Shown here piece after piece: positions 1 through 64,000 of a stretch of 64,000 nucleotides of DNA; the stretch's first letter is position 1; the number at the start of each line of letters is the position of its first letter. The stretch is from positions 48,651,297-48,715,296 of the forward strand of contig CM049321.1 in the NCBI GenBank assembly GCA_026874595.1, given 5' to 3'. The notes under the pieces were generated by a model, which ran no database searches, had not been told where the DNA came from, and was given only the letters and a program-made list of their open reading frames with translations. The translations under genes were made by a program, and so were the position numbers. Source of the stretch: Sipunculus nudus. Taxonomy: Eukaryota; Annelida; Sipuncula; Golfingiida; Sipunculidae.

Positions 1-753
1 ATATCCATGTAGTTGTCTCGATTTCTAGTTGGTAAATCTAATAGTATGAGATCACAGACGAGCTTAAGAAAGAGGGCGTGGGCCTATTACGTCATGGGTG
101 ACGTCACGTGAGTCATCTTGCGTAAGTGGAGGGCGATTCTTAAATGATTTATATAGATGGCCATGAAGAGTCAAATAATAATTATCGAATTGAAAACTTA
201 AAAATGTGCACTTATAGACTGTGCTAAGCGACAGTGTGAATATCAGCATAAATATGACAATTAGTTCATCTGATTATTATTATTATTATTATAGGCTGAA
301 TATTCGAAATTTGCATTAAATATTTACTTTATCTGAAATATAATTTTTGAATATCATTCCATTCATATGTATTAGGTTATTTAAAAATTTCATATATGTT
401 ATAAACTGTTAAATTTAATATCAAATTAATAAAGATTATTTGTTTTTCATTGGTTAGTTGTACTATATATCGAACAAAATATATTTATTATATTTTTAAT
501 TTATATCATTTTAACTTTTAACAATTTCCAAATTTTAATCGATATCACTTTTTTATTTTATAAGTAATGTTATTTACATCCTGCATACAACCCGAAATTT
601 TAAAATGGTAGACCTTCTCGTTTCTTTCATCATTTCATGTAAAAATTTTCTGTTATATTTTAAACAGTTCTTTTTAATCATTTCATTTTATATACGATGT
701 TTGCATTATTTAAACATGGTACACCAAACCAAACAACACTCTATATAAAAACA

Positions 754-756
<3 letters not shown>

Positions 757-808
<52 letters not shown>
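757..808. repeat. (AT)n microsatellite
   Basis: About 26 uninterrupted AT dinucleotides. Confidence 0.95.
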
Positions 809-810
<2 letters not shown>

Positions 811-1096
811 TTAGAACAAAATATGAGTCTGATTATTTTGGCGGGCGCCTCCAATTAGGAATAACGTCACATGGCATGGAGTTGTCGTAATAAAAGCCGC
901 TTTACGACGGTCTTATTAGTGGATCATAACACACGAATTTCCCCACTTGGTTCACAAGACGCCACATAGTGTGTTTAGTCAAAGCCGGAAAAATTGTCGT
1001 CTGCAATTGTGTGTCTGGAATATGTAATAAAAATGTATAAACGTTGAGCGATATTTTATATAACATCGGTGGTTATACATGCTTATACTATATTTT

Positions 1097-1100
<4 letters not shown>

Positions 1101-1164
<64 letters not shown>

Positions 1165-1244
1165 ATACATGCAATTACGAAATATACATATATATATATA
1201 TATTTATATATATATATATATATACTATACTATACTATACTATA
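1101..1244. repeat. (TA)n plus (TATAC)n compound microsatellite
   Basis: A pure TA run at 1101-1161 is followed by a second TA-rich tract near 1188-1225 and then about four copies of the pentanucleotide TATAC to 1244. Open frames through it are only alternating Tyr/Ile and are not genes. Confidence 0.9.
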
Positions 1245-4200
1245 GGCATATAGTACTATTCATATCCTACTAAATATATATTGAACTATACATATAAATC
1301 GGCATATATAATGCAGGTAATCAAGTTTATTAACAAATATGACGAATTATTCATCAACGAACATACATATACTATATAAATCATGTATCCAAATATGCAG
1401 GTATATAAATTATTCATAGGTCTACAATATATAAATATATATTAAATATATATATATGGATATATAGAGAGAGATAGAATATAAAGGACACATATACAAA
1501 TATGGTATGCATAGACATATATCTAATATATATATATCATATATATATATATTTAGCACGATACCCGCGCGTAGTGCGTTGACATGTATGTCTCTTGTCA
1601 AAGCCTGCCGCGATGTCATCACTGCCGCGGTGGCGACGTTGTCTCTAGACAACTGCCAGGGCCGCCATTATATGGCGTCATAGCACTCAGGCGGTGCGCC
1701 TGGATACGTTTACTGTCGCCACATAAATTCTCGCACCGGCTCTCGCTCCGATCTGCTGAAACCACCACCGGAAATTATCGATAACCGAATGAACTTGCGC
1801 ATTCCATTATAAAGTGACATATTTATTATAGAACATGTCATGATGAAAGATTTCAAACGGAGCGCATGCGCTGAATGAAAAATGCTTTATCGTTATAAAT
1901 GATGCAAGACCCAGTTTATTAGTGTCTCCTTTATGTAATGTGCAGAAATTTATTGCATAACTAAATATAAAAATAATGAATTATATATATATATCTATTT
2001 TTATTTGAATTTTAATCAGGCGGACAAGCCAAATATATTTAAACTGTGAATTATAATAGGAAATATTGTTATTGGTGCTCATATTTTGAATATTACAGTT
2101 ATATAAGCCTACATGTGTGCATAATTACTGATAAATATCGCTCCTTATGTACACATCATGAAGAAACAGGTATATATATATCAGGTTTGCTGACAAACGG
2201 AACAAGGGCCGCCATGATGTTGTGCTCTAAATATAATATTGTTAAATTAATATTTCATGTGATTAAAAATATTGGAAATATTATATACTGAATATTACTA
2301 ATATGTAATATTATTGAAATAATATTTCCCTATAATTAAATTCAATTTCATGGAACAAAAAAATGTGTCGAAGTTAAATTAACTGCCGAGTATCATAGCG
2401 ACCGGTTTCCTGCAGTCTGTATAGCCGAGGGGTAGGTTTTATCCCGGTACGCGCTTGTGATATCCCACACGTGTACAAAGCTGTCAGAATACTAGTATGT
2501 AGTTCAGGGTGGTCAGTCGGTCAGCTTGGAGCGAGGGCGAGCCTTGTATACATATACATACAAGTGTCTAACTGGGCGGGGGTAAATGGCCCCAGGCTAG
2601 CCCGTGAACCGGTTAATATGTTTTTCTTGGATGTCACATATAGAGCAGTTAATTTTGACATGCACTGTGCAGTTAGAACGCATTTAGTTAGAAGTATTTC
2701 CCATGATAATATTAAGCATTAAGCAATTTATTGATATTTCACCGTATTCGTTAATGTTAAAACGAATAAGTCCTCATCTTTAATGAATATCCTAACATTC
2801 ATTTACTTTGTAGATATAAATCAAAATGTTTTAAATTTAGAAATTAAATAAGTTTAAATTCTTTATTTAATTGAACTCATCATTTTCTAGATTGGTATTT
2901 ATGTGCCGGAGAAACTGAAAATTAATTACAGAAAACTAATTACAGTGATTCAATGATCGTACGTGATCGTACAATATTTTATTTTTATTAAGGAATTCAC
3001 TTTGGTAAATGTTTGGTCTGTCTGCTGTAAAGTTGACTAAAATCAGGAACAATAAAAATTTAGATTTTGCGTGAGCCTTTTTCTTTAAGTTCTTGTGGGT
3101 TCGTTTTAAAAACCATTTCAGACCCTGTTCTTGGCAAAATAAGTAGGATAAAAAATATTGTAAATTATTTGTTAGTAAGTCATAATTCCTATACTCTTTT
3201 ACAGCAAGCATATTGATCTTATTAACAATTAAGTACAATGGTGCACTTGAGTGACCTCATGATATCTGTATAACGTTAGGCGAATATATCAGGAAACACC
3301 CATTGATTGCTTTTAGTTATGTAAGCAAACAGTCGTAGTTTAAGATTATACAAGGTTCTGTTACCAAACATTGTTCTTCACATAGAGGGGACGGTTAGGC
3401 ATCAGACGTTGTAGAACAGACATATGGGATCCAAACCGTCTCGGGGTTCACTTAATCTGCCTCAGGGCACCCGGCGATGATCTGCCATTGATAACAAAGT
3501 GGGAGGAGCGCCCCGGGGCAAAGCCTCTAGGAAATCACCTGTCACTCATCGGCCACGTGACCCATTTCAATTTGATATACATGTGCACGTGTCATTATAT
3601 AATATTAATGGTAAGAATTATAATTGTAAAATCATATTCGATTATATATTTCTGTGAAATCTGCGTTAAGATTATCATTTTAAATACCGACCGAGTAAAT
3701 TACGCTGATGTCTAAATCAAAATGAAAAGGTCGGGTTTCTGACATTTATCATTGCTCAAGGTTGAGCTTTAATGTTGTTCGCCGTCTTTCTGTGACAGAA
3801 TATTCTATCTTCAAAATATTATAACTTTTGATGGGCTAACATAAACGTTTGTGATCGATTATGCAGCAAAAATCAGCAGATTTAATTTATTATGAAATAA
3901 AACGGACAATAATCAATACAATCGGTTAATTAGCACTCCACTATTTTATATGCAATTAAATAATTGATATTTTTATCAATATCTCTTATTTAATTTATTT
4001 AAATCAAAATTTAAGTCACCAACTTTGTATTGTGAAATTACGTAATGCTCATGAAATTTTAAAATATCTTAAATTAAAATATAAAAATATTTAGATAAGG
4101 TCCATTGTTATATTGTCGTGAAACCAAATCTGCTAATTTAATGTATTATTAGAGTTTTACCAGTAATATATGGTGCGCATGCGGATACTTTCACGGGTAT

Positions 4201-5050
4201 GTATCCTCATGTTTGGCGGGAACGTTTGTATAAAAGCTTGAATTACTATGTAACGAACCAATATATTTGAGATAAGATTATAGTTGTTTTCTTGAAAGCG
4301 CAAATGCATATATGACAACAAAGAAAGCACACGTGTATATATGACCTTGTGATAATACAGATTTATGACTTTATGAGCCCAGATTAAATCAGTGCTTGTT
4401 TGATCAGAGTTACACAACACCCAGCAGTAATTTTATTTGCCAAGATCCTCTCAAACATCGCCAAACACCGCAGGGTCAAGACTCCCCACACCTAGCCCCT
4501 TCCGCCTGTCCCAGTTCTATAGTCCTTTCCACGCGATAAGTGGGTATGCTTGATAAGAAAATGCTTTTTTTTTTGTCTTTCCTTTTTTGTTCCGGTTTTG
4601 TCTTTGTCCGGACTTAACGTCTGTAATGAGTTTACTCAAAGGATTATCGGACCTGGTATGTTGAAACAATGTCTAGGCTTTGATATAGGTGAAGGCCGGC
4701 TAGTACATGATCTGTTTACAGGTTAATCCAGTAATTGGTTTTAACAGGGTCAGTATTTCATTGTCACCTAGCAATGGACGGTAAAACTAGAATACATGCG
4801 CTGTTACACATACGCTCAGCGTCTTCGCCACTTGTTAAACTTATCAGATGGGCAGGGAACACACATACGGACAGACACACTCAGCTAAATTCGATATTCA
4901 TAAAATAAAGTATAATTACTTATATAACTTTATATCTTATGTTGTATATCTTGTGTATATATATTCATAAATAGTGTTATTTTACTTACTGGTATTATTG
5001 TTAAATATTTAACTATATTTTGAACATTTTATAAGTTTAAAAAAAATTAG

Positions 5051-5177
5051 TCACGTGATGATCACCATGGTACCTGTATTTCCCACCAAAGGTACCGTGC
5101 AGAAGTGTGACGTAGAGGATGAGATCATCTTCGTGGAGGGGATCTCAACTGATCCCTGCATCACCTGCAAGTGCAAG
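5051..5177 (+). CDS. BMPER: BMPER-like exon A: start of VWC1
   Basis: Encodes GTVQKC followed by acidic residues and DPCITCKCK, the first half of VWC1. The donor is GTAAGT at 5178, phase 0. The left edge is uncertain: I used the AG at 5049-5050 after an A-rich tract with a weak pyrimidine run. An AG at 5090-5091 would instead start the exon at GTVQKC, where similarity to vertebrate BMPER begins. Confidence 0.75.
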
Positions 5178-8100
5178 GTAAGTTCAGCATCCAAGAAGCT
5201 GTAGCCATAGCAACCACATGTATTATTTCCATATCCAGACAAGCTGACTTTGATCTTCTAAAATTGGTAAGGTGGTCCTTTGTTTTGTTCCGTCACTGAC
5301 TGTAAATTACAAATTTTGAATATGCAGTTTTGAAATATTAATATGTAATATATGTATGTATAAGTTATTATGATAAGGCAATATATAGATTATTTTTGTA
5401 GAAGGTTCTGTATGATAACCGTGCAGAGTAAGAACAAAAACAGTTGAACCTGTCTAAAAGACCACCTTTCTAAAAAGACCCCCTTTCTAATAAGTCCACT
5501 TGTCCATGAAAGATTCTTAACATTTAAAAATATGGAAATAACTGAAAAAAAGGGAAAACAATTATAATTGATAGTTGCCATCTGTTGTAGAAGGAACAAG
5601 AAAGAGAAATTTTCTAGAGTGTGGTTGCGTTTTATACAATAATTTACATGTCTATATAAATTATATTCTTACAGAATGGTGAGGTCACGTGCTTTAAAGA
5701 GAGGTGCCCGGATACTCAAGGCTGCCACTACGTCATCTATGACGCCACTCCGTCTAATTCCTGCTGTGACGTGTGCAAAGGTAAGGATCGAAAAGAAGGA
5801 ATCAACTTGTAAAACGGAAACTATTGTGATAACAATATTTCTTCAGCCATTTTATTATTTCGCGTTTGATTTTGCAATGTTACTAGTAAGTAAAATGTTG
5901 ATTATGAAGCAATTTTTTTTATCTATAAGGTAATTAGTAGTTGTGAACGCAAAGTGTGAAATATTAATATTGTTTTCATATGGCCTTTGTCATGACCAAT
6001 ATTATTAAAACGATCGCAGCATGTTGTCTTCTCTCATTTCAGCATCAGTTTTGGTTAATACTAATTAAAAAAAATAGTGGCATTGGTCTTACGAAATTGG
6101 TATTACAAAACATGTCAGTTTAACAGAGTGGGACATCTGGATGGTATAGGAAAACCATATAATTCTCGAGAAAGATGAGAAGTGAAAGTGAATCGTTTTG
6201 GATCTTACATTTTCATTAGATATAAAACATGACAGACAGATAAATTGCTGCTTCTATCACAACTGTAGAGCTAGATCAACAAAAAGTAATAATGTCCCAG
6301 GGGCTCTATAGCTCCACTCAGCCTCATTCTCGATTGGCCGCCATTGTTGTAGAACGAACGACAAATGTTTGACATCGAGGTGACAGAACGCCCACAGTGC
6401 AGGGCGGGGTTAATAGCTTCGTGTATCGACGATAACCATCAGGCGACCCCATAGCGGCTTATGTTCACCAAATTGACAAATAATTTTGGCCAATTTTCCG
6501 CTTTTCTGACCCATTGCTTTGCAATTGGTAAGTCGAGCTTAATATGCCGGACTCGACTAATCTACAAGGGTCTGACTGGTGTGACCGGAGATACGATCTC
6601 GGCTTGCATCATTGGCAAACTGAATTGAGAATTTGGCCACTTTAGTCATCTAAGGCAGCTCTTCTGTTCCCATGAGGGATTCGGTCTCATGTCATAGGCA
6701 ACCTAATGATTCTGACAACAAGGACTTAGAAGTCAACAGCGGAAAGTATACTAAGCCACAAATTAACACAAACGCATCAAGTGTTTTGCTTAAATTACAT
6801 TGAACTATCGATCCGTTTATCCTGTACTCTCCATGACTCAACTAGCATGAGTGCAAAAAGGAACCAATGCCACCTAGAAAACATTCTTCCGTGTGTCCTA
6901 TTGCCAGAACATGCAATTCCTTTTTTTTTGGTAGATACATCAGGTCTTTAAATAAACCTCAAAATTGCATGCGTAATTTTCACAAATTATCTTACTTGTA
7001 TATCAAAGCCAGTTAATTAATATTTTGCCACAAAATTTGATAACATGTAAGGGAAAATTTATTTTATTCGTTTTCATTATTTAATCCAATTTGTTCTACG
7101 CTTATAATAAACTGCTCTTTGTAGGGCAAATTCTGTACCGTCTACTCATACTATAGTATATGCCATGCATTATGGTGTAGGAAAGGATTGCTTTATTTTA
7201 TATAAAGGAAATTAAGCTTCAAGGTGTTCGACGCGAAGCGTTAAGAAATATTATTACGTGGTTATTGGCAGACGACAGAGCAATTTCCGGAACTTTCACC
7301 GCCAGGGTAGCCATTGACGTAAATCGCCCGAACTTGTACTAATTAATAGTGGCCAGCTGGTTTATATAAATGGCTGAGCATGTTTCGGTATACAATGTTA
7401 TGGCGGGCAGTGGCAGTCCATGAAACTGCTTATGTGATGGAAGGTAACACCCATGCAGTATCCAACTGCCGGAAATATGACCCTGGAATATAATACCGGT
7501 AATATATTAACCTGCACCAGACAAATGGTATTGGAAACATTTATTATCAGTTATTTTTTTATAAAATACAGAGAAATTATTGCCCAGAGACGGGGTGTTA
7601 TAGCTGAGCCATTGCAGGCAGTAAAATAACACCTGTTATATCTATAACTACGCTAGTATCATGTAAGGAACTCTAATACTGGATAACTTATATCAGATGC
7701 GTTGGATATAGATATATAAACACTAAATATTACACTATACTAGGTTGCATCAATATTGGTTTGGCCGGAACTGAAAATAGCTTTTAAATATCAAAGTTGT
7801 ATCCGAGGCAAGATCTTGATATATATTATCCCAGAAAAAAATGACTAAATATGCTTTTTCCTCTTCCAGGTTGCATGTATCAAGGTCGACGGATTGCTAG
7901 CGGGGAGGTTATTGCTCAGCCCGGGAATCCTTGTCAAGTTCTGGAATGCAAGGTCGGTATCTACATGTAATATTATAATGCGGTCTGTCTGAACGTGTTT
8001 ATGTTTTGTATGATTATATATTAAACTATTATTATATTTAACTATAATTTGTTAAACTGAAATTATCATATTATGTTTTATAATATAACATTATATTATA

Positions 8101-11100
8101 TTATATTATATTATATTTGCATTGTTTTAGGCGGCCGTACTGACGGTTTCGGAAGTCAAGTGTCACGTGCCCTGCAAGAATCCAATCAGGATACCCGGAA
8201 AGTGCTGTCCTGTGTGCCCGAACAGTAAGTCAGTTATATCCAGAATTCTATACGGACTCTGATACCTACAAGTTCTGTTATGCAGCAAGATTAATCAATA
8301 ATAAAACTAAAATGATTCTCAATAGATCGCACACCTCCGCCAGGCTATATAGTCCATCACGTGATCCGTCCCTTTTTTTTCCGGATGGCACTCTTTATAT
8401 TTCCTGGCCCATATTCCCTCATGGAAACAAGCGTTTTTTTTATATTTTGTTTTGCAAAATTTTGCTCATAGACAGAACAATCCAGACAACAGACTGACAA
8501 TACTGGGAGGGTACAACCTCCAAACATATATACAGACATTGGTGATAACATACCCTCCTCGGTTAAAGGACATAATCATTATAAAACTGTTGTTTGCCTT
8601 AATAGACGAAAATCAGCATGAACATGTAAACTTTATACGTGGATTTGTATTAGATATTATATATAAGATTTGAGCCGCACGTATAGCGAATTCTGTACTA
8701 TTTGTATGTTCTATACATATGTGGTACATGGCCCCAGACTAAACCATTTGTTCAGGTGCAAGAATGTTCCTTCTGGATACAAGAAAGCATGATGGGACCT
8801 ATTGTGAAATACAGTAAATTATACCGTAAATTACCGAGACATAATAATATGTATTGAGCAGACGATACAAAAATGTCATGACGGGAATTATAAGACACAA
8901 TATGGCGGCGGTGCCGCCCGCTGTGCGCGCTCTGAACGACACACTACTGACATATGTAACACGTATACAGACTAAGCGTTAGGGTAATTCCAAGTCATTT
9001 TCAGCTTAGGCTTTGGGCACGGTCTATCGAGCAAGGCTTCATAACGGCTTCATGTAATCCCTAGCCTTTAGAATAATTACAAAGAAACTAGAGATGAAAT
9101 GAACTGCAAATGGTGCTGTATTATATAGATTCCGGTCCTCCCATTTGATCATGCTTTAAGTATTCCAAAACAGGATATTTATATATGTTTTCCCCTGTAG
9201 AAAACACACGCACACACACTGAAGTGCACGCAATGATACATGCTTTATTTTGTATTTGAAATATTAATATTTATAACTGATAGTGTATATATGTTTTATT
9301 TCCCTGTTGTAGTGAAAATATACTTACACATGAACGAAACCATGTATCAAATTAACTCTGTGTACGTTTATATGCATATGATAGGGTACAATATTTTATA
9401 ATAATTAATCGTGGTTGATTAAATGGCGGTACACATCACCGTCAGCTCTAAATAGTCTTGTCGTCTGCAACATTTCTATTGGGTTCATGCTGTGGGTTAC
9501 ACAAATAACATCAAAACAAGGGATGTTGAAGCAACAGTGTATGTATCTGCTCAGATCCCCGTCTCAGTGAGCAGACTTACTGTCTTCATATCACCTGGGT
9601 GTATGTTTTACATATACATCACATGGCCCCCATACGGGACAAGCGCCCCGGGTCCACTTGATATTGAAACAAACATGGGAAGGATTTCTGTTTGGGGTCA
9701 CGTGACCGGGTCACCCCGGGGCTATTAACAACACTGCTCGTGAAGTCACATGGAAGACTCGTTTTTCTCTGTTGGTAATATAAAATGGCAGTGATTGAAG
9801 TTATGTGTAATTATGGCACAGTGCATGGTACATAGTAAAAATTTGACTCATACATTCCTAGACTTGTCTCATGCAATGCGGATGCTAACTTTGTTTTGTT
9901 TTGTTAATATATATAAACCGCCAAATGTCTTGCCTTAAACATACATCGGTGTGTTTTTCTGGAGGTGGGTGGGGGGAGGGGGGGGGGGGGTGACCCCCTA
10001 GAAATGTAAAAATCACTACATAATTACTAAAACAAATATATATGCCAAAGCTATATTCAGTGAAGCGTACTTTTGTATTTAAAACCTATTCAACTAAAAT
10101 GTATTTGAAATCATTCTGGTAAATAAAACTGATGCATTTTTACTTCAGTTAGATCGATTGACACATTGTATAATACCCAATCTTTTAAAATGCATTGAAT
10201 GCCATGAAATGCTGAATTAGCTGTACTGCCACTTACGTAACTAATTGCATAACAAATCACGTGACCGATCAATCCTTCCCATCAGTCACTGCGATTTATT
10301 ATACTAGATAAATAGTCATCTTTGCAGGTGGCCAAACTCTCAATAGTTGATCAGGTCATAAACACACTTAAGGTGGCGAAGTGTAATAAATTTAAAAAAG
10401 AAGCAAGGCATGATTGCATTTCAAAGTAACTCCGCAACACCTGTTTGTCTAGAGGCCAAAAGTGTGTCAGTTTATTATCCAGTAATGGCCACAGTGGTGA
10501 AAAGAACAAACATATGATTTGCAGTGAAATGCGTACTGTTTGCTTTATCTGTCACTGAACTCTTTTGCCGGTCTCTATCTTGTAGGTTTAAAAAAGTTAC
10601 CTAAAAAAGTTGAAGGGAAGTTGTCGTGTTTACGGTGAACAGCTAATTACTAAGACTGAAATATAAATGCTATTCACACCTGTTTGGCAGCCCACTTGCC
10701 CTGCATAACAATAGATACATATATAGAGCCTGATAGTTTGTTATGAGTTAATTTAAAGCACCATTCCAGCGTGATGTGATGAATAGCCCAGGTGTAAAGT
10801 CATTAAAGGCGCCCTTCACTTCATTCACGTTACGCGGTCTGCCCGTCCATGAACTGTCATGTACTTATTGAGTCAAAGCAGATATAGAATTATTTACACG
10901 CTTCATTTAGATTTAATATTCATGCAAAATACATAAAAGCTCTGTATTTAAATGTGTATACCTGTACCCAAAATAGAGTTTGACATGCCCTAATCATCAA
11001 ATAATGTTTTTAGGTCCCACATATAATTTATTATCTTTATAATAATAATATCATTCTACTATTTGATATTTCATTTGTAGTTTTTATTTTGTACATCATT

Positions 11101-12353
11101 ATTCAAAGCTACACTAAAGAACGAGAGTTACTTTAAGAACTCATCAGTGTTCATTAAGCGGTCACGAATATAGAACCCTATTCTGATTTTTTAAAGAATC
11201 CGTTGGCAGGGTTCTTAAAAAATCATGAAAGAGAACCTTTTCTTGATTGTATAGGGTTTTTAAAGAGTGTTCGGAAACCTTTTATGGTCATTTTTTTCGC
11301 AGATTAAAAAACATATTCATATAATTATCAATCATCATTCTGCGGCTACATTCTCTTCATATTGTTATTGTTATTATAATTATTATTAGTAGTAGTAGCA
11401 GGAGTAATACTACTATAGTTGTTGTAGCATTATTATTTACTGAGTGTTTCAACATCCTTCCCTTTATTACACTCATTTATGTTATAACTGCCAATATATT
11501 CATTTACTAAGGTAAATATCTAATACCCTGAAATCTTCCTGGGCCAACTACGACAAAATAGGGTTCAATCTTAGATATGAATTCCTATTCACTAATAAAC
11601 GTGTTATAAACCTGACTGTCACATGTCAGGTAATATATCTTTGATCTCTGTAATGAGTATTGAGTGTGACACTCACCTGTTCAGGTGCGAACACCTGCTT
11701 CACCTGTGCTAATTGAATAAACCCTGTACCTTAAGCATTCTATATCAACTGATAAGGTGCGACACTTATAATGCAAGGTGCGGAAACGAGAGGTTTTTTA
11801 TTGTCGATCTTATTTTCTCATGTAGGCTGTGGCTCCTAAATGTTTTGAAACTGACTTACGTCAATGTATTAATGTAGTGAGAATGATTATAGTTTTACGA
11901 CATCATTTATTGAGTATATTATATTCCATTATATATTTTAATCCACAAAATACTAAAAGTGTTGCATTTTATATGCTATAGACGATGTGCGTAATAAATA
12001 TGTGATATTATTTCCATCAACCGAAGTGAATTTAAAATGTCGTCAAATTAAGATGTCGTCAAATTAGAAAGTCCTAATTCTGGGATGTCGTAAAAGTTAA
12101 CGCTCTTTATTTCTTTTTAAAGCCAAACACGGCAGGTGAATAAAATGTCGTTTGATGTGAGACGAAACAGTTGTGGCGTTGTTTGAGCCTTGATAGGGCG
12201 TATCTGACCTTTACACCGATTAAAGATAACCTCCCCAGTTCGCACTTAATCGTCAATAGTCTTGCAATGAAAAAGATGTAGCCTTGCCATGGGGTATACT
12301 TGTAGCTCATATATAGGGCTTTGTATAGGTACATGCATATGACAGGCATTGTA

Positions 12354-12384
<31 letters not shown>

Positions 12385-15300
12385 GACGTATGCGTGTATA
12401 CAGTAAATCCTGTGTAATATGACCACCTGTCCTACTGGACAGACATCCTAATTCACAGGTGGTCTTATTAGACAAGTCATTTATAACCGGTGTGAATGCT
12501 TTCGGTTCACTCAATAATGGTCTTATAGGTACCCATTCACCTACCTTTTGAAAAAGAATTTTGTTGATTTTGGCTTCCTTTGTAGATATATTATTGATCT
12601 AAGGGTAATCTGGGTTGTGAAAAGTTCATATAAGACCTTCGTAAAGGATGTATGAACATGTTTATCAAGAACATAATTGTAAACACAGTAATATTGACAA
12701 ACGGGAAAAACATGTAATCTAATGTGGTAGGTTGCATATATGCGGAGGTAGAAAGGTCACTTGTTGCAAAACGCTATTCGCTCACCCTGGCTTATCTGAC
12801 TTGCTGCCAGATGTCCTTGTTGAATTTATTTTGGCGGGCCCCTATATATTATGAACAAGTTGGTATAAACAAAACAAGCAGCATGTGTGCGGTGATATCC
12901 ACGTTTTCTTGACTATGTTTTTTTATTTAAAATAGGTATGCCTTTAGTTTATTAAGGTAAGATAGGTGATTGGGCCCTCTAATAGACAGGTGGTCTTATT
13001 TGACAGATGGTCTTTCAGATTGGTTCCACTGTATTTATTGTAGCACAGTTTCCTAAACCGTCTGTGGTTCTTATTTCTTTTTTTTTTCATATATCTGCAG
13101 TCTCTTAAATTGTGTTTATTTTATATCTTTTTTCTGCAACAGAGTCAGATAAGTAAATAATCTATACTGCTATAAAACAAAACAAGCGGAACAAGGTTTT
13201 TTTTATCAGGAAGGATCGTATTGTGTCTATATTTTACAATTTACATTTGATGTAACATTATTTTTCTTCTTTACAGAATGTGAGGTTGGGAATAAGAGAT
13301 ACAGACACGGAGAGAAATTCCTTGCTGAATTTGACAAATGCGTCACCTGCACCTGTCAGGTATGGTGCTGCCACCTGGCACTTAAATTAAGAACTATATT
13401 GATTTCCTCGCTGTCTCGTATCCTCCTTCTCATAAAGATAAAAATCCATTTTGATTTTTTTATTAGAATAAATAGCAAAATGGATATATTTTATTCGGGA
13501 ACCCTTATCAAGATGCCCTATACTTCGAACTTCCAATTCTTCTACTTGCTTTGAATATCGGAATTACTTAATTTAAATTACTTGCTTTGAAAGTGAACCG
13601 CTCTTTTGCCCACTGTTTTCTAAATATATAACACCTGATAATGCATCACGTTTTGCCTGCAAATATTGTTATGAAGATTCTGATGGCTTATTTATACGAC
13701 ACCAAACAAATGAATGGTGCTTTTGTTATAAAACTTAGAAAACAACCCCCTTGTACCATGTTAAATTTCCTTTATTTCGTGTATAGGTTTTTATTAGAAA
13801 ATATTTATTCCATAGAATGGTCACGTGTCATGCGAGAAGAAGTCATGCCCAGTCCTGAACTGTCTTAGAGAGCATATCTACACACCAGAGGGCGCTTGTT
13901 GTCCACAATGTAAAGGCAAGCGGTCCGTGTTTGACCTTGGTCAGAGGAAGCTCTGCTACTTCCGGAACCGGATATTCAGCGAAAAACGAGCTGTGACGTC
14001 ACCGGATAAATGCACCAAGTGTTACTGTGTTGTAAGTATATACCTGCATCTCTGAAGAAAACCTGCTTAGTGAGTTCCATAATTTCATTTGATTAAGGAA
14101 CTCAGTATCGAATACATCCAATCAAATGTTACGTTTTATTGACTTTTGGAAGTACGTGCCATTTTTCTGGTTTTAATTCTGCTATTTGACAAAAGTCGTG
14201 ATATACATCGAAACGCGAGAAAGTGGACAAGTTTTAGGTCTTTCCTTTCATAATTAGGGTATAATTGTTAAATGTTACTCTTTTACTCTTACGAAAGACA
14301 TCAACTTTAATCGGAAGAAATATCGACATATGTCTCTATTGTGTATATATAGATTCGAATCATTGAAAAATTATCAACGCAAATCCAACTTATCCGTACC
14401 ACATAACTCACTGGCTTCAACATTTTACCAAATTATATTAAAATAAATTGACAACATGGTATTTGATGGGGACTTGTTTCAGGATCATACCACGGTGTGT
14501 AGTCGGCCATCTTGTCCCGTCCTGAACTGCCCACGTGACGAGATAGTTCTGAGGGACGGCGAGTGCTGTCCAAGATGTCAACCCAGGGCCACTTGTAGAT
14601 TCAAGGGCAAAGACTACAGGGTAAATCAAGAGATAATTTCTTATTAGATATTATTTTTGCGTGAACAATAAAAACAGCATATTATTATATTTTAATTTTT
14701 ATTATAATAAAATATATAAACATATTTACCATATTATATGTATGTTCAAGAGTATTTACATTGTACGTCTTTCAAATATTATATTTATTATTATTATTTT
14801 TGCCTTTACATCGATATTGCAGTAAATGCACTTATATCATGAATCACAGTTTTGTAAAAAAAATCAGTTCAGCAACTGTTTGCGTTATCTTGCTGACATA
14901 TACAAACAAACAAACAAACAAACAAACAAACAAGAGATTTGGATGAAAACATAACCCAGATGTCGATGGTTAAAGCCAAAAAGTCATCATAACCATCCAT
15001 TATATTATACTCTTGGGTTTGCTGTAAGATTGGCGATAATTAATTAATTTTAATTAATAGTCCAAGTATATCTTTCTTATGTTTGAAAATTTGTTTATTT
15101 TTTTTCAGCATGGCGTAATGTGGGCTCCGGATGTGTGCACCACGTGTTCCTGTGACAACGGCACCGTTAGATGTGAAGTTGATCCATGTCATCACGTGGC
15201 CGAATGTCCAAAGGTCAGTACAGATAAACAGACAGACAAAAATAGACAGGCATATGATCAATCAGTGATGCTTCGGATTTATTTGTTTTATTTAATAAAC

Positions 15301-15901
15301 TTTGACCATTGTGTTTAAATTTTCTGAATATATTTATTTAATACGATATACATGATAATTTATGTTTGAATATAATCATTGGTCAATATAAATGGCAGCC
15401 CTCTTTTGTGGCCAGAGCTAATCCATTTTGCAGTTTCATTTCAGGTAGTTTAAATCTATTAATTTTGCCTGTATTTATGGTTACCGATTGATTGTAGATA
15501 GGTGTTTTGTGATGTATTCGAAAAATAATTCACCTCACTTTTACTTATGCATGACTTTTGATATTTACAGAACTCTCGACTCGAGATGGTTCCTGGCCAG
15601 TGTTGTCCAGTCTGTGTTGACAGTAAGTACCATAAAAGGCCGTCGACTCCACATGTATATTTAGTTTCACGCCTTGTGAGACTGATTGATTTGTATTTAG
15701 TATGTTTATACTGCGCATGCATATCGTTAATACCTTTTCTATTTGTAATTTCAAGTTGTAAAAAAATTAATAACTCACCGGTTGTTGGAATTACATGTAA
15801 TACCGGTACTTAAAGAAGCTATTATGATATATAATCCTCCAATTATAAACAACTAAAAACAATACTTTTGTATTAAAATATTTTGCATCTTCTTCATGGG
15901 A

Positions 15902-15966
<65 letters not shown>

Positions 15967-17318
15967 CTATATATAGCTTAAAACAAAATATATATATTAT
16001 TTACATATATTATATATAAGCTCATATATCTACATATGTCATGAATTTATTTGTGTAATTTCAGCCGAGGCCGTGTGCACTGTTTTCGGAGACCCCCATT
16101 ACAGAACGTTCGATGGTCGGATCTTCAACTTTCAAGGCCGCTGTAGTTACATCCTGGCACGAGATTGCGACACGCACACGTTTGACATACGGGTTAGAAA
16201 CTACGCCCGCATGACCAACTCGTTCTCCTGGACCAAGTCGATCTCAGTCCGAGTCGGCAAACAACGCATCCAGCTCCGACAGAAACTGAAGGCCAAAGTC
16301 AATGGGAAGTTTATCAAGATGCCGTATGTCAACACCACCGGAAAGTACAGTATATTCCAGGTAAATATAGTATATTATGTTCAAAAGACAAAAAATCACA
16401 TGATAGTATATTAAAAACAAATATAAATGTAATTAATAAAGTCCCGAAATGTTAATACGTGTACGAGGCAAGTATAAATATTAAATTTATTTAAACATAA
16501 ACAAGGTGAAGTTAATATAAATGACTAATTTCACTTATATGCATTCATAAAAGCCACTTTTGGTACTAATAATGGTCTAATGATATTCGTTCATTTCATC
16601 ATATCATTAGTGAAAATTTCGTCCATTTTATAGGTAGTAAAAACAATTGTTACAAAAATAATTCTAATAATATCATGATTATCTTATCTGTGACGTCTTC
16701 ATCTGTGACATCCTCATCCGTACATATCATTATTATTATGTTTATTATTTCAGGGGGCTCATACGCTGACCTTGAATATTGCCAATGGGGTCAAGGTCAT
16801 TTGGGATGGCGACAGTTACCTTGAGGTCACGGTGTCACCTCAGTATAAACAGAAAATGTGCGGACTATGTGGAAACTTCAACAACATCGAAGCAGACGAT
16901 TTGATAGGTAGAGATGGCATACACTATTTCGACCCGGATGATTTTGCGGAGACCTGGAAGGTTAAAGGTCAGAGGTCATGCAAGACGGAAGGAGGTACCC
17001 GGAAGTTACGTCAGCATACAGCTTGTGAGCGCAGCGTAACAAGATGGCTGAGGTCGCAGCAACAGTGTAGTTTACTGCAGAGTGCAGTTTTCTCGTCCTG
17101 TCATTCCAAAGTTGATGTCAATCCATATTATAGGTAAGTTTATTTGGTTTAATTCCAACATTTTTTCCAATATATGTGGAAGAAATATGTATGAAATACA
17201 TTGTATATCAAATTATCTTGATCTGAGGTACTCAGGTATAATAAAGTCGGTTTCGGACACCTCATACACAGTTGCAGACTGGAAGTTGATCACGTGATCA
17301 ATAATAAAATAGTCAGAG

Positions 17319-17370
<52 letters not shown>

Positions 17371-17928
17371 CAATTTTTCAGTCAGATGGTTTAAAACATG
17401 TATGCTTATGTATGTTAGACCAGGCTTAATGCACATATTGCCTGTATCCTACCAATAACAAAACATGGCGTATAATTAGTAACTGTACAGTTATTTTATC
17501 TTTTTTATGCGTTCATTTGTTTAATATTCGATTGATTGACAGATCTTGTGTGATGGACATGTGCGACTGCCCTAAGATGAAGCAGTGTTCATGCGAAGCC
17601 ATCATGGCGTACTCCCGTGCATGTAAACAGGTCGGGATAACGCTGCCGGGGGCGATGCCAGCACGGTGTAGAAGTAAGTTCACTTATTCCCCGCAAGACG
17701 TCTCTACTTGCTGGCTTCTGTTAACTGGTTTGCATTGTCTCATTGAACCTGTTATTTCACAGATATCTACAGATTTTGTACAAATGGCTTACATAATCTA
17801 GCTGTAGCATCATTTGTGGATTCAGTTTCAGATTATATAACTATTTATCTTAATTAATATTTGATTTGTTATACCCAAATAATTATGCTTGTAATGACTT
17901 CAGCAGTACAAAATTAATTATGCACAAT

Positions 17929-18010
<82 letters not shown>

Positions 18011-18390
18011 ATATACAATATGACATTTTCTTCAAAATTTATAAAAAAATACATTTGCATAAAAACGACCTTTTTATCGATTAATTTAATGGATCGAACT
18101 ATTTCAGAATGTATGGCAGCTATCATGACTAATATGTTGATGTCCTCCTTTTTCCAGCTCCAAAATGCCCAAGAGGAGCCGTTTGGAACGACTGCGCAAG
18201 CGCATGCCCTTTGACCTGTAACAACTGGAGCCAGCCTCGGAAGCGCTGCAACAAAAAATGTATCCCATCATGCCAGTGTCTTCCAGGATTAGTTCTTCAA
18301 CACAAACGTTGCGTACAGCCGTCAAAATGTCGTCCGTCACGCAAAAGGTCGAAAACGGACACCGCATCAAATATTCAGGGACAGTCTTGA
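5051..18390 (+). CDS. BMPER: BMPER / crossveinless-2-like BMP-binding regulator (5'-partial, 13 exons)
   Basis: A secreted extracellular modulator of BMP signalling, identified from domain order and local sequence. The exons join in frame to 680 residues counted from the first codon at 5052: VWC1 (~18-78), VWC2 (79-135), VWC3 (137-198), VWC4 (~205-270), VWC5 (~274-333), VWD (~338-485, GDPH at 343-346, CGLCG at 469-473), a C8-like cysteine region (~520-600) and TIL (~605-655), ending in a basic Ser/Arg/Lys-rich tail and TGA. Five VWC plus VWD plus TIL is the known BMPER/CV-2 layout, and the length is close to the roughly 685 residues of vertebrate BMPER. The motif KRSVFDLG before VWC4 matches the BMPER signature and argues against Kielin/chordin-like protein, which has many more VWC domains. 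All donors are GT and all acceptors AG. The signal-peptide exon is not located, so the 5' end is incomplete. Confidence 0.93.
5445..5512. repeat. Fragment of a GACCACC-type inverted-repeat element
   Basis: In the intron between exons A and B. It contains GTTGAACCTGTCTAAAAGAC and related CTTTCTAAAAAGACC blocks, resembling the ends of the TA-flanked element at 12401-13031. No matching opposite end was found. Confidence 0.4.
5675..5780 (+). CDS. BMPER: BMPER-like exon B: end of VWC1
   Basis: Acceptor TTCTTACAG, donor GTAAGG, phase 0 in and phase 1 out. Encodes [12 protein letters not shown] and SCCDVCKG, the C-terminal VWC cysteine pattern (CC..C). Confidence 0.92.
7870..7952 (+). CDS. BMPER: BMPER-like exon C: start of VWC2
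   Basis: Acceptor CTCTTCCAG, phase 1 in. Encodes GCMYQGRRI through PCQVLECK. The donor GTCGGT is weak, but phase 0 joins exactly to the next exon in the VWC frame. Confidence 0.87.
8091..8116. repeat. (ATTAT)n pentanucleotide repeat
   Basis: About five TTATA units directly before the polypyrimidine tract of exon D. Confidence 0.85.
8131..8224 (+). CDS. BMPER: BMPER-like exon D: end of VWC2
   Basis: Acceptor ATTGTTTTAG, donor GTAAGT, phase 0 in and phase 1 out. Encodes [10 protein letters not shown] and GKCCPVCPN; the CKNP segment is also seen in vertebrate BMPER VWC2. Confidence 0.92.
9961..9990 (+). other. G-rich run, possible G-quadruplex
   Basis: Thirty bases that are almost all G, including a run of 12 or more, followed at once by TGACCCCC. 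It lies on the coding strand of the BMPER-like gene inside the large intron. Confidence 0.6.
12401..13031. mobile_element. TA-flanked inverted-repeat element (MITE-like)
   Basis: Starts TA|CAGTAAATCC and ends GGTTCCACTG|TA, so the termini CAGT(A/G)(G/A)AA(T/C)CC are inverted and bounded by TA, as expected for a Tc1/mariner- or pogo-type target duplication. Subterminal GACCACCTGT and ACAGGTGGTC blocks (12421-12475 and 12985-13005) form further inverted pairs. No transposase frame is present, so it is a non-autonomous copy inside an intron. Confidence 0.7.
13277..13359 (+). CDS. BMPER: BMPER-like exon E: start of VWC3
   Basis: Acceptor TTCTTTACAG, donor GTATGG, phase 1 in and phase 0 out. Encodes [12 protein letters not shown] and CVTCTCQ. 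It follows the largest intron of the gene, about 5.05 kb. Confidence 0.92.
13816..14031 (+). CDS. BMPER: BMPER-like exon F: end of VWC3 and start of VWC4
   Basis: Acceptor TTCCATAG, donor GTAAGT, phase 0 on both sides, 72 codons. Encodes the end of VWC3 (SCPVLNC ... ACCPQCKG), the linker [11 protein letters not shown] and the start of VWC4 (CYFRNRIF ... CTKCYCV). There is no intron between these two VWC modules, unlike the VWC1/2 and VWC2/3 boundaries. Confidence 0.93.
14483..14620 (+). CDS. BMPER: BMPER-like exon G: end of VWC4 and start of VWC5
   Basis: Acceptor CTTGTTTCAG, donor GTAAAT, phase 0 on both sides, 46 codons. Encodes [11 protein letters not shown] ... ECCPRCQ and then CRFKGKDYR, which opens VWC5. 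Confidence 0.92.
14903..14933. repeat. (CAAA)n tetranucleotide repeat
   Basis: About eight CAAA units in the intron between exons G and H. Confidence 0.95.
15109..15213 (+). CDS. BMPER: BMPER-like exon H: middle of VWC5
   Basis: The acceptor has a long T tract (TTTTTTTTCAG), the donor is GTCAGT, phase 0 on both sides, 35 codons. Encodes [21 protein letters not shown] is a possible N-glycosylation site. Confidence 0.92.
15571..15622 (+). CDS. BMPER: BMPER-like exon I: end of VWC5
   Basis: A 52-nt microexon. Acceptor ATATTTACAG, donor GTAAGT, phase 0 in and phase 1 out. Encodes [17 protein letters not shown], which closes the last VWC module. Confidence 0.9.
15905..15964. repeat. (AT)n microsatellite
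   Basis: About 30 AT units in the intron before exon J. Confidence 0.95.
16065..16360 (+). CDS. BMPER: BMPER-like exon J: first part of VWD with GDPH motif
   Basis: Acceptor TAATTTCAG, donor GTAAAT, phase 1 in and phase 0 out. Encodes [15 protein letters not shown], the opening of a VWD domain, then [12 protein letters not shown] (16088-16099) is the Asp-Pro motif where BMPER/CV-2 and mucin VWD domains are known to be cleaved. NTT near the end is a possible N-glycosylation site. Confidence 0.95.
16754..17133 (+). CDS. BMPER: BMPER-like exon K: second part of VWD and start of C8 region
   Basis: Acceptor TTATTTCAG, donor GTAAGT, phase 0 in and phase 2 out. Encodes [19 protein letters not shown] (from 16859) and [12 protein letters not shown], all typical VWD segments, then the cysteine-rich stretch leading into C8. 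Confidence 0.95.
17320..17369. repeat. (AT)n microsatellite
   Basis: About 25 AT units in the intron between exons K and L. Confidence 0.95.
17543..17673 (+). CDS. BMPER: BMPER-like exon L: rest of C8 region
   Basis: Acceptor GATTGACAG, donor GTAAGT, phase 2 in and phase 1 out. Encodes [19 protein letters not shown] and [11 protein letters not shown], a strong match to the BMPER/VWF C8 pattern. Confidence 0.94.
17932..18015. repeat. (AT)n microsatellite
   Basis: About 40 AT units with one TTT interruption near 17997, about 140 bp before exon M. Confidence 0.95.
18158..18390 (+). CDS. BMPER: BMPER-like exon M: TIL domain and stop
   Basis: Acceptor TCCTTTTTCCAG, phase 1 in, TGA at 18388-18390. 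Encodes a trypsin-inhibitor-like cysteine domain ([10 protein letters not shown] ... [15 protein letters not shown]) and a basic tail with RKRSK. Confidence 0.94.
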
Positions 18391-18428
18391 CCACGGCTCA
18401 TCAAGTAGCTGTTGAATATTCAAATTAC

Positions 18429-18620
18429 CTCAGGCCAAAGGTCAAATGTTATAGTCTCGTAACCGTACCTCAGGTCATAGGTCAAATATAACGGTCTCAA
18501 GACCATAAATCAGACCAAAGATCAAATGGTTATATTTGTGATAACCACGCCTCAGGTCAAAGGTCATATGGTTATTTTTCTAATAACCATACTTCAGGCC
18601 AGAGGTCACGTGATGATGTG
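18429..18620 (+). repeat. 40-42-bp degenerate tandem repeat with AGGTCA-type half-sites
   Basis: Five units start near 18429, 18469, 18509, 18551 and 18593, the last incomplete. Each opens with a variant of CTCAGGTCAAAGGTCA and most continue with GGTTAT ... ATAACCA. The fourth unit contains a perfect AGGTCA-A-AGGTCA (18554-18566), the DR1 pattern bound by RXR/HNF4/COUP-type nuclear receptors. The repeat begins 39 bp after the stop codon. Confidence 0.75.
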
Positions 18621-18909
18621 CATTTAATACTGGCTGGTTCAGTGTTAGGATTTGAGAGGTGCATAATTTTATTTTGAGAAAACAACTCAGGTATTTGGTA
18701 ATCTCAAGCCTTACGTACCAGTATTCAAGGCCAGTTTGACATAAACATCAGTTTATTGTGTAACATCCAGTATATATGAACACTATCCTTAAGTGTTCAC
18801 CAGATATGATTACAAAATGACTATTTACAAAATGGTTTAAGTGAAAGTTATCTTGTCGAAATTGCACGGAGTGCATGATTAATGTATGATGATATATTAT
18901 ATAATATAT

Positions 18910-18954
18910 AAAGATCAAATGGTTATATTTGTGATAACCACGCCTCAGGTCAAA
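18910..18954 (+). repeat. Exact 45-bp copy of part of the upstream minisatellite
   Basis: Identical over 45 bases to 18517-18561, about 390 bp downstream of it. Confidence 0.9.
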
Positions 18955-19995
18955 TATTACGTATTATATTAATATTCATTATATGAATACTATATAGGCG
19001 AAATCATTATGTCATTATCCAAATACACGATCAAAGCCGGGCATAATGCATCCATAAATGATTTACAAAAAATAGACCGAATGCCTTGCATAATGTATGC
19101 ATATCAGACTATCATTTTAGCTTGGACTGGAGCGGGACTCTGGATTTTTTATACACGTAAACATCATTATTACAACATACATAATATACACATACAAACA
19201 TTTTATTACTTAATTTTATATAATTAGATCATAAATATCCTATATGTTGTAAAATAGTTTATTATACCGCAGTATTCGATACTAGTTCATTTGTGTACAA
19301 AATGAGGGAAGATTTGAAACATGGGGTGAGTCACATGTGGTGATATGTACAACTGCATGGGTTTGTGGTGAATACGTATCGAATGAGGGAGTGTATTGGG
19401 CGGAGAACCCGGGAAAAGAAACCATATTGTATTACTGACACTGTGTATATATGTACCGGTAAATATGTATATTTTCATGTATTATATGTACAGATTATCA
19501 GCTTACGTTACATGAATGCAAAGCTGACATTGTGTGCGAGTAATTTAATTAGAATTTAGTGTGTAATTTATTTATGACCAATTTTGTTCAAATTTGGCCA
19601 TTTTTTGTTAAGGTATATAATTAAACAATTTGTTGGTGCTTAAATTAAATGACAACTGATGACGCCCCCTGTCGTTGAAGCTGGCGTTCTACCCCCTGGC
19701 GGTTAGTTGTAGAACTAAATTATGTCCGCTGTGTCCTTGTTTTTAGTTGTATATGATTATAAATGGAAAGAGACTTGTTTACTTGTTAACACACATACAC
19801 ATACATTTTTAGCTCAAAAAGTTCAAATTTGTATTATCTTATACGAGTCTTAAACGTATGGAAAATACTGAAAAGTGTCCAAAGGGAGGAAGTTCGGCCC
19901 AGCAGAGAGACCTCCGAAATAAGAAAATACTCGTTCAAATTTCTTTTAATCAAAATTAATCTGATACATTCACTGCCACCTTGTTCTAAGTCACG

Positions 19996-19997
<2 letters not shown>

Positions 19998-20036
<39 letters not shown>
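19998..20036. repeat. (TA)n microsatellite
   Basis: About 19 TA units in the spacer before the array. Confidence 0.95.
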
Positions 20037-20041
<5 letters not shown>

Positions 20042-21303
20042 AATTTTAATTTTATTAATTTTAAATCATAGATTATCCAACACTAAGCAGCATCGCAATA
20101 TTACAACTACATAATCGGGATTGTCCTTTACCAAACAAGTTTAGTCTTATTAACGAAACCTGTTTTGATGTTTGTAGATATATATGTATATTATTTAATT
20201 TTTGTAAGTGTATATACATGTATATATTTATACATAATATTGATTAATAAACATTTTAAAGAAATTTGCTTTTTTAACTTTTTGTGCGCATGATAATTGT
20301 AGAAGCATGGGTCGGCGCTAATCAAACATTAGCTTCAAGTTAGACCGACCGATTCTGAAGAGCTCATTGTCATGTTTAAACTCTGTCAATTTAAAGATAA
20401 TGTGTACGGCACAATTGTAAGCTTTTGATGGGATCATCGATACGAACATTTCTTAGCATTTTGTTAGCTCAGCTGACTATAAGTCATCTGAGCCATAGTC
20501 GTGGTCCATTGACGGTCGTCCGTCCGTCTGTCCCGTCCGTAAGACTGGCACGTTTCGACACCATTGGACCTACGAATCTGAAACGGCCTACAGTTAGATG
20601 TCCCCAAAATCTCCTACCATGCCGAAAATTGGGTAAATAGGACTTCATTCCTTCGAGATATTAAGGAAAAACCTCAATATTTTATTAGAAATCTATTTTC
20701 ACACTTCAGGACTGCCTTATATTAAAACCACTCATCTGGTTTTCTTCATATTTACAAAAAATATTCCTCTATATAGTTCCATGTACATGCCAGAAATTAA
20801 GTCAGTATTATATAATTTAAAAAGTTAAGGGCCCAAACATAATGGACTTTGTAAAAAATCAGGAAAGATATTTGGCCACTTAAGAGAAAAAATGTTAAAC
20901 CTAGGGACTTTTTCCAGTAATTTAGTTAATCAAAATTTAATTGTATCCCAAAATTAGATCAAAATCTGTTAAATTTTTTTAAATATTAGCAAAAATATAA
21001 ATTTGGTACCTTAACTTTTGCCCAAGTTTGACCATGGCATGTTTCTTTCTTGTAAGAACATTTTATTTACTTTTCACAGTCGGTATATATATATATATAG
21101 ATTTAATCTATTTAATTCTGAAATTTGAAAGTAAAAGCTTGAAAATTATTCTAGTTATTGAAGTTTTTCTGAGACTCTAATGTATTTACATTTTGAACCT
21201 GCAGACCAGCCATGTCTGGTCCCTACAGCCTTGTCTGGGTAAACTTATTAGTGATGCAAGGCTGCTGTCACAAATGTAGAATCACATGTGGCAACCCTAA
21301 CCA

Positions 21304-21318
21304 CCCCCCCCCCCCCCC
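21304..21318. repeat. Poly-C tract found only in unit 1
   Basis: Fifteen consecutive C in the ~0.7-kb segment missing from the other units. Confidence 0.85.
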
Positions 21319-22125
21319 GCCCAACCAGATATGTTGCATTAGTTACATTCTTAAATTGCATTGCTGTTTCCGGTCCAATGTATACAACTTTTCCTGAATC
21401 AAGTGTTATTTTCAGAAATTTATTATTTTGCAAATTTCAAAAATATATTTTAAGAAAAAATAAATACAGCTGTGTATATAATGTGATGTTGCCTGAGCAG
21501 ATTAACTATAAATGTGGATGCAATTTAGAATTGTTAATCAACTTAAATTTTCAAATATAATTGATATATTTACTGTAAAGTAAATGTATAGGAAAATATA
21601 ATTTTTTTTCCAAAATTTCTCTTAACAAAAAAATTATGAATTAAAAAAAATGATCTAATGCAGACAGTCGTTCAGTATTTTTCTGCCTCAGTAGAAATGG
21701 AATTAAAGTGATTTGCTTTGTTTTTCTATATTTCTGTCTGTTTGTAAATACGCAGAGGTGTTGTACCGTTCCTCACTCCCTGCCACTGAGTGAACGTTTG
21801 GGACAATATTCTTCTGGAAACTGCATATAATTTATTACTGGCAATTAAAGAAAAAAATATACAGAGGTACAAAGGTGTTTTTAAACTCTCATCCTCCCCG
21901 CCAACCCATCCCCCCCCCCCCCAATCAGGTCGAACAGCTGAGTCCTCATGTAACCTTTCACCACCACACAACACCAGATTTTGAGTCATCTCTTCTCTAT
22001 ATTCACACTCAGACTCAGTCACTTCAGATCGTTTTTCCTCTATAGATCACCCGCATGTCCCATCAGTAACTTCTTCTCTAAACTGAAAAGTTTCAGTCTC
22101 TCAAGTTTACCTCAACCTGCCTATA

Positions 22126-22362
22126 GTGATCATGGGCGATTTCAATATTGACATTTCTAATATAATATATAACACCAAATTGACACAATTATGTCAACTC
22201 TTTAAATGTCAACAACTAGTCAGAGAGCCAACCAATCTTATCTTTTCTAACGGTTTAAATGCTTCAGTTTCAACATTAGAAAACACATGGTCAGATCACA
22301 AAATATTATTAGCAACAATCCCCCATTCTTCAATTCAGAACAAATATAGCAACTTCTCATAG
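22126..22362 (+). pseudogene. LINE-type endonuclease fragment, unit 1
   Basis: Contains MGDFNIDIS and WSDHKILL, the C-terminal catalytic motifs (GDxN and SDH) of the endonuclease/exonuclease/phosphatase fold in non-LTR retrotransposons. The stretch between REPTN and LIFSN is shortened relative to units 2 and 5, losing DHGNTID. The N-terminal half of the domain and any reverse transcriptase are absent, so it cannot be a working retrotransposon enzyme. Confidence 0.75.
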
Positions 22363-22750
22363 CTTAATCTACCATTTCTTCTCTATAGATACTTTTTGAG
22401 ACATTCTGTTTCCTCTCCTGTTCAGCAAAAACTGTTTCCCAAAATATATCAGTTTTCTACTTTTCCATAATTATATTGATTTATTAAATGTGTATTTTTA
22501 TACTTGCAAATCTCCACTTCCTTCCTCTGCAATTTACAACATCTGGTCATTCCCGATGCTATATTTTAGACACAAATTCTTGTCATATTTGAAATACTGA
22601 TACTTCTATATTACTATTCCGCTCAACTACATAATTAATACAAAAAATTACATCTGTCAAAATGAAATCTTACAGACCTACATACAACAATGATGATACA
22701 TTTATATCTGTCGCATTCAGTTGAGCGCCGTGACCCATGGGTCCCTTGTT

Positions 22751-24770
22751 ATATATGCCTTTTTCACCTTCCCCTCATATTTGCTCTGAGCTGACAACTC
22801 ATGTGCCATTAAATAGGTAAAATATGCATTACTAGATGCCATAACTGTTAAGTGCCCTGTTGCTTTTAGTAATATTTGCTAGTTTAGAAATGCGGTATTA
22901 AATTCGCCTCTTTCTGGACTACCGAGAATCGGCGCCGTTACCTTATTTAATGTAATACTCAAGAATTTGCTGAGAAATCTCAGATAAAAGATTCATATGA
23001 TCTCATTTTTTGGTGTGGAGACCAAAATAATCCTCACATATTTACATATTGAAGAATGGACTGTTGGCGTTGAGGTCTGCATACTACTAGTACTATAGAG
23101 TACTTGTACTATTGGCTACAGAGGTAACTGGGTCTATATGTACTCTCCCTGTAAACAAAATAATATTATTAAATGTATCCAACATGAAATATTTACATTC
23201 AAGTGTATGTTTTTTTAATTTTTAAAAGAACGTACTTTCAATTTCGTTCCGGTGTTATAGTTTAAAAAAAATTTTCCCCATAATATTCTAAGGATGTAAT
23301 TGAAATATTTCTATCATCCCGACATTTTTATCGTTGGATACTGTTTTTATTGATGCGTTGTAAACATCACCTTAACATTTAATAATTCTGTTTAATCATG
23401 TCATTCTGTTGGCTTTTTATAAGGTTTTGTTATATTACTTTAACATCAATGAATTGTACGGAAAAGTAAAAAAAAATGGTTAAGATTGTTTTAAGCTGGT
23501 GGTTCTGCCGACTGTCAGTGGTGATTTGTAAAACTCAAGTCTGCGTGTGAGAGAAAAAGGCAGTTTATATTCTCTTTTATTGTACTTAATTATAGATAAA
23601 AATGGACGTATTTAATTATTAATATGCAGAAAAAATTCATACGGCATGAGCTAATTTATATTAGTTTATATAAATATTAGATATAAGAATTTAGAATGAT
23701 TGTCTTCCAAATGAGTATCAAAGTGTATGCCAAACTGCCAATCCTAAAATCTCCTCAAAATACATTAAAAAAATTTCTATTTAAAGGTCGACTCCATCCT
23801 TTTGGGGGCAATATTTTCTGTATGTTATTATGATAATAGACTTTCCCTTTTCTCATGCAAACTTTTCATGTCAAAGTAAACATCGACGTCTTTTCTATTT
23901 TTAAAATCTTCCAACAAAACAAAATCTTGTGAAACCCGTCATATTATTCACGTTAACTTTTTGAAAGTATTACTCACCAAATAAATGATTTCGTTTCTCG
24001 TTTCCATTCCAAGAAGATGAGTATGGTCCAGTTGAAAATAATCCGAAATACTGTCAAAATAATGATGCAACAGGAAACTTATTTTCCCAAAGAAGGGATT
24101 CTTTTTTTAATTTTTACTTACAAGCACAACTTACATATAACTGTAGCATTAGATGATTAATTACTGATACCATGAAATACAAATCAGATCAGATATTTAA
24201 TTGTTTTTAAATAAACTGTCAAACGCTCAAAACGCATTGCAACAGGGATAAATATCTACATAAATCACATAGCTGCTATTTGGATTAAAGTGACATTCAT
24301 TAAGCAAATAGCATTCACGTAAATACGACATTATCTCATGAATGAAGATGCCCTTCACTATGCATTTAGCAAGTAAGTGTCAATGCTGTAGATCTCTTTT
24401 ATAAGACTAAATGTTCCTTTTACTATCAGTGCCACGTGTTCTGCTCAGGGGCGTATTTTCTTAAACACTAAGCTTGTCTACGTTTTTGCCTTTCACTGTA
24501 ATTATTTACTGTCTTGGCTGCAGTATAAACGGATAGCCCAAAAAGTGCAATAATTTTCTTATGACTTATCTTCACTATCCTTGACAGTATAAGAATAGTT
24601 GCGCAAGCCCTTGCAGGAGCACAGTTTATATACTTAACTCAATTTTACACTATTTTGTCTGTAAACTTTTTTACGGGTTTATATAGCAGCGCTATCACAG
24701 GGAAAAACCAATGAGGTCGTTTAGGATACGATGGTAAAAAAATAAACCAATAGTTACTGATGTGTTATAT
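22751..24770. other. Unit 1 spacer between element and lectin gene
   Basis: About 2 kb conserved in most units with no recognised gene; it lies 3' of the minus-strand lectin. No AATAAA for the lectin is close to its stop. The nearest candidate on the minus strand is TTTATT (plus strand) at 23577-23582, with ATTAAA variants nearer. Confidence 0.5.
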
Positions 24771-24994
24771 TTAACACGCAACTTTCTTTTCACATAGAGC
24801 TTCATTATAAACGTTCTTTGATTCATCAGACCATGTGAAATCAGGTTTTAAAACAATATATCTGTTCCATGGCAAATTGGAGGGTTTCATAACGGCCCAA
24901 CGCGTATACTGGATTTCTGTTCCGCTTCCGGTCCAAACCCATTTTCCGTCGTCTTCTCGGTGCCCGGATGTCCAGTAGCTTTTAGGTAGCTCAA
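24771..24994 (-). CDS. Lectin copy 1, exon 3: C-terminal half of the CTLD and stop
   Basis: 224 nt, ending in TAA (24771-24773). Encodes YWTSGHREDDGKWVW, TRWAVMKPSN, WSDES and ALCEKKVAC. Confidence 0.88.
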
Positions 24995-26721
24995 CTATTA
25001 ACACCAAAATAAACCAAGAACAATGTGGCAATAGTTAAAAGTGTTTTACCTGAAAGCAAAAGCCAAACGGAAAAGGGAATACCAAAAATAGTAGTCAAGT
25101 GAAGATGAAACGTATACACGTACGGGGTCATTCCTCCATCTGTTCCATCAATTCTTAGAAATTGTACTTTTTTTCGCAAGGGGCAATTGCAGGACCATTT
25201 ATCAGGAACTATGCGAACTCTTTAGCCACCAGTAATTTATATCAGTATAATATGTATTATATCAGTATAATATGTATTACCGTCTGAACGTAGCACTCTC
25301 TCTAGATGTATCATCTCTACCCGAGTTTCGATGCTGAGAAGACTAGCATGTCTCATCCGACAATCACGCCGGGCACCGGCTTGTGTCCGGAATTCAGGGA
25401 CAAAACTTGACCAGTAACAAGACGCTGTACCCTTCCCAGCCTCTTGATAAGGATAAGCGAAGCCTTTTGGGCACTTTGGTTCTGCAAGTACAGAAAGTTG
25501 AACTGCAAGTTGTTATCGATATATTAACATGCTACGCTTCGCGACATCATTTTTTATATTAGTGTCAATAATGTATCAATATTTTTACAAGCATGACTAC
25601 TACTGATTTACTGTTATAGAATTAAGGTAACTATAACAAATTTAGATTTGGATGAGTAAATTGCCGAAAGCCCGTGTAAACATTCATTGTGGTTGTTGTA
25701 GAAAATAGCAGGAATGGAAAGAAATGGTCTAAATAGGGTCTAATGATCTGATGATCAAAGCAAATTGAACCATCAAAATCAATTCACCCAAAAACACTTG
25801 GTGCAATAATATTTTTATACAATGCAAGTATCGTAATAGGTATCGCAATGCGCTATAACATATTGTTATACAGTAAACCTCGCCTTACGACCACCTCGTT
25901 TCCGCGACACCCTCAAAATAACGACCACTTTCTCATGATCCCAATTCTTATTTGCTCTATATCACACCTCGCTTCGACGAACACCTCAAAAGTGTTACCA
26001 ATTTATCGAGGTCCCTTTGGTGGTCGTAAGTTTGAGGTTTAACTGTTTATTGCAATACGAACATCATAGGCAATGTGTACTCACGGCATTTGCTTGTGCG
26101 AGGGTAAGCGCACGAGGACTGGATACTCGTTGCCATGGATATGACGTCACTGAACGAGACACTGAGCTGTATTCCTTGAGGGCATGTGCCAATGCATTTG
26201 CGCTCAAGCACTTTGGGTTTCCCTTTTATAGGCCTACCATCCTGTGTTGTCCCTTGAGTAGTCAGGACGTTACCTTACCATAAATGAATAGATAAAATAT
26301 TTATGCCTGAATATTTTTTTTCTGTTTTCATTCAAGAGGGCGAAGAAATTACGATTGTAATATCTTTTTGTTAATCTTATCAGCATACCAAAAGCTGATG
26401 GATCAAATAAACCCTGATTTCGTTGAAGAAAATGATTCTTTCTTTTAAAAATTAGTCACATTTATCATTTTAACTCATATTTATGTAGAAAAACTAAATG
26501 TGAACAAAGAAAATTCATAAATACTTCATCTTCGACGAATTGGCGTTAGTTTATTTACTGAGCTTCCTTATATTAAAATGACCATACATTGAAACTAATC
26601 TTTGATACTAGAAAAGCAGTGTCCCCTCCAGGAGTAGGATGGTTATCCTATTTTTGTTGTAAAGAAGATATATATTTTTACCTGTCAGAACGGACACACT
26701 TAAGAAAGTGTTGAGAAGCAT
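24771..26721 (-). CDS. C-type lectin-like secreted protein, copy 1 (intact)
   Basis: Three exons on the minus strand: 26682-26721 (signal peptide), 25281-25481 and 24771-24994. Both introns are phase 1 (donors GTAAAA and GTAATA, acceptors TTGCAG and TTAATAG). The product is 154 residues. MLLNTFLSVSVLT is a short hydrophobic leader. The CTLD has CPKGF (C17), CYW (C35), the RRDC helix (C54), LLSIET, YWTSG (87-91), GKWVW (97-101), WSDE (135-138) and ALCEK (C148). C17-C35 and C54-C148 fit the long-form and core disulfides of the family. The second core pair is missing: Tyr126 and Ser139 stand where cysteines are expected. KPS (117-119) replaces EPN or QPD, so classical mannose or galactose binding through calcium is doubtful. 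C154 is an extra terminal cysteine. The likely role is an extracellular recognition protein; the ligand is unknown. Confidence 0.85.
25281..25481 (-). CDS. Lectin copy 1, exon 2: N-terminal half of the CTLD
   Basis: 201 nt, phase 1 on both sides. Encodes PKCPKGFAYPYQEAG, CYWSSF, the A..RDC helix and LLSIETRVEM. The donor is followed by two ~20-bp copies of an ATACATATTATACTGAT sequence in every unit. Confidence 0.88.
25871..26045. mobile_element. MITE-like palindromic element in lectin intron 1, unit 1
   Basis: Inverted ends CAGTAAACCTCGCCTTACGA and the complementary GGTGGTCGTAAGTTTGAGGTTTAACTG, about 175 bp, preceded by TA. Internal GACCACCT blocks repeat. The ends look like those of pogo/Tigger- or mariner-type elements. 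No coding capacity. Confidence 0.65.
26085..26230 (-). promoter_or_regulatory. Candidate second promoter and first exon inside lectin intron 1
   Basis: On the minus strand a TATA box (TATAAAAG, 26223-26230) is followed by a palindromic CRE (TGACGTCA, 26142-26149), an ATG in good context (26134-26136) and 17 codons (MATSIQSSCAYPRTSKC) ending at a GTGAGT donor in phase 1. That phase matches lectin exon 2. The TATA box, CRE, ATG and donor recur in the other complete units. Two in-frame ATGs upstream lead to a short frame with a stop. The product would lack a signal peptide. It is a candidate only. Confidence 0.4.
26682..26721 (-). CDS. Lectin copy 1, exon 1: signal peptide
   Basis: A 40-nt coding exon giving MLLNTFLSVSVLT and one extra base, with donor GTAAAA. 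The phase-1 end joins exon 2 to give ...LTEPKCPKG. The coding sequence is identical in all five copies inside the window. An out-of-frame ATG 16 bp upstream opens a short overlapping frame. A CACGTG E-box lies at 26816-26821 and a weak TATATAAT near 26830. Confidence 0.75.
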
Positions 26722-28934
26722 GAAGTTTTGTTTGAAGGCATCTGCTGAAATTGTGAAGTTTAGAATATTCAGAGATATCGTACATTATTAGATGACCAGG
26801 TTTTACCATTAATATCACGTGTTTAAATAATTATATATGTAAAATCGTGCAGTGCTTCGAATGAGAATACAAGAGAATTGTTCAGAGGAGTTAACGTAAA
26901 TATAAACAGACAAATACTAATATTTATAAAATGAGAGTGGTATATTAGAAAAGGTCCAGAGACACTATCCTTATCTTTCCAATGCCAGGTGTTTAAAGGA
27001 AAACATCACATCTAAAAAGTACTACAGTTCGGCAATATATTTTCGGATAAAGTGACTGTGGTCCAGTTTGTAAGGAAGTACAGCTCACTGAAATATGTTA
27101 TATTTATTTATCATAAGTAAACGAAGCACTTACAAGCAGACTGGCATAAACTGTAGAACTAGGTGAGTTCGTAGTGTCGTATGCTATATTGGTTGCAGGA
27201 ATAAGTTCCATAAAATTGTTTAACTACCTTGCTTTTAGAAAATTTGATTGAAACCCGAATCAAAACAGAGGAAAACAAACCACTCTTCTCAAACCCGTGA
27301 AGGCAGTGTGATTATAAACAGTAAACACACTAGTCTGAACCTACATCTCTGTATGAATGATCAGAAATGCTCTATTAACTGATGGATCGGGTTTAGGACT
27401 TTTGTGTGTGATTAATGCCAATCAACTCTTAGATTCCATATTTTGACGCTGTGTTTTGTGTTTGATAGAAGCATTCGTTTTTCTGGTTTTATTCTCATAA
27501 ACAATAGTCCTTTATAACATGTTTCTGGTAATGACACTATTATAAGCCCCAAACACTCCGATCAATAAAGGTTTTCAAATTATTCAAATCGTCCATAGGC
27601 TTCTATAATAAAGCTATTTTTAAATTGAGCTAAATTGAGCTCAGCAGCCTTAATGAACATTCGTCGGATACATGATGTTTAAAATGCAATTTTGACGTTG
27701 ATGGAGTGCATTTATTAAGTAAAAAATGAAAGGTAGGAAATAGGAGGCCTTTCCTGTAAAAACTGGACTTTTATGCCTTGAATCAGAAAGGATAATTGTC
27801 CTTTGAATGGACAGAAACCTAAAATGCATTAAAACGGAAGTACATTAATATTTGACACGAAATCCAAACAGTTCATGGACTTTGATATTACTACTGTTCG
27901 TGGCGAGATAATTACCCAGATAAGAAGTAGGCTTGTAATTGGTGGCCGAGATGACAATCTAAGAGAATAACGGTTTTAAAGATGTTGAGATTTGCTCAGT
28001 ATATCAGTCTGCACACAAAAAGATGACAGCTTGCCGTAAGACACAACAAAGTGTGGACTCAGTAGTCCCTGGTGGATAAAGTTCAAAGTCAGGCCAAGTA
28101 AATTATCGCGGAAATCACAACAGAAATGTTAAGCTGTATTGTTGAAAGAAAGTTAAACCCTCTTTCAGGAATATGAAAGGTGATGCAATCAGGTAAAATG
28201 AATGTTCACCAATAAGGCGTAATACTATTTTTGTTGAAGGAATACAATAAAGTAAAACAGCAGTTTTATGAATAAGTACTGGCAGTTTATAGTCACCTGT
28301 AACCATAAAGCTGGTAAAGTTCATCCAGTGACAGCCATGAGGATTATGGCGTTAATCCAGTGACAATCATAACGCTGATGACGTTATTTCAGTGATAATT
28401 ATGACGATCATAGCGTAAAGTGAAATTCTGTTATCTTAATTTACTTTAATGATACTATTGCATGAATGACGAGCAGAATAAAAAAAATTCCTACTGCTTC
28501 CACCTTCCCAGTGAAAGAAAAATATTATCATTTGTAGCTGAAACGCCTGGATGCCCTTAATCGCCCTCTATGGTGAATTCATTTGTGGCGGAATGGTGGA
28601 ATTCTTTACTAAGGCTCATTGTTTTCATTTTATATCAGTGTCATGTGTCATGCTTATAACTGTAGCTTCATAAGACTTAACTTGCCCACGTTTTTGCCTT
28701 ACAATGTACATTTTTATTATTTTTTTCTGGCCTGCGCGGTAGTGTAAATTATGTCAAATTGATGTGCAATATTTCAAATGACACGTCTGTAAAAATTCAG
28801 TATGAAATGAAAGTTGACATTAAACAAATAATGTTACACAGAACGCTGCCTTATTATGAAACATTAGATAAAATACACATGTGAAGTCTTTAATTCCTGC
28901 AAGAAGAAGTCTAAATCACAAATGTAGTAATAAT
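26722..28934. other. Unit 1 right part, upstream of the lectin start
   Basis: About 2.2 kb shared by the units (partly deleted at the unit 3/4 junction). No gene recognised. Two short + strand frames stay open in several copies: 27833-27970 (contains TTVRGEIITQIRSRL here, VRDE elsewhere) and 28729-28884 (contains KLMCNISND and LPYYETLDKIHM). They match no family I know. Confidence 0.4.
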
Positions 28935-30650
28935 GTAAGCTCTTGACGGGATCATCGATACGAACATTTTTTCAGCATTTTTAGCTCGGCTGACTATAAG
29001 TCATCTGAGCCATAGTCGTGGTCCATTGTCCGTCGTGCGTCCGTCCGGATGTCCCTTCCGTAAGACTGGCACGTTTCGACACCATTGGACTTACAAATCT
29101 GAAATTCGGCATACAGTCAGGTGTCCCCAAAATCTCCTACCATGCCGAAAATTCGGTCAATAGGACTTCGTTCCTTTGAGATATTAAGGAAAAACCTCAA
29201 TATTTTATTAGAAATCTATTTTAACACTTCAGGACTGCCTAATATTAAAACCACTGATCTGTTTTTTTTTCATATTTACCAAAAATATTCCTGTATATAG
29301 TTCCTATGTACATGCCAGGAATTAAGTCAGTATTATATAATTTAAAAAAGTTATGGGCCCAAACATAATGGACTTTGTAAAAAATCAGGAAAGATATTTG
29401 GTCACTTAAGAGAAAAAGTGTTAAAGCTAGGGACTTTTTTTCAGTAATACAACTTTAATTAATCAGAATTTGATTGTATACCAAAATTATTCATTCAGTA
29501 CTTTTCTGCCTCAGTAGAATGGGAATTAAAGGGATTTGCATTGTTTTTCTATCTCTCTGTCTGTTTTTATATTTTCAATAATTATGAATAAAACTTTTTT
29601 TACCTGTAAGCACTTTTGGATTAAATTTTGTTTCCTGTATGTTTATGCAGAGGAGTTGTAACTTTCCTCACTCCCTGCCACTGATTATTTGTTTGGGACA
29701 ATATTCTTCTGGCAACTGCATAAATTTTATTACTGGAAAATAAAGAAAAAAATCAGAGGTACAAAGGTGTTTTAAAACTCTCATCCCCCCCCCCCCCCCA
29801 TTAGGTCGAACAGCTGAGACCCCATGTAACCCTTCACCACCACACAACACCAGATTTTGAGTCATCTCTTCTCTGTATTCACACTCAGATTGTCACTTCA
29901 GATTGTTTTCCTCTAAAGGTCACCCGCATGTCCCATCAGTAACTTCGTCTCTGAACTCCCAAGTTTCAGTCTCTCAAGTTGACCTCAACCTGCTTATAGT
30001 GATCATGGGCGATTTCAATATTGACATTTCTAAAATAATATATAACACCAAATTGACACAATTATGTCAACTCTTTAAATGTCAACAGCTAGTCAGAGAA
30101 CCAACCAATGACCATGGAAATACCATAGATCTTATCTTTTCTAACTGTTTAAATGCTTCAGTTTCAACATTAGAAAACGCATGGTCAGATCACAAGATAT
30201 TATTAGCAAGAATCCCTCATTCTTCAATTCAGATCAAACATGGCAACTTCTCATAGCTTAATCTACCATTTCTTCTCTATAGATACTTTGTGATACATTC
30301 TTTTTCCTCTCCCTTTCAGCAACAACTGCTTCCCAAAACATATCAGTTTTCTACTTTTCCATAATTATTTGATTTATTAAATGTGTATTTTTATACTTGC
30401 AAATCTCCACTTCCTTCCTCTGCAATGTTCAACATCTGGTCATTCCCAATGCAATACTTTAGACGCACATTTATTTACATATTTGAAATACTGATAATTG
30501 TATATTACTATTTCGCTCAACTGCATAAATAATACAAAAAGTTACATCTGTCAAAATAAAATCTTACAGACGTACATACAATAATGGTGATAAAATTATA
30601 TCTGTCGCATTAAGTTGAGCGCCGTGACCCATGGGTCCCTTGTTTTATAT
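28935..30650 (+). mobile_element. Unit 2 hairpin/endonuclease-fragment element
   Basis: The 5' hairpin (28984-29010) has arms GCTCGGCTGAC and GTCATCTGAGC; the 3' end has the perfect GACCCATGGGTC palindrome before CCCTTGTT. A C tract lies at 29785-29799. It contains the longest open endonuclease fragment (29903-30256) and is about 1.7 kb, against 2.3 kb in unit 1. Confidence 0.7.
29903..30256 (+). pseudogene. LINE-type endonuclease C-terminal fragment, unit 2 (open)
   Basis: 117 codons: LLIVIMGDFNIDIS, REPTNDHGNTIDLIFSN and AWSDHKILLARIPH are recognisable EEP-fold segments of non-LTR retrotransposon endonucleases. The ATG is only the first in the frame; the N-terminal catalytic residues are missing. 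Some Helitron-related elements also carry such an endonuclease, so the source could be either class. Confidence 0.75.
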
Positions 30651-32612
30651 GCCTTTTTCACCGTCCCCTCATGTTTGCTCTAAGCTAACAACTCATGTGC
30701 CATTAAATAGGTAAAATATGCATGACTAGATGCCATAATTGTTAAGTGTCCTGTTGCTTTTAGTAATATTTGCTAGTCTAGAAATGCGGTATTAAATTCG
30801 CCTCTTTCTTGCCTACCGAGAATTGGCGCCGTTACCTCATTTAATCTTAATACTCAAGAATTTGCTAAGAAATCTCAGATAAAAGATTCATATGATCTCA
30901 TTTTTTGGTGTGGAGACCAAAATAATCCTCACATATTTACATTATGAAATATGGACTGTTGGCATTGAGGGGTGCATGATACTAGTACTATAGTGTACTT
31001 GTACTATTGGGTATAAAGCTAACTGGGTCCATGATATGTACTTTCCCTGTAAAATGTTATTAAATGTATCCCATATGAAATATTTAAATTTAAGTGTATT
31101 TTTTTAATATTATAAAGAACATACTTTCAATTTCGTTCCGGTGTTATACTTTAAAAATGAAAACATTTTCCCATAATATTCTAAGGGTGTTATTGAAATA
31201 CTTCTATCATCCCGAAATTTTTATCGTTCGATACCGTTTTTATTGATGCGTTGTCAAGATCACCTTAACATTAAATAATTCTGTTTAATCATGTCATTCC
31301 TTTTTCTGGCTTTTTATAAGGTTTTGTTACATTACTTAAAAATCAATAAATTGTACGGAAAAGTAAAAAAAAAATGGTTAAGATTGTTTAAAGCTGGTGG
31401 TTCTGCCGGCTGTCAGTGGTGATTTGTAAAACTCAAGTCTGTGTGTGAGAGAAAAAGACAGTTTATATTCTCTTTTATTGTACTTATTCATAAATAAAAA
31501 TGGACGTACTTAATTATTAATATACAAAAAACATTCATACGGCATGAGCTAATTTATATTAGTTTATATAAATATTAGATATGAGAATTTAGAATGATTG
31601 TCTACAGAATGTCTATCAAAGTGTATGCCAAACTGTCAATCCTATACTCCCCTCAAAACACATAAAAAAATTTCTATTAAAAGGTCGACTCAATCCTTTT
31701 AGGGGCAATATTTTCTGTATGTTATTATGATAATAGACTTTCCCTTTTCTCATGCAAACTTTAAATGTCAAAGTAAACATCGACGTCTTTTCCATTTTTA
31801 AAATCTTCTAACAAAACAAATCTTGTAAAACCCGTAACATTATTCACGTTAACTTTTTGAAAGTATTACTCTCTCCAAAAACATGATTTCGTTTCTCGTT
31901 TCCATGCCAAGAAGCTGAGTATGGTCCAGTTGAAAATAATAATTTTTTAATTACAAGCACGACTTTCTTATAACTGTAGCGGTTAGATGATTAAATACTA
32001 ATACAATGAAATACAAATCAGATCAGATTTTTTAATTGATTTTAAATAAATTGTCAAACGCTGAAAACGCATTGCAACAGGGATAAATATCTACATAAAT
32101 CACATAGCTGCTATTTGGATAAAAGTGACATTCATTAAGCAAATAGCATTCACGTAAATGCGACATTATCTCATGAATGAAGATGCTTTTCACCATGCAT
32201 TTAGCAAGTAAGTGTCGATGCTGTAGATCTCTTTTATAAGACTAAATGTTCCTTTTAGTATCAGTGCCACGTGTTCTGCTCAGGGGCGTATTTTCTTAAA
32301 CACTAAACTTGTCTACGTTTTTGCCTTTCACTGTAATTATTTACTGTCTTGGCTGCAGTATAAACGGAGAGCCCAAAAAGTGCAATAATTTTCTTATGAC
32401 TTATCTTCACTATCCTTGACAGTATAAGAATAGTTGCGCCTTGCAGAAGCCCTTGCAGGAGCACAGTTTATATACTTAACTCAATTTTTATACTATTTTG
32501 TCTGTGAAGTTTTTTACGGGTTTATAAAGCAGCGCTATCACAGGGAAAACCAATGAGGTCGTTTAGGATACGATGGAAAAAAAATAAACCAATAGTTACT
32601 GATGTGTTATAT

Positions 32613-34564
32613 TTAACACGCAACTTCCTTTTCACATAGAGCTTCATTATAAACGCCCTTTGATTCATCAGACCATGTGAAATCAGGTTTTAAAACAATA
32701 TATCTGTTCCATGGTAAATTGGAGGGTTTCATAACGGCCCAACGCGTATACTGGATTTCAGTTCCGCTTCCGGTCCAAACCCATTTTCCGTCGTCTTCTC
32801 GGTGCCCGGATGTCCAGGAGCTTTTAGGTAGCTCAACTATTGACACCAAAATAAACCAAGAACAATGTGGCAATAGTTAAAAGTGTTTTACCTGAAAGCA
32901 AAAGCCAAACGGAAAAGGGAATACCAAAAATAGTAGTCAAGTGAAGATGAAACGTATACACGTACGGGGACATTCCTCCATTTGTTCCATCAATTCTTAG
33001 AAATTGTACTTTTTTTCGCAAGGGGCAGTTGCAGGGCCATTTATCAGGAACTATGCGAACTCTTTAGCCACGAGTAATTTATATCAGTATAACATGTATT
33101 ATATCAGTATAATATGTATTACCGTCTGAACGTAGCATTCTCTCTAGATGTATCATCTCTACCCGAGTTTCGATGCTGAGAAGACTAGCATGTCTCATCC
33201 GACAATCACGCCGGGCACCGGCTTGTGTCCGGAATTCAGGGACAAAACTTGACCAGTAACAAGACGCTGTAGCCTTCCCAGCCTCTTGATAAGGATAAGC
33301 GAAGCCTTTTGGGCACTTTGGTTCTGCAAGTACAGAAAGTTGAACTGCAAGTTGTTATCGATATATTAACATGCTACGCTTCGCGACATCATTTTTTATA
33401 TTAGTGTCAATAATGTATCGATATTTTTACAAGCATGACTACAACTGATTTACTGTTATAGAATTAAGGTAACTATAACAAATTTAGATTTGGATGAGTA
33501 AATTGCCGAAAGCCCGTGTTAACATTCATTGTGGTTGTTGTAGAAAAATAGCAGGAATGGGAAGAAATGGTCTAAATAGGGTCTAATGATCTGATGATCA
33601 AAGCAAATTGACCCGTCAAAATCAATTCACCCGAAAACACTTGGTTCCATAATATTTTTATACAATGCAATATTGTAATAGGTATCGCAATACGCTATAA
33701 CATATTGTAATACAGTAAACCTCGCCTTACGACCACCTCGTTTTAGCGACAACCTCATAATAACGACCACTTTCTCATGATCCCAATTCTTATTTGCTCT
33801 ATATCACACCTTGCTTCGACGAACACCTCAAAAGTGTTACCAATTTATCGAGGTCCCTTTGGTGGTCGTAAGTTCGAGGTTTAACTGTTTATTGCAATAC
33901 GAACATCATAGGCGATGTGTACTCACGGCATTTGCTTGTGCGAGGGTAAGCGCACGAGGACTGGATACTCGTTGCCATGGATATGACGTCACTGAACGGG
34001 ACACTGAGCTGTATTCCTTGAGGGCATGTGCCAATGCATTTGCGCTCAAGCACTTTGGGTTTCCCTTTTATAGGCCTACCATCCTGTGTTGTCCCTTGAG
34101 TAGTCAGGACGTTACCTTACCATAAATGAATAGATAAAATATTTATGCCTGAATATTTTTTTTTCTGTTTGCATTCAAGAGGGCGAAGAAATTACGATTG
34201 TAATATCTTTTTGTTAATCTTATCAGCATACCAAAAGCTGATGGATCAAATAAACCCTGATTTCATTGAAGAAAATGATTCTTGTTTTTACAAATTAGTC
34301 ACATTTATCATTTTAACTCATATTTATGTAGAAAAACTAAATGTGAACTAAGAAAATTCATGAATATTTCATCTTCGACGAATTGGCGTTAGTTTATTTA
34401 CTGAGCTTCCTTATATTAAAATGACTATACATTGAAACTAATCTTTGATACTAGAAAAGCAGTGCCCCCTCCAGGAGTAGGATGGTTATCCTATTTTTGT
34501 TGTAAAGAAGATATATATTTTTACCTGTCAGAACGGACACACTTAAGAAAGTGTTGAGAAGCAT
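32613..34564 (-). CDS. C-type lectin-like secreted protein, copy 2 (intact)
   Basis: Exons 34525-34564, 33123-33323 and 32613-32836 with the same phases as copy 1; all frames are open, giving 154 residues. Differences from copy 1 include an arginine-methionine pair in place of RV near residue 75, KA for KG near residue 30, GVYNE for NVYNE and a KEVAC ending. The Tyr/Ser replacements of the second disulfide and the KPS motif are kept. It is one of only two copies in the window without an obvious lesion. Confidence 0.84.
33713..33887. mobile_element. MITE-like element in lectin intron 1, unit 2
   Basis: Ends CAGTAAACCTCGCC and CGAGGTTTAACTG in inverted orientation; some internal CCGCGACACC sequence of unit 1 reads TTAGCGACAACC here. 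Confidence 0.65.
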
Positions 34565-36772
34565 GAAGTTTTGTTTGAAGGCATCTGCTGAAATTGTGAA
34601 GTTTAGAATATTCAGAGATATCGTACATTATTAGATGACCAGGTTTTACCATTAATATCACGTGTTTAAATAATTATATCTGTAAAATCGTGCAGTGTTT
34701 CGAATGAGAATACAAGAGAATTGTTCAGAGGAGTTAACGTAAATATAAACAGACAAATACTAATATTTATAAAATGAGAGTGGTATATTAGAAAAGGTCC
34801 AGAGACAATATACTTATCTTTCAAATGCCAGGTGTTTAAAGGATAACATCACATCTAAAAAGTACTACAGTTCGGTTATATATTTTCGGATAAAGTGACT
34901 GTGGTCCAGTTTGTAAGGAAGTACAGCTCACTGAAATATGTTATATTTATTTATCATAAGTAAACGAAACACTTACAAGCAGACTGGCATAAACTGGAGA
35001 ACTAGGTGAGTTCGTAGTGTCGTATGCTATATTGGTTTTAGGAATCAGTTCAATAAAATTGTTTAACTACCTTGCTATTAGAAAATTTGATTGAAAGCCG
35101 AATCAAAACAGAGGAAAACAAACCACTCCTCTCAAACCCGTGAAGGCAGTGTGATTATAAACAGTAAACACACTAGTCTGAACCTACATCTCTGTATGAA
35201 TGATCAGAAATGCTCTATTAACTGATGGATCGGGTTAAGGACTTTTGTGTGTGATTAACGCCAATCAACTCTTAGATTCCATATTTTGACGCTATGTTTT
35301 GTGTTTGATAGAAGCATTCGTTTTTCTGGTTTTATTCCCATAAACAATAGACCTTTATAACATGTTTCTGGTAATGACACTATTATAAGCCCCAAACACT
35401 CCGATCAATAAAGGTTTTCAAATTATTCAAATCGTCCATAGGCTTCTATAATAAAGCTATTTTTAAATTGAGCTAAATTGAGCTCAGCAGCCTGAATGAA
35501 CATTCGTCGGATACATGATGTTTAAAATGCAATTTTGACGTTGATGGAGTGCATTTAATAATTAAAAAATGAAAGGTAGGAAATAGGAGGCCTTTCCTGT
35601 AAAAACTGGACTTTTATGCCTTGAATCAGAAAGGATAATTGTCCTTTGAATGGACAGAAACCTAAAATGCATTAAAACGGAAGTACATTTGACACGAAAT
35701 CCAAACAGTTCATGGACTTTGATATTACTACTGTTCGTGACGAGATAATTACCCAGATAAGAAGTAGGCTTGTAATTGGTGGCCGAGATGACAATCTAAG
35801 AGAATAGCGGTTTTAAAGATGTTGAGATATGCTCAGTATATCAGTCAGCACGCAAAAAGATGACAGCTTGCCGTAAGACACAACAAAGTGTGGACTCAGT
35901 AGTCCCTGATGGATAAAGTTCAAAGTCAGTCCAAGTAAATTATCGCGGAAATCACAACAGAAATGTTAAGCTGTATTGTTGAAAAAAAGTTAAACCCTCT
36001 TTCAGGAATATGAAAGGTGATGCAATCAGGTAAAAGGAATGTTCACCAATAAGGCGTAATTATATTTTTGTTGAAGGAATACAATAAAGTAAAACAGCAG
36101 TTTTATGAATAAGTACTGGCAGTTTATAGTCACCTGTAACCATAAAGCTGGTAAAGTTCATCCAGTGACAGCCATGAGGATTATGGCGTTAATCCAGTGA
36201 CAATCATAACGCTGATGACGTTATTTCAGTGATAATTATGACGACCATAGCGTAAAGTGAAATTCTGTTATCTTAATTTACTTTAATGATACTATTGCAT
36301 GAATGACGAGCAGAATAAAAAAAATTACTACTGCTTCCACCTTCCCAGTGAAAGAAAAATATTATCATTTGTAGCTGGAACGCCTGGATGCCCTTCATCG
36401 CCCTCTATGGTGAATTCATTTGTGGCGGAATGGTGGGATTCTTTACTAAGGCTCATTGTTTTCATTTTATATCAGTGTCATGTGTCATGCTTATAACTGT
36501 AGCTTCATAAGACTTAACTTGCCCACGTTTTTGCCTTACAATGTACATTTTTATTATTTTTTTCTGGCCTGCGCGGTAGTGTAAATTATGTCAAATTGAT
36601 GTGCAATATTTCAAATGACACGTCTGAAAACATTCAGTATGAAATGAAAGTTGACATTAAACAAATAATGTTACACAGAACGCTGCCTTATTATGAAACA
36701 TTAGATAAAATACACATGTGAAGTCTTTAATTCCTGCAAGAAGAAGTCTAAATCACAAATGTAGTAATAATT

Positions 36773-38492
36773 GTAAGCTTTTGATTCGATCATCGATACG
36801 AAAATTTTTTCAGCATTTTTAGCTCGGCTGACTATAAGTCATCTGAGCCTAGTCGTGGTCCATTGTCCGTCGTGCGTCCGTCCGGATGTCTCTTCCGTAA
36901 GACTGGCACGTTTCGACACCATTGGACTTACGAATCTGAAATTCGGCATACAGTCAGGTGTCCCCGAAGTCTCCTACCATGCCGAAAATTCGGTCAATAG
37001 GACTTCGTTCCTTTGAGATATTAAGGAAAAACCTCAATATTTTATTAGAAATCTATTTTAACACTTCAGGACTGCCTAATATTAAAACCACTGATCTGTT
37101 TTTTTTTTTTCTTATTTACCAAAAATATTCCTGTATATAGTTCCTATGTACATGCCAGAAATTAAGTCAGTATTATATAATTTAAAAAAGTTATGGGCCC
37201 AAACATAATGGACTTTGTAAAAAATCAGGAAAGATATTTGGTCACTTAAGAGAAAAAGTGTTAAAGCTAGGGACTTTTTTTCAGTAATACAACTTTAATT
37301 AATCAGAATTTGATTGTATACCAAAATTATTCATTCAGTACTTTTCTGCCTCAGTAGAATGGGAATTAAAGTGATTTGCTTTGTTTTTTTATCTCTCTGT
37401 CTGTTTTTATATTTTCAATAATTATGAATAAAACTTTTTTTACCTGTAGGCACTTTTGGATTAAATTTTGTTTCCTGGATGTTTATGCAGAGGAGTTGTA
37501 ACTTTCCTCACTCCCTGCCACTGATTATTTGTTTGGGACAATATTCTTCTGGCAACTGCATAAATTTTATTACTGGAAAATAAAGAAAAAAAAATCAGAG
37601 GTACAAAGGTGTTTTAAAACTCTCATGCCCCCCCCCCCCCCCTTCATCAGGTCGAACAGATGAGTCCACACGTAACCCTTCACCACCACACAACACCAGA
37701 TTTTGAGTCATCTCTTCTCTGTATTCACACTCAGATTGTCACTTCAGATTGTTTTCCTCTATAGGTCACCCGCATGTCCCATCAGTAACTTCGTCTCTGA
37801 ACTCCCAAGTTTCAGTCTCTCAAGTTGACCTCAACCTGCTTATAGTGATCATGGGCGATTTCAATATTGACATTTCTAAAATAATATATAACACCAAATT
37901 GACACAATTATGTCAACTCTTTAAATGTCAACAGCTAGTCAGAGAACCAACCAATGACCATGGAAATACCATAGATCTTATCTTTTTCTAACTGTTTAAA
38001 TGCTTCAGTTTCAACATTAGAAAACGCATGGTCAGATCACAAGATATTATTAGCAAGAATCCCCCATTCTTCAATTCAGATCAAACATGGCAACTTCTCA
38101 TAGCTTAATCTACCATTTCTTCTCTATAGATACTTTGTGATACATTCTTTTTCCTCTCCCTTTCAGCAACAACTGCTTCTCAAAACATATCAGTTTTCTA
38201 CTTTTTCCATAATTATTTGATTTATTAAATGTGTATTTTTATACTTGTTAATCTCCACTTCCTTCCTCTGCAATGTTCAACATCTGGTCATTCCCAATGC
38301 AATACTTTAGACGCACATTTATTTACATATTTGAAATACTGATAATTGTATATTACTATTCCGCTCAACTACATAATTAATACAAAAAATTACATCTGTC
38401 AAAATGAAATCTTACAGACGTACATACAATAATGGTGATACAATTATATCTGTCGCATTAAGTTGAGCGCCGTGACCTATGGGTCCCTTGTT
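36773..38492 (+). mobile_element. Unit 3 hairpin/endonuclease-fragment element
   Basis: The 5' hairpin is near 36821-36848; the 3' palindrome has one mismatch (GACCTATGGGTC). A C tract lies at 37628-37642. The endonuclease fragment begins at 37749 and is broken near 37985 by an extra T in the TCTTTTTCTAAC stretch. Confidence 0.7.
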
Positions 38493-41400
38493 TTATATGC
38501 CTTTTTCACCGTCCCCTCATGTTTGCTCTAAGCTTACAACTCATGTGCCATTAAATAGGTAAAATATGCATGACTAGATGCCATAATTGTTAAGTGTCCT
38601 GTTGCTTTAAGTAATATTTGCTAGTCCAGAAATGCGGTATTAAATTCGGCTCCTCAGCCTACCGAGAATCGGCGCCGTTACCTCATTTAATCTTAATACT
38701 CAAGAATTTGCTTAGAAATCTCAGATAAAAGATTCATATGATCTCATTTTTTGGTGTGGAGACCAACATAATCCTCAATTATATTTACATTATGAAGAAT
38801 GGACTGTTGGCATTGAGGGGTGCATGATACTAGTACTATAGTGTACTTGTACTATTGGGTATAAAGCTAACTGGGTCCATGATATGTACTTTCCCTGTAA
38901 AATGTTATTAAATGTATCCCATATGAAATATTAAAATTTAAGTGTATTTTTTTAATTTTTAAAAGAACATACTTTCAATTTCGTTCCGGTGTTATACTTT
39001 AAAAATGAAAACATTTTCCCATAATATTCTAAGGATGTTATTGAAATACTTCTATCATCCCGAAATTTTTATCGTTCGATACCGTTTTTATTGATGCGTT
39101 GTCAAGATCACCTTAACATTAAATAATTCTGTTTAATCATGTCATTCTGTTGGCTTTTTATAAGGTTTTGTTACATTACTTTAATATCAATGAAATGTAC
39201 GGAAAAGTAAAAAAAATTATTAAGATTGTTTTAAGCTGGTGGTTCTGCCGACTGTCAGTGGTGATTTGTAAAACTCAAGTCTGTGTGTGAGAGAAAAAGA
39301 CAGTTTATATTCTCTTTTATTGTACTTATTCATAAATAAAAATGGACGTACTTAATTATTAATATACAAAAAAACATTCATACGGCATGAGCTAATTTAT
39401 ATTAGTTCATATAAATATTAGATAAGAGAATTTAGAATGATTGTCTTCCAAATGAGTATTACAGATTGTCTATCAAAGTGTATGCCAAACTGCCAATCCT
39501 AAACTCTTCTTAAAAAGACATAAAAACATTTTCTATTAAAAAAGTCTGCTCCATCCTTTGGGGGCAATATTTTCTTTATGGTTATCTGATATGGTTACCC
39601 GTAACATTATTCACGTTAACATTTTGAAAGTATTACTCTCTCCAAAAACATGATTTCGATTCTCGTTTCCATGCCAAGAAGATGAGTATGGTCCAGTTGA
39701 AAATAATCCGAAATACTGTCAAAATAATGATGCAGCAGAAAACCTTTTTTCCTAAAGAAGGGATTTTAAAAATTTTTAATTATAAGCACGACTTATAATA
39801 CATATAACTGTAGCAATCAGGTGATTAATTACTGACACCATGAAATACAAATCAGATCAGATTCTTAATTGTTTATAAATAAATTGACAAACGCTGAAAA
39901 CGCATTGCAACAGGGATAAATATCTACATAAATCACAAAGCAGCTATTTGGATTAAAGTAACATTCATTAAGCAAATAGCATTCACGTAAATACGACATG
40001 ATCTCATGAATGAAGATGCCCTTCACCATGCATTTAGCAAGTGTCAATGCTGTTGATCTCTTTTATAAGACTAAATGTTCTTTCACTATCAGTGCCACGT
40101 GTTATGCTCAGGGGCGTATTTTCTTAAACACTAAGCCTGTCTACGTGTTTGCCTTTCACTGTAATTATTTACTGTCTTGGCTGCAGTGTAAACGGATAGC
40201 CCAAAAAGTGCAATAATTTTCTTATGACTTATCTTCACTCACCTTGACAGTATAAGAATAGTTGCGCAAGCCCTTGCAGGAGCTTAGTTTATATACTTAA
40301 CTCAATTTTTATACTATTTTGTCTGTGAAGTTTTTTCGGGTTTATATAGCAGCGCTATCACAGGGAAAACCAATGAGGTCGTTCAGGATACGATGGTAAA
40401 AAAAAAATAAACCAATAGTTACTGATGTGTTATATTTAACACGCAACTTTCTTTTCACATAGAGCTTCATTATAAACGCCCTTTGATTCATCTGACCATG
40501 TGAAATCAGGTTATAAAACAATATATCTGTTCCATGGCAAATTGGAGGGTTTCATAACGGCCCAACGCGTATACTGGATTTCTGTTCCGCTTCCGGTCCA
40601 AACCCATTTTCCATCGTCTTCTCGGTGCCTGGATGTCCAGTAGCTTTCAGGTAGGTCAACTGTTTACACCAAAATAAACCAAGAACAATGGGGCAATAGT
40701 TAAAAGTGTTTTATCTGAAAGCAAAAGCCAAACGGAAAAGGGAATATCAGAAATAGTAGTCAAGTGCAGATGAAACGTATACACGTACGGGGTCATTCCT
40801 CCATTTGTTCCATTAATTCTAAGAAATTGTACTTTTTTTCGCAAGGGGCAATTGCAGGGCCTTTTATCAGGAACTATGCGAACTCCTTAGCCACGAGTAA
40901 TCTATATCAGTATAATATGTATTATATCAGTATAATATGTATTACCGTCTGAACATAGCACTCTCTCTAGATGTATTATCTCTACCCGAGTTTCGATGCT
41001 GAGAAGACTAGCATGTCTCATCCGACAATTACGCAAGGCAACGGCTTGTGTCCGGAATTGTTGGACAAAACTTGACCAGTAACAAGACGTTGTGCCATTC
41101 CCAGTCTCTTGATAAGGATAAGCGAAGCCATTTGGGCACTTTGGTTCTGCAAGTACAGAATGTTGAACTGCAAGTTGTTATCGATATATTTACATGCTAC
41201 GCATCGTGATATCATTTTTATATATTCGTGTCAATATTGTATCGATATTTTTTCAAACATGACTACAACTGATTTATTGTAATAGAATTATGATAACTAT
41301 TACAAATTTAGGTTTGGATCAGTAAAACGCCGAAAGCCCGTGTTAACAGTCATTGTGGTTGTTGTTGAAAATAGCAAGTGTAGAAGGAAATGGTCTAAGT

Positions 41401-41533
41401 AGGGTCAGAAGATCTGATGATCAAAGCAAATTAAACCCTCAAAATCAAGTCACACGAAAACACTTAAATCCGTAATTTTATACAATGCAAGTATCGTAAT
41501 AGGCATGGCAATACGCTATCACATATTGTTATA

Positions 41534-41708
41534 CAGTAAACCTCGCCTTACGACCACCTCGTTTCCGCGACACCCTCAAAATAACGACCACTTTCTCATG
41601 ATTCCAATTCTTATTTGCTCTATATCACACCTCGCTTCGACGACCACCTCAAAAATGTGACCAATTTATCGAGGTCCCTTTGGTAGTCGTAAGTTCGAGG
41701 TTTAACTG
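41534..41708. mobile_element. MITE-like element, unit 3, first copy
   Basis: Carried in the left half of the 569-bp duplication. Confidence 0.6.
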
Positions 41709-42102
41709 TTAATTGCAATACGAACATCATAGGCGATGTGTACTCACGGCATTTGCTTCTGCGAGGCCAAGCGCACGAGATCATTTTTATATATTCGTGT
41801 CAATATTGTATCGATATTTTTTCAAACATGACTACAACTGATTTATTGTAATAGAATTATGATAACTATTACAAATTTAGGTTTGGATCAGTAAAACGCC
41901 GAAAGCCCGTGTTAACAGTCATTGTGGTTGTTGTTGAAAATAGCAAGTGTAGAAGGAAATGGTTTAAGTAGGGTCAGAAGATCTGATGATCAAAGCAAAT
42001 TGACCCCTCAAAATCAATTCACACGAAAACACTTAATTCCATAATTTTATACAATGCAAGTATCGTAATAGGCATGGCAATACGCTATCACATATTGTTA
42101 TA

Positions 42103-42277
42103 CAGTAAACCTCGCCTTACGACCACCTCGTTTCCGCGACACCCTCAAAATAACGACCACTTTCTCATGATCCCAATTCTTATTTGCTCTATATCACACC
42201 TCGCTTCGACGACCACCTCAAAAATGTGACCAATTTATCGAGGTCCCTTTGGTAGTCGTAAGTTCGAGGTTTAACTG
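42103..42277. mobile_element. MITE-like element, unit 3, second copy
   Basis: Carried in the right half of the 569-bp duplication, so it arose by duplication and not by a second insertion. Confidence 0.6.
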
Positions 42278-44464
42278 TTAATTGCAATACGAACATCATA
42301 GGCGATGTGTACTCACGGCATTTGCTTCTGCGAGGCCAAGCGCACGAGAACTGGATACTCCTTGCCATGGATATGACGTCACTGAACGGGAGACTGACCT
42401 GTATTCCTTGAGGACATGTGCCAAAGCATTTGCGCTTAAGTACTTTTGGTTTCCCTTTTATAGGCCTACCATCCAGTGTTGTCCCTTGAGTAGTCAGGAC
42501 GATACCTTACCATAAATGAATAGATAAACTATTTATGCCTGAATATGTTTTTTTTTCCTGTTTTGCATTCAACAGGGCGAAGAAATTACGATTGTAATAT
42601 CTTTTTGTTAATCTTATCAGCATACCAAAAGTTGATGTATCAAATAAACCCTGATTTCGTTGAAGAAAATGATTCTTGTTTTTAAAAGTTAGTCACATTT
42701 ATCATTTTAACTCATATTTATGTAGAAAAACTAAATGTGAACAAAGAAAGTTCATGAATACTTCATCTTCGACGAATTGGCGTTAGTTTATTTACTGAGC
42801 TTCCTTATATTAAAATGACCAAACATAGAAACTAATCTTTGATATTAGAAAAGCAGTGTCCCCTCCAGGAGTAGGATGGTTATCCTATTTTTGTTGTAAT
42901 GAAGATATATATTTTTACCTGTCAGAACGGACACACTTAAGAAAGTGTTGAGAAGCATGAATTTTTGTTTGAAGGCATCCGCTGAAATTGTGAAGTTTAG
43001 AATATTCAGAGATATCGTACATTATTAAATGACCAGGTATTACCATTAATATCACGTGTTTAAATAATTATATCTGTAAAATCGTGCAGTGCTTCGAATG
43101 AGAATACAAGAGAATTGTTCAGAGGAGTTAACGTAAATATAAACAGACAAATACTAATATTTATAAAATGAGAGTAGTATATTAGAAAAGGTCCAGAGAC
43201 AATATCCTTATCTTTCAAATGCCAGGTGTTTAAAGGAAAACATCATATCTAAAAAGTACCACAGTTCGGCAATATATTTTAGGATAAAGTGAACTGTGGT
43301 CCAGTTTGTAAGGAAGTACAGCTCACTGAAATATGTTATATTTATTTATCATAAGTAAACGAAACACTTACAAGCAGACTGGCATAAACTGGAGAACTAG
43401 GTGCGTTCGTAGTGTCGTATGCTATATTGGTTGCAGGAATAAGTTCCATAAAATTGTTTAACTACCTTGCTTGTAGAAAATTTGATTGAAACCCGAATCA
43501 AAACAGAGGAAAACAAACCACTCTTCTCAAACCCGTGAAGGCAGTGTGATTAGAAACAGTAAACACACTAGTCTGAACCTACATCTCTGTATGAATGATC
43601 AGAAATGCCCTTTTTAACTGATGGATCGGGTTTAGGACTTTTGTGTGTGATTAATGCCAATCAACTCTTAGATTCCATATTTTGACGATATGTTTTGTGA
43701 TTGATAGAAGCATTCGTTTTCTGGTTTTATTCCGTTAAACAATAGTCCTTTATAACATGTTTCTGGTAATGACACTATTATAAGCCCCCAACACTCCGAT
43801 CAATAAAGGTTTTCATATTATTCAAATCGTCCATAGGCTTCTATAATAAAGCCATTTTTAATACTAAATAGAGCTCAGCAGCCTGAATGAACATTCGTCG
43901 GATACATAATGTTTAAAATGCTATTTTTACGTTGATGGAGTGCATTTAATAAGAAAAAAATGAAAGGTAGGAAATAGGAGGCCTTTCCTGTTAAAACTGG
44001 ACTTTTATGCCTTTAATCAGAAAAAAAATTGTCCTTTGAATGGACAGAAACCTAAAATGCATTAAAACGGAAGTACATTAATATTTGACACGAAATCAAA
44101 ACAGTTCATGGACTTTGATATTACTACTGTTCGTGACGAGATAATTACCCAGATAAGAAGTAGGCTTGTAATTGGCGGCCGAGATGACAATCTAAGAGAA
44201 TAGCGGTTTTAAAGATGTTGAGATTTGCTCAGTATATCAGTTAGCACGCAAAAAGATGACAGCCTGACGTAAGACACAACAAAGTGTGGACTCAGTGGTC
44301 CCTGGTGGATAAAGTTCAAAGTCAGGCCAAATGAATTATCGCGGAAATCACAACAGAAATGTTAAGCTGTATTGTTTAAAGAAAGTTAAACCCTCTTTCA
44401 GGAATATGAAAGGTGATGCAATCAGGTAAAAGGAATGTTCACCAATGAGGCGTAATACTATTTT

Positions 44465-46100
44465 TCGTGGTCCATTGTGCGTCGTGCGTCCGTCCGGATG
44501 TCCCGTCCGTAAGACTGGCACATTTCGACACCATTGGACTTACGAATCTGAAATTCGGCATACAGCCAGTTGTCCCCAAAGTCTCCTACCATGCCGAAAA
44601 TTCAGTCAATAGGACTTCGTTCCTTTGAGATATTAAGGAAAATCCTCAATATTTTATTAGAAATCTATTTTAACACTTCATGACTGCCTCATATTAAAAC
44701 CACTGATCTGTTTTCTTTTTCATATTTACCAAAAATATTCCTGTATATAGTTCCTATGTACATGCCAGAAATAAAGTCAGTATTATATAATTTAAAAATG
44801 CTATGGGCCCAAACAAGTGGACTTTGTAAAAAATCAGGAAAGATATTTGGTCACTTAAGAGAAAAAGTGATAAAGCTAGGGACTTTTTTTCAGTAATACA
44901 ACTTTAATTAATCAAAATATGATTGTATACCAAAATTATTTATCCAGTACTTTTCTGCCTCAGTAGAATGGGAATTAAAGTGATTTGCTTTGTTTTTTTA
45001 TCTCTCTGTCTGTTTTTATATTTTCAATAATTATGAATAAAACTTTTTTACCTGTAGGCACTTTTCGATTAAATTTTGTTTCCTGGATCTTTATGCAGAG
45101 GAGTTGTAACTTTCCTCACTCCCTGCCACTGATTATTTGTTTGGGACAATATTCTTCTGGCAACTGCATAAATTTTATTACTGGAAAATAAAGAAAAAAA
45201 AAATCAGAGGTACAAAGGTGTTTTTAAACTCTCACCGCCCCCCCCCCCCAATCAGGTCGAACAGCTGAGTCCCCATGTAACCCTTCACCACCACACAACA
45301 CCAGATTTTTGAGTCATCGCTTCTCTGTGTTCACACTCAGACTCAGTCACTTCAGATTGTTTTCCTCTATAGGTCACCCGCATGTCCCATCAGTAACTTC
45401 GTCTCTGAACTCCCAAGTTTCAGTCTCTCAAGTTGACCTCAACCTGCTTATAGTGATCATGGGCGATTTCAATATTGACATTTCAAAAATAATATATAAC
45501 ACCAAATTGACACAATTATGTCAACTCTTTAAATGTCAACAGCTAGTCAGAGAACCAACCAATGACCATGGAAATACAACAAATCTTATCTTTTTTTTAA
45601 CTTTTTAAATGCTTCAGTTTCAACATTAGAAAACGCATTATCAGATCACAAGATATTATTAGCGAGAATCCCCCATTCTTCAATTCAGATCAAACATGGC
45701 AACTTCTCATAGCTTAATCTACCATTTCTTCCCTATAGATACTTTTTGAGACATTCTTTTTCCTCTCCCTCTCAGCAAAAACTGCTTCCCAAACATATAA
45801 GTTTTCTACTTTTCCATAATTATTTGATTTATTAAATGTGTATTTTTATACTTGCAAATCACCACTTCCTTCCTCTGCAATTTTATACATCTGGTCATTC
45901 CCAGTGCAATACTTTAGACACACATTCATTCACATATTTGAAATACTGATAACTGTATATTACTATTCCGCTCAACTACATAATTAATACAAAAAATTAC
46001 ATTTGTCAAAATGAAATCTTACAGACGTACATACAATAACGGTGATACAATTATATCTGTCGCATTAAGTTAAGCGCCGTGACCTATGGGTCCCTTCTTT
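44465..46100 (+). mobile_element. Unit 4 hairpin/endonuclease-fragment element (5'-truncated)
   Basis: The copy begins abruptly at CGTGGTCC after TACTATTTTT; the 5' hairpin and about 0.79 kb of the preceding unit are missing. A C tract lies at 45238-45249. The endonuclease frame (from about 45360) keeps GDFNIDIS but runs into a T-rich indel and a stop at 45606-45608. Confidence 0.7.
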
Positions 46101-47200
46101 TATATGCCTTTTTCACCGTCCCCTCATGTTTGCTCTAAGCTAACAACTCATGTGCCATTAAATAGTAAAAATATGCATGACTAGATGCCATAATTGTTAA
46201 GTGCCTTGTTGCTTTTAGTTATATTTGCTAGTCTAAAAAAGCGGTAATAAATTCGCCTCTTTCTTGCCTACCGAGAATCGGCGCTGTTACCTCATTTAAT
46301 CTTAATACTCAAGAATTTGCTGAGAAATCTCAGAAAAAAGATTCATATGATCTCATTTTTTGGTGTGGAGACAAAATAATCCTCACATATTTACATTATA
46401 AAATATGGACTGTTGGCGTTGAGGGGTGCATGATACTAGTACTATAGTGTACTTGTACTATTGGGTATAAAGCTAACTGGGTCCATGATATGTACTTTCC
46501 CTGTAAAATGTTATTAAATGTATCCCATATGAAATATTTAAATTTGAGTGTATTTTTTTTTAATTTTAAAAGAACATACTTTCAATTTCGTTCCGGTGTT
46601 ATACTTTAAAAATGAAAACATTTTCCCATAATATTCTAAGGAGGTTTTTGAAATACTTCTATCATCCCGAAATTTTTATCTTTGGATACCGTTTTTATTG
46701 ATGCGTTTTCAAGATCACCATAACATTAAATAATTCTATTTAATCATGTCATTCTGTTGGTTTTTTATAAGGTTTTGTTACATTACTTTAATATCAATGA
46801 AATGTACGGAATAGTAAAAAAAAAAATTGTTAAGATTGTTTTAAGCTGGTTGTTCTGCCGACTGTCAGTGGTGATTTGTAAAACTCAAGTCTGTGTGTGA
46901 GAGAAAAAGGCAGTTTATATTCTCTTTTATTGTACTTATTTATAAATAAAAATAGACGTACTTAATTATTAATATACAAAAAACATTCATACGGCATGAG
47001 CTAAGTTATATTAGTTTATATAAATACTAGATATGAGAATTTAGAATGATTGTCTTCCACATGTGTATTACAGAATGTCTATCAAAGTGTATGCCAAACT
47101 GCCAATCCTAAACTCGCCTTAAAAAGACATAAAAACATTTTCTATTAAAAAGTCTACCCCATCCTTTGGGGGCAATATTTTCTGTATGGTTATTTTATAA

Positions 47201-49079
47201 TCAGACCATGTGAAATCAGGTTTTAAAACAATATATCTGTTCCATGGCAAATTGGAGGGTTTCATAACGGCCCAACGCGTATACTGGATTTCTTTTCCGC
47301 TTCCGGTCCAAACCCATTTCCATCGTCTTCTCGGTGCCCGGATGTCCAGTACCTTTTAGGTAGCTCAACTGTTTACACCAAAATAAACCAAGAACAGTGG
47401 GGCAATAGTTAAAAGTGTTTTATCTGAAAGCAAAAGCCAGACAGAAAAGGGAATACCAGAAATAGTAGTCAAGTGCAGATGAAACGTATACACGTATGGG
47501 GTCATTCCTCCATTTGTTTCATTAATTCTTATAAATTGTACTTTTTTTTGCAAGGGGCAATTCCAGGGCCATTTATCAGGAACTATGCGAACTCTTTAGC
47601 CGCGAGTAATTTATATCAGTATAATGTGTATTATATCAGTATAATATGTATTACCGTCTGAAAATAGCAGTCTCTCTAGATGTATCATCTCTACCCGAGT
47701 TTCGATACTGAGAAGACTAGCATGTCTCATCCGACAATCGCGTCAGGCAAAGGCTTGTGTCCGGAATTGATGGACAAAACTTGACCAGTAACAAGACGCT
47801 GTGCCATTCTCAGTCTCTTGATGATTTGGGCACTTTGGTTCTGCAAGTACAGAAAGTTGAACTGCAAGTTGTTATCGATGTATTTACATGCTACGCATCG
47901 TGATATCATTTTTATATATTCGTGTCAATATTGTATCGATATTTTTTCAAACATGACTAAAACTGATTTATTGTAATAGAATTATGATAACTATTACAAA
48001 TATAGGTTTGGATCAGTAAAACGCCGAAAGCCCGTGTTAACAGTCATTGTGGTTGTTGTAGAAAATAGCAAGTGTAGAAGGAAATGGTCTAAGTAGGGTC
48101 AGAAGATCTGATGATCAAAGCAAATTGACCCCTCAAAATCAATTCACACGAAAACACTTAGTTCCATAATTTTATACAATGCAAGTATTGTAATAGGCAT
48201 GGCAATACGCTATCACATATTGTTATACAGTAAACCTCGCCTTACGACCACCTCGTTTCCGCGACACCCTCTAAATAACGACCACTTTCTCATGATCCCA
48301 ATTCTTATTTGCTCTATATCACACCTCGCTTCGACGACCACCTCAAAAATGTGACCAATTTATCGAGGTCCCTTTGGTAGTCGTAAGTTCGAGGTTTAAC
48401 TGTTTATTGCAATACGAACATCATAGGCGATGTGTACTCACGGCATTTGCTTGTGCGAGGGTAAGCGCACGAGGACTGGATACTCGTTGCCATGGATATG
48501 ACGTCACTGAACGAGACACTGAGCTGTATTCCTTGAGGGCATGTGCCAATGCATTTGCGCTCAAGCACTTTGGATTTCCCTTTTATAGGCCTACCATCCT
48601 GTGTTGTCCCTTGAGTAGTCAGGACGTTACCTTACCATAAATGAATAGATAAAATATTTATGCCTGAATATTTTTTTTTCTGTTTGCATTCAAGAGGGCG
48701 AAGAAATTACGATTGTAATATCTTTTTGTTAATCTTATCAGCATACCAAAAGCTGATGGATCAAATAAACCCTGATTTCTTTGAAGAAAATGATTCTTGT
48801 TTTTAAAAATTAGTCACATTTATCATTTTAACTTATATTTATTTAGAGAAACTAAATGTGAACTAAGAAAATTCATGAATACTTCATCTTCGACGAATTG
48901 GCGTTAGTTTATTTACTGAGCTTCCTTATATTAAAATGACCATACATTGAAACTAATCTTTGATACTAGAAAAGCAGTGTCCCCTCCAGGAGTAGGATGG
49001 TTATCCTATTTTTGTTGTAAAGAAGTTATATATTTTTACCTGTCAGAACGGACACACTTAAGAAAGTGTTGAGAAGCAT
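47201..49079 (-). pseudogene. C-type lectin copy 4 (truncated, frameshifted)
   Basis: Exons 49040-49079, 47655-47840 and the remnant 47201-47368. Exon 2 carries an in-frame 15-bp deletion that replaces GFAYPY by H. Exon 3 lacks one T in the TTTT run at 47317-47319, a frameshift, and its last ~55 coding bases are gone in a deletion of about 0.9 kb that also removed part of the 3' flank. The signal-peptide exon is unchanged. Confidence 0.85.
48228..48402. mobile_element. MITE-like element in lectin intron 1, unit 4
   Basis: Inverted CAGTAAACCTCG ... CGAGGTTTAACTG ends; internal sequence closest to the unit 3 copies (GGTAGTCGTAAG). Confidence 0.6.
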
Positions 49080-51292
49080 GAAGTTTTGTTTGAAGGCATC
49101 TGCTGAAATTGTGAAGTTTAGAATATTCAGAGATATCGTACATTTTTAGATGACCAGGTATTACCATTATTATCACGTGTTTAAATAATTATATCTGTAA
49201 AATCGTGCAGTGCTTCGAATGAGAATACAAGAGAATTGTTCAGAGGAGTTAACGTAAATATAAACAGACAAATACTAATATTTATAAAATGAGAGTGGTA
49301 TATTAGAAAAGGTCCAGAGACAATATACGTATCTTTCAAATGCCAGGTGTTTAAAGGAAAATATCACATCTAAAAAGTACTACAGTTCGGCAATATATTT
49401 TCGGATTAAGTGACTGTGGTCCAGTTTATAAGGAAGTACAGCTCACTGAAATATGTTATATTTATTTATCATAAGTAAACGAAACACTTACAAGCAGACT
49501 GGCATAAACTGGAGAACAAGGTGAGTTCGTAGTGTCGTATGCTATATTGGTTGCAGGAATCAGTTCCATAAAATTGTTTAACTACCTTGCTATTAGAAAA
49601 TTTGATTGAAAGCCGAATCAAAACAGAGGAAACCAAACCACTCTTCTCAAACCCGTGAAGGCAGTGTGATTATAAACAGTAAACACACTAGTCTGAACCT
49701 ACATCTCTGTATGAATGATCAGAAATGCTCTATTAACTGATGGATCGGGTTTAGGACTTTTGTGTGTGATTAACGCCAATCAACTCTTAGATTCCATATT
49801 TTGACGCTATGTTTTGTGTTTGATAGAAGCATTCGTTTTTCTGGTTTTATTCCCATAAACAATAGTCCTTTATAACATGTTTCTGGTAATGTCACTATTA
49901 TAAGCCCAAAACACTCCGATCAATAAAGGTTTTCAAATTATTCAAATCGTCCATAGGCTTCTATAATAAAGCTATTTTTAAATTGAGCTAAATTGAGCTC
50001 AGCAGCCTGAATGAACATTCGTCGGATACATGATGTTTAAAATGCAATTTTGACGTTGATGGAGTGCATTTAATAAGTAAAAAATGAAAGGTAGGAAATA
50101 GGAGGCCTTTCCTGTAAAAACTTGACTTTTATGCCTTGAATCAGAAAGGATAATTGTCCTTTGAATGGACAGAAACCTAAAATGCATTAAAACGGAAGTA
50201 CATTAATATTTGAAACGAAATCCAAACAGTTCATGGACTTTGATATTACTACTGTTCGTGACGAGATAATTACCCAGATAAGAAGTAGGCTTGTAATTGG
50301 TGGCCGAGACGACAATCTAAGAGAATAGCGGATTTAAAGATGTTGAGATTTGCTCAGTATATCAGTCAGCACGCAAAAAGATGACAGCTTGCCGTAAGAC
50401 ACAACAAAGTGTAGACTCAGTAGTCCCTGGTGGATAAAGTTCAAAGTCAGGCCAAGTAAATTATCGCGGAAATCACAACAGAAATGTTAAGCTGTATTGT
50501 TGAAAAAATTTAAACCCTCTTTCAGGAATATGAAAGGTGATGCAATGAGGTAAAAGGAATGTTCACCAATAAGGCGTAATACTATTTTTGTTGAAGGAAT
50601 ACAATAAAGTAAAACAGCAGTTTTATGAATAAGTACTGGCAGTTTATAGTCACCTGTAACCATAAAGCTGGTAAAGTTCATCCAGTGACAGCCATGAGTA
50701 TTATGGCGTTAATCCAGTGACAATCATAACGCTGATGACGTTATTTCAGTGATAATTATGACGAACATAGCGTAAAGTGAAATTCTGTTATCTTAATTTA
50801 CTTTAATGATACTATTGCATGAATGACGAGCAGAATAAAAAAAATTCCTACTGCTTCCACCTTCCCAGTGAAAGAAAAATATTATCATTTGTAGCTGGAA
50901 CGCCTGGATGCCCTTCATCGCCCTCTATGGTGAATTCATTTGTGGTGGAATAGTGGAATTCTTTACTAAGGCTCATTGTTTTCATTTTATATCAGTGTCA
51001 TGTGTCATGCTTATAACTGTAGCTTCATAAGACTTAACTTGCCCACGTTTTTGCCTTACAATGTACATTTTTATCATTTTTTTCTGGCCTGCGCGGTAGT
51101 GTAAATTATGTCAAATTGATGTGCAATATTTCAAATGACACGTCTGAAAACATTCAGTATGAAATGAAAGTTGACATTAAACAAATAATGTTACACAGAA
51201 CGCTGCCTTTATATGAAACATTAGATAAAATACACATGTGAAGTCTTTAATTCCTGCAAGAAGAAGTCTAAATCACAAATGTAGTAATAATT

Positions 51293-52972
51293 GTAAGCTC
51301 TTGATGGGATCATCGATACGAACATTTTTTCAGCATTTTTAGCTCGGCTGACTATAAGTCATCTGAGCCATAGTCGTGGTCCATTGTCCGTCGTGCGTCC
51401 GTCCGGATTTCCCTTCCGTAAGACTGGCACGTTTCGACACCATTGGACTTACGAATCTGAAATTCGGCATACAGTCAGGTGTCCCCAAAGTCTCCTACCA
51501 TGCCGAAAATTCGGTCAATAGGACTTTAGATTTTATTAGAAATCTATTTTAAAACTTCAGGACTGCCTAATATTAAAACCACTGATCTGTTTTTTTTAAT
51601 ATTTACCAAAAATATTTCAGTATATAGTTCCTATGTACATGCCAGAAATTAAGTCAGTATTATATAATTTAAAAAAGTTATGGGCCCAAACATAATGGAC
51701 TTTGTAAAAAATCAGGAAAGATATTTGGTCACTTAAGAGAAAAAGTGTTAAAGCTAGGGACTTTTTTCCAGTAATACAACTTTAATTAATCAGAATTTGA
51801 TTGTATACCAATATTATTCATTCAGTACTTTTCTGCCTCAGAAGAATGGGAATTAAAGTGATTTGCTTTGTTTTTCTTTCTCTCTGTCTGTTTTTAAAAT
51901 TTTTCAATAATTATGAATAAAACTTTTTTTTACCTGTAAGCACTTTTGGATTAAATTTTGTTTCCTGTATGTTTATGCAGAGGAGTGTAACTTTCCTCAC
52001 TCCCTGCCACTGATTATTTGTTTAGGACAATATTCTTCTGGCAACTGCATAAATTTTATTACTGGAAAATAAAGAAAAAAAATCAGAGGTATAAAGGTGT
52101 TTTAAAACTCTCATCCCCCCCCCCTCATCAGGTCGAACAGATGAGTCCCCATGTAACCCTTCACCACCACACAACACCAGATTTTGAGTCATCTCTTCTC
52201 TGTATTCACACTCAGATTGTCACTTCAGATTGTTTTCCTCTATAGGTCTCCCGCATGTCCCATCAGTAACTTCGTCTCTGAACTCCCAAGTTTCAGTCTC
52301 TCAAGTTGACCTCAACCTGCTTATAGTGATCATGGGCGATTTCAATATTGACATTTCTAAAATAATATATAACACCAAATTGACACAATTATATCAACTC
52401 TTTAAATGTCAACAGCTAGTCAGAGAACCAACCAATGACCATGGAAATACCATAGATCTTATCTTTTCTAACTGTTTAAATGCTTCAGTTTCAACATTAG
52501 AAAACGCATTATCAGATCACAAGATATTATTAGCAAGAATCCCTCATTCTTCAATTCAGATCAAACACGGCAACTTCTCATAGCTTAATCTACCATTTCT
52601 TCTCTATAGATACTTTGTGATACATTCTTTTTCCTCTCCCTTTCAGCAACAACTGCTTCCCAAAACATATCAGTTTTCTACTTTTCCATAATTATTTGAT
52701 TTATTAAATGTGTTTTTTTATACTTGCAAATCTCCAAGTCCTTCCTCTGCAATGTTCAACATCTGGTCATTCCCAATGCAATACTTTAGACGCACATTTA
52801 TTTACATATATGAAATACTGATAATTGTATATTACTATTCCGCTCAACTACATAATTAATACAAAAAATTACATCTGTCAAAATGAAATCTTACAGACGT
52901 ACATACAATAATGGTGATACAATTATATCTGTCGCATTAAGTTAAGCGCCGTGACCTATGGGTCCCTTGTTT
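51293..52972 (+). mobile_element. Unit 5 hairpin/endonuclease-fragment element
   Basis: The 5' hairpin is at about 51342-51368. The short C tract (52115-52124) is the shortest of the six. About 35 bp after AATAGGACTT are missing. It contains an open endonuclease fragment. Confidence 0.7.
52230..52583 (+). pseudogene. LINE-type endonuclease C-terminal fragment, unit 5 (open)
   Basis: 117 codons with the same length and motifs as the unit 2 copy (GDFNIDIS ... SDHKILLARIPH); W before SDH is replaced by L. Like the others it lacks the first half of the domain. Confidence 0.72.
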
Positions 52973-54981
52973 TATATGCCTTTTTCACCGTCCCCTCATG
53001 TTTGCTCTAAGCTTACAACTCATGTGCCATTAAAAAGGTAAATTATGCATGACTAGATGCCATAATTGTTAAGTGTCCTGTTGCTTTTAGTAATATTTGC
53101 TAGTCTAGAAATGCGGTATTAAATTCGCCTCTTTCTTGCCTACCGAGAATCGGCGCCGTTACCTCATTTAATCTTAATACTCAAGAATTTGCTAAGAAAT
53201 CTTAGATAAAAGATTCATATGATCTCATTTTATGGTCTGGAGACCAAAATAATCCTCACATATTTACATTATGCAATATGGACTGTTGGCGTTGAGGGGT
53301 GCATGATACTAGTACTATAGTGTACTTGTACTATTGGGTATAAAGCTAACTGGGTCCATGATATGTACTTTCCCTGTAAAATGTTATTAAATGTATCCCA
53401 TATGAAATATTTAAATTTAAGTGTATTTTTTTAATATTTAAAAGAACATACTTTCAATTTCGTTCCGGTGTTATAGTTTAAAAATGAAAACATTTTCCCA
53501 TAATATTCTAAGGATGTTATTGAAATACTTCTATCATCCCGAAATTTTTATCGTCCGATACTGCTTTTATTGATGCGTTGTCAAGATCACCTTAACATTA
53601 AATAATTCTGTTTAATCATGTCATTCTGTTTTCTGGCTTTTTATAAGGTTTTGTTACATTACTTTAAAATCAATAAATTGTACGGAGAAGTAAACAAAAA
53701 ATGGTTAAGATTGTTTTAAGCTGGTGGTTCTGCCGGCTGTCAGTGGTGATTTGTAAAACTCAAGTCTGTGTGTGAGAGAAAAAGTCTCTTTTATTGTATT
53801 TATTTATAAATAAAAGTGGACGTACTTAATTATTAATATACAAAAAAAACATTCATACGGCATGAGCTAATTTATATTAGTTTATATAAATATTAGATAT
53901 GAGAATTTAGAATGATTGTCTTCCAAATGAGTATCAAAGTGTATGCCAAACTGCCAATCCTATACTCCCCTCAAAATACATAAAAAAAATTCTATTAAAA
54001 GGTCGACTCCAGCCTTTTAGGGGCAATATTTTCTGTATGTTATTATGATAATAGACTTTCCCTTTTCTCATGCAAACTTTTCATGTCAAAGTAAACATCG
54101 ACGTCTTTTCCATTTTTAAAATCTTCTAACAAAACAAAATCTTGTGAAACCCGTCACATTATTCACGTTAACTTTTTGAAAGTATTACTCTCCAAATAAA
54201 TGATTTCGTTTCTCGTTTCCATGCCAAGAAGCTGAGTATGGTCCAGTTGAAAATAATCCGAAATACTGTCAAAATAATGATGCAGCAGAAAACTTTTTTC
54301 CCAAAGAAGGGATTTTAAAAATTTTTAATTATAAGCACGACTTATAATCTATATAACTGTAGCAATCAGGTGATTAATTACTGACACCTTGAAATACAAA
54401 TCAGACCAGATTCTTAATTGTTTTTAAATAAATTGACAAACGCTGAAAAACCATTGCAACAGGGATAAATATCTACATAAATCACATAGCAGCTATTTGG
54501 ATTAAAGTAACATTCATTAAGCAAATAGCATTCACGTAAATACGACATTATCTCATGAATGAAGATTCCCTTCACCATGCATTTAGCAAGTGTCAATGCT
54601 GTAGATCTCTTTTATAAGACTAAATGCTCTTTCACTATCAGTGCCACGTGTTCTGCTCAGGGGCGTATTTTCTTAAACACTAAGCTTGTCTACGTGTTTT
54701 CCTTTCACTGTAATTATTTACTGTCTTGGCTGCAGTGTAAACGGAAAGCCCAAAAAGTGCAATAATTTTCTTATGACTTATCTTCACTCACCTTGACAGT
54801 ATAAGAATAGTTGCGCAAGCCCTTGCAGGAGCAAAGTTTATATACTTAACTCAATTTTTATACTATTTTGTCTGTGAAGTTTTTTCGGGTTTATATAGCA
54901 GCGCTTTCACAGGGAAAATCAATGAGGTCGTCCAGGATACGATGGTAAAAAAATAAACCAATAGTTACTGATGTGTTATAT

Positions 54982-56937
54982 TTAACACGCAACTTCCTTT
55001 TCACATAGAGCTTCATTATAAACGCCCTTTGATTCATCAGACCATGTGAAATCAGGTTTTAAAACAATATATCTGTTCCATGGCAAATTGGAGGGTTTCA
55101 TAACGGCCCAACGCGTATACTGGATTTCTGTTCCGCTTCCGGTCCAAACCCATTTCCGTCGTCTTCTCGGTGCCCGGATGTCCAGTAGCTTTTAGGTACC
55201 TCAACTATTTACACCAAAATAAACCAAGAACAATGTGGCAATAGTTAAAAGTGTTTTACCTGAAAGCAAAAGCCAAACGGAAAAGGGAATACCAAAAATA
55301 GTAGTCAAGTGAAGATGAAACGTATACACGTATGGGGTCATTCCTCCATTTGTTCCATCAATTCTTAGAAATTGTACTTTTTTTCGCAAGGGGCAATTGC
55401 AGGGCCATTTATCAGGAACTATGCGAACTCTTTAGCCACGAGTAATTTATATCAGTATAATATGTATTATATCAGTATGATATGTATTACCGTCTGAACG
55501 TAGCACTCTCTCTAGATGTATCATCTCTACCCGAGTTTCGATGCTGAGAAGACTAGCATGTCTCATCCGACAATCACGCCGGGCACCGGCTTGTGTCCGG
55601 AATTCAGGGACAAAACTTGACCAGTAACAAGACGCTGTAGCCTTCCCAGCCTCTTGATAAGGATAAGCGAAGCCTTTTGGGCACTTTGGTTCTGCAAATA
55701 CAGAAAGTTGAACTGCAAGTTGTTATCGATATATTAACATGCTACGCTTCGCGACATCATTTTTTTTTTATATTAGTGTCAATAATGTATCGATATTTTT
55801 ACAAGCATGACTACAACTGATTTACTGTTATAGAATTAAGGTAACTATAACAAATTTAGATTTGGATGAGTAAATTGCCGAAAGCCCGTGTTAACATTCA
55901 TTGTGGTTGTTGTAGAAAATAGCAGGAATGGAAAGAAATGGTCTAAATAGGGTCTAATGATCTGATGATCAAAGCAAATTGACCCCTCAAAATCAATTCA
56001 CCCGAAAACACTTGGTGCCATTATATTTTTATACAAAGCAAGTATCGTAATAGGTATCACAATGCGCTATAACATATTGTAATATAGTAAACCTCGCCTT
56101 ACGACCACCTGGTTTTAGCGACAACCTCATAATAACGACCACTTTCTCATGATCCCAATTCTTATTTGCTCTATATCACACCTCGCTTCGACGAACACCT
56201 CAAAAGTGTTACCAATTTATCGAGGTCCCTTTGGTGGTCGTAAGTTCGAGGTTTAACTGTTTATTGCAATGCGAACATCATAGGCAATGTGTACTCACGG
56301 CATTTGCTTCTGCGAGGTTTAGCGCACGAGGACTGGATACTCGTTGCCATGGATATGACGTCACTGAACGGGACACTGAGCTGTATTCCTTGAGGACATG
56401 TGCCAAAGCATTTTCGCTCAAGTACTTTTGGTTTCCCTTTTATAGGCCTACCATCCAGTGTTGTCCCTTGAGTAGTCAGGACGTTACCTTACCATAAATG
56501 AATAGATAAACTATTTATGCCTGAATATGTTTTTTTTTTCTGTTTTGCATTCAAGAGGGCGAAGAAATTATGATTGTAATATCTTTTTGTTAATCTTATC
56601 AGCATACCAAAAGCTGATGTATCAAACAAACCCTCATTTCTATGAAGAAAATGATTCTAGTTTTTAAAAATTAGTCACATTTATCATTTTAACTCATATT
56701 TATGTAGAAAAACTAAATGTGAACAAAGAAAATTCATGAATACTTTATCTTCGACGAATTGGCGTTAGTTTATTTACTGAGCTTCCTTATATTAAAAGAC
56801 CATACTTTTAAACTAATCTTTAATACTAGAAAAGCAGTGTCCCCTCCAGGAGTAGGATGGTTATCCTATTTTTGTTGTAAAGAAGACATATTTTTACCTG
56901 TCAGAACGGACACACTTAAGAAAGTGTTGAGAAGCAT
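54982..56937 (-). pseudogene. C-type lectin copy 5 (frameshifted)
   Basis: Exons 56898-56937, 55491-55691 and 54982-55204. Exons 1 and 2 are open and close to copies 1 and 2. Exon 3 is 223 nt instead of 224 because one T is missing in the run at 55153-55155, shifting the frame at about codon 98 (GKWVW). Copy 4 has a deletion at the same position, so the lesion is shared by descent or conversion, or it is a homopolymer sequencing error. Confidence 0.8.
56085..56259. mobile_element. MITE-like element in lectin intron 1, unit 5
   Basis: The left end reads TAGTAAACCTCG, a C-to-T change in the otherwise conserved CAGT terminus; unit 6 shares it. Confidence 0.6.
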
Positions 56938-59094
56938 GAAGTTTTGTTTGAAGGCATCTGCTGAAATTGTGAAGTTTAGAATATTCAGAGATATCGTACA
57001 TTATTAGATGACCAGGTATTAACATTAATATCACGTGTTTAAATAATTATATCTGTAAAATCGTGCAGTGCTTCGAATGAGAATACAAGAGAATTGTACA
57101 GAGGAGTTAACGTAAATCTAAACAGACAAATACTAATATTTATAAAATGAGAGTGGTATATTAGAAAAGGTCCAGAGACAATATCCTTATCTTTCAAATG
57201 CCAGGTGTTCAAAGGAAAACAGCACATCTAAAAAGTACTACAGTTCGGCAATATATTTTCGGATAAAGTGAACTGTGGTCCAGTTTGTAAGGAAGTACAG
57301 CTCACTGAAATATGTTATATTTATTTATCATAAGTAAACGAAACACTTACAAGCAGACTGGCATAAACTGGAGAACAAGGTGAGTTCGTAGTGTCGTATG
57401 CTATATTGGTTGCAGAATAAGTTCCATAAAATTGTTTAACTACCTTGCTTTTAGAAAACTTGATTGAAATCTGAATCAAAACAGAGGAAAACAAACCACT
57501 CTTCTCAAACCCGTGAAGGCAGTGTGATTATAAACAGTAAACACGCTAGTCTGAACCTACATCTCTGTATGAATGATCAGAAATGCCCTTTTTAACTGAT
57601 GGATAGGGTTTAGGACTTTTGTGTGTGATTAATGCCAATCAACTCTAAGATTCCATATTTTGACGCTATGTTTTGTGTTTGATAGAAGCATTCGCTTTTC
57701 TGGTTTTATTTCCATAAACAATAGTCCTTTATAACATGTTCCTGGTAATGACACTATTATAAGTCCCCAACACTCCGATCAATAAAGGTTTTTAAATTAT
57801 TCAAATCGTCCATAGGCTTCTATGATAAAGCCATTTTTAATACTAAATTGAGCTTAGCAGCCTGAATGAACATTCGTCGGATACATGTTTAAAATGCTAT
57901 TTTGACGTTGATGAGTGCATTTATAGGAGGCCTTTCCTGTTAAAACTGGACTTTTATGCCTTGAATCAGAAAGGATAATTGTCGTTTAAATGGACAGAAA
58001 CCTAAAATGCATTAAAACGGAAGTACATTAATATTTGACACGAAATCAAAACAGTTCATGGACTTTGATATTACTACTGTTCGTGACGAGATAATTACCC
58101 AGATAAGAAGTAGGCTTGTAATTGGCGGCCGAGATGACAATCTTAGAGAATAGCGGTTTTAAAGATGTTGATATTTGCTCAGTATATCAGTCAGCACGCA
58201 TAAAGATGACAGCTTGCCGTAAGACACAAAAAAGTGTGGACTCAGTAGTCCCTGGTGGATAAGTTCAAAGTCAGGCCAAGTAAATTATCGCGGAAATCAC
58301 AACAGACATGTTAAGCTGTATTGTTGAAAGAAAGTTAAACCCTCTTTCAGGATTATGAAAGGTGATGCAATCAGGTAAAAGGAATGTTCACCAATAAGGC
58401 AATACTATTTTTGTTGAAGGAATACAATAAAGTAAAACAGCAGTTTATAGTCACCTGTAACCATAAGGCTGGTAAAGTTCATCCAGTGACAGCCATGAGG
58501 ATTATGGCGTTAATCCAGTGACAATCATAACGCTGATGACGTTAATTCATTGATAATTATGACGATCATAGCGTAAAGTGAAATTCTGTTATCTTAATTT
58601 ACTTTAATGATACTATTGCATGAATGACGAGCAGAATAAAAAAAATCCCTACTGCTTCCACCTTCCCAGTGAAAGAAAAATATTATCATTTGTAGCTGGA
58701 ACGCCTTGATGCCCTTCATCGCCCTCTATGGTGAATTCATTTGTGGCGGAATGGTGGAATTCTTTACTAAGGCTCATTGTTTTCATTTTATAACAGAGTC
58801 ATTTGTCATGCTTATAAGTGTAGCTTCATAAGACTTAACTTGCCCACGTTTTTGCCTTACAATGTACATTTTTATTATTTTTTTTCTGGCCTGCGCGGTA
58901 GTGTAAATGATGTCAAATTGATGTGCAATATTTCTAATGAGACGTCAGAAAACATTCAGTATGAAATGAAAGTTGACATTAAACAAATAATGTTACATAG
59001 AACGCTGCCTTATTATGAAACATTAGATAAAATACACATGTGAAGTCTTTAATTCCTGCAAGAAGAAGTCTAAATCACAAATGTGGTAACAATT

Positions 59095-60811
59095 ATAAGC
59101 TCTTGATTGGATCATCGATACGAACTTTTTTGCAGCATTTTTAGCTCGGCTGACTATAATTCATCTGAGCCATAGTCATGGTCCATTGTCCGTCGTCCGT
59201 CCGTCCGGATGTCCCGTCCGTAAGACTGGCACGTTTCGACACCATTGGACTTACGAATCTGAAATTCGGCATACAGACAGATGTCCCCAAAGTCTCCTAC
59301 CATGCCGAAAATTCGGTCAATAGGACTTCGTTCCTTTGAGATATTAAGGAAAAACCTCAATATTTTATTAGAAATCTATTTTAACACTTCATGAGTGCCT
59401 AATATTAAAACCACTGATCTGTTTTTTTTTATATTTACGAAAAATATTCCTGTATATAGTTCCTAAGTATATGCCAGAAATTAAGTCAGTATTATATAAT
59501 TTAAAAAAGTTATGGGCCCAAACAAATGGACTTTGTAAAAATTAAGGAAAGATATTTGGTCATTTAAGAGAAAAAGTGTTAATGCTAGGGACTTTTTTTC
59601 AGTAATACAACTTTAATTAATCAACATTTAATTGTATACCAAAATTATTCATTCAGGACTTTTCTGCCTCAGTAGAATGGGAATTAAAGTGATTTGCTTT
59701 GTTTTTCTACCTCTCTGTCTGTTTTTGTATTTTCAATAATTATGCATAAAACTTTTTTTACCTTTAAGCACTTTTGGATTAAATTTTGTTTTCTGTATGT
59801 TTATGCAGAGGAGTTGTAACTTTCCTCACACCCTGCCACTGAATATTTGTTTGAGACAATATTCTTCTGGCAACTGCATAAATTTTATTACTGAAAAATA
59901 AAGAAAAAAAATCAGAGGTATTAAGGTGTTTTAAAACTCTCATCCCCCCCCCCCCCCCCCCCATCAGGTCGAACAGCTGAGTCGCCATGTAACCCTTCAC
60001 CACCACACAACACCAGATTTTGAGTCTTCGCTTCTCTGTATTCACACTCAGACTCAGTCACTTCAGATTGCTTTCCTCTATAGGTCACCCGCATGTCCCA
60101 TCAGTAACTTCGTCTCTGAACTCCCAAGTTTCAGTCTCTCAAGTTGACCTCAACCTGCTTATAGTGATCATGGGCCATTTCAATATTGACATTTCTAAAA
60201 TAATATATAACACCAATTTGACACAATTATGTCAACTCTTGAAATGTCAACAGCTAGTCAGAGAACCAACCAATGACCATTGAAATACCATAGATCTTAT
60301 CTTTTCTAACTGTTTAAATGCTTCAGTTTCAACATTAGAAAACGCATGGTCAGATCACAAGATATTATTAGCAAGAATCCCCCATTCTTCAATTCAGATC
60401 AAACATGGCAACTTCTCATAGCTTAATTTACTATTTCTTCTCTTTAGATACTTTTTGAGACATTCTTTTTCCTCTCCCTTTCATCAACAACTGCTTCCCA
60501 AAACATATCAGTTTTCTACTTTTCCATAATTATTTGATTTATTAAATGTGTATTTTTATACTTGCAAATCTCCACTTCCTTCCTCTGCAATTTTCAACAT
60601 CTGGTCATTCCCAATGCAATACTTTAGACATACATTCATTTACATATTTGAAATACTGATAATTGTATATTACTATTCCGCTCAACTACATAATTAATAC
60701 AAAAAAATTACATCTGTCAAAATGAAATCTTAAAGACGTACATACAATAATGGTGATACAATTATATCTGTCGCATTCAGTTGAGCGCCGTGACCTATGG
60801 GTCCCTTGTTT
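59095..60811 (+). mobile_element. Unit 6 hairpin/endonuclease-fragment element
   Basis: The 5' hairpin is near 59145-59171, with ATAATTCATC in place of ATAAGTCATC in the right arm. It has the longest C tract (59944-59962). The endonuclease fragment (from about 60074) has GHFNIDIS instead of GDFN, losing the key aspartate, and a TGA at 60281-60283. Confidence 0.7.
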
Positions 60812-62802
60812 TATATGCCTTTTTCACCGTCCCCTCATGTTTGCTCTAAGCTTACAACTCATGTGCCATTAAATAGGTAAAATATGCATGACTAGATGCC
60901 ATAATTGTTAAGTGTCCTGTTGCTTTTAGTAATATTTGCTAGTCTAGAAATGCGGTATTAAATTCGCCTCTTTCTTGCCTACAGAGAATCGGCGCCGTTA
61001 CCTCATTTAATCTTAATACTCAAGAATTTGCTAAGAAATCTCAGATAAAGGATTCATATTATCTCATTTTTTGCTGTGGAGACCAAAATAATCCTCACAT
61101 ATTTACATTATGAAGAATGGATATGGACTGTGGCGTTGAGGGGTGCATGATACTAGTACTATAGTGTACTTGTACTATTGGGTATAAAGCTAACTGGGTC
61201 CATAATATGTACTTTCCCTGTAAAATGTTATTAAATGTATCCCATATGAAATATTTAAATTTAAGTGTATTTTTTTAATATTTAAAAGAACATACTTTCA
61301 ATTTCGTTCCGGTGTTATAGTTTAAAAATGAAAACATTTTCCCATAATATTCTAAGGATGTTATTGAAATACTTCTATCATCCCGAAATTTTTATCGTTC
61401 GATACCGTTTTTATTGATGCGTTGTCAAGATCACCTTAACATTAAATAATTCTGTTTAATCATGTCATTCTGTTTTCTGGCTTTTTATAAGGTTTTGTTA
61501 CATTACTTTAAAATCAATAAATTGTACGGAAAAGAAAAAAAAATGGTTAAGATTGTTTTAAGCTGGTGGTTCTGCCGACTGTCAGTGGTGATTTGTAAAA
61601 CTCAAGCCTGTGTGTGAGAGAAAAATCTCTTTTATTTTACTTATTTATAAATAAAAATTGGACGTACTTAATTATTAATATACAAAAAACATTCATACGG
61701 CATGAGCTAATTTATATTAGTTTTAATAAATATTAGATATGAGAATTTAGAATGATTGTCTTCCAAATGAGTATCAAAGTGTATGCCAAACTGCCAATCC
61801 TATACTCCCCTCAAAATACATAAAAAAATTTCTATTAAAAGCTCGACTCCATCCTTTTAGGGGCAATATTTTCTGTATGTTATTATGATAATAGACTTTC
61901 CTTTTTCTCATGCAAACTTTTCATGTCAAAGTTAACATCGACGTCTTTTCCATTTTTAAAATCTTCTAACAAAACAAAATCTTATGAAACCCGTCACTTT
62001 ATTCACATTAACTTTTTGAAAGTATTACTCTCCAAATAAATGATTTCGTTTTTCGTTTCCATGCCAAGAAGCTGAGTATGGTCCAGTTGAAAATAATCCG
62101 AAATACTGACAAAATAATGATGCAAAACGAAACTTTTTTTAATTTTTAATTACAAGCACGACTTTTATATAACTGTAACGATTAGATGATTAATTACTGA
62201 TACAATGAAATACAAATCAGATCAGATTTTTTAATTGTTTTTAAATAAATTGTCAAACGCTGAAAACGCATTGCAACAGGGATAAATATCTACATAATGA
62301 GATAGCTGCTATTTGGATAAAAGTGACATTCATTAAGCAAATAGCATTCACGTAAATACGACATTATCTCATGAATGAAGATGCTCTTCACCATGCATTT
62401 AGCAAGTAAGTGTCGATGCTGTAGACCTCTTTTATAAGACTAAATGTTCCTTTTAGTATCAGTGCCACGTGTTCTGCTCAGGGGCGTATTTTCTTAAACA
62501 CTAAACTTGTCTACGTTTTTGCCTTTCACTGTAATTATTTACTGTCTTGGCTGCAGTGTAAACGGATAGCCCAAAAGTGCAATAATTTTCTTATGACTTA
62601 TCTTCACTATCCTTGACAGTATAAGAATAGTTGCGCAAGCCCTTGCAGGAGCACAGTTTATATACTTAACTCAATTTTACACTATTTTGTCTGTGAAGTT
62701 TTTTACGGGTTTATATAGCAGCGCTATCACAGGGAAAAACCAATGAGGTCGTTTAGGATACGATGGTAAAAAAATAAACCAATAGTTACTGATGTGTTAT
62801 AT

Positions 62803-63503
62803 TTAACACGCAACTTCCTGTTCACATAGAGCTTCATTATAAACGCCCTTTGATTCATCAGACCATGTGAAACCAGGTTTTAAAACAATATATCTGTTCC
62901 ATGACAAATTGGAGGGTTTCATAATGGCTCAACGCGTATACTGGATTTCTGTTCCGCCTCCGGTCCAAACCCATTTTCCGTCGTCTTCTCGGTGCCCGAA
63001 TGTCCAGTAGCTTTTAGGTAGCTCAACTATTTACACAAAAATAAACCAAGAACAATGTGGCAATAGTTAAAAGTGTTTTACCTGAAAGCAAAAGCCAAAC
63101 GGAAAAGGGAACACCAGAAATAGTAGTCAAGTGAAGATGAAACGTATACAAGTACGGGGTCATTCCTCCATTTGTTCCATCAATTCTTAGAAATTGTACT
63201 TTTTTTTCGCAAGGGGCAATTGCAGGGCCATTTATCAGGAACTATGCGAACTCTTTAGCCACGAGTAATTTATATCAGTATAATATGTATTATATCAGTA
63301 TGATATGTATTACCGTCTGAACGTAGCACTCTCTCTAGATCTATCATCTCTACCCTAGTTTCGATGCTGAGAAGACTAGCATGTCTCATCCGACAATCAC
63401 GCCAGGCACCGGCTTGTGTCCGGAATTCAGGGACAAAACTTGACCAGTAACAAGACGCTGTACCCTTCCCAGCCTCTTGATAAGGATAAGCGAAGCCATT
63501 TGG
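62803..63503 (-). pseudogene. C-type lectin copy 6 (partial in window, stop and truncated exon)
   Basis: Exon 3 is 62803-63026 and contains TGA at codon 113 (plus-strand TCA at 62929-62931) where the other copies have TGG in TRWAVM. Exon 2 is 63314-63503; its first bases, encoding PKCP, and the splice acceptor are deleted together with about 90 bp of intron 1. The signal-peptide exon would lie beyond the window. Confidence 0.82.
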
Positions 63504-63812
63504 TGTCAATAATGTATCGATATTTTTACAAGCATGACTACAACTGATTTACTGTTATAGAATTAAGGTAACTATAACAAATTTAGATTTGGATGAGTAA
63601 ATTGCCGAAAGCCCGTGTTAACATTCATTGTGGTTGTTGTAGAAAATAGCAGGAATGGAAAGAAATGGTCTAAATAGGGTCTAATGATCTGATGATCAAA
63701 GCAAATTGACCCCTCAAAATCAATTCACCCGAAAACACTTGGTGCCATTATATTTTTATACAAAGCAAGTATCGTAATAGGTATCACAATGCGCTATAAC
63801 ATATTGTAATAT

Positions 63813-63987
63813 AGTAAACCTCGCCTTACGACCACCTGGTTTTAGCGACAACCTCATAATAACGACCACTTTCTCATGATCCCAATTCTTATTTGCTCTA
63901 TATCACACCTCGCTTCGACGAACACCTCAAAAGTGTTACCAATTTATCGAGGTCCCTTTGGTGGTCGTAAGTTCGAGGTTTAACTGT
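63813..63987. mobile_element. MITE-like element, unit 6
   Basis: The left end is TAGTAAACCTCG as in unit 5; the right end is close to the window edge. Confidence 0.6.
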
Positions 63988-64000
63988 TTATTGCAATACG

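Follow-up and report, generated by a model that had tools for sequence, protein, structure and literature searches.

How did a small lectin-like gene come to be present at least six times beside a BMPER-type gene in Sipunculus nudus, and are its copies working genes? The window, i.e. the whole stretch of 64,000 nucleotides under study, had been interpreted in a preliminary description as an array of lectin genes expanded together with a mobile element, and this interpretation is partly supported by the present analysis. The reading that we favour, with a probability of about 0.87, is that of a birth-and-death lectin cluster, which would have arisen by tandem duplication and been remodelled by unequal crossing-over and gene conversion, and in which most copies in view are broken.

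Architecture of the array and its neighbour

Comparison of the window with itself, a dot-plot type of check that the preliminary description had suggested, evidences a repeat unit of ~7.8 kb which occurs six times head to tail (U1 to U6, Table 1) from 20413 to the window end, with direct repeats that reach 7.67 kb in length, all plus against plus, and an offset of ~7.83 kb between neighbouring units. The left boundary of the array, the only edge within the window, is placed by the self-comparison at 20411-20416, in agreement with the start claimed before. Pairwise identity is 94.6-97.1% for five of the six units, when aligned in the register of exon 3. Exons 2 and 3 of the lectin gene are each found six times and exon 1 five times, all on the minus strand; the sixth exon 1 would fall past base 64000. 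That gene, introns and spacer were amplified in tandem as one unit is upheld, as is the order exon 3, exon 2, intron 1 and signal-peptide exon within the units. The tandem array is confirmed at the level of the assembled sequence; the window contains no N bases, so that no marked gap accounts for it.

Table 1. Positions of the array units, the lectin copies and other features in the window.
Feature	Positions	Strand	Details or basis
BMPER/crossveinless-2-type gene	5013-18387	+	VWC exons, VWD, C8, TIL
U1, leftmost	20413-28933		self-comparison, unit alignment
Repeated segment, ~555 bp	20413-20956		opens U1; equivalents open each unit
U1-only segment, ~710 bp	~20957-21666		other units without it
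Possible relic of a second, older CTLD exon 2	23978-24034	-	downstream of copy A; further copies at 31858-31932, 39625-39699, 54190-54249, 62030-62089
Lectin copy A, intact, 161 aa	24771-26721	-	exon 1 26721-26682, exon 2 25502-25281, exon 3 24994-24771
U2	28934-36768		self-comparison
Fragment weakly resembling a retrotransposon-type endonuclease	29861-30256	+	Exo_endo_phos E 0.002, below gathering score
Lectin copy B, intact	32613-34564	-	exon 1 34564-34525, exon 2 33344-33123, exon 3 32836-32613
U3	36769-44464		570-bp tandem duplication in intron 1 (41208-42349); deletion of ~790 bp at right end (44464)
Lectin copy C, pseudogene	40436-42958	-	in-frame stop TAA in exon 3
U4	44465-51288		deletion of ~1 kb at 47188-47200
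Lectin copy D, pseudogene	47200-49079	-	exon 3 cut short at 47200 and missing 1 base; exon 2 missing 15 bases
U5	51289-59088		unit alignment
Lectin copy E	54982-56937	-	frameshift, 1-base deletion in exon 3 A run
U6, cut by window end	59089-64000		self-comparison
Lectin copy F	62803-63503	-	exon 3 63026-62803; 3' part of exon 2 63503-63314, acceptor and first bases deleted; exon 1 outside window

The six minus-strand lectin genes described earlier are indeed present as six copies, with a CTLD recognised by Pfam in copy A, but a whole frame is retained in only two of them (A and B), the remaining four being disrupted. The 1-base frameshift in exon 3 is common to copies D and E; in copy E, where a single base of an A run is affected, it might be a base-calling error, and intact copies would then number three. 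In respect to the segment found only in U1, no obvious flanking duplication was found, and thus an insertion in U1 or a deletion in the other units are both possible.

The neighbouring gene, previously described as BMPER, is of the BMPER type as judged from its Pfam domains, and adjoins the array, the frame of its TIL exon stopping ~2 kb before it. The layout of BMPER/crossveinless-2 consists of VWC repeats followed by VWD, C8 and TIL; in agreement, Pfam detects VWC in three exons (two above the gathering score) and then VWD, C8 and TIL in order. A count of five VWC repeats, the number expected of BMPER/crossveinless-2, is suggested by the cysteine pattern as read by eye, but five of the eight presumed VWC exons scanned (5013, 5660, 8131, 13153, 15562) have no Pfam match at E 0.01.

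The lectin-like protein

The lectin gene comprises three exons and encodes a single-domain CTLD protein. Its identity as a C-type lectin holds, as a 140-aa query from copy A matches Pfam PF00059 (Lectin_C) over residues 32-136 with E 7.1e-7 and 30.4 bits, above the curated cut-off of 22.6; PDB matches among CTLDs include the PLA2 receptor, selectins, mosGCTL and codakine. A comparison of the lectin with viral contigs yielded three pattern matches and no relative. Exon 1 had no candidate at strict settings and 13 at relaxed ones, six of which have a phase-1 donor; the one at 26721 was picked by eye because, joined to exon 2, it yields a signal-peptide-like start, MLLNTFLSVSVLTVQLSVLA, read by eye across the exon 1/2 junction in copies A and B. 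This exon is conserved in five units. A second possible acceptor of exon 2 lies 21 bases further in. The protein may be secreted, and copies A and B are presumably expressed.

The only cysteines of copy A are at positions 24, 42, 61, 155 and 161. Following the CTLD cysteine rule, we take Cys61 and Cys155 to be the C1-C4 pair, the position of C4 agreeing with the L-selectin alignment, and these two residues would be bonded. The C2-C3 pair is absent in copy A, where the C3 of L-selectin faces a Lys and its C2 a gap. Also, inspection of the sequence by eye places KPS at the EPN/QPD position and WSD at the WND position, and neither an EPN/QPD-type motif nor the WND of Ca2+-dependent C-type lectins was found. 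Among bivalves, WSD is one of the listed variants, and Ca2+ dependence or sugar binding persists in some lectins whose motifs are unusual. As the protein lacks both the EPN/QPD-type motif and the C2-C3 disulfide, any activity that it has is probably that of a Ca2+-independent CTLD with a binding or structural role, and the joint absence of this disulfide and of the sugar-site motif is of biochemical interest.

Divergence among units and selection on the copies

The units are mosaics. At U1 positions 25554-26057, U3 and U4 are 98% alike and both are 85-92% identical to U1, U2, U5 and U6, while U5 and U6 are 100% alike in both windows of this stretch; in the window that follows, U4 is 98-99% like U1 and U2. 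Units U1 to U5 provide 141 informative sites, and 27 of the 140 adjacent pairs of these sites are incompatible, against a mean of 70.5 and a minimum of 53 in 2000 shuffles. The mosaic structure indicates unequal crossing-over and gene conversion, which we infer to be the mechanism at work. As a limit to this pattern, the exon 2 sequences of U3 and U4 differ from each other by 6.8%, as much as they do from that of U1, which implies that the block common to both is clear in intron 1 and not in exon 2.

Over its leftmost 3.7 kb, U1 shares 84-95% identity with the other units in windows of 400 columns, most other pairs being 93-98% identical there; the edge contrast is uneven, as in the last two left-edge windows (~23468-24240) pairs without U1 also drop to 89-97%. 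Both patterns considered in testing for concerted evolution, mosaic units and a diverged array edge, are found, the latter at the left edge.

For copies A, B and C, with D, E and F left out, pN and pS are.016 and.019 (A-B),.048 and.037 (A-C), and.054 and.056 (B-C). Tallied over every copy that has letters, disrupted copies among them, variable coding sites fall 22, 12 and 15 times on codon positions 1, 2 and 3 (chi-square p 0.2). Purifying selection is not detectable, as pN is close to pS in A, B and C, the power being low with 49 variable sites and with three copies in the pN/pS comparison. Exon differences among A, B and E amount to 8/486, 6/485 and 6/485, and non-exon differences to 2.5-4.0%; this lower exon divergence could reflect constraint instead of recent conversion.

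These results bear on an adaptive expansion, in which copies would have been kept and diversified to recognise different ligands and which we regard as unlikely. In its favour, bivalves have very large CTL repertoires that are modulated by stimuli (PMC10140915), both U3 and U4 differ in exon 2 by 6.8-9.8% from the other units, and the exons of A, B and E are less divergent than their surroundings. Nevertheless, four of the six copies are disrupted and pN approximates pS, and an expansion to six working genes is not upheld, within the low power of the selection analysis; furthermore, in pairs that involve U3 or U4 the divergence of intron 1 (3.7-9.5%) is about equal to that of exon 2 (6.8-9.8%).

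Alternative origins and known systems

The amplification might instead have been driven by a mobile element, either because its copies recombined with one another or because it carried the gene along, a scenario to which we give little weight. Each unit begins with a repeated segment, and the units contain an endonuclease-like fragment, with similar open frames in other units and a length of up to 131 aa. Searched against PDB, this fragment has 99 weak matches, and those listed, 60 in number, are to influenza hemagglutinin (best E 0.0015), a likeness taken as chance; as this value is no worse than that of Exo_endo_phos, the endonuclease label is weak too. A six-frame Pfam scan of U2 returned nothing at E 0.05 and also missed the lectin, which makes it an insensitive scan and weak evidence against the element. 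Three regions were scanned for TIR/TSD (TIR of at least 14, at most 2 mismatches): intron 1 gave one weak match versus 0-1 per shuffle and the surroundings of the element none, whereas the region of the U1-only segment (20900-21760) gave three versus none in each of five shuffles; these three are rich in A+T, carry 2 mismatches and show a duplication of 4 bases or fewer. The U1-only segment also matches the left flank once, over 30 nt (86.7%, E 0.001), while no copy of U2 was found in the 20.4 kb of that flank. The longest inverted repeat within one unit, among the 25 listed of 46 pairs, is 30 nt at 70%, and every segment occurs once per unit, like any duplicated sequence. At the settings used, the MITE formerly placed in intron 1 was dropped on the TIR/TSD, inverted-repeat and left-flank searches, and thus the joint amplification of gene, introns and mobile element stands for gene, introns and spacer but is not demonstrated for the element. 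Scans of the window for tRNA (ARAGORN, bacterial code) and against Rfam at gathering thresholds were empty.

Very improbable, in our view, is an assembly artefact, whereby haplotypes or misjoined reads would have inflated a one- or two-copy locus to six. The 3-5% divergence between units could lie in the allelic range of a very polymorphic animal, and deletions are abrupt at several junctions; however, two haplotypes alone would not be expected to yield six copies, each unit has its own indels and lesions, and the sequence is free of N. Least probable of all is that the array is a working generator of diversity, in which divergent exon 2/intron 1 blocks would be kept in U3 and U4, themselves 6.8% apart in exon 2, and conversion would reshuffle them among units, pseudogenes serving as donors too. 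The variation would then concern the first half of the CTLD, which, devoid of Ca2+ binding and of the C2-C3 disulfide, could dimerise through its C-terminal Cys.

In the birth-and-death reading, a small CTLD gene, presumably secreted, would have been copied head to tail along with its flanking sequence. Exchange between units, by unequal crossing-over and gene conversion, would then have changed the size of the array and mixed its units, while most copies in view were disrupted by a nonsense change, by small deletions and by deletions at junctions. Within a single window, the array clearly exemplifies the growth, mixing and decay of lectin clusters, and it illustrates that counts of lectin domains overstate gene number, as six copies here correspond to two intact frames.

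Among known systems, the expanded bivalve C-type lectin repertoires likewise comprise small single-domain CTLs, secreted as the present protein would be, with lineage-specific expansions, but in the text considered genes are counted per genome and no unit-level array is described (PMC10140915). The P-selectin clusters of Sinonovacula and Mercenaria are also of lectin-superfamily genes, expanded mostly in tandem (Mercenaria clusters 2 to 12), but differ from the present array in that CCP domains dominate and a CTLD occurs in only part of them; the word 'pseudogene' is absent from the main text of that paper (PMC9484242). The Saxidomus SPL-1/2 lectins have KPD (RPD in the SPL-1 A chain) in place of EPN/QPD and do not strictly require Ca2+, but they keep WND and four intrachain disulfides, in contrast to the KPS, WSD and missing C2-C3 pair found here (PMC12842671). 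The CRP-I clusters of Mytilus edulis, although larger and encoding knottin-type peptides rather than lectins, are defence genes in which intact copies, many pseudogenes and recent tandem copies are mixed as in the array here (PMC10138031). By analogy, the array may thus be viewed as resembling reported bivalve immune clusters in kind.

A tandem array beside a BMPER-type gene

Self-comparison of the window, which has 64,000 bases, 34.5% GC and no N, shows directly repeated segments as long as 7.67 kb, which run from 20411–20416 to the right end with neighbouring repeats offset by about 7.83 kb. The tandem array proposed in the preliminary description is thus confirmed, and comprises six units (U1–U6). 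When aligned in the exon-3 register, five of the six have pairwise identities of 94.6–97.1%. A segment of about 710 bp is found in the leftmost unit alone (U1-only segment), without an obvious flanking duplication, and is either an insertion in U1 or a deletion in the other units. A 32-bp tandem repeat (about 3 copies) occurs in four units, and intron 1 of the lectin copy of U3 holds a 570-bp tandem duplication whose copies are 98.6% identical.

The neighbour earlier described as a BMPER ortholog is supported as a BMPER-type gene by its VWC, VWD, C8 and TIL exons, which stand in the order of the BMPER/crossveinless-2 layout. Pfam VWC matched three exons, two of them above gathering score, and had no match in five further exons assigned to VWC by cysteine pattern, so that the repeat number (five) relies on reading by eye. 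Directly past this gene lies a 42-bp tandem repeat. Among the papers searched, none paired BMPER with C-type lectin and mollusc.

Features of the BMPER-type gene and the lectin array
Feature	Position	Strand	Remarks
BMPER-type gene	5013–18387	+	exons for VWC repeats, VWD, C8, final TIL
42-bp tandem repeat	18427–18608
Unit starts (left-boundary register)	20413, 28934, 36769, 44465, 51289, 59089		last unit cut by window end
U1-only segment	20957–21666
Copy A lectin gene		-	exon 1 40 nt (putative signal-peptide start), exon 2 222 nt, exon 3 224 nt; GT donors, AG acceptors
Exon-2-like stretch	23978–24034, 31858–31932, 39625–39699, 54190–54249, 62030–62089	-	similarity to lectin exon 2
32-bp tandem repeat	28304–28406, 36141–36243, 50661–50763, 58462–58564
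Endonuclease-like frame	29861–30256 and equivalents	+
570-bp duplication, copy C	41208–42349		intron 1

The lectin copies and their state

The spliced reading of copy A, the gene in U1, gives a 161-aa protein; its exon 1 was chosen by eye among 13 candidates, and is near-identical across the five units having it in view. Joined exons 2 and 3 match Pfam Lectin_C (E 7.1e-7) as well as solved CTLDs, selectins and codakine included. Copy A has five cysteines (24, 42, 61, 155, 161), and in the L-selectin alignment a lysine stands opposite C3 and the C2 position falls in a gap, from which it follows that the C2–C3 bridge is absent. As read by eye from the copy sequence, the sugar-site motif is KPS and the coordinating motif WSD. 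A 2025 review (PMC12842671) includes WSD and KPD among bivalve motif variants, and states that for the KPD lectins SPL-1/2 Ca2+ is not a strict requirement.

At least six lectin genes had been claimed; six copies (A–F, in U1–U6) are indeed present, but only A and B are intact. Copy C carries an in-frame stop in exon 3. In copy D, 15 bases are deleted from exon 2 and 1 base from exon 3, and the 3' end is truncated. Copy F has lost the acceptor of exon 2 along with the first bases of that exon, and exon 1 of this copy lies beyond the window. Copy E is likewise missing 1 base of exon 3, at the site affected in copy D; since this site is in an A run, the change in E is possibly a base-calling error.

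Downstream of the lectin, five of the six units hold a stretch of 19–25 codons resembling part of exon 2; it is lacking in U4 owing to a deletion there. Its best E value is 0.0003 (copy C query, composition adjustment off), being 0.004 with copy A and the adjustment on; the copy A match scores 28.9 bits, reached by none of 200 shuffled queries (best 25.0). By this similarity, the stretch may be a remnant of an older lectin gene.

Amplified spacer and mobile elements

The spacer is co-amplified with the lectin gene, and to this extent the joint amplification of gene and mobile element formerly proposed stands, but the scans and left-flank search do not establish mobility. The MITE placed in intron 1 is not sustained under the scan settings chosen, as a TIR/TSD scan there gave 1 match against 0–1 per shuffle. 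Around the 555-bp element at the unit start there were 0 matches, and around the U1-only segment 3, A+T-rich and with 2 mismatches, against 0 in five shuffles. Within the 20.4-kb left flank, no copy of U2 was found at E 0.01, and the U1-only segment had a single 30-nt match (E 0.001). A frame of up to 131 aa bears a weak likeness to retrotransposon-type endonuclease (E 0.002, below Pfam gathering score); other units hold similar open frames.

Divergence among units and copies

Comparing the units in 400-column windows, we observed that at U1 positions 25428–26057 U3 and U4 are 96–98.5% alike, each being 85–93% like the other units, and that in the next window U4 is 98–99% like U1 and U2. U5 and U6 are 100% identical in two windows (25554–26057). 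In exon 2 the U3–U4 distance is 6.8%, about equal to that from U1, which indicates that the common U3/U4 block is an intron-1 feature, accompanied by many private exon-2 changes. Of the 140 adjacent pairs formed by 141 informative sites in U1–U5, 27 are incompatible; 2000 shuffles gave a mean of 70.5 and a minimum of 53. These patterns point to an exchange of sequence among the units. Over its left 3.7 kb, U1 is 84–95% identical to other units, most other pairs reaching 93–98% there, as expected for an array edge; in the last two windows of this region pairs without U1 drop too, to 89–97%.

Among copies A, B and C, which the comparison covered, pN is close to pS (A–B.016/.019, A–C.048/.037, B–C.054/.056). 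Variable coding sites at codon positions 1, 2 and 3 number 22, 12 and 15 (chi-square p 0.2), counted where at least 4 copies are present, broken ones included. Against a reading of no constraint, exon differences among copies A, B and E are low (8/486, 6/485, 6/485; surroundings 2.5–4.0%). However, intron 2 divergence among them is likewise low (2.1–2.4%), so that recent regional conversion accounts for this about as well as constraint.

The lectin array fits the pattern of reported bivalve and mussel expansions and clusters. One survey describes bivalve CTL repertoires as the most expanded in all metazoans (PMC10140915), lectin-superfamily tandem clusters of Mercenaria hold 2 to 12 genes (PMC9484242), and genes and pseudogenes are intermixed in a mussel defence-peptide cluster (PMC10138031).
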